This document shows positions 1-40,776 of a stretch of 40,776 nt of DNA, piece by piece; position 1 is the first letter of the stretch, and the number at the start of each line of letters is the position of its first letter. The notes beneath the pieces were generated by a model. The model was given only the letters and a program-made list of their open reading frames with translations, was not told where the DNA came from and did not search any database. This stretch comes from Candidatus Iainarchaeum sp. (GTDB lineage: Archaea > Iainarchaeota > Iainarchaeia > Iainarchaeales > VGJJ01), in NCBI GenBank assembly GCA_016198125.1, contig JACQJG010000008.1, positions 1-40,776 on the forward strand. Direction: 5' to 3'. The translations under genes were made by a program, and so were the position numbers.

Positions 1-162
1 AAAATTATTAATGAAAGTAAATAGCATGGTTCAAGAGCACGTTTTTATGATATTTGTCGTTTTATTGCCTTTCTGTGGTGGATTAACCTATTCTATGCAA
101 TTCTATTGTGTGGGCGGAGGCTAAAAATGCTTGCATCATTCTTGCATTGTTTCAAGGTTAGT
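1..162. other. AT-rich left edge without a recognisable gene
   Basis: The first 162 bases are AT-rich and I see no convincing gene, RNA or repeat in them. The minus-strand membrane protein gene ends at 163, so this is its downstream region. It shares the low GC of the accessory block that runs to about 4.85 kb, so it probably lies inside the same integrated element, but no element end is visible here. Confidence 0.4.
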
Positions 163-936
163 TTATATAACTTTCCATTGGGTGTATTGGCATTGTGGGT
201 TAATGATTTTATATTTTCCATTAATTGGGGGTTCTGTCATATCAAAAACTAATCTTAGTGTAAGTTTTTTTGTCGGTCCGATTGTTCCATCTGGGTATAC
301 TTTTGTTTTTGATAATTCGTAAGTATCTCCAAATCCATTAGGGACACCGCAGTATAAGTAATTGGTATTTTCTCCTTCTAACTTTCCTCTTCTACAAGTC
401 ATACTGCTTGGCCATCCTTGCGGGTCTTGTTTCCATCCTTCGCCGAAGTTCGTCGATTGGAATTCCAATTGGTCGGCTTTCTCTAAAATGGTTTCCAGTT
501 CTTCATTTTCAAGAACATATGGTTTCCCCTCATTTTCATCTATAAAATTCAGCTCTGGAAAAATGCATTCCTCTGTATTGGACAAGGGTTGGGTGTTTGA
601 AGCAGGGCTATCCGCAATTGTAGCAGTTTTTGCTCCCTGTGGAGGCGAATAGAAAACTGTCCCGACTGAGAGTAGCAAGATAAATAATCCAATCTTTTTC
701 AGTAATGTAAGTTTGATGTTTGATTTTTCTTCCAGAATTTTGATTATGGGAGGGAGAAAGATGGCTCCAGATGCAATGAAAAATAATCCACTGAAAGAGC
801 CTGTAGTTAAAATGGATATTCCGCCAAGCACTATTAGTCCGCCAAAGGCCCATCCGACCCGTTTTTTGAGTGCTGATTCTTTGGCTAACTCATCTTTGGG
901 TGGTGTTTTATCTTTCGCAACCATCCCCTTCACCAT
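163..936 (-). CDS. Membrane protein with cysteine-containing extracellular domain, hypothetical
   Basis: I do not recognise this 257-residue protein. A charged, lysine-rich N-terminus is followed by three hydrophobic segments (about residues 28-45, 50-66 and 80-97) and then a polar domain of about 155 residues with several cysteines (CIFPEL, MTCRRGK, LYCGVP, NPQCQY). It is most likely held in the membrane with that domain outside and disulfide-bonded. Its ATG shares one base with the stop of the upstream secreted-protein gene (TAATG), so the two are translationally coupled. A second in-frame ATG four codons in, at 924, is a possible alternative start. The low GC matches the neighbouring integrase block, so it is probably cargo of the integrated element. 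Confidence 0.75.
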   Translation of the reverse strand: MVKGMVAKDKTPPKDELAKESALKKRVGWAFGGLIVLGGISILTTGSFSGLFFIASGAIFLPPIIKILEEKSNIKLTLLKKIGLFILLLSVGTVFYSPPQGAKTATIADSPASNTQPLSNTEECIFPELNFIDENEGKPYVLENEELETILEKADQLEFQSTNFGEGWKQDPQGWPSSMTCRRGKLEGENTNYLYCGVPNGFGDTYELSKTKVYPDGTIGPTKKLTLRLVFDMTEPPINGKYKIINPQCQYTQWKVI

Positions 937-1589
937 TAGTTTTCTTTGTACTTCCTAAATTGTGCTTTTACTTGGTCTCCAAGTGCGCGAGCTACTCCGA
1001 CCAGTTTCACTTTATTGTATTCGCTTAAATTGAGGTTCCCAGTATATATTAATGTTCCATTGTAGTATGTCTCATAGCCTGCGGGAGTTTTTCTTATTTT
1101 GTAAGTGTCAAAATTCGCAGATGGCGAATCTGCAGAAACATATTTGAAATGGTCAACGCCGTTTATTCGCTCCACGATGAAAACATTCGTGTTGTATTGC
1201 GGGTCGGTAACGTCTCGGTGTTTTTCTACGATAAGTGCATTTTGGCTATCCTTTGTAAACCAAATGCTTGCACTGGATGCACTTGCAGGCAAATCGGTCA
1301 ATGCCATTTCCACTTGCACGGATTTTTGATAGATTTTTTTTGAAATTCTTCCTTCGCTATTCCAATAACTACTGGTCGCGGTGCCTTCGATTGTTAGTAT
1401 GCGTTGATGGGCACCAGAAACAGTTATTCCATTTGTTTCTGTTTCATCCCAGATGTATCCATTCCAGAAGAATCCGTGATGTGGTTGGGCTATGCTGTAT
1501 TGTGCAAAAACTGGTTGAGAAAGGGTAATTGCAAGAACAATGAAGAGTGATAGGAAAGGAATTGTTTTATAGCCCTTTTTGCGTTCCAT
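936..1589 (-). CDS. Secreted protein with signal peptide, hypothetical
   Basis: This 217-residue protein starts with a clear signal peptide: basic MERKKGYK, a hydrophobic core at about 11-26, and a likely cleavage after VFA. The mature part is rich in beta-strand-like sequence and aromatic residues, with phrases such as YETYYNGTLIYTG that recall the concanavalin-like jelly-roll folds of LamG or glycosidase-type domains; this is resemblance only and I claim no enzyme activity. A TATA-like element (minus-strand TATTAAATATC, about 1607-1617) lies some 23 nt upstream of the ATG, which suggests a leaderless transcript. It overlaps the following membrane protein by one base and probably acts with it at the cell surface. 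Confidence 0.75.
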   Translation of the reverse strand: MERKKGYKTIPFLSLFIVLAITLSQPVFAQYSIAQPHHGFFWNGYIWDETETNGITVSGAHQRILTIEGTATSSYWNSEGRISKKIYQKSVQVEMALTDLPASASSASIWFTKDSQNALIVEKHRDVTDPQYNTNVFIVERINGVDHFKYVSADSPSANFDTYKIRKTPAGYETYYNGTLIYTGNLNLSEYNKVKLVGVARALGDQVKAQFRKYKEN

Positions 1590-1669
1590 GCTTATCTTTT
1601 GAACAAAGATATTTAATAAGGTATATGGTGTGATATATCATTATGGTATTTGATTAGGATGTATCAACT

Positions 1670-1885
1670 ATGCGTGGCGAGCAAATTCCCAAGAAAATCA
1701 TTGAATTCCTCGAAAAATGTGAATGGCCAAGCACAACAGAGGACATTGCAGGTGGAGTGGGGGTTACATGGCAAACGGCTCAAATCCACTTGTTCAAACT
1801 TCAAGCCGAAGGAAAGGTCAAATATCGAAAGGTTGGACGCCAGAATCAATGGTGGCTTGAACAGAAATACCGTAAGGAGTTCTAG
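1670..1885 (+). CDS. Small winged-helix DNA-binding protein
   Basis: This 71-residue protein is one winged helix-turn-helix domain: helix 1 at about 6-16 (KKIIEFLEKC), helix 2 with TTEDIAGG, a recognition helix with TWQTAQIHLFKL, and a wing with GKVKYRKVGRQNQWWL. The layout fits small ArsR/MarR-like archaeal regulators. It is transcribed divergently from the secreted-protein gene at 1589; the shared 80-base gap holds TATA-like elements for both directions, including the palindromic GATATATC at about 1633-1640. It is a good candidate for a local repressor of that operon or of the integrated element. The ATG at 1670 is chosen because it lies a few bases after the predicted transcription start. 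Confidence 0.75.
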   Translation: MRGEQIPKKIIEFLEKCEWPSTTEDIAGGVGVTWQTAQIHLFKLQAEGKVKYRKVGRQNQWWLEQKYRKEF

Positions 1886-1924
1886 CTAATGCTTCTTTAG
1901 CCTTTCATCTGCCTGGTTGATTTG

Positions 1925-3505
1925 TCATTCAATCGCTTGCTCGTTAATGCGTATCCTCAAATAACTAATAAGGGATTCTCCTTCAATCATGATATTTCTA
2001 CGCAGCTCAAAAAATGCTTTAACGCTGGTTGATTTACTGAACTCTTCCAATTCATTTTTGCTATGTTCTTTAACTAGTTTTTCTATAACTGGTCTTATGC
2101 CCAGATTGGCCACAATAAGGCTTGCCTCTAAGTGTTCTATGGTTTTCGGCCATTCAACATTGTCTTTGCGTAGTATAGTCTTCTCTAATAAATTGTTAAG
2201 AAACTCGTACCGTAAGAAATATGAAGAATCTTTACCTATCCTTCTAGCTGATTCTTCTATACTTTCGTGTTCGTTATATTTTTTTCTTCCTGCTTTTGGT
2301 AATTCATTTTTTATTATAGTTAATGTAACCTCATAAAGGGCTGGGTAAAAGGTTGTTGCCGCTTTATCGAGTAGGCTATTGATAAACTGGTTGTACTCTC
2401 TCACTTTGCTGTAGTAATTATTTATTCTTTCGTGTACATCGGAAGAGGATGCTAAATACAAATAATCTTTTTGAATACTATTCCATTGTTCTAATTTTAA
2501 TTTGTCTGCGATTGGTGTTTGGAGGGCCCCGGTCTTTTCTGCGACGTCGACTAAAATAGGGGTGAATATTTGAATTGCCCGTTTTGTTTTTAGGTCTTCC
2601 ATTCTCTTTCTCTCTTCAAGTTTTGATATCCCCCAAACACCAATTAGAGACCCGATGAGAGCCCCAATTAAACCAGAAAATAAAAGAGCGTAGCCTCCAG
2701 ATAGAGTGGAAAGGCCACCCGATAGTATGGGAAAAACCCAATAAAAGAACTCGCGATAAAAAATAATTAAAAGAACTATGAGAATGGTTACAAAAAAAAT
2801 CCCACTTGGAAAGTTTTCTGATGTCCCTTTGCGTTGCGTGGACCCATTCTTTTCAGAATGCGTGCAGGTGAAGGCCCAGATAAAACCAATTATTATAAGG
2901 AAGGTTATCCATTGGAAAAAAATTTTTAAAGAATTTTCTTTTTTATTCCACGTATTTATCCTGTGTTTTAAATCGTCTAGGTAGCGGTTCTCAAATATTC
3001 TGAATACCCTAGCTGAATGTTTTATTTCATCTTGCTTGGCAGGGTCTGATTTTTGGAACAAGGAATCTATGGTTGGATTTACGGTGTCCAGCTTTTTTTC
3101 TATTAGGTAATTGTATACCAAAACCTCTTTTTTGAATTCACCTTCTTTATTGCCAAGTTCATCTGAATACCCAACCAAATCACAATAGTTTTTGGCAGAT
3201 ATGGTGTTGATATCAAAAAGGGTTAATTTTTCATTTGTGCAGGAAAAGGCTTTTTCGGCGCGTTCAACAATTACATCATAATTGCTTAGCAACACGTCGC
3301 TAGTATCTTCAATTAAAATTTGAATCTCGCCATAAGTATATTTTGACTGGTTTGCTGTGGAATCTAAAGAGTCTTGGTAACTTATTGCAGCTCCTCCAAA
3401 TTGTGCTGCACCAATACTGCAAATGATTATTCCAAGTTCTAAAAAGTATTTCCATGGGGAAAGATAATCAAAAAGTATTCTTATGGGGTTTGGTATTTCA
3501 AGCAT
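1925..3505 (-). CDS. Four-TM membrane protein with long cytoplasmic helical tail, hypothetical
   Basis: I do not recognise this 526-residue protein. It has one TM segment near the N-terminus (about 18-42), an outside region of about 150 residues with cysteines (FSCTN, NYCDL), a second TM at about 195-215, and a pair of hydrophobic segments at about 232-290 ending in a Gly/Ser-rich helix (SGLIGALIGSLIGVW). From about 295 to the end it is charged and probably helical, starting with SKLEERKRMEDLK. It begins 15 bases after the recombinase stop on the same strand, so the two are probably co-transcribed. The low GC matches the accessory block. Two membrane-anchored halves with a large cytoplasmic domain could suit sensing or defence, but no diagnostic motif supports that. 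Confidence 0.75.
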   Translation of the reverse strand: MLEIPNPIRILFDYLSPWKYFLELGIIICSIGAAQFGGAAISYQDSLDSTANQSKYTYGEIQILIEDTSDVLLSNYDVIVERAEKAFSCTNEKLTLFDINTISAKNYCDLVGYSDELGNKEGEFKKEVLVYNYLIEKKLDTVNPTIDSLFQKSDPAKQDEIKHSARVFRIFENRYLDDLKHRINTWNKKENSLKIFFQWITFLIIIGFIWAFTCTHSEKNGSTQRKGTSENFPSGIFFVTILIVLLIIFYREFFYWVFPILSGGLSTLSGGYALLFSGLIGALIGSLIGVWGISKLEERKRMEDLKTKRAIQIFTPILVDVAEKTGALQTPIADKLKLEQWNSIQKDYLYLASSSDVHERINNYYSKVREYNQFINSLLDKAATTFYPALYEVTLTIIKNELPKAGRKKYNEHESIEESARRIGKDSSYFLRYEFLNNLLEKTILRKDNVEWPKTIEHLEASLIVANLGIRPVIEKLVKEHSKNELEEFSKSTSVKAFFELRRNIMIEGESLISYLRIRINEQAIE

Positions 3506-3520
3506 ATGCGGTTCAAAGTA

Positions 3521-4774
3521 CTATTCTTGAACTTGCTTTTTATTTGCATCGTAAATAGCGACTAACTTCTCAAGGTTTTTCATCTTTTCGCTTTGATATT
3601 TTATATATTCTTCTACAACTTTCTGTCTTGCCTTCATTTCAAGCGAGAATTGGTTAAATTGGTCTTCTTTCTTTAAAACTCCTTGAATAGTGATGGCTGC
3701 TCCGCAGTTTTCGCAAAGGTCGTTTGTTCCTTGGTTTTCCTTTATGCATTGATTGCAGGTTTTTACAGTCAACGTATCTTCTATTTTTTTAATGGTGGTT
3801 TTTCCCCGCATTTCATCGACTACGGAGTCCATGTCTTGGCCGGATAAGTGAATGTAAACAGAGGCAGTTTTTGAGCCGATGACCCACCCAAACCATTGGC
3901 ATAGTTGGGCGTAGCTCATGAAGTTGGCGTAGCGCGTGGCGGTTGAGTGTCGCCAGTTGTGCGGGTTCACGGCTTTTTGGATTTTAATGCGTCTTGCGAT
4001 TTTTCCTAAGTGCATTCTGCAGGCCGTGTAATTCAACCGTTCTCCGTTGTTTTTTGAGCCAATGCCAATGAAAAGAGGGCTATCAGGTCCTTGTGTCTTT
4101 GGGTGTTTGTTGAGCCACTTGGCGATGAATGGCTTGGAGTCCACCATTTTGAGTTTTCGTGCCATGGTCTTTGAATGTTGGATGGTGACACGGTAGTAGT
4201 CTCCACAATCCTCAATGTGTTTTACATCAATGGTCAGGAGTTCTCCTATTCTGCACCCCAATTCGTTTAGCATGGAAAGTATGCACTGGTCGCGTGGGTT
4301 TTGACAGGCGTTAATCATTCGTTTGACTTCTTCTTGGGTGATAAGGCTGTCGGGGAGTTTGATGTCTTTGGTTGAAACCTTGGGTTTAATCCATTTCACA
4401 CAGTCTGGGTAGTCGTCTCCTCCGTGAAGCCATTTGAAGAATTTTCGATAGCATACCAGGTACTTGTACACAGTTAAAGGGGAAAGCGTGGAATTCCCGC
4501 GCACGGCGTACACGATTTCTTCAAGGTCTTTTCGTTCCAAGGTTAAAAACGGTTTGTCCTTGAGGCTTTCTGCAAGGCCAAGCATAACTTGAAGGTGTTT
4601 TATGATGGTTGGAAGGCACAGGCCTTCGTTCACCATGTGCTGGTGGTACTGAAAGAGTGTTTCCCTGTTCTGCGTGGAGAGCGTGCTACTCATTTTGATT
4701 TTGGATAAATACGCTTCAAGGGTTCCATGGTAGTCGTGGATGTCCAACCCGTTAAATGCCGATTTTGAAACCAT
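3521..4774 (-). CDS. Tyrosine recombinase/integrase with C-terminal zinc ribbon
   Basis: This is a site-specific recombinase of the XerC/D-like phage-integrase family, acting on DNA through a tyrosine-DNA intermediate. Counting from the ATG at 4774 (417 residues), a SAM-like core-binding domain fills about 15-115. The catalytic set is R175 (GCRIGELL), K202 (QHSKTMA), H272 and R275 (HNWRHS), W297 and Y307 (SVYIHLSG). A C4 zinc ribbon follows (C340, C343, C354, C357), then a helical tail. An in-frame TTG at 4792 exists, but a GGGGG Shine-Dalgarno-like run sits just upstream of the ATG, which I prefer. The gene begins 88 bases from the 3' end of a tRNA-Arg gene, the usual place for an integrase of an element inserted in a tRNA. 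Confidence 0.9.
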   Translation of the reverse strand: MVSKSAFNGLDIHDYHGTLEAYLSKIKMSSTLSTQNRETLFQYHQHMVNEGLCLPTIIKHLQVMLGLAESLKDKPFLTLERKDLEEIVYAVRGNSTLSPLTVYKYLVCYRKFFKWLHGGDDYPDCVKWIKPKVSTKDIKLPDSLITQEEVKRMINACQNPRDQCILSMLNELGCRIGELLTIDVKHIEDCGDYYRVTIQHSKTMARKLKMVDSKPFIAKWLNKHPKTQGPDSPLFIGIGSKNNGERLNYTACRMHLGKIARRIKIQKAVNPHNWRHSTATRYANFMSYAQLCQWFGWVIGSKTASVYIHLSGQDMDSVVDEMRGKTTIKKIEDTLTVKTCNQCIKENQGTNDLCENCGAAITIQGVLKKEDQFNQFSLEMKARQKVVEEYIKYQSEKMKNLEKLVAIYDANKKQVQE

Positions 4775-4820
4775 TCTTTTGCCCCCTTTCAAAAGGGCTT
4801 CAAAGAGGGTTATGCTTGCC

Positions 4821-4839
4821 CCTAACAGCGGTAGTTAGG
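4821..4839. promoter_or_regulatory. Inverted repeat between integrase and tRNA-Arg
   Basis: CCTAAC and GTTAGG form a perfect 6-base inverted repeat with a 7-base spacer. It lies upstream of the integrase start and just beyond the 3' end of the tRNA gene. It could be an integrase arm site, an operator for the integrase promoter, or a tRNA termination element; the sequence does not decide between them. Confidence 0.4.
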
Positions 4840-4861
4840 TTATTAGAAATAGAAGGAAAAA

Positions 4862-5028
4862 CGCTCCCAGAGGGATTTGAACCCCCGTCGTCAGCTTATC
4901 ACACCCGGCAAATGCAATAGGTTGTAGGCCCGTTGGGGTTCCAACAGGAATCCCCAACCGTCCGCGGACCATCCCTACGCAATGGGATTCCGCAAGCTGA
5001 TATGCTATCCAGGCTACACCATGGGAGC
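4862..5028 (-). tRNA. tRNA-Arg(GCG), intron-containing
   Basis: The minus strand folds into a complete cloverleaf once an intron is removed. The acceptor stem is GCTCCCA/TGGGAGC. The D arm has A14, G15, G18G19 and A21, and its GTGT/GCAT stem includes two G-T pairs. The anticodon stem is TCAGC/GCTGA with loop TTGCGG-A, and the T arm is GGGGG TTCAAAT CCCTC. The anticodon reads GCG, for arginine codons CGC and CGU, and G37 fits a codon beginning with C. Exon 1 is 4990-5028 and exon 2 is 4862-4896, giving a 74-nt mature tRNA with G73 and no encoded CCA. A TATA-like CTTTAAAAG sits near 5061-5070, about 25 nt before the likely transcript start, and a T5 run follows the 3' end. The exact splice points are inferred. 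Confidence 0.85.
4897..4989 (-). other. tRNA-Arg intron (about 93 nt)
   Basis: The inserted segment lies between positions 37 and 38 of the tRNA, the canonical archaeal intron site cut by the splicing endonuclease. The intron contains a strong hairpin (GTTGGGG/CCCCAAC around an ATTCC-GGAA stem) and the self-complementary GTCCGCGGAC. The bulge-helix-bulge I can draw at the exon borders is weak and rich in G-T pairs, so the ends could shift by a base or so. Confidence 0.7.
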
Positions 5029-5103
5029 ACTGGGTTATAGAATTAAACACTCGTTAAAGTCTTTTAAAGGCATTGCATGGGCTTGCCTTAAAAAAATGTC
5101 CAC

Positions 5104-6102
5104 TCATTCTTTGGGTTCTGCCCCTGCAAGGAGTTTCCCAAGAAGGACTGCATACCCAACCCCCAAAGGTCTGAACAGCAACGAGGCAAACAGGAAGTAA
5201 ATGGAAATGCCAATAAAGGATACAAGAATCCAATAGTACTTGCCCAGCGTTTGAATGAGGGGCAACTGATTCACAAGCTGTTCAACATTGGATTGGGTGT
5301 TGGCAAGGGCCTTGTTGGCCTGCAATTGGCTTACCACGCTGGCCTTGTACGCAGGAGAATCAATGTTTTGCTGTATTTGGTCCATGGTGAGCACAAACGC
5401 CTGAACCTCCGGATCCTGTTTTGAAAGCAAGGCCTGATACGTGGGAAACGAAGTTAGCTGGGCGAGTTGGTCTTTTTGCGTGCCAATGAAAAGGTCTGCT
5501 GCCACTTCCTCCAATTGAATGTTGCCAATGCTTCCCTTGAATGCAAGGTCCTGGATTTCCTGAACCAAATCCACATTCACAGTCAAAGCAGTTCCTGCAA
5601 GGGCTATGAATACGCCTACTCCAAGGACTTGCAGTCCTCCTTTAATGCCTGCACTTGAACTGCGCAGTATCACCCATTTCTTGAGTTCTGGAATGCGCAT
5701 ATGGGTTAAGTACACGGTTGCAAGCATGGACAATACATAAAAAACACCAGCCAAAGAAAAGCCGCGAAGAGAAGGAAATGCAATCCATGCAAGCCCCAGT
5801 CCAATCACGCTTCCAAGTACAGCCAAGGCATAGGCCTGGCTTATTTGCAGATGGCGGGCCATGAGCGCGGCAATGGCATAAGAAACAGGAAGCGTTGCCA
5901 CAAACCCCCAAAAGGCCATGCTTGAAAACACTTTGAATACATTTCCAAGTTCGTTGAACTGAATGAGTTGCACAAATGAAAACCCGCTCAGGGAAAGAAA
6001 CGCAGTCCAAAGCAATGTGGAAAGCGCGAGTGCAATGCCACTCCCCACTGCCATGGGCGTAAGGGCTGGAAGAATTGTTTTTAAAGAAGGATTTGAAGGC
6101 AC
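5104..6102 (-). CDS. Multi-pass membrane protein, hypothetical
   Basis: I do not recognise this 332-residue protein. It has hydrophobic segments at about 12-35, 55-80, 85-110, 115-132, 155-175 and 287-322, so about six membrane spans. Between the fifth and last lies a polar, probably helical extracytoplasmic loop of about 110 residues, rich in Gln and Asn. The GTG start at 6102 is chosen because a GGTGA Shine-Dalgarno-like sequence sits just upstream. The gene begins 15 bases after the methionine aminopeptidase stop on the same strand, so the two are likely co-transcribed. I cannot assign it to a transporter family. Confidence 0.8.
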   Translation of the reverse strand: MPSNPSLKTILPALTPMAVGSGIALALSTLLWTAFLSLSGFSFVQLIQFNELGNVFKVFSSMAFWGFVATLPVSYAIAALMARHLQISQAYALAVLGSVIGLGLAWIAFPSLRGFSLAGVFYVLSMLATVYLTHMRIPELKKWVILRSSSAGIKGGLQVLGVGVFIALAGTALTVNVDLVQEIQDLAFKGSIGNIQLEEVAADLFIGTQKDQLAQLTSFPTYQALLSKQDPEVQAFVLTMDQIQQNIDSPAYKASVVSQLQANKALANTQSNVEQLVNQLPLIQTLGKYYWILVSFIGISIYFLFASLLFRPLGVGYAVLLGKLLAGAEPKE

Positions 6103-6117
6103 GCACGTTCACCAGGG

Positions 6118-7020
6118 TCATTGAATGAGGGGGATTACTTCATTTTCCTTTATTAAAATGCTTGTTTCTGCTTGGGTTACAATGACATTCCTGTCTTCCA
6201 CCAGCACGGGGTGCGGGCGTATTACCTGTTTTTGCAGCAGTTCGCGCATGCCCACTTTGCGCTGGAAACCAGAGATGTTGAGTTCGCGTGCAATCCATCT
6301 TTCAGCGAAGGGCAGCGTGGAATAGTTTTTTTCCACAAATGCAAGAATTTTCCGCGCAGTTTCATTTCGGACAGCCCCCGCGTTTTCCTCAAGCTGGAAT
6401 ATTTCCGTTACACCCCCATCGTGCACCATTCCTTTTCCGTTGCATGCAAAGGGTTCAAGGGCATACACGTTTCCGGCTTCCAAGGGCGTTGGATTGTTGT
6501 TGGCTATGCTGGGAAGGCTTGGCGGAAAATGCGTGTGCCATTGCGCAATTCCATGCCCGCACAGGTTTTGGATGGGCGCGAATCCTGCACCGCGAATGGT
6601 TTTTTCCACAATTGAACCGATTTCATGCAGCGTGGTTCCGGCACGCGTGATTTTCAGCGCGCCTGCAAGCGCAGCCTCGTTGGCTTGAATCATTTCACTC
6701 CATTTTCCCGAAAAATCCAAGGTGAATGCGGCGTCTGTCACGCACCCATTTATGTGAACGCCCATGTCCACTTTCAATACATCATTCTTTTCCACGGTGC
6801 TTTTGTCATCGAGCGACGGAGAATAATGGGCTGCCTGGAAGTTGCGCGACAAGTTTACAGGAAACGCAGGAGGCGCGCCTTTCCTGGCCATGAATGCTTC
6901 CAGTTCCTCCGCAACATCCAATAATTTGGATCCAACGGAAATGATTTCACGTGCATGGTCTTGGGCCTGTTTGAGTACATGCCCGGAGGCAATGAATGCC
7001 TTTTCGTTTTCGGGTTCCAT
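6118..7020 (-). CDS. map: Methionine aminopeptidase, type II
   Basis: This enzyme removes the initiator methionine from nascent proteins when the second residue is small. The 300-residue length is normal for archaeal type II enzymes. The pita-bread metallopeptidase fold shows all five metal ligands: D85 (KVDMGVH), D96 (CVTDAAF), H156 (CGHGI), E189 (ALEPF) and E285 (TQAETS). The substrate-side histidine is in AAHYSP. The alpha-helical insert typical of type II enzymes lies at about 215-275. A TATA-like element near 7045-7053 puts transcription start only a few bases before the ATG. The membrane protein gene downstream is probably in the same operon. Confidence 0.96.
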   Translation of the reverse strand: MEPENEKAFIASGHVLKQAQDHAREIISVGSKLLDVAEELEAFMARKGAPPAFPVNLSRNFQAAHYSPSLDDKSTVEKNDVLKVDMGVHINGCVTDAAFTLDFSGKWSEMIQANEAALAGALKITRAGTTLHEIGSIVEKTIRGAGFAPIQNLCGHGIAQWHTHFPPSLPSIANNNPTPLEAGNVYALEPFACNGKGMVHDGGVTEIFQLEENAGAVRNETARKILAFVEKNYSTLPFAERWIARELNISGFQRKVGMRELLQKQVIRPHPVLVEDRNVIVTQAETSILIKENEVIPLIQ

Positions 7021-7048
7021 AAAAGAGTGGTAGGGTGGAAAGGTCTTT

Positions 7049-7570
7049 TTAACGCTTTGTCCCGGCCTTTAAACCCCCTGCCATGGCCAGGGTCATGCAT
7101 GCAATGATTATCGCAGCCAAAGGATGGGTTTCAGGAATGCCAATGGAAACCCCTGGAACCACTACCGCAAGCTGGGTTTGAGCGCTGTCCAAAACAGTGC
7201 CGGTGGATGCGTCCAAGAGTTGAAGGCTTGCAGTGTACTTTCCAGGGGCCAATCCAGGTTGGGCGTATGCTTTTTCATACGTTTTTTCAATGGTCGTGTA
7301 GGCGGGAATTGCAATGGAAGAATCCAGGACGTTTTCAGTCGTGCTTTCAGGAGCCGGAAGGTCCAAGGAAAGCGTTACGGTTTGAATTGCAGAAGTTGAA
7401 TTTGTTATAACCGCATAATATGTAATGGTGCTTTCAGGTTGTGCGCCCAAAGGGTCTGCCCGGAAATCAGAAATGTACACGCCCCCGGTTTGTGCCGCAC
7501 TGTTAAAAGAAAAAAGGCCCGTGAGAAAAACAAGCACCAAAATGCCCTTTGCCTCCGCGTGTACACGCAT
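7049..7570 (-). CDS. Anchored surface protein with Ig-like domain
   Basis: This protein of 173 residues begins with a signal peptide (basic start, hydrophobic core GILVLVFLTGLFSF, likely cleavage after NSAAQ). One Ig-like beta domain follows, of the kind seen in CARDB/NEW3 modules, with alternating strands such as TITYYAVITN and GKYTASLQLLD. A C-terminal hydrophobic segment (HPLAAIIIACMTLAMAGGL) ends in basic residues, so it is a membrane-tethered surface protein. I place the start at 7570 rather than the longer in-frame ATG at 7585, because a TATA box at 7591-7600 (minus-strand GTTTTATAAG) puts the transcript start at the 7570 ATG and gives a better signal peptide. Binding partner unknown. 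Confidence 0.75.
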   Translation of the reverse strand: MRVHAEAKGILVLVFLTGLFSFNSAAQTGGVYISDFRADPLGAQPESTITYYAVITNSTSAIQTVTLSLDLPAPESTTENVLDSSIAIPAYTTIEKTYEKAYAQPGLAPGKYTASLQLLDASTGTVLDSAQTQLAVVVPGVSIGIPETHPLAAIIIACMTLAMAGGLKAGTKR

Positions 7571-7612
7571 GAAAAGCCTATACATCCCAGCTTATAAAAC
7601 GTTTACTTTTTA

Positions 7613-10048
7613 TTATGCAAACGCGCCCAAACTGCTTTGCTTGCCCCCGTGCATTAAATCGGTTTCACTCAAACCGAATTCTGCAAGAATGTAAATGACT
7701 GCAGGAACAATCTGGTGCTGGATGTAATACTCTGCATCGTAGTTTCCTTCCCCAACAAATTCCTCGAGTTCGGCTTTCTCTGAAATGGTGGTTCCTTTTT
7801 TGGTTATGACATAGGCAACAACGCTTCCTGTTCCCATTTCTTTTCCCCGCGCCACAGCCTTTTTGGCGGCTGCAACGTGGGGGCCGATGGCGGCATACTT
7901 CCTCAGCGGCCTGCGTATTTGTTTCAAAATAGCCAGGTCTTTCACAGGAATGCGGCCTTTCTTGAGGTCATCAATGGTTTGGCGTACAAGGCGAATGGCT
8001 TTCTCAGGAGCGCCTTCAGACAGCACGTGCTCAAGCACGCCTTTCTGGGTTTTTTTTGCCAATGCGCACCAGTCTCTCCGAACGTATTCAAAGCCCACAA
8101 TAGTCAGGTTTTTTTGTGCGTCCATCAATGCATATTTTTTCTTTGCACCGCGTTCTCCTTGGTTTTTTTTTGTGACAAAAATGCCGCGCGCGTACACGCC
8201 CTTGAACTCCAGTTCCATTCTGCCTGGAAGTTTTTTATTGACACTTTCCACAAAAAGTTCCACGTCTTCCTTTTTTTGTTTGTTTGCGAGTAAAAATAGG
8301 CTGTCAGTGTCACTATAAAGCACGTGAAAGCCTGCTTCTTCCGCCCACGCAATGGTCTGCTTGATGTAATGCCGTGCAAACGCGGTTGTTGCCTGGGCCG
8401 CATCACGGGAGTACCAGCGAAAACGCGGGTATGCAAGCGTTCCATAAAAGGAGTTCAGCAAAATCTTTAACCCCTGGGCTTTGGCTTCCAATTCCTTTTG
8501 TTCTCCAGAACCTTTTACAGCTTTTTTTGCCGAGTCTTTGGCTTCCAGGCGCTCAGTCAAAATGCGGTCCAAAATGGAGGACATGAACCCGGTTTCTTTG
8601 GCGCAAAACCAGTGGTTGGTGGGCGCAAGGTTTTTTCCTGTTTTGCACTCAGAATGGGCGCAGTCCAATGTATCCCCGCTGATGTTGTGTGAAATCATAA
8701 TCGTAGGGTACATGGACCTGAAGTCAATGACTGCAATGTTTTCATGCAATCCTGGAAGAGGCTCCTTGACATACGCGGCTGTAATGGGATTCATTTGCCG
8801 GCTTTTCACGGTTTCCTCGGAAGGCGTTGAAGGAATGACATGGCCCTGGGCAAATGCCTCATTCATGAGAAGCGCTTCTACCAATTGCCCTGCAGAACTC
8901 CTGCTTACCTCAAAAAGGGTTTGCCTTGTAAGCCGGCACAGGGCAATGACCAAGTCCAGGTATTTTTCAGCCACGCGCAGGGTTACCATGGAATCATCCT
9001 GGTTGTACCGTGCAAGGTCTGCCAAGCCTTTGCCAGTTTCCCAGGTTTGGTTGATTTCGTTGAACCTGAACTTGAACTTTTTTTCATTGAAAAGCGATGC
9101 GGTCACAGATTCCAAGTCAAATTTAATGAGGTTTACCACCTGCAGGCGGTTCAACAACAAGAGCATTTGATAGCAGTCCAGGTGCTGCACTCCTGGAATG
9201 CGCGCGGACGCATGGAGCTGCCGTTTTTGCACTTTCACTTTTCCAAATCCAACATCAAAAGCAGTTCCAAGCACCTCGGCCCGCTTTTTAATGTAAGGCA
9301 GGTCAAACCGGTCTCCGTTGTAGGTCGCGACAATGTCCAGTTTGTGCGCGCGAATGGCATGGGCAAGACCTTCGATTATTTTGGCTTCGTCTTCCACCAC
9401 CTTCACAAAATCCACCTGCTCGAGTTCCTTACGCGTGCACCACACCCAGGCATTCCGTGGAACAGCCAGCGAGGCCATGATGATTGGGTTGTGCTCTGGA
9501 GAAGCCATTTTTCCAGGGGAAAACATTTCCAAATCCAACGCGCCCATGCGGGGCTCAGGCACGGGTTGTTGGGAGGCAGCAGGGGAAATGGAATGAATGG
9601 TTTGATCTGCATTCGCGTGCACGTGAATGCCTTGCATGGGCTTCAACCCGTTGTCAATAATGTACCGGCGCGCAAACGGAATGGTGTGTTCATACCTTTG
9701 GCGCACAAAATCAAAGCGCTTTACTTCGTCGCGCACGATCTTCAATTCAGGCACGTTGCGAAAGTACAATTTTATCAGCGGGCCTTCTTTTTTATGGACA
9801 ACCTCGGACTTTGAAATCCGGGTGCCTCCTGAAAAACGCTCTTCCAGGAGGCGTCTGGCAAGTTCTTTGGGTTTTAATTCCTTGTCCTGGCATGAAATGT
9901 AAAAGTATGGTTCAAATTTTGCTTCCGTAAAACGCTCAATTCCTTGTTCAGTGGACACGTACACGTGCAGTACGGTCTGCATGCCCATATGTTCAGCTTC
10001 CACATCCAAGAGCATGCCCTGAATGTTGCGTATACCAGAATTCATCAT
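7613..10048 (-). CDS. polB: DNA polymerase family B (replicative, with 3'-5' exonuclease)
   Basis: An archaeal B-family DNA polymerase of 811 residues, the normal length. Exonuclease motifs: Exo I D172/E174 (LDLEMF), Exo II around D246 (YNGDRFDLPY), Exo III Y348-D352 (YNQDDS). Polymerase motifs: A with D442 (DFRSMYPT), B with KILLNSFYG at about 528-536, and C with D580/D582 (YSDTDS). KKKYAL near 637-642 is the conserved thumb motif. The C-terminus QSSLGAF fits a PIP box for PCNA binding. All catalytic residues are present. A TATA-like element near 10068-10076 implies a leaderless mRNA beginning at the first of two tandem ATGs. No intein is seen. Confidence 0.97.
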   Translation of the reverse strand: MMNSGIRNIQGMLLDVEAEHMGMQTVLHVYVSTEQGIERFTEAKFEPYFYISCQDKELKPKELARRLLEERFSGGTRISKSEVVHKKEGPLIKLYFRNVPELKIVRDEVKRFDFVRQRYEHTIPFARRYIIDNGLKPMQGIHVHANADQTIHSISPAASQQPVPEPRMGALDLEMFSPGKMASPEHNPIIMASLAVPRNAWVWCTRKELEQVDFVKVVEDEAKIIEGLAHAIRAHKLDIVATYNGDRFDLPYIKKRAEVLGTAFDVGFGKVKVQKRQLHASARIPGVQHLDCYQMLLLLNRLQVVNLIKFDLESVTASLFNEKKFKFRFNEINQTWETGKGLADLARYNQDDSMVTLRVAEKYLDLVIALCRLTRQTLFEVSRSSAGQLVEALLMNEAFAQGHVIPSTPSEETVKSRQMNPITAAYVKEPLPGLHENIAVIDFRSMYPTIMISHNISGDTLDCAHSECKTGKNLAPTNHWFCAKETGFMSSILDRILTERLEAKDSAKKAVKGSGEQKELEAKAQGLKILLNSFYGTLAYPRFRWYSRDAAQATTAFARHYIKQTIAWAEEAGFHVLYSDTDSLFLLANKQKKEDVELFVESVNKKLPGRMELEFKGVYARGIFVTKKNQGERGAKKKYALMDAQKNLTIVGFEYVRRDWCALAKKTQKGVLEHVLSEGAPEKAIRLVRQTIDDLKKGRIPVKDLAILKQIRRPLRKYAAIGPHVAAAKKAVARGKEMGTGSVVAYVITKKGTTISEKAELEEFVGEGNYDAEYYIQHQIVPAVIYILAEFGLSETDLMHGGKQSSLGAFA

Positions 10049-10162
10049 TCATTGAATCCTTCCAAGGGTTTTTAACCCTTTTAGGGTTTTGCCCTTGCGC
10101 TTCCAGGGGCTTTTCAATAACCCTTAAAAACGCGTAATCTCTTTGTACATCCGTTTTCCGTT

Positions 10163-10690
10163 ATGCCTCCCCAAGAGCATTTGCGCAGGCGCCAGCCCCC
10201 CACCCAATCAGGAGGGCCGTCTGAATCGGTTGCAGAACCTGCCCGCATGACTGCCGGGCAGGGCCTGCTGTTTTCCATTAACCGGGACATTAAGGCATTG
10301 AATGCAAGCATTCTTGTCATTTCACAAAAAATAAAGTACCTGGTGCGCAACGAGAAGATTCTGGGCAGAAATCTTATAGTGCTGAACAAGCGCATACGCG
10401 AAATTCAAACCGAAGGTACTCAAGGGGATGGTGCAAGCGGCCAGGAAGCGGGGGAATTAAAGCAACGCGTTTCCGCGCTCGCCGAGCAGGTTAATGGACT
10501 GAGTCAATCGGTTTTCGCACTTGAAAACGAGTTCTCGCTCTTAAAAGAAAGCGTTCCCAAGGCCGAGCACTTGCAGGAAATGAAGTACGTAATAGACGCC
10601 TTAAACCCGTTGAATTTTATTACTGTTGAACAGGCCAAGCGCCTGGTGGAAGAGGAAATCCAAAAATCCCTGAAAAAGAAAACCACTTGA
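10163..10690 (+). CDS. Coiled-coil protein, hypothetical
   Basis: This 175-residue soluble protein has a Pro/Gln-rich N-terminus of about 30 residues, a first helical segment (about 36-80) and a heptad-patterned coiled coil (about 95-135: LKQRVSALAEQVNGLSQSV). A conserved-looking tail follows with EMKYVIDALNPLNFI and a final charged helix. The tail faintly recalls archaellum accessory proteins of the FlaC/D/E type, but that is too weak to assign. A TATA-like CCTTAAAAAC near 10124-10133 puts the transcript start just before the ATG. It is one of only two plus-strand genes between 5 and 39 kb and converges on the HerA-like gene with a 9-base gap, so it may form a set with it and the second coiled-coil gene at 12408. 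Confidence 0.75.
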   Translation: MPPQEHLRRRQPPTQSGGPSESVAEPARMTAGQGLLFSINRDIKALNASILVISQKIKYLVRNEKILGRNLIVLNKRIREIQTEGTQGDGASGQEAGELKQRVSALAEQVNGLSQSVFALENEFSLLKESVPKAEHLQEMKYVIDALNPLNFITVEQAKRLVEEEIQKSLKKKTT

Positions 10691-10699
10691 AAAATCCTC

Positions 10700-12316
10700 T
10701 TAAAACAATCTTTTTGCAGGGGTTTGAGGGGTGGGGGAATTTGGGGTGATTGGAACGCCCGGTTGAGGAAGGGGCGATTCAACAACGCTTTGGCTGAGGG
10801 TTTCACGTAATTCCAAGCGATAAGTCTTTCGTCCGGAAATCGTTACCCCACAGTCCTTTCCACTGATAATATTCAACCGCGTGTCCACTTTCTGAACAAG
10901 CTTAAAAGACAGGTCTATTTCATGGTCGGCTCCCAGCATAAACCCCACATCCGAGTTGTCAGTAGCATCCAGCAATTCAATGATTTCGCGTGTAAGCGTG
11001 CTGGACTTGCTCGCGCCCACCATGCGCGCAGCCTCTGGAATTACGAGGAATGTGCGCACCTTTCCTGAAACGCCTTGGCGCTTGTAATATTCCAGGAGCC
11101 CTTTTGTCAGGGAGTGAGTTACCATGAGCGCAGTACGTTCGTCCAAATTTTTTAGGGGAACAATGCTTGCGCGTCCAATGGACTTGAACCAGTTCTTTGA
11201 AATTTCATCCAGGTTGTTGTGGCCTCCAAAAAGTCCGGGATAGGACACGTCCAAAAGCGAAAGCATGCGTACAACCTTGTTCAAGTAGAATGCTGAAAAG
11301 TTGGGGGTTGCTTCCATGCGTTTCACAATGCCAACGAGTTCCTGGAGATTGGCAGCCTGGTTTTCTTTCAGCAAGGCCTCAATAAAGGTCTGAATTTCAA
11401 CTCCTCCAATGCCCAGGGCCTCTGTAAGCCCTTTTGGGTTTACCAAAGAAAGGTCTATTTTTAATTGGTCAGGGGCCGTGAATTCTTTGTATGGAAATCC
11501 AATGGGTTCAATGTCGATTCCCTGGCCTTGAAGGGTTGCCGTGTTCTTGGTCGGCGTACCCATGTGCGTGAACGTGTTGTCCCAGTCCAGTATCACGCAG
11601 GGAATGTTTGAAAGCAATGCGCCTTCTATGAGGACTTGAAAGGCATGCAACCGGTCTTCTTTTTTGCTACCCAAAACAAGAGAGCGTTTAAACAATTGAA
11701 TGGGTTCTTTTACCAACGCATGGTCCTGCGTGAGGCCCAACATGATTTCAGTTGCACTGGAAATGTTTGACCCTTGGGGCTGGACTTGTACGCTTTCTCC
11801 AAGGCCTTGCATGTTGATTCCAGTGGGGGAAGACGTTGCAAGCGCGGCCACGCTCAAGGGGTGGGAAAAAAATGCAAACCGGACAGCTTCAGGCACGTCA
11901 CTCAGTACAGACAATTCCACATCATAGGCCTTGCTTACCTCGCGCAGCAATCTAGCCCCAACTTCCATGTTCTTCCATGCTTTTTCAAATGCGTCCAGCA
12001 CTCCCTGTTCTTCCCATTCCACATACGATGGGCTTGAGCCCACTACAAGAAAACGCATGGTTTCATTCTTCTGGTGTTTCACGAGCACGATGACATCACG
12101 GGGGAGCGTTTCAATAAACGCGTTCAAATCCGCTTTGGAGTAAAAGACTTTGTACACTTCCATAACCGCGCCTTTTGGAATATTATTGTCCATTTCATAG
12201 GCCAGCATGAGCAAAGCCTTTTCAGGATTCGAGTACAACTCAATAGGAGTACCTTGTACGCTGCCCTGGAAAACCCTGGACCAAGGACCTTCGCTTATTT
12301 TGAACAATTCCACCAT
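10700..12316 (-). CDS. HerA-like ATPase homologue with degenerate P-loop
   Basis: This 538-residue protein has the outline of archaeal HerA/FtsK-type ATPases but not the catalytic sequence. An N-terminal alpha/beta domain (1-180) precedes the core. The Walker A position (about 213-223) reads VLGSKKEDRLH instead of GxxGxGKS/T. The next strand, SNIPCVILDWDN, matches the HerA pattern. The Walker B position (about 423-429) reads FLVIPEA, with Pro-Glu-Ala where Asp-Glu-Ala is usual. The C-terminus is a proline-rich tail. From memory, a family with the same decayed P-loop occurs in other DPANN archaea; I could not check this. It probably works as a structural or regulatory partner rather than a motor. 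Flanked by coiled-coil genes; promoter TATA near 12347-12355. Confidence 0.75.
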   Translation of the reverse strand: MVELFKISEGPWSRVFQGSVQGTPIELYSNPEKALLMLAYEMDNNIPKGAVMEVYKVFYSKADLNAFIETLPRDVIVLVKHQKNETMRFLVVGSSPSYVEWEEQGVLDAFEKAWKNMEVGARLLREVSKAYDVELSVLSDVPEAVRFAFFSHPLSVAALATSSPTGINMQGLGESVQVQPQGSNISSATEIMLGLTQDHALVKEPIQLFKRSLVLGSKKEDRLHAFQVLIEGALLSNIPCVILDWDNTFTHMGTPTKNTATLQGQGIDIEPIGFPYKEFTAPDQLKIDLSLVNPKGLTEALGIGGVEIQTFIEALLKENQAANLQELVGIVKRMEATPNFSAFYLNKVVRMLSLLDVSYPGLFGGHNNLDEISKNWFKSIGRASIVPLKNLDERTALMVTHSLTKGLLEYYKRQGVSGKVRTFLVIPEAARMVGASKSSTLTREIIELLDATDNSDVGFMLGADHEIDLSFKLVQKVDTRLNIISGKDCGVTISGRKTYRLELRETLSQSVVESPLPQPGVPITPNSPTPQTPAKRLF

Positions 12317-12407
12317 GCGTGTGCACCCAAAAAGTCAGGCAATGCCTTTAAATTCCCGAAAGCTTTAGAATATAGGGTCTTTCAAATAAAAACCTTGGGC
12401 GAACACC
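12317..12407. promoter_or_regulatory. Divergent promoter region
   Basis: A 91-base gap separates the divergent HerA-like and coiled-coil genes. ATTTAAAGG on the minus strand (12347-12355) and TTTAGAATATAGG on the plus strand (about 12364-12376) are TATA-like elements with spacing that suits starts near 12325 and 12395. Both genes could therefore be regulated together from this gap. Confidence 0.55.
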
Positions 12408-13019
12408 ATGGCCAGCGAGGAAGTAATACTGTCCACCATTCAACGCATGAAAGCCTCCGGCATACCTGATTCCATCATTTCTTCAACCCTGGACGAGTTA
12501 GGGGTTTCGCCTGAACAGGTTCAAAAATACCTTCAACAGGCTCCTATCGGGGGTGTTTCTCAAAAAACCGCGGGAGAGAGTGAAGACTCCGCTGGACAGG
12601 GCACGGCCATTCCGGGCCTTGAAGAGGGCGTGGAAGGCGAGTCCGAAAACCCCCTGGAAGGCCTGGAAGAAGAAGCCCATGAACGCATTGCCAGTGCCAC
12701 CGCAGAAAAAGTCAAGGAACACCTGGACGCACACCAGGAACAAGCCGAGTACAATCAAACAGTGGTTCATTCTTCATTGGAAGAACAAAAACTCCTTATC
12801 GCGCAGTTGCACGAACTCGTGAACCAACTGCATGAAAAATTCGATGCTACAAACCTGCAAAGCGTTACCAATCAAGTCAACGCATTGCAGAAAAAAACCG
12901 ATGCATTGTATCAAATGCAGTCTGAAACCAAGGCCCTCATGCAGGCCCTGCAAAGCCTCATGCAAAAAATACTTGAAACCACCCAACAGCTTGCATTCGA
13001 ATCCAGGAAAGGAAAATAA
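12408..13019 (+). CDS. Coiled-coil protein with small N-terminal helical domain, hypothetical
   Basis: This 203-residue protein has three parts. A small three-helix N-terminal domain (about 1-45) has two similar phrases, TIQRMKASGIPDSIISSTLDELG followed by SPEQVQKYLQ, reminiscent of UBA- or HTH-like folds. A Gly/Glu-rich acidic linker spans about 46-90. A long coiled coil (about 90-198) has regular heptads, for example LLIAQLHELVNQLHEKF and VNALQKKTDAL. No membrane segment. It is divergent from the HerA-like gene and convergent with the small-membrane-protein operon, ending four bases from its last gene. It resembles a scaffold protein; the function is unknown. Confidence 0.75.
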   Translation: MASEEVILSTIQRMKASGIPDSIISSTLDELGVSPEQVQKYLQQAPIGGVSQKTAGESEDSAGQGTAIPGLEEGVEGESENPLEGLEEEAHERIASATAEKVKEHLDAHQEQAEYNQTVVHSSLEEQKLLIAQLHELVNQLHEKFDATNLQSVTNQVNALQKKTDALYQMQSETKALMQALQSLMQKILETTQQLAFESRKGK

Positions 13020-13023
13020 ACCG

Positions 13024-13434
13024 TTACTTGATTCCAAAAAACTTTTTGAACAATTCAATGAAATTCTTTGCCCCCTGGCCTGATTTTTCACGCAAGTGCG
13101 GGGTGCGCCACTTGTAGTTTTCCAGTTCATTAATGTTCTTGTACGGCGCCGGGAACAGGGCTTCTCCTGTTTTTTTTCCTGCTTCCTCGGCAAACAGTCC
13201 AAACACCCCTTTGGGGTAAGGCCCTTGGGCTTTTTCCATGGCATCAAAATCTTCTTGAGCGCCTTTGGAAATTTTATCCGCAAAACGCCCATATCCTTGC
13301 GAAGCAACCTGGCCTGAACGTGCGATCAACGCAACGATCACTATAATGCCCAAGATAACAGCCCAAAAGATTTGATTGGTTTGGATGAGGGCCAGTGCAA
13401 CGATCATGAGGAGCAAGACCCAGGACGCGCGCAT
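13024..13434 (-). CDS. Small membrane protein with C-terminal cytoplasmic domain
   Basis: This 136-residue protein has two adjacent hydrophobic segments (about 4-19 and 22-38) and then a polar, aromatic-rich domain of about 95 residues without further membrane spans (AEEAGKKTGEALFP, KNFIELFKKFFGIK). Its ATG overlaps the previous gene's stop (TGATG), so the two are translated together. It is the last gene of the small-membrane-protein group at 13.0-14.9 kb, and the only member with a substantial soluble domain. No family recognised. Confidence 0.7.
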   Translation of the reverse strand: MRASWVLLLMIVALALIQTNQIFWAVILGIIVIVALIARSGQVASQGYGRFADKISKGAQEDFDAMEKAQGPYPKGVFGLFAEEAGKKTGEALFPAPYKNINELENYKWRTPHLREKSGQGAKNFIELFKKFFGIK

Positions 13435-13790
13435 CAGTGCATGCCCCCCACAAACCCTCCACCCCCGCCCCCATACGGGTCCATTCCTCCCAATCCTGCC
13501 ATGAGTTCTGGAGGCAAACCCCCACCAGCAGGAGGCTCTGGTTCGGTTTTGATTCCAATGGCCAGTGCAAGAATGACCATGCCAAACACGATGAATGGAA
13601 AGTAATCTGAGAACGCAGGGCCTTTAACCGCATACAATACTCCGGTTGCAAGCAGGAGCAGCAAAATGCCGCTGAGCGAGCGCAGGGTCAAAAACATTAT
13701 ACCTAAAACGCCCAACACCAGCCAGGTTTCATTGAATTGAACGGCAAACGCAAGCACTACCACTGAAACCAAAAACGTGAACGTGTCCAT
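13434..13790 (-). CDS. Small multi-pass membrane protein with Gly-rich tail
   Basis: This 118-residue protein has about four hydrophobic segments between 5 and 80 and a short C-terminal tail extremely rich in glycine, proline and methionine (PEPPAGGGLPPELM, then a run of six glycines). The start is 15 bases after the preceding stop, with a GAGGAAG Shine-Dalgarno-like stretch in the gap. It overlaps the next gene by one base. It forms an operon with the genes on either side. No family recognised. Confidence 0.7.
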   Translation of the reverse strand: MDTFTFLVSVVVLAFAVQFNETWLVLGVLGIMFLTLRSLSGILLLLLATGVLYAVKGPAFSDYFPFIVFGMVILALAIGIKTEPEPPAGGGLPPELMAGLGGMDPYGGGGGGFVGGMH

Positions 13791-13805
13791 GTGCGCTTCC
13801 TCTCA

Positions 13806-14060
13806 TCATTTTACTTCTTTGAATACATTGACCTTGGCAAAAATCTCTTTTCCAAACGTGGCCAAAAAGAACAGCGCAACGCCAAACCAAAGGAGTTCAG
13901 GGTGATTGTACACGGTAAGGAAGACAATGACAATGGCAAACAAGATGGCCATGCGCGCGTTCCCCATGCTTCCCTTGGCCCAACTGTACACCCAGATTAA
14001 TACGAACAGCGTGAGCGCAATGCGAATGTCATTCCAAAGCGTCTGCAATAGGATGTCCAT
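13806..14060 (-). CDS. Very small membrane protein (84 aa)
   Basis: An 84-residue protein with three hydrophobic segments (about 12-28, 36-52 and 55-70) separated by short loops, and a lysine-rich C-terminus. It is the first gene of a three-gene operon: minus-strand GTTTTAACAG (14081-14090) is centred about 26 bases upstream of the ATG, so the mRNA should be leaderless. No family recognised; the pattern of TM pairs and length resembles its four neighbours more than any known protein. Confidence 0.65.
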   Translation of the reverse strand: MDILLQTLWNDIRIALTLFVLIWVYSWAKGSMGNARMAILFAIVIVFLTVYNHPELLWFGVALFFLATFGKEIFAKVNVFKEVK

Positions 14061-14131
14061 GCAATAAACCTTCCACTACACTGTTAAAACAGGAAACCCC
14101 TATTTAAGCCTACACGGGTTTCAATCCGCCC

Positions 14132-14458
14132 TTAATGCCCATGCGGCCGGAAGAACTGCCCCGCGCCAAACACAATAATGCTTCCCAGTCCCACGCCCAA
14201 TGCAGTGATAAGCAGCCACACGGAAAACGAAAGCGTGGAATACTTTAACACCAAAAAGTACACCAATACCACGGTAAAAAGAATGCTTAATGCCCCAGGC
14301 CCTACAAACCCGCGTACAAGCATGTAAACCGTGAAAATAAGGAATATTTTAATGAGCAGGTCTGCTTGTGGCACTAGCGCAACCACCAGCCAGGGCAACA
14401 CTAAGATAAGGGCAAATGCAATGCCGACAATCAACAGCAGGTTTCCTTTTTCATTCAT
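14132..14458 (-). CDS. Small four-TM membrane protein
   Basis: About 108 residues with four hydrophobic segments (near 6-29, 33-46, 52-70 and 78-100) and almost no soluble part, ending in FRPHGH. A GTG at 14467 is in frame, but AAGGTGA lies just upstream of the ATG at 14458, which I take as the start. It is co-transcribed with the 137-codon reading frame upstream; only a few bases separate them. No family recognised. Second of the five small membrane proteins in transcription order. Confidence 0.65.
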   Translation of the reverse strand: MNEKGNLLLIVGIAFALILVLPWLVVALVPQADLLIKIFLIFTVYMLVRGFVGPGALSILFTVVLVYFLVLKYSTLSFSVWLLITALGVGLGSIIVFGAGQFFRPHGH

Positions 14459-14468
14459 GGCTTTCACC

Positions 14469-14870
14469 TTACCGTCCCCGCGGAGGATGGCGTATAAAAC
14501 GCTGCTGGGCCTGGTGGAGCATGTGCTGGCGCTCCTTCAACTCCATGGAATGCGCGCCCTCTTCTTCTTCCATTCCTGGAGCAGGCTGGCGCTGAAACGC
14601 CCCGGTAAAAAACAAGTCAACTAAAATGCCCCCAAACCCGAACATCAGCAGAATGTACAATCCATAAATGGGCAAAAACAACCGCCACAAGTCAAACAAC
14701 AAAAAGTATGCAAAGAGCGCCATGACAATGAGTTTGAGGTTCGGATTCTCAATGTGGTTGTTCACAAAACTGATGATGGTGAGCAGTACAAAAATCTTCA
14801 AAATAAGGTTTACGTCCGAGAGAAAATCCCAAAGCCCCAATAAAACGGTGAACGCATTCCATGCAAGCAT
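14469..14870 (-). CDS. Small membrane protein with charged C-terminal tail
   Basis: A protein of 133 residues with three to four hydrophobic segments before about residue 95, followed by a charged, Gln/His/Arg-rich tail (MEEEEGAHSMELKERQ...). An upstream in-frame ATG exists at 14882, but the TATA box at 14893-14900 (TATTTAAA on the minus strand) is only 14 bases from it; the ATG at 14870 falls exactly where a leaderless transcript would begin, so I use that. First gene of its operon. No family recognised. Confidence 0.65.
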   Translation of the reverse strand: MLAWNAFTVLLGLWDFLSDVNLILKIFVLLTIISFVNNHIENPNLKLIVMALFAYFLLFDLWRLFLPIYGLYILLMFGFGGILVDLFFTGAFQRQPAPGMEEEEGAHSMELKERQHMLHQAQQRFIRHPPRGR

Positions 14871-14892
14871 GAGTGTATGCATGCATTTCCCC

Positions 14893-14900
14893 TTTAAATA
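14893..14900 (-). promoter_or_regulatory. TATA box of the small-membrane-protein operon
   Basis: TATTTAAA on the minus strand, centred 26-27 bases upstream of the ATG at 14870. It decides the start of that gene and implies a leaderless mRNA. The rest of the 14871-14998 gap shows only an A-rich run and no gene. Confidence 0.6.
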
Positions 14901-14998
14901 GGTTTATCGGGTTTTGCAACGATCCTGCAAAAAATAAAAAGAAAAAGGCGCTTGGAAGTCCAGCAGGTGTAGTTAAGAATTCTCCCCTCTAAATACGT

Positions 14999-15256
14999 TT
15001 ATTCGAATGGCCGGCTGAAGACGTGGTCCCGATGGTCCAGGTAAACAAAAGTCACATGGTCGGCGGTAAACCGGTAAATGACCCTGTACTTTCCAATGCG
15101 TTCTGAGAAGTAGTTTTGCATGGGGGCGTTCAAGGGTTTTCCAAGTTCTGGTCGTCCCATTATTTTTTCCATTCTTTTGAGAACCATTCCGCTGGTAGAC
15201 TGGTCCAGTTTTTTCAGCTGCTTGTCAAAAGTCGGCTTGGTTGAAAAGGACCGCAT
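14999..15256 (-). CDS. RelE/ParE-superfamily toxin
   Basis: This 85-residue protein fits the RelE/ParE toxin fold: an N-terminal strand (FSTKPTFDKQLKKL), two helices, then GKYRVIYRF and TFVYLDHRDHVF, the beta strands that carry the basic catalytic residues in RelE-type mRNA interferases. Several of those residues (R, Y, H, R) are present. Its ATG follows the antitoxin stop directly (TGAATG), so translation is coupled. Whether it cleaves ribosome-bound mRNA as RelE does, or acts otherwise as ParE does, cannot be told from sequence. Confidence 0.85.
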   Translation of the reverse strand: MRSFSTKPTFDKQLKKLDQSTSGMVLKRMEKIMGRPELGKPLNAPMQNYFSERIGKYRVIYRFTADHVTFVYLDHRDHVFSRPFE

Positions 15257-15448
15257 TCAAACGCCCATTTCCTTTGCATAGGCTTTCAGGTTTTTGTGCA
15301 TGCGGGTTGGTTCCTGCAGGGCCTTCCAGAACTCTGGTTTTGAAAACAGTTCCAAGTCTTCAAGGTATGTTTCCAGTTCGCCTTTCAAGCGTCTGGCCTC
15401 GTTTTGCATGGCCACCATTGTTTTGGAGTACATGTTTTGCTTTGGCAT
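15257..15448 (-). CDS. Antitoxin of the RelE-like toxin
   Basis: A 63-residue, highly charged, helical protein encoded directly upstream of the RelE-like toxin with no gap. The size, position and helical character (EARRLKGELETYLEDLELF) fit an antitoxin that wraps the toxin; it has no obvious DNA-binding domain of the ribbon-helix-helix type, so autoregulation is uncertain. A TATA box (GTTTAAAT on the minus strand, 15471-15478) lies about 26 bases before the ATG, so the operon mRNA is probably leaderless. Confidence 0.75.
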   Translation of the reverse strand: MPKQNMYSKTMVAMQNEARRLKGELETYLEDLELFSKPEFWKALQEPTRMHKNLKAYAKEMGV

Positions 15449-15499
15449 ATGCTATATCCTTTGTCCAAGAATTTAAACGTTTTGGAGCCTTTCAGGAGC

Positions 15500-15874
15500 T
15501 CACGCCTCAATCATCTTGCTCATGTCCACTTTGCGCAGTTCAATGATTAATTCCCCATCGGCCTTGCCTTTCAGGAGTTGCCCGCTGACCCCTGTGAAAC
15601 CCGTGCGGGAAGCGAGTACGCGTACATTTACAACAAACTCTCCTTGCGCGCGCTGAATCTTTCCATGCATGGCATTCAATTCGCACGCATCCTTGAAATA
15701 GTTTGTTTCCACTCTTCCATTGGGCGCATGGGAAACAAGCTGAAATTCTTTTAACCGCCCGGACGCATTTTCAACAAACGCATACGTTATGCGCTGCTCG
15801 CTTACAAGCTTGCGCAATTCCTCCAGCACATCCGCGTTGTCGGTTAACTTTAAAATGAACGTGTTGCCTGCCAT
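15500..15874 (-). CDS. PPC/DUF296-domain protein
   Basis: About 124 residues forming one PPC (plants and prokaryotes conserved, DUF296) domain, the fold found in AT-hook DNA-binding proteins of plants and in many prokaryotic proteins of unclear role. The start has FILKLTDNADVLEELRKL and the end GVSGQLLKGKADGELIIELR, which match the first strand/helix and the last strands of the fold. The HxH metal-binding set of some bacterial members is absent. The longer open frame starts at 16006, but GGTGG before the ATG at 15874 and the domain boundary favour the shorter form. It probably forms trimers, as the family does. Confidence 0.75.
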   Translation of the reverse strand: MAGNTFILKLTDNADVLEELRKLVSEQRITYAFVENASGRLKEFQLVSHAPNGRVETNYFKDACELNAMHGKIQRAQGEFVVNVRVLASRTGFTGVSGQLLKGKADGELIIELRKVDMSKMIEA

Positions 15875-16048
15875 TAATCCACCCCAGTGCAAAATGATTT
15901 GTGCAAATGGTTTAAAAGAACAGGTTTTCAAAGGAAGCGCATTTAAAAACAAAAACGGGTTATGTTGAAGTTCGCAAGTAATTGGCTTACTGCGGGTCGA
16001 AGCCACTGCAATACCTTGGGCTCGTAGCAGTCAGTTGAAATGGTTTTT

Positions 16049-16083
16049 GGGCCAGCAGGCCCGTGCAGGGTCTTTGACCCTGC
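16049..16083. terminator. Tandem hairpins downstream of giant gene 1
   Basis: Two perfect hairpins lie between the giant gene stop (16115) and the PPC gene: GGGCC-AGCA-GGCCC (16049-16062) and GCAGGGTC-TTT-GACCCTGC (16065-16083). A third, AGCCAG...CTGGCT, overlaps the stop codon. There is no long T-run on the minus strand, so these may act in mRNA 3'-end formation or stability rather than as a classical terminator. Confidence 0.45.
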
Positions 16084-16114
16084 GACCGTCCGCGTAGCAG
16101 CCAGCCGCAACTGG

Positions 16115-19100
16115 CTAGATGCAGGATTTTCCTGCTTCAAGTGCCTCTGTTTCCGCGTGAATGCTTGTCTTGGCGGTCTGCTTGTAAATGGTTTGGGGGT
16201 TCCAAAAGAAGCGCACGTGCACGCCGCTGTCTGAAATGCACACCTGCTTGTTGGCCACCAAATCAAACACGTCCTGCAGGGAGTCTACCTGCGTGCTGAA
16301 ACTGTTGTACGTCATCGTGCTAATGCCCTGCAAAGACACTAACTGGGCATAATTTGCTGAATCCGGGGTCAAAAAATGCAGGTACGCAGATTCTCCCTGG
16401 AGGCTGGCGCTTGAAGTGGGAGGCGAATAAATGACGGTGCGCAGGTACGCGTTTCCCTTCTTCGTGGCCTGCTGCCAGTCCACTCCATACAAGTACTCGT
16501 AATTGTTGATTTGGTCGTTGGGCGTTGCCTCGCGGTCAGGCGTTTGATTGAACGCCTGGGTTATTGGAACACCGTCAAAGTTGTTGCACACCCCAGCACC
16601 ATCCCAGTATGTAAACGTGCTTCCGGTTTCAACAGGAATGCCGCCTTCCAAGGCATAATAAAACGCGCTGAAAGGGTCTTTGGTAATGTCATGCGATACC
16701 CTGGCCATTACAGGCGTGGCAAGCGATGGCGAGAACACAAGTTTCTTTTCATTGTTGGCGCCAGCGTCTGCGCTGACTTCCAGTAAGTTTCCGCGCGTGG
16801 AAGGAATGGAATTGAGCTTGCGCAAATCCGATACAACTTCCGTTTGCACGTTCACAAGCGGGGTTGAGTTTGTGCTCGTCCATGTTTTTGCAAGCGTGTC
16901 ATCAAGCTTGATTTCATTGTCCTCATTGGAAAACCCAACTCCATAGCCAATGCGTTCAAGTGTAGACCCCTTCAACCCCACGTTCCCATTTAAAGGCAAA
17001 TTGTAAAAAGGCGAGTTTGGCACGGCATCATCAATGTGGTAGAACACCACGCTGATAAGCGCGTTAACCCCTTTGCCTGCAGTGAACAAATTCCACGTGT
17101 CGTTGAAATAAATTTCCAAGTCCACCCTGTACTTTCCGGCGGCCGGAAGCGTGGGGCTGTTCACGTATTTCTGCGTGAACAACAGGTTCTGGTCTGGGCC
17201 GTAATAGGATGAAAACATTTCAGTGCCCGCCAAATTATAATACCAGGTTGGAGTGTCTGCAAAAGCCACTTTCGTGTAATACTCCCTGAAATCGTTTTCA
17301 AAGTCCACGCTGTACCCATCGTGGATGAGCCGTGCATCAAAGTGCAGGAGATCATCCAATGCTTTTACGTTGGGCACGCCAGGGGGCCATGCAATGCTGG
17401 TGTCAGTTACTTTGCTTCCAAACACAGGGTCTGTGGGGTCAATCCACTGGTTGATTCCATACGCGCCTGCATAAAAGGCCGTGGTAAGAGGAGACTTGCA
17501 CGTTGAATTCCCTGAATTATCTTCCACGCTTTGATTTGAGAATATAATATGGGTTGCCCCGGTGTTTACAGCGCTTGTGGTATCAGAGTCAAGGCTCAGC
17601 CCAATGTCATACGCGGCTGGAACGCTAAGGCCTGAGAACGTGCATGAAAGGGTTGTACTGGTATTGGCATCCACGCTTCCTTCCTTGGTGCAGGGCCCTG
17701 GAACACTGGCTCCGCTGGTTTGCGCGGAAAGAGACGCGTTCAACGCAACAGACTGGGTTGAAGGCGTATTGTTTTGAATGACTGCATTAAACGTTACTGC
17801 CGAAGGTCCTGTGAACTGGTAGGATATTTCCTGCATGCCCAGGGTGTCAGGCGCCACGGAAAAGGACGTGCTTCCACTGCCTGCCCCGCTGGCAGCACTT
17901 GAAGGGCATGAAAAGGCGTGGTCGTTGGCGGCAAGGAACTCATTGAAAAGCTGCAGGCGTTTCATCAGCATGATGTTGAATTGGGTTGCGTCGCAGTATA
18001 TTGCATCAGGGTTTTTTGCGTCGCATGAATTCCATTGAATGCCGCTTTCTTCTTTCCAACTCCAGTTGAACGCAACCCGGGGAAGCGCGCCTTCTCCTGC
18101 TTTTCCAAGCAGGGCGCCGCTTGCGCACGCAATCGTGTCAAACGATGTAGGCGGAATGGATTGTGCGGGTTCCTGTGTTTTGAACATGGCATGGAATTTC
18201 TCGTTGCGCGTGGTAATCTCTTCCCCGCAGCTCTCTCCAATATTGTAGGGCCCAAAGTCTGAACCCTCGCAGGTTGCCTGGGCCTGACCGCTGTGCGTGG
18301 GGTCTCCGTGAATATGTTCTTTCGCGGTAAGCGTTACCACTCCATACAGGGGCGTGGGGTCTGCGTAATCCGTTTTTTTGTTGAACACAAGTCCAACGAA
18401 TTGAAGGGCGTTGTTTTGCGTGCCTTCAGCGGCTGCCCCCTGGTTGACAGAAATATTGGCCACATCCGTGTTCCATTTTCCCCCAACGTGGTTTTTCACG
18501 TTGTTGGATAACCCTACAGAAATTGCATCCACCGGCAATGACTCCTTTTTCTGGCCGCCTGCAAGATTGATAATATAATCCGGAAGCGTTCGGGTGTAGG
18601 TTTCCAGGCACGGGTCCTCAGAATCACCCAAGAGAAAGTATACAATTATTCCAACGCCCAATCCAATCAACCAGCACGCCGGGCACCATGAGGTCGTGGT
18701 CGTGAGCGCAATAAAAGCGCCTTTTCCGGCAAGCAGGGACGCAATCCCCCCCACAGCAACGCCTGCCGCAGTCCCAATGGCCGCATTTTCAAGCGTGTCA
18801 TCCTCTGCCATGGCCTCGCCCCAATCACATACACTGGCAGTGACTTCCACGGCTTCTGTGAACAGCGCATTGGTTACCGTGGTAGAATCCGAATCGTCTT
18901 TCTTGTACAACGTGAATTCATACCGGTCCCAGGAAAACGCGTACTTTTTGGGGTCCGGAGGCACCATGGTTTTAATCAACGCAATTTGGTGGAAGGAGGT
19001 TCCAGGGGCTTTGGCTCTAACTGTAATCCCATACACTCCTGGGAGCGTGCTGCCTTCGCGTGAAACCTTTACTTTTTTGGATTCTTTTTTGACGTTGTTC

Positions 19101-22100
19101 AACGTCCACTGGTCCAGGAAAAGCTTGCCCTCCGGAGCGCCTCCGGAACAGTTTCCATTCCCTGCTTCCCCGCAAAACTCAAAAGAGATTGGAATGTCTC
19201 CGCACTCGCTTGTATCCACCGTGAATTCTGCTTCGCCCTGCTCAATGCTCAACTCCAAAGGCTTCTCCTGAGAAGGAGTGAATTTCACGCATTGTTCAAG
19301 GTTGGTAATAAGAATGCTGGCATCAAATGAATCAAAGGATTTCTTTGCTTCCCCGGGTTTGCCAGGAAGCTCTGCAGACAATGTGACTTCAAATGCGGCC
19401 GTCTTTCCCAGGTTTCCCGTAAGCGGAGTGAATGTAATGACTGCCTCATAGGCTCCATCGGAAACTGGTTTGGCCTGGTCAAACAACAGGACTTCCTGGT
19501 TGTGCAACAATACTTGCGTGGTTGAAACCCCGCTTTCCAAGTCTGTCAGTGTTAATTCCACTTGGCCGATGGCATCGCCTTTCCATTCAAGTTCGGCCGT
19601 AAGGTTTTGCAGTGCCACTTCCTTTCCAGCCACCTCGCACGTGTTTGAAAGTGAAAATTGGTCAACGGCTTTGTTGTCAAAGGTGGAGGATTCCCATTTT
19701 CCATTGGTGCCAGCGCCTGCGAGTTCAATGCCTCCTTCATCGCATTGATCGGCCAACCCAATGCTTACATGCATGGGAAGGGTTTGAACCCATGTTTGAT
19801 TGAACGCACTGCTTTTGAATGAAAAACTCAGCGTTCCCGCAAGCGTTTCCTCGTCAATAAAAGGGGCGCCGCTTGCAGTAGCGGCTTTTACCTGAATGAG
19901 CTGGGTTTCGCCTTTTGCAATGAACAAAACGTTCTTGTACTGGTTCACGTAATTCTGCATCCCCGTCAAGGCCAGTTTTCCCTGGAACAATCCAAGGATT
20001 TGAATGTCCGTTAACGTCAAATCCGTTTCAAGCTTGTTGCTTATTTTCAGGGTCACAAAGTCTTCGCTTGCACTGGTATTGTTCAACGTAAAATTCAAGG
20101 CCTTGGGGTCGAATGACACTACATTGGAATCCACCACAATTTCAAAGGGTATCGCGGTAAACCCTTCTTTTTGCGCGTCCAGCACAAGCTTTGTTCCAGG
20201 CGTGCTTGCAGGCGCTGTAAAAGACGCTTTTCCACTGGAATTCGTGTACTTTTCTTCAAGGAGTGTCGTGACCTTATCTGTTGTGATTTTTGTCATGGAC
20301 GCCAATGCATTGCCCACTTCAAATCCTTCCTGGTCTTTCACGCTCAACTCCAAGGGGGTTGGAATCAGCGCGCCCACCGTGGAAGGATTCACGCTCAATG
20401 AAAGTTCATTCTTGGATGCCACGCTGAATGGAATGGTCTTCTCAAACACGATCACTCCATTGTTAATCACTTCAACGTGCAGTCCAGCCGCTCCCACCTT
20501 TTTGGGTTCAACCTCAAAAGTGGCTTGCACGGTTTTGAAGGGGGACAGGTTTCCCAATGGGATTCCAGTTCCAGGGGTTTCAGGGATTTCATACGCATTT
20601 AAATTGTTTCCCTCCACGGGCTGGCCGTCCGCATTCTTTATGGAATAAGATTTGAATGCAAGGCTTTCATCTTGAATGGGCCCGCTTGCACTGCTTTTCA
20701 CGCGCAACTGGGCGTTGGAGAAAATGGTGGGCGAGTTGTTGGTAAAGGAAAAGCTTACCGTGTAGGAGCCGCTCACGCTTACAGGGTAGGGGGAATCGTT
20801 GAGGAGAAGTTGCTGGGTTTGGTCGAACACGTTTTCTCCGGCATAGCAAAATGTTTCTTCACAGGTTTCAGCCTGGCCTGAAAAAAACACTTTTTCCAGG
20901 GTTTCCGCGTACAAGGCATGCTTGCTGGAAGTGGACTCAGCAATTCCAAGCTGTGCATCCAGCGGGGTGCGCGCCCATTCCCCGTTTGAAAGCACGCCCC
21001 ACGCACGGTAATACAATGGAATTTTTGCGCCCAATGCGGCTTCACTGCGCACTTTTATTTCCTGTTCAATCATCAGCGTTTGCGCAGGCGTTTGAGTGTA
21101 CAGGGCTTCCGCCCATTTTGCATCTCCTAACGTGATGTTTCCCAGGTCTTGGACGCTTCCCGTGGGAGGATTATACGTTCCTCCTTTTTGAATGCCTGCC
21201 CATGGCGCATTCAATGCATTAACATATACACTATCATTTTCCACCAGGGATTGAGTGCCTGTGCGTACATGGACCCCCAATGGATTGAATGAAATTCCCT
21301 CTGGAATGCGCACCCTGTACAGGGCTTTGGCGCTTGAACCTGCTTTGAGTTCGCCTAAGGGCTTGTCTTTCAAGTCAAAAAGCCCTATAAAAATAATTTC
21401 AGGGGCATTGCCTGTGAAGGGCTTTTCAAGTACGGCATTCAATGTAAACGTTTGACTGGGGTACAATTGCCTGGAAGGCGTGAGCAGGGAAGAATACCCC
21501 TCTGCGCTTACGCGTGCAAACACTTTGCGGTCGGCTTTGAATGTTTTATCCGCGTTTCCGGCGTTGTCTGCAGGAATCATGCACGCGTTTGCAGGGCATT
21601 CGGGTGAATTCTCAGTCAAAAACTCCACTTTTGCAAACGGAATGGGGGCATTGTCTTTATCTGTGACTTTCACTTTTACACTGCTTTCCCCGATTTGCAG
21701 GGACACGTTGAAAAAGGCCTGCTCGGCCTTCTTTGTTTCAACGGTGACACTTTTTCCAGGAGAAGAAGGGAATTTGTACGCCTGAACGTAGTAAGACCCG
21801 TCCTGAATGCCATTAAAAACAGCGGTTCCATTGGCGTCTGTGAATTTTTCAGGGATTTCATAGACAATGAACCCTGTTTTGGAGTCAAAGAAAACAATCT
21901 TTGCATTCTCCACAGGCAGTTCATCTTCATCCGCCACTTTTACAAGCGCCTTGCCGCTGTTTTGGGATGAAATCTTTTCCAGTTCAAAGTCAAACGACGC
22001 GTTTGCGCTTACCATTCCAGCGTCCTTGGACTGGGACAGGTATTCTGCGTGCACCACTACGATTTTATACGGCCCTGGTTCCTGGACTGCAAACGAAACG

Positions 22101-23203
22101 CCTTCACCACCCGAACTGGTTGTTTTTTGGCTGACTTCCTTGTTGTCGGATATTTGAACAAGTTTCACGGTTGCATTTGCAATGGCGTTCCCGCTGACCT
22201 TGTCTTTAACGTTCACAGAGAGCACGCCTTTCACGGATTTTGAAAGCGTGAGTTCTACATTTGTAATCGTGTCTGCTTCCACTTCCACAGCGTCTGAGGA
22301 AATTTCCGCGTAGTCCTGTGCAGGGTCTGAAACGCTTGCATAATATTCTCCCACATCCAGCGAGTCAAAAGTGGCTTGCCCATACACATTGGAAGCCTTG
22401 GTTTTGACTTTTCCCCCGGTTGTGGAAAAAACGGATATTTCCATTCCTTCCAAGGCGTTTCCTTCTTCATCAAGTGCCTTGACTTTTAACGTGCCTTTTG
22501 GAATTTGAAGGGCCGTCAATTCAATGGTGTTCGTGCTTCCCGAGAGTGGAATGCCTTCCTTGGACGCAAAACCAAGGGCATTCGCGTTGGCCAGCAGCAC
22601 GCCACATGTCGCGGGCACGCTGACCTTAACAATTCCATTGGACGTTTGAGTAGTAGTTGGGTTGGGGCTCACGCCTGCATTCTGGCATGAAAACTGAACG
22701 CTTACATTTACTCCATCCAGGCTCTGGCTGTTTTTTCCAATCAATTGAATGGTGCGCTCAAACGATTCAGGAATTACAGATTCCAGTTGAATGGAATACA
22801 ATGCGTTTGGACTTGAGACGTTGAAAGACTCCTCGAAAACCTCAAACCCTTCCCGTTCAACACGCACATTTAATGTACTGCTCACGGGCACGTTTTTTAC
22901 AACGGCCTTGCCGTCTGCATTGGAGGTCGCGCTTACATTTTTGCCTGAAAAAGCCACCTGGACTTGCACGCCTTCCAAGGGAGTGCCGCTTGCATCTGCA
23001 ACCGTGAAAGTTACCTGCGTGTTTTGCGGGATCAGGTTGAGCGTGAATGCGCCCCACAAAAGGATTCCCGCTAAGAGGACAATGAGAAGCGGAAAGCTGG
23101 GCACGATTTTGTCAATTGCGCTTACCACGCCTGTGGCGTGCACGCGGTCTGCAAATGAATAGTACGCGTCCTCTGCTCGTTGGTATAAGTCCTTTAAACC
23201 CAT
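16115..23203 (-). CDS. Giant N-anchored surface protein 1 (2362 aa)
   Basis: This is a type II-anchored surface protein. A charged N-terminus shared with giant protein 3 (LKDLY, ED-YY-F-D, VPSF) precedes one TM at about 36-56. Six transthyretin/carboxypeptidase-regulatory-like beta domains follow (about 61-140, 145-230, 236-322, 326-412, 418-503 and 507-593), a seventh at about 955-1045, and other beta-rich regions. C1459 and C1532 bracket a Gly/Ala-rich hydrophobic insert containing WCPACW. A cysteine block with IYCDATQF lies at about 1713-1750, and the C-terminus carries F-F-W-N-P. No signal-peptidase site or C-terminal anchor is seen. TATA (TATTTAAA) is at 23255-23262, with GGGTGA just before the ATG. 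Its partner or ligand is unknown; adhesion or contact with other cells is a guess. Confidence 0.85.
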   Translation of the reverse strand: MGLKDLYQRAEDAYYSFADRVHATGVVSAIDKIVPSFPLLIVLLAGILLWGAFTLNLIPQNTQVTFTVADASGTPLEGVQVQVAFSGKNVSATSNADGKAVVKNVPVSSTLNVRVEREGFEVFEESFNVSSPNALYSIQLESVIPESFERTIQLIGKNSQSLDGVNVSVQFSCQNAGVSPNPTTTQTSNGIVKVSVPATCGVLLANANALGFASKEGIPLSGSTNTIELTALQIPKGTLKVKALDEEGNALEGMEISVFSTTGGKVKTKASNVYGQATFDSLDVGEYYASVSDPAQDYAEISSDAVEVEADTITNVELTLSKSVKGVLSVNVKDKVSGNAIANATVKLVQISDNKEVSQKTTSSGGEGVSFAVQEPGPYKIVVVHAEYLSQSKDAGMVSANASFDFELEKISSQNSGKALVKVADEDELPVENAKIVFFDSKTGFIVYEIPEKFTDANGTAVFNGIQDGSYYVQAYKFPSSPGKSVTVETKKAEQAFFNVSLQIGESSVKVKVTDKDNAPIPFAKVEFLTENSPECPANACMIPADNAGNADKTFKADRKVFARVSAEGYSSLLTPSRQLYPSQTFTLNAVLEKPFTGNAPEIIFIGLFDLKDKPLGELKAGSSAKALYRVRIPEGISFNPLGVHVRTGTQSLVENDSVYVNALNAPWAGIQKGGTYNPPTGSVQDLGNITLGDAKWAEALYTQTPAQTLMIEQEIKVRSEAALGAKIPLYYRAWGVLSNGEWARTPLDAQLGIAESTSSKHALYAETLEKVFFSGQAETCEETFCYAGENVFDQTQQLLLNDSPYPVSVSGSYTVSFSFTNNSPTIFSNAQLRVKSSASGPIQDESLAFKSYSIKNADGQPVEGNNLNAYEIPETPGTGIPLGNLSPFKTVQATFEVEPKKVGAAGLHVEVINNGVIVFEKTIPFSVASKNELSLSVNPSTVGALIPTPLELSVKDQEGFEVGNALASMTKITTDKVTTLLEEKYTNSSGKASFTAPASTPGTKLVLDAQKEGFTAIPFEIVVDSNVVSFDPKALNFTLNNTSASEDFVTLKISNKLETDLTLTDIQILGLFQGKLALTGMQNYVNQYKNVLFIAKGETQLIQVKAATASGAPFIDEETLAGTLSFSFKSSAFNQTWVQTLPMHVSIGLADQCDEGGIELAGAGTNGKWESSTFDNKAVDQFSLSNTCEVAGKEVALQNLTAELEWKGDAIGQVELTLTDLESGVSTTQVLLHNQEVLLFDQAKPVSDGAYEAVITFTPLTGNLGKTAAFEVTLSAELPGKPGEAKKSFDSFDASILITNLEQCVKFTPSQEKPLELSIEQGEAEFTVDTSECGDIPISFEFCGEAGNGNCSGGAPEGKLFLDQWTLNNVKKESKKVKVSREGSTLPGVYGITVRAKAPGTSFHQIALIKTMVPPDPKKYAFSWDRYEFTLYKKDDSDSTTVTNALFTEAVEVTASVCDWGEAMAEDDTLENAAIGTAAGVAVGGIASLLAGKGAFIALTTTTSWCPACWLIGLGVGIIVYFLLGDSEDPCLETYTRTLPDYIINLAGGQKKESLPVDAISVGLSNNVKNHVGGKWNTDVANISVNQGAAAEGTQNNALQFVGLVFNKKTDYADPTPLYGVVTLTAKEHIHGDPTHSGQAQATCEGSDFGPYNIGESCGEEITTRNEKFHAMFKTQEPAQSIPPTSFDTIACASGALLGKAGEGALPRVAFNWSWKEESGIQWNSCDAKNPDAIYCDATQFNIMLMKRLQLFNEFLAANDHAFSCPSSAASGAGSGSTSFSVAPDTLGMQEISYQFTGPSAVTFNAVIQNNTPSTQSVALNASLSAQTSGASVPGPCTKEGSVDANTSTTLSCTFSGLSVPAAYDIGLSLDSDTTSAVNTGATHIIFSNQSVEDNSGNSTCKSPLTTAFYAGAYGINQWIDPTDPVFGSKVTDTSIAWPPGVPNVKALDDLLHFDARLIHDGYSVDFENDFREYYTKVAFADTPTWYYNLAGTEMFSSYYGPDQNLLFTQKYVNSPTLPAAGKYRVDLEIYFNDTWNLFTAGKGVNALISVVFYHIDDAVPNSPFYNLPLNGNVGLKGSTLERIGYGVGFSNEDNEIKLDDTLAKTWTSTNSTPLVNVQTEVVSDLRKLNSIPSTRGNLLEVSADAGANNEKKLVFSPSLATPVMARVSHDITKDPFSAFYYALEGGIPVETGSTFTYWDGAGVCNNFDGVPITQAFNQTPDREATPNDQINNYEYLYGVDWQQATKKGNAYLRTVIYSPPTSSASLQGESAYLHFLTPDSANYAQLVSLQGISTMTYNSFSTQVDSLQDVFDLVANKQVCISDSGVHVRFFWNPQTIYKQTAKTSIHAETEALEAGKSCI
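17957..18075 (-). repeat. 119-bp near-identical block shared with giant gene 2
   Basis: This segment matches 26612-26730 at 113 of 119 positions by eye, including synonymous sites, while flanking DNA of the two genes is clearly diverged. It encodes the NWSWKEES...IYCDATQFNIML block. It looks like recent gene conversion between the paralogues, or unusually strong constraint. Confidence 0.8.
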
Positions 23204-23254
23204 TCATTCACCCGAACGCGTTGGCACGAAATGGGTTAATGAAGGGTTTACGGG

Positions 23255-23262
23255 TATTTAAA
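23255..23262 (-). promoter_or_regulatory. TATA box of giant gene 1
   Basis: TATTTAAA on the minus strand, predicting a transcript start near 23232 and a leader of about 29 nt, longer than for most genes here. The leader carries GGGTGA before the ATG, so this gene may use Shine-Dalgarno initiation. The rest of the 23204-23397 gap holds only a short GC-rich hairpin near 23301-23317. Confidence 0.5.
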
Positions 23263-23397
23263 CGTATACGCGCGTGCACGCGGGGCATTGCAAGTAAAGG
23301 GGGGAGGCGCCCCTCCGAAACATGCAGCCTGTACGTGGCCATTCAGCGCATTGTGCACGGGTTGAAAATAGGCCGGTGAAGGGCCCCTGGTTTTGAA

Positions 23398-24078
23398 TCA
23401 TGCCATTTCAAGCACGGCCTGCTGGTGTTTTTCAAAAACCTTTTCGTCAATGTGCCCGTACACTCCTTGGAGTCCGTCCTTGAACGATTTTGACGACACT
23501 TTTTCTTTCACGCGTTCAAACCGGTTCCTCAAATCGCATCGGATTGAAATTTCGTTTTGAACCCATTTTTTATCCTTCAGGTTTGGGGCGAGCATGAAAA
23601 TGTCGCGGATGTCCGTTGAACGGGCGCTGATAAACTTCATGACAAACAGCGCGTCAAGGTCAATGATTCGGATCGTTAACTCTTCCATAATGGTTTTCCC
23701 CTTCAACAACCTCATTTTTGAATGGTCAAAAATCCAATCGAAGGCAAACACCATGCCTGTTTGCCGGTCTAAAACGCCGCCTATGAGAATGTCCATGCTG
23801 ACGTTAAAATGGTTTTCCAGTTCTTTTTCAAACCGTTCAAAGTTGGCATAAGGGGAAGGCGTTTTTGGAATTTCTTTGCGCGAATACCCGCGTTCTGCCA
23901 AAAAAGAACCCACTGCACGGGCCTTGCTTTTGTCTTGGACAGCCACGTCGCAGTCCACGGAGAAACGCGGAAGGGTATAGGCGTTCACGGCATACCCTCC
24001 AATAACCACAAATGAATGGCCTTTAAGGGCGCGAAGCGTTTCAAATATTTCCTTTTCCCTAATCTGCAACGCGTCCAT
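23398..24078 (-). CDS. abiEii-like: AbiEii-like nucleotidyltransferase toxin
   Basis: This 226-residue protein belongs to the nucleotidyltransferase superfamily. GGYAVNAY (27-34) is the NTP-binding turn and D42/D44 in SVDCDV are the metal-binding carboxylates; D96 (SMDILIGG) is a candidate third. In type IV toxin-antitoxin systems such AbiEii proteins block growth, and related toxins of this class modify tRNA. It starts inside the end of the AbiEi-like gene (20-base overlap), the standard two-gene order with the antitoxin first. The pair sits between two giant paralogues, which suggests insertion into, or stabilisation of, that locus. Confidence 0.82.
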   Translation of the reverse strand: MDALQIREKEIFETLRALKGHSFVVIGGYAVNAYTLPRFSVDCDVAVQDKSKARAVGSFLAERGYSRKEIPKTPSPYANFERFEKELENHFNVSMDILIGGVLDRQTGMVFAFDWIFDHSKMRLLKGKTIMEELTIRIIDLDALFVMKFISARSTDIRDIFMLAPNLKDKKWVQNEISIRCDLRNRFERVKEKVSSKSFKDGLQGVYGHIDEKVFEKHQQAVLEMA

Positions 24079-24661
24079 ATTTTTTCCTCATGTAGCGGTA
24101 GGCGTAGGAGTAAATGTCATTGGACCGGGCGTGTTTCATGGCCTCTTTTAAGCCTTCCACTTTAAACCCCTGTTTTTCAATGGCCTTCACGTTTTTCACG
24201 GGAATAAAAATGACATATTCTCCAACCGTGGAACCTTTGTCCACATAGTTGGGTATGCCCCGCCGGTTGAAAAAGTTTTTCCAGTACGCCAAATCTTTTT
24301 TCAACACTTTAATAAAATAGGGGGATTTTTCAATTCCACGCTGAACATATGCAAAATCCGACCAAATTTCAATTGCGGACAAACCGGTGAATGCATATTC
24401 TTTTTTTGCTTCTTTCATGATTTCCGGAACCCTGAACGCCAACGCCTTGGCCACAATTTCCCCGGGCTTTACGCATACATAGGTGTTATGGGGTTGTTTT
24501 TGAATCCACCCTGAATGCACCAACAGGGAAAATATCTTTTTCCGCATGCTCGGGCCCACCATCCAATCCAATTCCGCCTGCTTGAAGCGGCCGGCCGTGC
24601 CATGTTTCAAGAACAACAAGGCGTATGCCCTAAACCCGAAAGAGGGGATCCCCATAGTCAT
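24059..24661 (-). CDS. abiEi-like: AbiEi-like antitoxin/repressor
   Basis: This 200-residue protein has an N-terminal winged helix (about 1-75, with RFKQAELDWMV and MRKKIFSLLVHSGWI) and a C-terminal alpha/beta domain with FTGLSAIEIWSDF and STVGEYVIFIP. This is the arrangement of AbiEi antitoxins, which bind promoter inverted repeats to repress their own operon while the C-terminal domain provides antitoxicity. The toxin gene overlaps its end by 20 bases. A TATA box at 24683-24691 is about 26 bases from the ATG at 24661, so the mRNA is probably leaderless, and an inverted repeat lies between them. A second ATG two codons in, at 24655, is also possible. Confidence 0.8.
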   Translation of the reverse strand: MTMGIPSFGFRAYALLFLKHGTAGRFKQAELDWMVGPSMRKKIFSLLVHSGWIQKQPHNTYVCVKPGEIVAKALAFRVPEIMKEAKKEYAFTGLSAIEIWSDFAYVQRGIEKSPYFIKVLKKDLAYWKNFFNRRGIPNYVDKGSTVGEYVIFIPVKNVKAIEKQGFKVEGLKEAMKHARSNDIYSYAYRYMRKKYGRVAD

Positions 24662-24664
24662 AAC

Positions 24665-24683
24665 AGTTACTTAATGGGTAACT
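24665..24683 (-). promoter_or_regulatory. Putative AbiEi operator (AGTTAC-N7-GTAACT)
   Basis: A perfect 6-base inverted repeat, AGTTAC and GTAACT separated by 7 bases, lies between the TATA box (24683-24691) and the antitoxin ATG at 24661. A protein bound here would block transcription initiation. AbiEi proteins are known to repress through inverted repeats in their promoters, so this is the likely autoregulation site. Confidence 0.6.
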
Positions 24684-24733
24684 TTTATAAACAGGGGGTT
24701 CGTGGGGGGCTTGTTCGGCGGCTTTTGAGGCAT

Positions 24734-27700
24734 TCACCCGGTGGGCAACGGCCCCATGCACGTTTGGCCTTGAATGAACGTGGCTTCCTCCAACTCCATG
24801 CTCGTGCCTCCAATGCCTTTTTGCAGGGCTTCAGGGTTCCAAAACACTTCAAAGGCGGTGCCGTCATCAAGTACGCATGCGGATTGTTTTTTCACCATGT
24901 CAAACAGGGCTTGAACCGAAGTGACCTGCGCGCTTTCATTGTCGTGGGCCAGCCCGCTGATTCCATTCAATGCCGCTCCGGAGTTAAAGGACGCGGAATT
25001 GGGGGTGAGGAATTTTACACTGATTCCTTCATCCGCGTTGGCTTTAATGGAATGGCCTTCCTGGGGGGGCGTGTACACAACGCTTTTTACATACGCCGTT
25101 CCTTTTTGCTGGACGCTTGGAAAGCGCAGGGCATAGGAATACTCCCAGTTGTTTTTCACGTCATCCACAGTGGCAGGCGTGTCAGGCGTGTTGTGGAATG
25201 CGTTTTTCAGGAGCTGGCCGTCAAAGTTAAAACACGCCTTTCCCACCCCTTCCCAGTACGTATAATGCGCACCCGGCGCCTCCAATTCCTCTCCTTTAAA
25301 GGACATGTACGCCGCACTGAACGGCTTTTCCTCGTTGCGCGAAACCTGCATGAGCAGGGGCGTTGCAGTGGTGGGGGAAAAGGAAAGCTCGTACACCTGG
25401 TTGTTTACTGGATTTCCTTTCAATTCAAACAGCGTGCCGCGCTTGGTTGGAAGCTGGTTCAGCGATTCAAAGTCTCTTACCCATGTAGCAGTGACTGTTG
25501 ACGACAAGTCAGTTGAAGGAGACGAGAACAGTTTTACCTCATTCTTTTCGTCTATTTTGAACGAATCGCCTTTCAAGTCGAAAATGGTTCCATAGCCTTC
25601 CCGGTTCAACAGGTTTTCGTTGGTCAAGCCCACGCTTCCATCCAATGGAAAGTAATACCACAACGAATTGGGGCTTGGCAGTTTCTTGTGGGACAATGAA
25701 ACAACGATGACCGCGTTGGGCTTGTCTTCATCAAAAAAGTCCCATTTTTTCTTGTCGAATAGGATTTTTGTTTCCACTTCATACGTTCCAGGCTCGTCCA
25801 ATATTACGTTGCTGTTGAACCTGCGTTTGATTAGTATGTGCCCGTTTTCATCATAATATGCGTCAAACGAAGGCCCCCCGGCTTGATTGTAGAACCAGGT
25901 AGGGGTGTCTGCGAATGCTTTTTTCGTGTAATACTCTTTAAAGTCTTCGTGGAAATCCGGGCTGAACCCGTCTTTCATGAGTTTTGCATCAAAGTACAGC
26001 AGGTTGTTCAACGCCTTGATGTGTGGAATGTCAGGCGTCCACACCACTCCTGCCTGGGTTACATATTCGCCAAAGTCCTCGTTTTCCTTGTCAATCCAAT
26101 AATCAATGGCCGGATACCCTTTCACGATGGCCGTGCTGTAGGACTTGTCGCATTCTCCTTCGAATGCATTCTTTGCTTTTTTCATGGAAAATGACAGGGT
26201 AAACGCGGTTACGCCAGAGAAGAGGGTAGGACTGGAAGAAAGGCTTATTTGAGCCACATAGGTTCCCGGCCCCTCCAAACCAGAAAACGGGCATGAAAAT
26301 GAAAACTCTCCATTCCCGTCCACCAACGTTTCCTTTATGCACGGACTTGGAATGTTAGCTTCAGGGTTTTGGTTTTTAAGCGAAACCGCGTACAAGACTT
26401 TTTGGGTTTCACTGGTCTTGTTTTTTACATTTACGGTAATAGTGGCCGTACTTCCAGGCGAGAACCCAATGCCTGCTCCTTTCATGGCCACAGTGTTGGG
26501 AAGCACGGTGAACGTTTGCCCCCCGCCTTTTTTGAAGTCTACAGTTTCCTTGTCTTCCGGGCATGAAAACGTGTTGTCATTGGCTTCCAGAAACGCGTTG
26601 AAGAATTGCATGCGTTTCATCAACATGATGTTGAATTGGGTTGCGTCGCAGTATATTGCATTCGGGTTTTTTGCGTCGCATGAATTCCATTGAATGCCGC
26701 TTTCTTCCTTCCAACTCCAATTAAACGCAATTTTTGGCAGTACATTGGGGCCTGTGACTCCCTGCACGCCATTCTTTACGCATGCAAACCCTTCCAACGG
26801 GTTTTGGAAGTCAGGCAAGGGTTTTGTTTGCAGGCGGACGTGGAATTTTTCCACGCGCGTCACATCCTCTGCAGGAGAGCACTCTCCTTCATCGCTTTCG
26901 GGGCCAATACGGTACCGGCCAAACGTCCCAGTCTTGCATGTAACCGCCGCATCCCCGTCGTGTTCGGGGTCTCCGTGAATGTGCTCCGTGAATTTGAGCG
27001 AGGCCGTGGCATACGCTGGCATATCTGAATGCAATCCGGTTTTATTGTAAAAGCTCACCCCTGCACGCTCGCGCAATTTCTTCTTTTCCCCTTCGGCTAC
27101 ATCATGAACATTGCTTTCATTCACGTCCCAAACCGCATAAAAATCACTCTTCGCGTTGCCTGACAGCCCCACGGCAATGGCATCCGGTGGAAGTTTTTCC
27201 CTGTTCTTTCCACCGGAAAGCAGGGTAATGTAATCAGGCAGGGTGTCAGTGAACATGATGGCGCAGGGGTCAACGTCGCCTCCCCCACCTCCACCAAACA
27301 GGCTAAAAAGGAATGCGAGAATTGCGAGTATAAGACCAAACCAACCGAAAAAAACGAGCACTGCATCGGCGCTCATGCCAATGACGGCTCCAACGGCTTG
27401 AGCTGCTCCGGCAATTAATTCTGAAATCGCTGTAGGTCCAAAGCTTCCGCCAAGAACAACACTTGTAGGGGTTGTAAAACCGCCAATGGTCCCCCCGGCA
27501 AAAACATCGACTGCACTAAAAAATACCATGGTGGCATTGAATGCCACGTCTCCCCAGCCACCCTCCAAGTCCTCATCGTCCCCTGCCTCCGCGGATTTCT
27601 GCCAGCTACACAAGTCGGATGTAACCGCAATGTCTTCCAGCACGCGGCGGTTGGTTGCGCGGATTGAATCCCTTGCATTGGCACTGTACAATTGAAGGGA

Positions 27701-30700
27701 ATACTTGTCCAATGCAAGGAAGTAATGGCGGGGTTCCTTGAACGTAGCGCGCATTTCAAGGTTGGCAGGCACTTGCGCGCTTGGACTTGAAACTCTGAGC
27801 GTAACCCCATACGTTCCGGGAATGGTTTTTCCCTGAATGGGGCCTACTTCTATTTTTTGCACGCCTTTAAGGTTTTGCACGGTTTGCGGGGAAACGTGAA
27901 TTTCATCGGTTGTGCCGCCCCGGCAATTGCTGTTTCCAGGTTCCTTGCAGATTTCAATGGTCACAGGCTCCGGGCAGGCAGTAGTGTCAATGGAAAACGA
28001 CTTGGAAACCCATTTTTCATTGGTCTTATTCCAGTCCACTACAATTCCTGGAACAGGCAGGGGGTTCATGCGCACGCACTTGGCAAGAATGTTGGTGGTA
28101 ATGGAAGCACTGAACGCATCCCACACTACGGTGTCATCAGGGGTGCGCGCCTCAAATCGTACTTCGAATTGCGCGGGGTCAAAGGACTCCCATTCAAAAG
28201 GCGCATACGTGATGCGCATCTTGTAGGGGGTTTCAGTTGTACTGGCAGGGTTGAAGTATTCCAGTTCATCCAACAGGGAAACGCCTTGGGGAGTCAAATT
28301 GGATTTTACTTTCTTTCCGGTTGGCGTTTCTATTTCCACGTCCACGTACCCTTTGATGGCCCCCTTCCACGTGACTTTTCCGCGCAGGTCTTCAAGCGTT
28401 ACCCCGCTTCCCTGCACGTTGCACTGATTGGATAATAACACTTTTGCCTGCACGGTTTGCGCGTTGACTTGGGCATGCCAGGGGTGGGACGCGTCGGCCT
28501 CTCCGGCAATCACCAACGGCTGGGTTTCGCATCCCCCAAATGAAACAAGGTTGAATTCCAGCGGAACAAGCACGTGCACGGCGCCCGGAGACTGCGTGGA
28601 CTGGAATTCAAAAAGCGCAAGCGCGTGCAGGGGTTCTTTCAGAGGGTCTGCCTGGGAAGATGCAACGGCCTGTATGTTCATCGTTTTAACTTCTTTGGGC
28701 CCCAGGGAAAACGTGCTTATGTATTGTTGCAGGAACGCCTGCATTTTTTCCACATCCAATGCGTTCAATCCTTCTCCAACGATTTGGGCCTGAACAAGCA
28801 CAAGGGAATCCTGGGAATTATTTTTGAAGTACAGGGGCCTTTCCTGGGAAAAACCAGGCACTGCATTTACCTGAAAGGAAAGCGTTTTTGGGTCAGTGGA
28901 TACAGTGCTGCCCTGCACGGGGACTTTAACAAGAAGGCTTGTCTGGCCTCCTGAAATAGCCTGGAACGCCCAATACGTGTTGGGCCCTGCTTCATCCAAT
29001 TCAATGGAAACCTCGCCATCTTCCTGGGTGGAAGCCAGCGCAAAAAACACAAAGTCCCCTGTCCCGGAAACCTTGTACACGCTCACCTGGGCGTTGGAAA
29101 CCGGAGAGCCCTGCGCATTTGCCACGCGTGCAACAACTTTTACAGGAGTAAACGCCTGTACTATTCCCGGTTCCACGCTCAAGTCCAATGCAGCGCTTTC
29201 AACTCCAATCAGGGTCCACGAGCCAGAAATCTTTGTGTCGCCTTCCTCCAAAACATTCAGCTCTAATTTTTCTGTTTCAGTGTCCAGCGCCTCCAGCTTC
29301 ACTTCCAGCAACGCGCTTTCATTGGGCAGCATTTTTCCAATGGAGAGCATGCCTCCTTCAACAGCTGGAATGGCCTGCGTGCTTATGTTTTCCTCTTCCA
29401 CTACGGTGCCACCCGGCAAGGTGAGGGCATACCCGGTTACATGGAAGGCCGTGGACAAAATATTGGAAAACCCCGCGTTGAGTCCAACGGCATCCAAGGA
29501 CTTGCCCGTTTTGTTTGTCACCACCCACGAAAAGGAATGGGGTTCATACACGTTTAATTCAAAGGGCTGAAAATTCAACGTGTTGCCGCTTGCGTCTTTG
29601 ACAAAAGGACCGCTCACGCACAAGGCATTCACGCACGATTCGTTTTGCCCGATAAAGTAAATGCTTTGAATGGCCTGCGCGTACAAGGCTTCTTTTCCCT
29701 GCACGTTTTCATTCAAACCCAATTCAGGGTCGGATGGAAAGCGGTGCCATTTCCCGTCTGAAAGCACGCCCCAGGTTCTGTACCTGAGTTCGAGTTTTGC
29801 ATTCAGGGGCGCGCCTTCTGCTACGCGCACAAGAACGCGCACGGCGTGAATTTCATTGGACGCGCTGTCCCACCGCGCTTCACTCCACACAGCGCCATCG
29901 CCCGCAAGGTTTAGCTCATCAATGCTTGTTCCAGCGGGCGGAGAAAAAGTAGAGCCTTTCAGAATGCCTGCCAGCGGCGCGTTCACTTCTTCCACGGATG
30001 CCACTTTCAACGCCAAAGGGTTTTCCACGCGCACATGCATTCCAGGGCCCTGGAATTGGGACTGGCTTGGAAACCGTGCCTCAAACTCCGCCCAATACGA
30101 TTGCCCGGGCCACAATGCCAATGCAATACTTCCATTCAATTCCTTCCAGCCCACGAACACGATTTCAGGTTCAAATCCCTGCACGAGTTTCATGGACGCC
30201 TGGATTTCAACACTTTTTGAGTCCGCGAGTTCTGCAAAAGGAGAGATCCAATCCGAATAGCCCTGCGCGTGTACGCGGAAAAAAACCTTTTCATCCAACT
30301 TGAATGACTTTTCAGCAGTACCCTTGGCGGATGTTTTAACCCCGCATCCTGCCGCAGGACAGGTGGAACCTGCCAGCGTGAAAAACGTGACCTCGGCATC
30401 TTTAACCGGCAGTCCTTTTGAGTCTGCCACTTTCACGCGCAGTATTCCGGTTCCTGCTTTAAGCGTAATGGGAAACACGGTTTCCTGTTGGGCGTTTACT
30501 TGCATGACGTCAGAAATTCCATTGTACGGGGCTTTCACAGCCCTGAGCTTGTACTGCCCGGGTTTCAGGCTCTTGAAAGACGCTTCGCCCACTGCATTGG
30601 TGGGCTTTGAAGGGTACTGGAAGAGCACTGTTCCAATGGGCGAAAGAACGCTCACCACAGCGTTTTCCATTCCAATTCCCTGCGTGTCCTTTACTTGCGC

Positions 30701-31909
30701 AATGGCTCTTCCAAGGTTTTCCTCTGAATATTTTTCCATGAGCAGTTCAATTGTTTTTTCCCCGCTTACAATGCCGGTGTCTGCTTCCGCGTACACGTAT
30801 TCATCATGAATGCCGTATACTGTGAAAGGCCCCTGCTTGGACAATGCAAAAACGGCTTCCCCATTTTCATTCGTTGTTTTGTCTGTCATTTCCTGGTTCA
30901 GTGCAGGATCCACTAATTTGACCAGCACGCCTGGAATTTCCTGGAAAGATTCTTTGTCCAGCGCGCGCACGCGCACGCTTCCAACAGGCTGCAGGGACAT
31001 GACCAGTTCAACACTGGACTCCTGGAATGCACTCACGTTGAACGCGGCTGAAAGCGCGTTTCCAAGCACGTTCAAAGAATCATACGCGCTTGCATGGTAT
31101 GCTCCGACACTGATTTCGTTGAAAACAATGAATCCCTGGGCGTTGGAAATGCCTTCTGCGCGCAGCCCGTTTTCAGCGGAAAACAATTGAACATGAATGC
31201 CTTCCAACTGCACTCCATCCGCGCTGCGCACGTCAACACGTACGCTTCCAGTCTTTGTTTTAATGCGGGACAGGAAAATCACGTGCGAGGCCTGGGTTAC
31301 CTGAAACCCCTGCAATTCCTCAAATCCAGGCGCATACACGTTGACACTCAAAATGCCGCACAACCCGGGTTTTGGAAGCACGGCTTCTCCTTTTTGCGCG
31401 TGCACGTCTTCCAAGGCAAGGGAAAGGCCTGAACAATGGAGTTGAATGGTGACTGGAACGCCTTCCAGTTTTTCTCCCAGGTCATCCACAAACGTGAGCA
31501 CGGGGCCTGAAAATGCAACAGGCCTGGGCTTTAACACAAACGTGCGCATCAACCCAGGCTTGGACGCCTTCCAAATAGTGGAATAGGGTTCAAATGCGGG
31601 TTCGCTTACCTCCACCTGCACTTCCAATGGAAAGCCCATATTTGAAAGTTCTACAATTCCATCCGCGTTCGTGGAATGGCGTTGGGTTTCGCCCTTGAAT
31701 GAAAGCAAGACCTCTATTCCCGGAAGAGGCGTTGAATCCTCGTCTACAAAAACAAGGCGTGCGGTTCCAGGGGAAGGCCCCACAGTTCCGCTCAGCGCAG
31801 TCCACGCCCACCAACCGGCTAAAAGAATAAGGGCTATGCCGCCAAGGGCCAGCAGGGGATGGTCTTGAACCCACGCCCATGGAGATGGTGATAAAGCCCT
31901 GCGCGCCAT
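24734..31909 (-). CDS. Giant N-anchored surface protein 2 (2391 aa)
   Basis: This is a paralogue of giant proteins 1 and 3. The N-terminus is short and basic, lacking the LKDLY...VPSF segment of its paralogues, and one TM lies at about 18-39. Six transthyretin-like beta domains follow (about 48-575), with another at about 960-1045. C1434 and C1549 bracket a 114-residue insert with several hydrophobic stretches (AGAAQAVGAVIGM, FFGWFGLILAILAFLFSLF) ending in a Gly run. The region after it, TLPDYI..L.GG....LP.DAI.VGLS, is shared with giant 1. Its IYCDATQF block is at about 1731-1772, and the C-terminus has VFWNPE. TATA (TATATAA) is at 31953-31959, giving a leader of about 21 nt. Function unknown; probably a surface protein. 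Confidence 0.85.
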   Translation of the reverse strand: MARRALSPSPWAWVQDHPLLALGGIALILLAGWWAWTALSGTVGPSPGTARLVFVDEDSTPLPGIEVLLSFKGETQRHSTNADGIVELSNMGFPLEVQVEVSEPAFEPYSTIWKASKPGLMRTFVLKPRPVAFSGPVLTFVDDLGEKLEGVPVTIQLHCSGLSLALEDVHAQKGEAVLPKPGLCGILSVNVYAPGFEELQGFQVTQASHVIFLSRIKTKTGSVRVDVRSADGVQLEGIHVQLFSAENGLRAEGISNAQGFIVFNEISVGAYHASAYDSLNVLGNALSAAFNVSAFQESSVELVMSLQPVGSVRVRALDKESFQEIPGVLVKLVDPALNQEMTDKTTNENGEAVFALSKQGPFTVYGIHDEYVYAEADTGIVSGEKTIELLMEKYSEENLGRAIAQVKDTQGIGMENAVVSVLSPIGTVLFQYPSKPTNAVGEASFKSLKPGQYKLRAVKAPYNGISDVMQVNAQQETVFPITLKAGTGILRVKVADSKGLPVKDAEVTFFTLAGSTCPAAGCGVKTSAKGTAEKSFKLDEKVFFRVHAQGYSDWISPFAELADSKSVEIQASMKLVQGFEPEIVFVGWKELNGSIALALWPGQSYWAEFEARFPSQSQFQGPGMHVRVENPLALKVASVEEVNAPLAGILKGSTFSPPAGTSIDELNLAGDGAVWSEARWDSASNEIHAVRVLVRVAEGAPLNAKLELRYRTWGVLSDGKWHRFPSDPELGLNENVQGKEALYAQAIQSIYFIGQNESCVNALCVSGPFVKDASGNTLNFQPFELNVYEPHSFSWVVTNKTGKSLDAVGLNAGFSNILSTAFHVTGYALTLPGGTVVEEENISTQAIPAVEGGMLSIGKMLPNESALLEVKLEALDTETEKLELNVLEEGDTKISGSWTLIGVESAALDLSVEPGIVQAFTPVKVVARVANAQGSPVSNAQVSVYKVSGTGDFVFFALASTQEDGEVSIELDEAGPNTYWAFQAISGGQTSLLVKVPVQGSTVSTDPKTLSFQVNAVPGFSQERPLYFKNNSQDSLVLVQAQIVGEGLNALDVEKMQAFLQQYISTFSLGPKEVKTMNIQAVASSQADPLKEPLHALALFEFQSTQSPGAVHVLVPLEFNLVSFGGCETQPLVIAGEADASHPWHAQVNAQTVQAKVLLSNQCNVQGSGVTLEDLRGKVTWKGAIKGYVDVEIETPTGKKVKSNLTPQGVSLLDELEYFNPASTTETPYKMRITYAPFEWESFDPAQFEVRFEARTPDDTVVWDAFSASITTNILAKCVRMNPLPVPGIVVDWNKTNEKWVSKSFSIDTTACPEPVTIEICKEPGNSNCRGGTTDEIHVSPQTVQNLKGVQKIEVGPIQGKTIPGTYGVTLRVSSPSAQVPANLEMRATFKEPRHYFLALDKYSLQLYSANARDSIRATNRRVLEDIAVTSDLCSWQKSAEAGDDEDLEGGWGDVAFNATMVFFSAVDVFAGGTIGGFTTPTSVVLGGSFGPTAISELIAGAAQAVGAVIGMSADAVLVFFGWFGLILAILAFLFSLFGGGGGGDVDPCAIMFTDTLPDYITLLSGGKNREKLPPDAIAVGLSGNAKSDFYAVWDVNESNVHDVAEGEKKKLRERAGVSFYNKTGLHSDMPAYATASLKFTEHIHGDPEHDGDAAVTCKTGTFGRYRIGPESDEGECSPAEDVTRVEKFHVRLQTKPLPDFQNPLEGFACVKNGVQGVTGPNVLPKIAFNWSWKEESGIQWNSCDAKNPNAIYCDATQFNIMLMKRMQFFNAFLEANDNTFSCPEDKETVDFKKGGGQTFTVLPNTVAMKGAGIGFSPGSTATITVNVKNKTSETQKVLYAVSLKNQNPEANIPSPCIKETLVDGNGEFSFSCPFSGLEGPGTYVAQISLSSSPTLFSGVTAFTLSFSMKKAKNAFEGECDKSYSTAIVKGYPAIDYWIDKENEDFGEYVTQAGVVWTPDIPHIKALNNLLYFDAKLMKDGFSPDFHEDFKEYYTKKAFADTPTWFYNQAGGPSFDAYYDENGHILIKRRFNSNVILDEPGTYEVETKILFDKKKWDFFDEDKPNAVIVVSLSHKKLPSPNSLWYYFPLDGSVGLTNENLLNREGYGTIFDLKGDSFKIDEKNEVKLFSSPSTDLSSTVTATWVRDFESLNQLPTKRGTLFELKGNPVNNQVYELSFSPTTATPLLMQVSRNEEKPFSAAYMSFKGEELEAPGAHYTYWEGVGKACFNFDGQLLKNAFHNTPDTPATVDDVKNNWEYSYALRFPSVQQKGTAYVKSVVYTPPQEGHSIKANADEGISVKFLTPNSASFNSGAALNGISGLAHDNESAQVTSVQALFDMVKKQSACVLDDGTAFEVFWNPEALQKGIGGTSMELEEATFIQGQTCMGPLPTG
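26612..26730 (-). repeat. 119-bp near-identical block shared with giant gene 1
   Basis: Partner of 17957-18075: the same length, with about six mismatches by eye. It is far more similar than the surrounding coding sequence of the two paralogues. Confidence 0.8.
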
Positions 31910-31990
31910 GCAAAAACCCGGATTGGATTGGCTACGAAGAAGCTGAATCCTCTATATAAGGGTTGTGTGGTTGCGCTGGACTTTTACCAA

Positions 31991-34900
31991 TTAGGATTTG
32001 ATTTGAATGCATGCCTTTTCTGCGGCAAGCTCCTGGTCTTCCAGTGCGTTGAGGACTTCCTTGGGGTTCCAAAAGAATTCCACCTTGCTTCCAGTTCCGC
32101 TTACGCACACATGGTTTTCTGCCACTAAATCCAGAATGTCTTCAATGGATTGAATGGTGTTCGTGGGACTGTTCAATGGAACCGTGTCCACGCCATTCAA
32201 GGGCAGCGTGCTTCCTGCAAGGGTCTTTCCAACGAATTCCATGTCCTCGCGGAACGCAGTCTTGTTAATGGAACTCAAAGATTCCTGGGGTGTGTAAAAG
32301 ATGCTCTTTAAGTACACGCTTCCCGTGTTAACGTTGTTGGTTTTCCCGCACCATTCAAATCCATATGCAATGTTGGACTGCTGTCCAACCACGGCACAGG
32401 CAGTATTCAACCCGCTTACATCATACTTTCCATTGAACGTGTCCTGTACGGGTTTGTCATCAAAGGCCTTGCAGTTGATTCCAACGCCCCACCACGGGTT
32501 TCCTGCGGCGCCCAAATAGCTTTGCGACGTGTCATTGTTAATTCCAACACTGTAAAAGCCCCATGCCTCTCCCTGGAACGTTTTGTTCGTGGTTTTCATA
32601 ATCACAGGCGTTGCAAAGCTGGGCGCAAACTTCAGGCTTGCTCCCCCGGAAGTCTTGGAAATCGTCAAAACGTTTCCGCGTTCAAGGGAATTCAATACTT
32701 TGAACGCGTTTTCCTTGGACGCTTTCACGGTTGCCACGGGCGTAGAACCTGGAATTTCAATGGTCTCCACCAATTGGTCTGCGTCCTGGTTCAAGGAAAC
32801 CTTTTCCCCTTCAAAGTTGACTCCGTATCCCACGCGTCCCTGCCCGTCATCTGTGCCAATCAACCCATTAAAGGGCAGGGAATAAAAGGGGGATGGAATG
32901 TCTTCCGTGGCCGATTTTTCAAGTTTAACGTTTACCTTTGCCACCGGAGTGTCGCTTTTGTAGAACAGCATGTCCTGGTCTTCAAAGTTAATGTCAATGG
33001 TCGCACTGTACAAACCCCCTCCAGGCAATAAATAACCGGTAGTTGGGGGGTCGCCAAACTTCCTGCTTACCACCCACAAATTGGGGTTGGAAAAGTAATT
33101 GTGCAGGCCTGTCTTTTCGTCCAAGTAATAGGGAGGCGCATCAAAGAATGATTTTGTTTTCGCGAACCTGTCAAAGTCCTGGTAAAAGTCCGGAGCATAA
33201 CGGTCCTGGATGAGGTACGCGTTAAAATTAACCAGGTCAAAGATTTCCTCTTCGCTGGAAATCCCTGAAGGCAATGCAATCGGGTTTCCTGCATCCTTGG
33301 TGGCATTCACAAAGTCTTTCAAACGCTCGGTAGTGAACGGCGCGCACTGTTTGAGGAGGCCTGCCTGGCCTATGACAAAAAGCGTTGAAATGGAATCGCT
33401 TGCTTTTGAAGAGTTATAACAGGCCTCACATTCCTGGGGGGCAATGGAAGCCTTCAAAGAATACGCTCCATCATCCAATGCAGTAAATGCACAGCCCACG
33501 CTGGCCTTGTTTGAACCTGTAGGAACGTCCACTGTTTTCGTGCACGTCTTTATTGCATTTGAATCCAAGCTTATTACAGTCACCGTGAGCTGGGACTTGT
33601 TCTTTGCAGGCGCATTGTTTTTGATTACAATCACTGCATTAAGGTCCTTTCCTTCCTTGTCTGCGTGTATGGATTCAATGCCAATATCATCTTGCGGGAT
33701 TTGCTGGGACTCAAAACCTGCCAGCACGCCTTGTACAGGGCATTCAAAGGGCGCGTTCAATTCAATGAATTGTTGAAGGACGTGCACTTTTTGCAGTAAT
33801 TCAATGCTGAACTGGGTTGCATCGCAGTAAATGAACGCGTCCTTTCCCTGCGCGTCTTTTGTAGTCTCATCGCATGCACGCATGCCAACGCCTGAAAACG
33901 TCCAGTCAAACTTTATTTTGGGCAGCACCAAAGGCCCTGTGGCTCCTGTTTTGGCGCTGAACGTGTCGCATGCCAGTGCAATGGGCGGAATGACATCGCC
34001 TAGGATTTGCGTGGGGTCAATGGAATTGAATTGCACGTGGAAGTTGGCCTGCACACTGGTTTCATCCTCTTCTTCCAGGTCCTCTACCATGGGTTCCTCT
34101 TCATAACCTTTTTCATCGTACTGGTGCTGCACGCCGGTTGCTTTCACTACCTTGTACTTAATGCCTTCAAACCTGGACTTGTTTTTGAAGGTAAGGCCGT
34201 GAATCTCGGATTCTACAGGATTCTCGCTGGTGTTCTTTATTTTGGGTTCAAGCGCTGGCTTTCCTTCCACGTTCAATTCCACGTCCACATCCTTTTTCGT
34301 GGAAGTGCTTGTCTCCAAGAGCTTGACGTCCTTGATTTCCACATCAACGACTTTCAATTCAATGGTTTCACTTTCGTCCTGCGAATAGTAATCCACAAGC
34401 GTGGTCACAACGCCTGCCACCAGCCCATTAATAATGGGGTTCTTGCTTCCCGTTATAAGGCCGAGCACCGAGGGAACGATTCCAACCAAACTGCCGCCAA
34501 GACCTGCCTGGCCAAGGACCACCGCTGGTGTACCCTTACTTTTTTCGGGAATTTTTGAAATACTGCCATCACCGTTGATTTGGTAGGCGGGGGCCGGTTG
34601 GTCTTTTAGCATAATCAGTTCATCTGAGCCAAAAGTCCCAATGATGCTCCCACTGTCAATATCGAAAACATCTCCGCTTCCATCATCGCTTATCCTAAGA
34701 ACAACCGAGTCACCGTTAAACGTTGTCTTATAGCCGCTATCCAAACGTTCGTTTAAAAATGGAATAGGTTCGGGTGCTGCAGGGGGTTCTTCTTCATCCC
34801 CTCCGCCAAATAGGGTATCCCATGCGCCTGCCCAAAAGCCCTTGGGCTTCTCCCCAGATGTGAACACCAGTTGGCCTTTTGTTTTGTCATAGTTGACTTT

Positions 34901-37900
34901 TCCAATGTATTCCCCGGTGGTTGAATGGAATACTTCTCCGTCTTCATTGTACGTGGCAAAAACTACGCCATCAGCATTGGCAATGGAATTGTCTGTTCCA
35001 ATCGTTCCAATGGGTGAACCATCTGCGTTCAGCACGCCAAGGCCTTTTGCAGTTGATTGTCCAGGCGCGCCTGGCCCTAGGCCAGCACCAGTTTTAATCG
35101 CACCTTCCTTTCCTTGGCCGCCTTCCACACTCTCTGCAACGGTTTGCACGCCCGTTAATGTGCCTCCTTTAACGGCTTCTTCTTCAATGGGATTGCCTGC
35201 CCAGTTAATTCCAGGGGTGGCAATGTTTGCAATGGCGTTCAACCCGCCCACAATGACCGCGGCAATCAGCCCTGTTTTAATGCTTTCCCACCAGCTGCGC
35301 GGGTCAAATTCAGCCTCAATTACCTTGAAGTGGCAAAAATTGCTTAGCTCCGCAGTGTCAACGCCATCCGTTCCAATTTTAGGGTCGTCAAAAATGTCAA
35401 ATTCATACCGGTTCAGTTGAATGCATGCACCCGGGTCAAACACGCGCGCGCGCAGCACTTTTTCCTTGAACGCCTGCTTGATTTCCGCGCCCTTCACGCT
35501 TACTGTTATGGGGTACTGGCCCAGCTCCGTGTTGGTGCCTGCAAGCACTTCCACTTCCTTGGAATCCGAGGCTTTAAGGGTTAATTCTGTGGCGCTCAAA
35601 TCCAAATCCGATTTCAGTGTAAATTCAACGTCCTTGCCGCAGTCCTTGGTTTGAATGGTGAACTTGTCGCTTGCGCCTCTGTTCATTTGCAATAATTCCT
35701 TGGAATAGGAAATGCAGTCAAACAAATTCACCACGCCGATTTTGGCTTCAATGAAATCGGTAAGAACCTGGTCTTTTGTATCCAAAGGATTCACGCTTTC
35801 AAATACCACTTTGAAATCCGCGAGGCCCGCACTTCCCCCGGTGGGAGTGAAAACAAGTTTTGCATCCAATGCCTCCAACGGCGCAAGCGATTCTACGAGC
35901 AAAGAGGAAAACCCGGATTTTACAAGCGTTCCGGCCTTGATTTCCGGTTTGTCTGCGGAAGTGGCCAGCAACTTCAAATCACCGATTTCATTGCTGTTCC
36001 AAACGGCTTTCACGCGCACGTTCTTCAATCCCACAGGATTGTCTTTCACGGAACAATTGTTTTGAATCTTGAATTCCAGTGTAACATCCTTTCCTTCCGT
36101 GCCCGTTTCCCATTTGTTGGTGGAAAGGTTAAAGCAGCCCGGGTCATCCACTTCCGATGAAACGCCCAGCGAGAATGCAATGGGCACTGCAAACGCCCAT
36201 TCCTGGCCAAAGTTTTTTGCAGTAACTCCCAATTCCCCTTCCAAAGACGCATGGTCAAGCAATTGCCTGCCCAGCACGGTGGGAATGGTTTTCACGCTCA
36301 TTTTAAGCGTTTCATTGGGCTGCAGTATTTTTCCTTCAAATGCATGCAGCCAGTTGTTCATTTTTTCCTCATCCAATAATCCTTCAAAGTTTCCGCTCAC
36401 ATTCACCTGGCTTAATTCAAGCGCAAAACTGAGTTTGTTGGTCACTTCAAGGGAGTCTTCCACTTCCGATTCCGTTTTTACATTTATGCTAACGCCCAGT
36501 TTTTCCGGGTTGAACTCCAATACTTTGTCGGATACTTTCAGGGTTTGAGTGAACGTGTTATAGGAAGGGGATTCCACTTTCACAGTGATTTCCGTGCCAG
36601 GCAATTGGCCGGGCAGGATTAATTCCAGTTCGCCCAGCGCATTGGTTTTTCTGGATTCCAATACAATGCCATGCTTGTCCACCAGGCTTACAACTGCGTC
36701 CTTTAATTCAAGGTGCGTGGCGGCATCGGAAACCTTGAATTTTAGATTCAAAGGCACTCCTGAGGGATATGAGGAAGGCGTGATTTGAACGTCCAGGTTG
36801 TTGGCCGCGCTGATGGAAAACTCAATGTCCTTGGAGAACACCTGCTTGAAATCGGATACAAGCAAAAAGTTTACAATGGAATTCCCGGCGCTCTTGGTTT
36901 TAAAGAACAGCGTACCGGAAACCTTTTTGTTGGGGGAAAAGTTTCCAACATTCAAGGCAGGCAACTCAGATTCGTTGATGTCTGCTTCCAGTGAACCGGA
37001 TTCTGCGTTGAATATTTTGTAGTGCGTGAACAGAATGGAATCGTTGTTGCTCCTGATGCGCAGTTCTGCATGGTCATGGACAGCGCTTCCATTGTTAATC
37101 AGATTAAACGTGAGCTTGTAGTCCTTGAACACGTCTGCATTGTATGCCTGCACCAGGTCGTTCAAAATTCCATTCTTCACGTCCAAAATGCTTGCGTCAA
37201 AGCAAAATTCGATATCGCATAAAGTTGTAACGCCCAACTGGTAGTTTTCTTCCTTGGTGTTTGCGTACAATTCTTCCGTTACGCTTGTGTCTGCAGGGTC
37301 GCGTTCAATGCTCCCGTCATTCTTTTCCCCGCGGACTTTGTAGTTAACGCGCATCACGTCTTCCACGCTTGCAGTGTCGCGCACGCGTATTTTTGCTTCA
37401 ACTTCATAAACCCCATCCAGGGGTTTTTTCCACGTTACTTCCACCCACTTGGCTTCATCATTGGTAACGCTTTCCCCGTCTATTCCAAGCCCGTTGTTGG
37501 GGTCCCACGAGCTCCCCTTGAGAATGGAAGCCTTGGCCACATTCACGGATTGAATGAACAAGGGATCTTTTTCAACAATGGATTTGGTGCCTGTGCGCAC
37601 GTGCAAGGACGTTTCGTCGAATGCTTTTCCCTGGGGAATGCGCACCTGCCATTTCCCCGTGTATTCCTGGTTTTTTCCCACGGTTTTTGCAATTTTGTCC
37701 CCCACATACAGTCCAAGGAAGTCCACTTTGATGTCTCCCTGAATGAGTTTGGGCAGTAATTTGACGGTAAAAGTCTGCGTGGACAAAGGCACAATGGGTT
37801 TAATCACTGAAACATAGGGGGCCAGCGTGCTTCCCTGCTTGTCCACAATGACAAAAACACTCTTGTCTGCTTTGGACTTTTGATTGTTGGAAGGCAGTAC

Positions 37901-39532
37901 ATACTGCCCATTCGAATCCGTTAAATCCGCGCCCAACAGGGATTCATCGAAGGCGTTGTACACGCTGACCTTGGCGAATGCAACAGGGGCATTGTCTTTG
38001 TCCACTACGTTTACCACTACCACTCCATCCGGAATTTGCAGTTGAATCTTGTAAACCGTTTCAGCCGCGTTTTCAATGTCAAAGAACTGCGGTTCAGAGT
38101 ACGCGCTCAAACTTTCCTTGAATGCAAACGCCTTGTAATTCCCGTTTTGAACGCCTGGAAATGACGCAGTGCCGTTAATGTCAGTTAATTGCTCTGGATA
38201 AGGTGCAAGGAAATCAGAATCTGCATCGTATAAAACAACTTTTGCATTTGGAACCGGGTCCTCATCCTGGTCGCGCACCTCTACTTTCAATGTTCCGGCA
38301 TTGGTTCCAGTGAATTTTTCGAGTTCAAGAATTTTCAATGCATCCGAAGCAGTGAACGTTTTTTGCACGGCCAGGTACCCGGTTTTGCTTGCACTCACAA
38401 TGTAGGATTTTGTTTTGTCGCTTACAAACAATTCTACTATGGCATCCTTGGATGCCTGGGTTTCAATGGTGGTAAGGATTTGGCCCTGCTCGTTTTTCAG
38501 CCGTACAGTGGCCTTGTCCAGGGGTTTTTTTGAATCCTTTTCAAGGACCTGGACTTTGATGCTGCCCTCAATGTTTTTTTCAACGCCAATGGTAAGCTGC
38601 TTGTTTTCGCTTGCGCTTACTGAAATGTCTTCCAGTACGTTTCCATAAATTCCCTGGTCATCGTACACGTTTACCGTGTAATCCCCTGCCTTCACCTGGA
38701 ATACCACGGTCCCGTTTGCCCCGGTTTTTTTCTGCTCGTAGGGAATGCCGTACTGGAGCAGGTCAACGTTAATACCGTCCACCAGCTGGTTTTCCTGGTC
38801 TTTCACCACTACTGTGACACTGGCATTGGGGGTTTCATCTTCATCCAAGTAAATGGATTTGGTATCCTCATTTACCTCCAGCGAATCCACGTCCTGGAAG
38901 CCCTGTACTTTAACGCTTACAACAAGGCCGTTGCAGTTGGATGGAACAGTCACCGTTGCAATTCCTGTTGAAGTTGTAATGGGATTTGGAGGCGTGGCAT
39001 AGGAGTTTTTGCATGAAAAAGTGAGCGTTGCAGTTTCAGTGATGGGCTGGCCCACGCTGTTATACAAGCGGATGGTCTTCGTATTGGAATCAGGCTTCAA
39101 TGCAACAAGCTGAAGGGTTTTCACAAGGCTTTCATTCAGCGTGACCGGTTCCGTAAATGTTTCAAATCCTTCCGCTTCAATGGCAATTTCAATCACGCGT
39201 CCCTTAGGAAACACTTTCTCCACGCGGCCCAGCGCATCTGTGGTGAGCACGTAGCTTTGACCATTAACCGTGAGCTGCACAGGAATATTGGGAAGCGCGC
39301 TTGAATCCTCATCCACTACATTCAATGTGAGCTGGGCCTGTTCAGGTGCAAGTCCCCCCACCAATGCAAGAATGCCTCCTGCAATAAGGAGAAATGCAAG
39401 AATGATGACCAGGGCAAAACTTGGAACATGCCTGTCAATGGGGTCAACGATTTTGCCTAAATGGAATTTGTCCACGAAGTCATAGTACTTGTCTTCCAGG
39501 GAATGATACAAGTCTTTTAAGGCGTCGGCCAT
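31991..39532 (-). CDS. Giant N-anchored surface protein 3 (2513 aa)
   Basis: This is the largest paralogue. The N-terminal cytoplasmic segment (ALKDLYHSLEDKYYDFVDKFH, then VPSF) matches giant 1, with a TM at about 39-60. Six transthyretin-like beta domains lie at about 65-590 and another at about 920-990. At the insert position, only the first cysteine (C1400) is kept. The insert is much longer (to about 1716): a hydrophobic stretch (GLIAAVIVGGLNAIANIA), then beta-hairpin-like NADG/NEDG turns at about 1480-1665, then a Gly/Val-rich hydrophobic stretch at 1664-1716. The cysteine block (about 1871-1909) keeps IYCDATQF, and the C-terminus has FFWNPK. TATA (TATATATA) is near 39561-39568, with a leader of about 7 nt. 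Function unknown. Confidence 0.85.
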   Translation of the reverse strand: MADALKDLYHSLEDKYYDFVDKFHLGKIVDPIDRHVPSFALVIILAFLLIAGGILALVGGLAPEQAQLTLNVVDEDSSALPNIPVQLTVNGQSYVLTTDALGRVEKVFPKGRVIEIAIEAEGFETFTEPVTLNESLVKTLQLVALKPDSNTKTIRLYNSVGQPITETATLTFSCKNSYATPPNPITTSTGIATVTVPSNCNGLVVSVKVQGFQDVDSLEVNEDTKSIYLDEDETPNASVTVVVKDQENQLVDGINVDLLQYGIPYEQKKTGANGTVVFQVKAGDYTVNVYDDQGIYGNVLEDISVSASENKQLTIGVEKNIEGSIKVQVLEKDSKKPLDKATVRLKNEQGQILTTIETQASKDAIVELFVSDKTKSYIVSASKTGYLAVQKTFTASDALKILELEKFTGTNAGTLKVEVRDQDEDPVPNAKVVLYDADSDFLAPYPEQLTDINGTASFPGVQNGNYKAFAFKESLSAYSEPQFFDIENAAETVYKIQLQIPDGVVVVNVVDKDNAPVAFAKVSVYNAFDESLLGADLTDSNGQYVLPSNNQKSKADKSVFVIVDKQGSTLAPYVSVIKPIVPLSTQTFTVKLLPKLIQGDIKVDFLGLYVGDKIAKTVGKNQEYTGKWQVRIPQGKAFDETSLHVRTGTKSIVEKDPLFIQSVNVAKASILKGSSWDPNNGLGIDGESVTNDEAKWVEVTWKKPLDGVYEVEAKIRVRDTASVEDVMRVNYKVRGEKNDGSIERDPADTSVTEELYANTKEENYQLGVTTLCDIEFCFDASILDVKNGILNDLVQAYNADVFKDYKLTFNLINNGSAVHDHAELRIRSNNDSILFTHYKIFNAESGSLEADINESELPALNVGNFSPNKKVSGTLFFKTKSAGNSIVNFLLVSDFKQVFSKDIEFSISAANNLDVQITPSSYPSGVPLNLKFKVSDAATHLELKDAVVSLVDKHGIVLESRKTNALGELELILPGQLPGTEITVKVESPSYNTFTQTLKVSDKVLEFNPEKLGVSINVKTESEVEDSLEVTNKLSFALELSQVNVSGNFEGLLDEEKMNNWLHAFEGKILQPNETLKMSVKTIPTVLGRQLLDHASLEGELGVTAKNFGQEWAFAVPIAFSLGVSSEVDDPGCFNLSTNKWETGTEGKDVTLEFKIQNNCSVKDNPVGLKNVRVKAVWNSNEIGDLKLLATSADKPEIKAGTLVKSGFSSLLVESLAPLEALDAKLVFTPTGGSAGLADFKVVFESVNPLDTKDQVLTDFIEAKIGVVNLFDCISYSKELLQMNRGASDKFTIQTKDCGKDVEFTLKSDLDLSATELTLKASDSKEVEVLAGTNTELGQYPITVSVKGAEIKQAFKEKVLRARVFDPGACIQLNRYEFDIFDDPKIGTDGVDTAELSNFCHFKVIEAEFDPRSWWESIKTGLIAAVIVGGLNAIANIATPGINWAGNPIEEEAVKGGTLTGVQTVAESVEGGQGKEGAIKTGAGLGPGAPGQSTAKGLGVLNADGSPIGTIGTDNSIANADGVVFATYNEDGEVFHSTTGEYIGKVNYDKTKGQLVFTSGEKPKGFWAGAWDTLFGGGDEEEPPAAPEPIPFLNERLDSGYKTTFNGDSVVLRISDDGSGDVFDIDSGSIIGTFGSDELIMLKDQPAPAYQINGDGSISKIPEKSKGTPAVVLGQAGLGGSLVGIVPSVLGLITGSKNPIINGLVAGVVTTLVDYYSQDESETIELKVVDVEIKDVKLLETSTSTKKDVDVELNVEGKPALEPKIKNTSENPVESEIHGLTFKNKSRFEGIKYKVVKATGVQHQYDEKGYEEEPMVEDLEEEDETSVQANFHVQFNSIDPTQILGDVIPPIALACDTFSAKTGATGPLVLPKIKFDWTFSGVGMRACDETTKDAQGKDAFIYCDATQFSIELLQKVHVLQQFIELNAPFECPVQGVLAGFESQQIPQDDIGIESIHADKEGKDLNAVIVIKNNAPAKNKSQLTVTVISLDSNAIKTCTKTVDVPTGSNKASVGCAFTALDDGAYSLKASIAPQECEACYNSSKASDSISTLFVIGQAGLLKQCAPFTTERLKDFVNATKDAGNPIALPSGISSEEEIFDLVNFNAYLIQDRYAPDFYQDFDRFAKTKSFFDAPPYYLDEKTGLHNYFSNPNLWVVSRKFGDPPTTGYLLPGGGLYSATIDINFEDQDMLFYKSDTPVAKVNVKLEKSATEDIPSPFYSLPFNGLIGTDDGQGRVGYGVNFEGEKVSLNQDADQLVETIEIPGSTPVATVKASKENAFKVLNSLERGNVLTISKTSGGASLKFAPSFATPVIMKTTNKTFQGEAWGFYSVGINNDTSQSYLGAAGNPWWGVGINCKAFDDKPVQDTFNGKYDVSGLNTACAVVGQQSNIAYGFEWCGKTNNVNTGSVYLKSIFYTPQESLSSINKTAFREDMEFVGKTLAGSTLPLNGVDTVPLNSPTNTIQSIEDILDLVAENHVCVSGTGSKVEFFWNPKEVLNALEDQELAAEKACIQIKS

Positions 39533-39626
39533 GGCGTTCCCTTACACTGGGTTTTCAGAGTATATATATGACGTGCTATTTAATTCTTTTTAATCCTTTT
39601 CAGTAAAAAAATGAGGAAAAACCGTT
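39533..39626. promoter_or_regulatory. Promoter of giant gene 3
   Basis: This gap holds the alternating TATATATA at 39561-39568, centred about 26 bases before the predicted transcript start near 39539. I see no gene here. Confidence 0.6.
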
Positions 39627-39803
39627 TTAAGTGAGTTGCACCACCATGGTCCATACAGTGAGTACGAGGATGACAATGGTTCCTGCTCCAACGCCGCGCA
39701 ATAGTACATGGTACGCCCATGGAATGAATGCCGGGCTTCTTTTGAATTGAGCGTGCATTACCTTGTTTACATGTTCAAACAGGTTATTATTTTTGGTGGT
39801 CAC
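39627..39803 (-). CDS. Small C-tail-anchored membrane protein (58 aa)
   Basis: A 58-residue reading frame starting with GTG. It has a polar, basic N-terminal half (TTKNNNLFEHVNKVMHAQF, then KRSPAFIPWAYH) and one C-terminal TM segment (VGAGTIVILVLTVWTMVV). The layout resembles tail-anchored archaeal proteins such as the Sec61-beta type, but the sequence does not match any I know. A TATA-like GGCTTTAAG (39833-39841) sits about 26 bases before a start 7 nt upstream of the GTG, which supports a real gene. It is upstream of, and on the same strand as, giant gene 3. Confidence 0.5.
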   Translation of the reverse strand: MTTKNNNLFEHVNKVMHAQFKRSPAFIPWAYHVLLRGVGAGTIVILVLTVWTMVVQLT

Positions 39804-39979
39804 ACGAACCTTGCACCCAGGTCTTGGTTGTACTTAAAGCCTATTTTTCTGGTTTAACGCTTACTTTGGCTGTTTTTTCCGCGTATTTGGCGAGTTTTGG
39901 GCTTCTTTTTCTTTTGGTGCTGGTGCCCCTTTAAATGACAAGATAAGGCCGTATTCACCGGAATTCCTTCATAAGAAGG
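39804..39979. other. Intergenic stretch, no supported gene
   Basis: This segment contains the promoter of the 58-residue membrane protein and a minus-strand A-rich stretch that could encode a short Lys/Ala-rich peptide (about 39845-39925), but without an ATG or GTG start. I see no RNA gene or repeat. The base composition becomes AT-rich toward the cassette that begins at 40010. Confidence 0.4.
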
Positions 39980-39989
39980 TATAAATATA
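39980..39989 (+). promoter_or_regulatory. TATA box of the right-end cassette
   Basis: TATAAATATA, preceded by a purine-rich AAGG that suits a BRE, is centred 25 bases upstream of the ATG at 40010. It predicts a leaderless mRNA and rules out the GTG at 39995 as the start, because that would lie upstream of the transcript. Confidence 0.7.
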
Positions 39990-40009
39990 CTTTTGTGGTC
40001 TTAGAATAT

Positions 40010-40255
40010 ATGGAAAAAATATCACTAAAAGAAATTCCACAAGAAGTAAAAGTTGCTTTGCTAAAAGAGCTTGGATTCGGGGTTGATTCAAGGAAATACG
40101 TCATTGACGCCTCGGGTCGTAGAGTATTGGATAAATATATTAAAAAAGAAGTAACGTTGGATAATCTGCTAATTTTGCCAGGTAGTACGTTAATTTTAGA
40201 TGATAATGAATTAAGCCTGACTTTATATTTAGAGGAGTATGGGGATGTCCTATAA
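40010..40255 (+). CDS. Small conserved-looking archaeal protein (81 aa)
   Basis: An 81-residue soluble protein: an N-terminal amphipathic helix (KISLKEIPQEVKVALLKELGF), a beta-rich middle with VIDASGRRVLDKYI, and the phrase NLLILPGSTLILDDNELSL ending in YLEEYGDVL. I recall similar short archaeal hypothetical proteins with an LILPGST.ILDD core paired with a second gene, as here; this is memory, not a search. The start is the ATG at 40010, where a leaderless transcript would begin. It overlaps the next gene by 11 bases. Low GC and codon use unlike the giant genes suggest recent arrival. Confidence 0.75.
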   Translation: MEKISLKEIPQEVKVALLKELGFGVDSRKYVIDASGRRVLDKYIKKEVTLDNLLILPGSTLILDDNELSLTLYLEEYGDVL

Positions 40256-40702
40256 TGAGTCAGACTCTAATCCCCTAAAAGAGGTTGCAAAAGGGGCGGC
40301 AGAAGGCGCAGTTAATGCCCTTTTGGAAAAGTTTTCACCACAGATAAAGGACTGGGTTCAAAAATTCAAAATAAGGACATTGCTTTTATAGGAAATTTTG
40401 AGGCCATCGAACTTGTAAAACAACAGCGTCAAAGTGTTGAATGGAAATATTATTCTGATTATGTTCAAGATAAAGGTTTGCAGATTCTGATTCAACTGGG
40501 CTTGGCTCTGCGCCAACTGGACCAAAGTTCAATTTCAAATAAAAAAGAACGAATTAAACATTTAAGGGATGTGCTCGTAATTAAATATGGAGTTCGCGGA
40601 TTACACATTGCCCAATTTACTCAAAATAGGATTTTGGGAAAATATATCGAATCGCAACTTAGTCGGCGAGCGGGAAACCCCCGCGTTTTAACGCGGGGAT
40701 GA
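40245..40702 (+). pseudogene. Frameshifted second gene of the right-end cassette
   Basis: An ATG at 40245, with GAGGAG upstream, opens a frame beginning MSYNESDSNPLKEVAKG that stops at 40391 after 48 codons. The -1 frame is open from about 40316 to 40702 and continues sensibly: KDIAFIGNFEAIELVKQQ..., QILIQLGLALRQLD, GVRGLHIAQFTQN. The natural join is near 40368-40375, in the A-rich CAAAAATTCAAAATAAGG. A one-base indel, either a real mutation or a sequencing error, is likelier than programmed frameshifting because no X XXY YYZ slippery heptamer is in frame. The last 13 codons (SRRAGNPRV...) appear to come from a different DNA junction carrying a hairpin. Confidence 0.65.
40679..40698 (+). repeat. 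GC-rich hairpin resembling an IS605/IS1341-family right end
   Basis: CCCCGCG-TTTTAA-CGCGGGG is a perfect 7-bp stem. It is followed by ATGAGAGCGAGC and preceded by GAGCGGGAAAC, a layout I associate with the right end of IS200/IS605 and TnpB-encoding elements, where the tnpB C-terminus and guide-RNA 3' region overlap. The encoded peptide RRAGNPRVLTRG also resembles TnpB tails. No transposase is present in the window, so this may be a solo end or a chance hairpin. Confidence 0.4.
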
Positions 40703-40776
40703 GAGCGAGCACTTGCTTTTTTTGCAATAACCTATTTCTATTGGTTTTTGATTGAGTGTAACCTGTTCGGAGAGGT

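Follow-up and report, generated by a model that had tools for sequence, protein, structure and literature searches.

Among the systems described to date, the proteins considered here come closest to the SPEARE giants of nanohaloarchaea (PMC10266531). The SPEAREs are giant membrane-anchored surface proteins of DPANN archaea with Ig-like domains, and a role at the host surface has been proposed for them (PMC10266531). The giants of Candidatus Iainarchaeota resemble them in being membrane-anchored DPANN proteins with tandem Ig-like/fibronectin-like extracellular domains, and a gene of the HerA/VirB4 superfamily lies nearby in both cases. Each SPEARE is a single protein of ~9000 aa that includes a VirB4/TraG-like ATPase domain (PMC10266531), whereas the Iainarchaeota giants are four paralogues of 2.1-3.4 kaa without an ATPase domain, and the HerA-fold protein encoded near them has no Walker A motif. 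The giant ORFs of Omnitrophota (PMC10066038) are comparable in the combination of giant proteins, reduced genomes, small cells and Tad pili implicated in attachment; however, these are bacterial, and the likeness noted here is one of description. Regarding peptidoglycan hydrolases, archaea lack peptidoglycan and some of them turn such enzymes on bacteria (PMC12352652); peptidoglycan-degrading DPANN were proposed earlier for Woesearchaeota (PMC9723730). The bacteria-killing hydrolases of archaea share amidase and glucosaminidase domains with some Iainarchaeota giants, but are modular enzymes, many of them secreted (PMC12352652), whereas the Iainarchaeota domains are found in a minority of lineages, at the end of a membrane-anchored giant encoded in a conserved cluster.

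Machines of the T4P superfamily (archaellum, Tad pilus, bindosome assembly) are a further point of comparison, given the linkage of the giants to a T2SSE-type ATPase, a T2SSF-like candidate platform protein and a pilin-like protein. To our knowledge, no described T4P-superfamily machine has giant membrane-anchored subunits. The literature searched, which comprised open-licence PMC papers, yielded no earlier description of the Iainarchaeota giants. The evidence presented below suggests a surface machine, not described before, with which the cells would touch or attack others. Our tentative reading, which we regard as quite possible, is that the giants are membrane-anchored subunits, four paralogues in all, of one conserved T4P-superfamily surface apparatus for contact with cells.

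The window, i.e., the whole 40,776-nucleotide stretch of DNA analyzed here, is an entire contig (C20) of an 846-kb assembly of Candidatus Iainarchaeum sp. that is 71% complete. It contains three uninterrupted minus-strand ORFs encoding proteins of 2362, 2391 and 2513 aa (16115-23203, 24734-31909 and 31991-39532, respectively), together with the following features.

31991..39532, minus strand: giant C, 2513 aa, membrane-anchored, placed in a tree of 56 giants and carrying IYCDATQF and FWNP
24734..31909, minus strand: second copy of giant D (D2), 2391 aa, in tree group D, with a hydrophobic insert
16115..23203, minus strand: first copy of giant D (D1), 2362 aa, in tree group D, with the canonical N-terminal segment
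20804..21436, minus strand: extracellular domain with the highest conservation in the giants, spanning D1 residues 590-800 and containing two invariant cysteines
16118..18136, minus strand: C-terminal module of D1 (residues 1690-2362), consisting of the IYCDATQF cysteine block, an Ig-like domain and a C-terminal part without a recognized fold
14469..14882, minus strand: small polytopic membrane protein (cluster c0), encoded after giant D in most arrays
14132..14467, minus strand: second small polytopic membrane protein, MNEKGNLLLI... (cluster c0)
13806..14060, minus strand: third small membrane protein, of uncertain membership in the system (cluster c0)
10700..12316, minus strand: HerA-fold protein without Walker A, a conserved neighbour

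An earlier note on this DNA, made from the sequence alone, had reported a tandem array of three giant homologous genes. The three ORFs are intact and all align with one another, D1 with D2 at 34% over nearly the full length (E=0) and D1 with C at about 30% in two blocks (best E=1e-147). The three genes thus stand, but their number is an accident of the contig end plus a duplication of D. The contig breaks off 1.2 kb upstream of C, before reaching B, and this is why the window contains no more than C and two copies of D; B and A are the genes that should follow at that point. Elsewhere in this 71%-complete assembly, no match to A, B or the pilin-like gene described below was found. The same genome (G000) encodes a fourth, divergent giant on contig C3 (L047:1972-8718), which is nearest to group C.

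In the tree of 56 giants, the proteins fall into four groups, A, B, C and D, which track position in the array and not the genome of origin; the 2513-aa protein of the window belongs to group C, and the 2391- and 2362-aa proteins to group D. The gene order A-B-C-D is fixed across relatives in one order of Candidatus Iainarchaeota (Diapherotrites; 20 families), and the giants are four ancient orthologous groups with a conserved array order. Of 53 relatives, 50 have the family, among them all 21 of the searched genomes of the order with at least 90% completeness and at most 5% contamination. When the domain at residues 590-800 was used as the query, 72 of the 87 genomes of the phylum matched; the order accounts for 75 of these genomes, and of the 12 outside it four matched, two of them marginally. 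The IYCDATQF pattern was also searched against 84,980 species genomes, in which D1 alone as the query gave nothing and an alignment of C and D gave relatives, mainly in bins labelled as Diapherotrites or in unlabelled archaeal bins; a few matching bins are labelled with other names. The system is present in the published complete genome of archaeon GW2011_AR10. The earlier view of a small-genome DPANN archaeon with surface-anchored giants was right, and the co-occurrence in relatives bears out its idea of a lineage-specific system. The array is not, however, a species-level expansion of one family but an order-wide set of four subunits in fixed order.

The near-universality of the family in the order keeps a structural envelope reading fitting. 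In this main rival explanation, the giants would make up the structural coat of the cell, with four long anchored proteins standing in for an S-layer or reinforcing it, and the T4P genes and hydrolases would be chance neighbours or coat-assembly helpers. The occurrence in every near-complete genome, the four co-conserved subunits, the long beta-domain stalks and the conserved cysteines all suit a coat, as does the archaeosortase-family gene adjoining A, which fits surface-protein processing. A dedicated ATPase, a pilin-like gene and hydrolase domains would be unexpected in a coat, and the giants match no S-layer family, so that we judge the explanation unlikely, although deserving of serious weight.

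The distribution of group D bears on a second alternative, in which the giants would be independent adhesins arising as tandem duplicates, with no pilus machine, and the conservation of their neighbours would have other causes, as seems to be the case for the HerA/PolB block. Repeated duplications of D (in the window, G001, G013, G015 and G021) speak for this explanation, and the HerA-like gene illustrates that proximity alone proves little. Yet A-D are orthologous groups in fixed order in many families and not a churning adhesin family; they have an N-terminal segment in common, and an ATPase gene and a pilin-like gene are linked to them. Independent adhesins are, on this evidence, improbable.

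The single N-terminal anchor read earlier from the window is present at about residue 46 in 55 of the 56 giants (residue 40 in C of the window), the sole exception being cut by a contig end. In most giants a conserved segment of ~37 residues precedes the anchor and is the most conserved stretch across A-D. D2 (2391 aa), whose N-terminus reads MARRALSPSPWAW, has the membrane anchor without this segment. No prepilin-type cleavage motif was seen before the anchor on inspection of the conserved segment; as judged from the sequence, the N-terminal anchor is no prepilin signal and the giants themselves are not pilins.

The N-terminal third of the window giants contains CarboxypepD_reg, SpaA and Big_1 domains (Pfam). 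Profile comparison of six consecutive segments within residues 60-600 found every pair to be homologous (72-99% probability); the six transthyretin-like domains proposed before are therefore supported both by Pfam and by all-pairs profile matches of the transthyretin/CarboxypepD_reg-like type. A seventh copy of this domain was detected at D1 925-1015, and D1 601-800 is a conserved domain distinct from the N-terminal repeats. A hydrophobic insert had been described at the same position in all three proteins. This holds for the D copies; most D-group giants have a strong insert at about D1 1515, but it is weak in C of the window and was not seen at the matching position in groups A and B. It is therefore a D-group trait, so that its candidacy as a family-wide feature was dropped. 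The cysteine block with IYCDATQF and the C-terminal FWNP module do occur in all three window giants, as the earlier note stated. The longest giants are two of G015: its giant C (L031:5980-15738, 3253 aa) has an extra part with fn3, and its giant A (L032:6303-16634, 3444 aa) has a cupredoxin-like domain besides its hydrolase domains.

The C-terminal module of C and D matched no family in Pfam and NCBIfam scans or in a PDB profile search. A structure model of the last 673 residues of D1, built from 33 sequences, has a mean pLDDT of 88.5. The best matches in a PDB fold search with this model were partial (TM-score by query 0.10-0.14) and limited to the Ig-like part, and thus most of the module has no recognized relative among solved structures. 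No curated S-layer family matched the window giants in Pfam or NCBIfam, and no VirB4/TraG-like ATPase domain was found in them (Pfam, NCBIfam) or in the second halves of the A giants. A match of the modules to a characterized enzyme or S-layer family, which the earlier note had regarded as contrary to its cell-surface reading, was thus not obtained in Pfam, NCBIfam or PDB. Around IYCDATQF, 40 of 43 residues and 33 codons are identical between D1 and D2, while elsewhere 43% of the identical residues have identical codons. Gene conversion between the two D copies is probable in this region (window 17941-18070 and 26597-26725, corresponding to D1 residues ~1712-1754 and their D2 counterparts).

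Regarding the machinery linked to the giants, a conserved gene between A and B encodes a protein of ~480-620 aa with a pilin-like N-terminus. This protein is present in 58 of the 75 genomes of the order and co-occurs with the giants (Fisher p=4e-4, a value confounded by completeness). A T2SSE/FlaI/TadA-type ATPase of ~760-780 aa is encoded upstream of A in divergent orientation, 2-15 kb from A in six of seven genomes; a crude estimate of the probability that this closeness is due to chance is 3e-9. The exception is G006, in which the ATPase gene is some 450 kb from giant A. Although each of the seven genomes has several T2SSE matches, the ATPase of the ~760-780-aa class is single-copy in each. 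A T2SSE-type ATPase had no match on the contig of the window. The neighbour of the ATPase is a candidate T2SSF-like platform protein (T2SSF match 5e-4, below the Pfam cut-off). In five arrays, an archaeosortase/exosortase-family gene precedes A, and the one member scanned passes the TIGR04178 cut-off. Small polytopic membrane proteins come after D and remain linked to the giants in G002 and G006 as well. The gene neighbourhood suggests a link between the giants and pilus machinery.

The same neighbourhood could be read as a competence-like pseudopilus for the uptake of DNA or another polymer, with the giants as its extracellular conduit. Such a reading could draw on the pilus-type ATPase linked to the giants and on the pilin-like N-terminus, the best match of which is to the competence minor pilins ComGF/ComGE. 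That match is weak, however, far below the cut-off and confined to the generic N-terminal helix, and no DNA-uptake protein was recognized in the cluster; we consider an uptake device very improbable.

Under the contact apparatus that we tentatively favour, the common N-terminal segment, being the most conserved part of A-D, suggests docking of all four giants to one shared membrane partner, and the linked ATPase and pilin-like protein suggest that this partner is a platform of the T4P superfamily. The four giants would assemble side by side on this pilus-type platform via the segment, and the dedicated ATPase would drive a short pseudopilus formed by the pilin-like protein. The length of the beta-domain arms (2000-3000 residues) suggests binding to surfaces, and these arms would bind a partner or prey cell. 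Such a machine would probably serve to contact neighbouring cells, bacteria included, and to take up material from them or attack them. Conservation and gene neighbourhood underlie the proposed docking and platform, and domain content the proposed binding to surfaces.

Bacterial targets are suggested by the domain content of giant A. The C-terminus of A carries Amidase_2 (1e-28) and a weak Glucosaminidase match in G015; NLPC_P60, Amidase_3 (9e-20) and Glucosaminidase in G017; and Glucosaminidase in G005. These are the only three genomes in which hydrolase domains on A were confirmed, and none belongs to the family of the window. AR10 and G015 each have another amidase/glucosaminidase gene just upstream of A. 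At loose thresholds, SLT was detected in 21 and Glucosaminidase in 14 of the 75 genomes of the order, mostly as separate ORFs. No peptidoglycan hydrolase domain was found by Pfam in C or D of the window, or in its own genome or family. The SLT-like tails that visual reading had suggested in giant A of G004 and of other genomes were not confirmed. Outside the giant family, G009 encodes a 2291-aa protein with Amidase_2 and SLT (L147:9796-16668).

The hydrolase domains on some A giants make a bacterium possible as the partner or target, and in some lineages the system may indeed be directed at bacteria, where giant A would locally open their peptidoglycan. The full picture, in which a new class of contact machine, a T4P-motor-driven complex of four anchored giants restricted to one archaeal phylum, lets ultra-small archaea seize bacteria and sometimes breach their walls, is rather unlikely as a whole. 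The physical interaction of DPANN archaea with other cells is a long-standing question, for which the giant system provides a concrete molecular candidate on the basis of four giants in fixed order in many families, a linked pilus-type motor gene and the enzymes directed at bacteria that some lineages have.

The HerA-like protein was considered as the motor of the machine and ruled out, as it lacks Walker A, occurs phylum-wide including in genomes without giants, and is separable from the giants. In 11 aligned homologues, no GxxGxGK[ST] is present at the expected place, where the consensus of 19 homologues reads VxGGxxxxRxH. The protein was found in 77 of the 87 genomes of the phylum, and in nine of the ten genomes of a family where giants are essentially missing. 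The HerA-like/PolB block is the next block after the small membrane proteins and is separated from the giants in G002 and G006. The HerA-like protein is probably not part of the giant system. With its Walker A lost throughout the order, the HerA-fold protein beside DNA polymerase B (10700-12316) is a conserved pseudo-ATPase.

Several other genes of the window were noted. Between the D copies, positions 23398-24661 contain an AbiEii-like nucleotidyltransferase gene (a weak match, below the cut-off) and a preceding gene of 200 aa, a pair that is possibly an AbiE-type toxin-antitoxin system. A ParE/YoeB-like toxin gene is located directly downstream of giant D (14999-15256). Finally, a tyrosine recombinase of the phage integrase family (3521-4792) lies beside a stretch of lower GC content (1-4000), and the two together possibly represent an integrated element.

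Follow-up and report, generated by a model that had tools for sequence, protein, structure and literature searches.

A cysteine-bracketed hydrophobic insert in giant surface proteins of Candidatus Diapherotrites as a possible membrane pin

Introduction

Little is known at the protein level about how DPANN archaea contact other cells or construct their surface. The stretch of DNA analysed here (40,776 nucleotides; hereafter, the window) stems from an archaeon of 0.85 Mb and encodes three very large proteins (giants 1-3), which are surface proteins of Candidatus Diapherotrites, tiny archaea belonging to the DPANN. Deep within the ectodomain of two of them, a hydrophobic insert is enclosed by two cysteine residues. 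It had been predicted from the locus that this element is a variable hydrophobic hairpin, held by a disulfide, which inserts into a membrane, acts in a fusion-like manner, or forms a tip touching another membrane. What, then, does such an insert do in the middle of a protein of this size, and which membrane, if any, does it enter?

Results

A family of giant proteins in one archaeal order

The genes for the three giants lie on the minus strand, like all features marked (−) below: giant 1 (P0001; 2362 aa) at 16115-23203 (−), giant 2 (P0002; 2391 aa) at 24734-31909 (−), and giant 3 (P0003; 2513 aa) at 31991-39532 (−). Relatives in named records belong to Candidatus Diapherotrites and related MAGs, including the complete genome GW2011_AR10. 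The family was present in 64 of 75 genomes of the order (E 0.001) and in none of the 12 from the rest of the class; it is almost universal in this one order and unnamed in Pfam and NCBIfam. Named giants of Diapherotrites were not found in the literature searched, nor did IMG/VR contain a relative of the family that would have pointed to a viral origin.

Three types of giant can be distinguished. Type A, to which giants 1 and 2 belong, contains the cysteine-bracketed insert. In type B (giant 3), hydrophobic elements related to it are present but the bracket is missing, and type C has an N-terminal anchor only, with no internal hydrophobic segment but with a C-terminal half related to that of type A. 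In several genomes (e.g., on contigs of G016, G022, G015, and G010), the genes form tandem arrays that run C, B, A. The array in the window has B and, behind it, two copies of A; a fourth giant is encoded on another contig (C3).

In giant 1, an N-terminal anchor (residues 38-55) is followed by CarboxypepD_reg/SpaA/Big_1-like domains and then by the insert-bearing domain. The N-terminal parts of all three giants matched CarboxypepD_reg, SpaA, and Big_1 above the cut-off (107.1, 53.5, and 48.4 bits for giant 1); the insert-bearing region and the C-terminal half had no match in Pfam, NCBIfam, or PDB. Cone arrestin, the sole match when PDB relatives of the insert domain were sought by profile search, scored at chance level (E 0.076) and was rejected. 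Ahead of the anchor, giants 1 and 3 contain an amphipathic-looking cytoplasmic stretch (KDLYxxxEDxYYxF...VPSF; 23045-23203 and 39380-39532, −), which is absent from giant 2.

The insert of type-A giants

The insert of giant 1 spans residues 1459-1532, and C1459 and C1532 map exactly to the ends of 18608-18829 (−). It opens with the motif CDWGEA (18812-18829, −), which comprises the N-terminal bracket cysteine and the conserved W motif, and continues with a Gly/Ala-rich segment, H1 (residues 1474-1492; 18728-18784, −). A CPAC motif in the turn (1507-1510; 18674-18685, −) leads into the strongly hydrophobic H2 (1510-1525, within a hydrophobic segment 1507-1525; 18629-18676, −), and the C-terminal bracket, ...EDPC with C1532, closes the insert (18608-18616, −). 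In giant 2, the insert extends from C1434 to C1549 (27263-27610, −) and contains three hydrophobic segments (1455-1473, 1494-1512, and 1517-1535) and no CxxC. The two segments predicted between the cysteines of giant 1, one Gly/Ala-rich and one very hydrophobic, and a hydrophobic insert at the same site of giant 2 were thus borne out. The same order of elements was observed across type A: a C-D-W-G-E-A-like motif, the Gly/Ala-rich H1, a turn, the more hydrophobic H2, and (D/E)-P-C or a similar acidic-Cys end. Eleven of the 26 short forms of type A have a CxxC, mostly CPxC, at the turn or the start of H2.

Mean GRAVY of the 26 short homologous inserts was +0.87, whereas 74-aa windows from other parts of these proteins averaged −0.32 (SD 0.26). 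On an approximate translocon scale, of which only relative differences are usable, dG was +1.8 for H1 of giant 1 and about −0.2 for the best 19-mer of its H2. H1 is generally weak on this scale in type A (usually about +1 to +4), and most short forms have an H2 below zero, the lowest at about −4. Across 52 type-A proteins, the only segments following the N-terminal anchor with a dG below 0.5 were those of the insert. As the GRAVY values differ to this extent and no comparable segment follows the anchor in any of the 52 proteins, hydrophobicity of the insert is above chance. Gly-xxx-Gly pairs were observed 162 times in type-A inserts, whereas shuffling the same segments gave 86. Charged residues are scarce in the turn of the shorter inserts (<160 aa), with 14 K/R/D/E in 394 residues versus 22.9% elsewhere in the proteins, although its low charge is partly due to the flanking windows having been picked as the most hydrophobic. 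Inside the bracket, the regions beside the hydrophobic segments are acidic, particularly after H2 (50 D/E, 3 K/R).

The flanks had been described as conserved and the insert as variable. Length and sequence of the insert do vary, but its mean pairwise identity (0.29; 0.17 when shuffled) is only moderately lower than that of the 100 aa on either side (0.34 and 0.30). Low identity and a wide range of lengths are what would be observed if the insert were a fast-evolving hydrophobic linker of no specific function, merely tolerated between two strands. Yet many families have retained its hydrophobicity, opening motif, Gly-xxx-Gly spacing, and bracket, and the insert was lost only where an intact copy is also present (see below), which renders a mere linker very improbable.

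Two conserved stretches follow the insert in type-A giants. A conserved EHxHGDxxH motif (residues 1629-1637 of giant 1), together with another conserved histidine, that of EKFH (1668-1671; 18182-18319 for both, −), looks like a metal site; type B (giant 3) appears to be without the EHxHGDxxH motif. The stretch N-S-C-D-A-K-N-P-D-A-I-Y-C-D-A-T-Q-F (1725-1742; 17978-18031, −) is among the best conserved and common to all types of giant.

Bracket cysteines and the membrane

Among the 52 type-A homologues, 46 contained both bracket cysteines, three contained neither, and three contained only one (Fisher p = 9e-4 for joint presence or absence, uncorrected for relatedness). The three with a single cysteine form one clade, in which the second one is retained, and two of the three without either are encoded on one contig. 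As most homologues have either both cysteines or neither, the predicted C1459-C1532 disulfide is supported.

We tentatively favor, at somewhat below an even chance, that type-A giants are pinned at mid-length to a membrane, most likely that of the cell itself, by a disulfide-closed Gly-zipper hairpin. An Ig-like domain in mid-protein of giants 1 and 2 would carry a helical hairpin composed of H1 and H2, with the helices packed through Gly-xxx-Gly contacts and the base closed by the C1459-C1532 disulfide. The hairpin would span the membrane, probably the cell's own, twice. With two crossings, the ∼830 residues following it would remain on the same side as the preceding ectodomain. The giant would be fixed at two points, the N-terminal anchor and the pin, and might form an arch or else the stable, membrane-proximal base of a complex, in which the three giants would be joined, perhaps, by the five small membrane proteins encoded in the operon. 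Domains inserted in the turn are tolerated.

Several observations bear on this topology. In favor of pinning, the insert occurs across the order and is, in the 52 type-A proteins, the sole transmembrane-like element besides the anchor. Type C has a related C-terminal half and no internal hydrophobic segment, which suggests that the type-A insert crosses the membrane an even number of times or never. As dG of H2 is negative in most short forms, a chain exported via Sec should stop in the cell's own membrane. The acidic regions inside the bracket are as expected for the outer side and, therefore, favor pinning. Against it stands that H1 is generally weak and that, in the long clade of type A and in type B, both elements are. 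A positive-inside signal was absent from the loop of the short forms (3 K/R in 394 residues), and counts in type B showed no bias. N-glycosylation sequons in type A were enriched before the insert (492 vs 389) and not after it (340 vs 339); because type C, which lacks the insert, likewise shows no enrichment, sequons are uninformative regarding the side.

Giant 3 and insertions into the turn

In giant 3, H1 (residues 1413-1438, with a hydrophobic segment at 1421-1439; 35219-35296, −) lacks a bracket cysteine. It is separated by a variable stretch (1439-1677; 34502-35218, −) from H2a/H2b (1678-1718; 34379-34501, −), which contains the type-B end motif (Gly-rich ... NP ... Gly-rich ... YY.Q). 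The opening motif of type B reads DWxxAMKxG, and its hydrophobic elements are Gly-rich, short, and weakly hydrophobic, with H2 following a specific, conserved pattern. Giant 3 keeps a weaker version of both predicted hairpin elements of type A. A hydrophobic region longer than in giants 1 and 2 had been predicted to follow C1400 of giant 3, and a longer hydrophobic, Gly-rich region, with segments at 1421-1439 and about 1676-1715, is indeed present at the same site. C1400 itself, in contrast, is not the homologue of C1459 and C1434: relative to the shared W motif, it is located ∼12 residues earlier and is accompanied by C1370. The pair C1400 and C1370 is typical of type B, which is without either bracket cysteine.

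The distance between the hydrophobic elements ranged from 49 to 915 aa in type B. The turn of one homologue (L044) matched FN3 (E 6.9e-6); that of another (L043) is 669 aa long and contains 68 cysteines in repeats, which had no match in Pfam. If type B is built like type A, such extracellular-looking turns conflict with a turn located in the cytoplasm. Long forms also exist within type A. In a tree built on the flanks, with the insert excluded, twelve of them form one clade (support 100/99) whose neighbors are short forms (98/99), and two further long forms are placed elsewhere; long turns, thus, arose at least twice from a background of short hairpins. The long forms kept H1 and H2 at both ends, weaker and more Gly-rich, and enclose a probably helical, Ala-rich sequence of 230-350 aa, in many cases with a cysteine cluster at its center.

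Two hydrophobic, predicted Gly-zipper helices are, therefore, conserved, and it is the turn between them that varies most. That length varies mostly between, and not within, the hydrophobic segments is the opposite of what a variable hydrophobic tip would show, and 300-900 aa of mostly soluble-looking sequence between the segments places them at the base of a projection rather than at its tip. Of the original prediction of a disulfide-held, variable hydrophobic hairpin, the parts resting on co-retention of the cysteines, conserved hydrophobicity, and the uncharged loop of the short forms stood; the variable tip did not, and a hydrophobic stretch at an exposed hairpin end is not common to all homologues, given the 85-915 aa between the segments in the long clade and type B.

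Losses of the insert and the packing of giants

Three type-A copies (L064, L087, and L068) have a short insert without a transmembrane-like segment, and a fourth (L069) has neither insert nor bracket. Each of the four shares its assembly with a further type-A copy in which the hydrophobic segments are retained. That losses occurred only beside an intact copy suggests, from few cases, that a cell cannot do without a hydrophobic copy, which would fit a shared complex. Homologues devoid of the hydrophobic insert, which had been named beforehand as speaking against a membrane-active hairpin, do exist, namely type C and these four type-A copies, but the latter all have an intact sister copy.

Such losses would also be expected if the helices packed against each other outside the membrane, between giants (A with B) or with other copies, to form the hydrophobic core of an extracellular assembly of several giants from which the inserted domains point outward. 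This is the main rival of the membrane pin because type B and the long clade of type A are weakly hydrophobic and some of the insertions look extracellular: short, Gly-rich elements and a specific H2 pattern in type B, as opposed to generic hydrophobicity, would suit a packing interface, and the Cys-rich and FN3-bearing turns suggest a location outside the cell. It accounts less well for the many short type-A forms in which H2 is of full transmembrane-like length with a dG well below zero, which would be hard to export in soluble form, and for the avoidance of such segments everywhere else in these proteins. We consider packing outside the membrane unlikely, though deserving of serious attention.

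In another reading, the hairpin would enter the membrane of a partner or host. The giant would then bridge two cells, with its anchor in its own membrane, an Ig-like stalk, and the hairpin in the other membrane. An uncharged loop between hydrophobic segments, cysteines at the base, and the frequent CxxC at the turn would fit this role, as would the mostly Ig-like stalk of ∼1,400 aa that separates the anchor from the hairpin; moreover, DPANN archaea are mostly ectosymbionts, for which membrane contact with the host has been proposed (PMC11329633). However, this would require turn domains of 300-900 aa to be moved across the target membrane and H2 to clear the cell's own translocon without stopping; a match to a fusogen family was not obtained, and there was no sign of a host for this organism. 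Insertion into a foreign membrane, therefore, appears doubtful, and clearly more so than packing among giants.

Genomic neighbors

Giant 1 is followed downstream by genes for five small multi-pass membrane proteins (13024-14882, −), homologues of which occupy the same position beside type-A giants in several other families, in conserved order. Another conserved neighbor in the cluster is a 538-aa protein (10700-12316, −), distantly HerA-like (DUF87) with a degenerate P-loop; a normal HerA-like protein is encoded elsewhere in the genome. From gene order, which links these neighbors to the giants and not to the insert, they may possibly constitute one membrane machine together. A more far-reaching version, in which C, B, and A giants in tandem, the five small membrane proteins, and the degenerate HerA-like protein would form an order-wide surface machine, with A and B hairpins crossing the membrane of a partner and the turn domains residing inside the partner or forming a conduit, seems very improbable to us.

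The remaining genes near the giants are of other kinds. Directly after giant 1, a PCC-domain protein is encoded (E 6.7e-9; 15500-16006, −), and between giant 1 and the small membrane proteins are two small ORFs which, by eye, are a putative RelE-type toxin and antitoxin (14999-15448, −). The two type-A giants are separated by what resembles an inserted toxin-antitoxin pair (23398-24661, −), consisting of an AbiEii-like nucleotidyltransferase (sub-threshold match) and a 200-aa partner. Positions 1-4800 of the window probably represent an integrated element, with a G+C content of 0.37-0.39 over 1-4000, compared with 0.47-0.52, and a phage-type integrase at 3521-4792.

Discussion

The internal hairpin is predicted to be the one membrane-active feature of this family. 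Through it, a long stalk would become fixed at two points or would reach a second membrane; the former corresponds to the pin tentatively favored here. Whichever applies, the giants show that evolution has added whole domains in the turn of a hydrophobic hairpin.

Comparison with known systems

The comparison with giant surface proteins of other DPANN and of symbiotic bacteria concerned size and lifestyle, in which they resemble the giants; nanohaloarchaea, for instance, are described as a lineage of small genomes with very large surface proteins (PMC10266531). Modular adhesins with CarboxypepD_reg, SpaA, or Big_1 repeats are similar to the N-terminal part of the giants. Such adhesins are repeat stalks, to which the giants add an internal hydrophobic hairpin and a conserved C-terminal half.

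Like the giants, the archaeal fusexin Fsx1/HAP2-GCS1 is a surface protein with a disulfide-rich β ectodomain and a hydrophobic element, and a hydrophobic, Gly-rich, disulfide-bracketed segment within an ectodomain could, in principle, be the fusion element of a true fusogen, be it fusexin-like or viral class I-like. The architecture, however, is different: Fsx1 has an ectodomain of ∼55 kD, three C-terminal transmembrane segments, and a short fusion loop in domain II (PMC9259645). HAP2-GCS1 (PF10699) had no match in the three giants at E 0.1, nor in 20 related genomes, although the control search matched nowhere either. Turn insertions and the stable, transmembrane-like length point to an anchor instead. 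The fusion-like role originally considered, thus, gained no positive evidence, and we regard it as the least credible of the readings weighed here.

The closest likeness in sequence was to glycine-zipper families, albeit below curated cut-offs throughout. The insert of giant 1 matched Gly-zipper_YMGG (PF13441; E 0.006, 16.7 bits, cut-off 28.9) and DUF543 (PF04418; E 0.011, 16.0 bits, cut-off 24.1), the family of the MICOS subunit Mic10, and that of L102 matched Romo1 (E 0.18). Glycine zippers are recognized by Gly-xxx-Gly spacing in two adjacent hydrophobic segments, which is present in type-A inserts. PF13441, Mic10, and Romo1, like the insert as predicted here, consist of two Gly-rich hydrophobic helices arranged in a hairpin. 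The known families, however, are small, free-standing proteins or domains, whereas in the giants, the hairpin would be inserted into an Ig-like domain of a 2,300-aa surface protein, bracketed by a probable disulfide, and with further domains accommodated in its turn.
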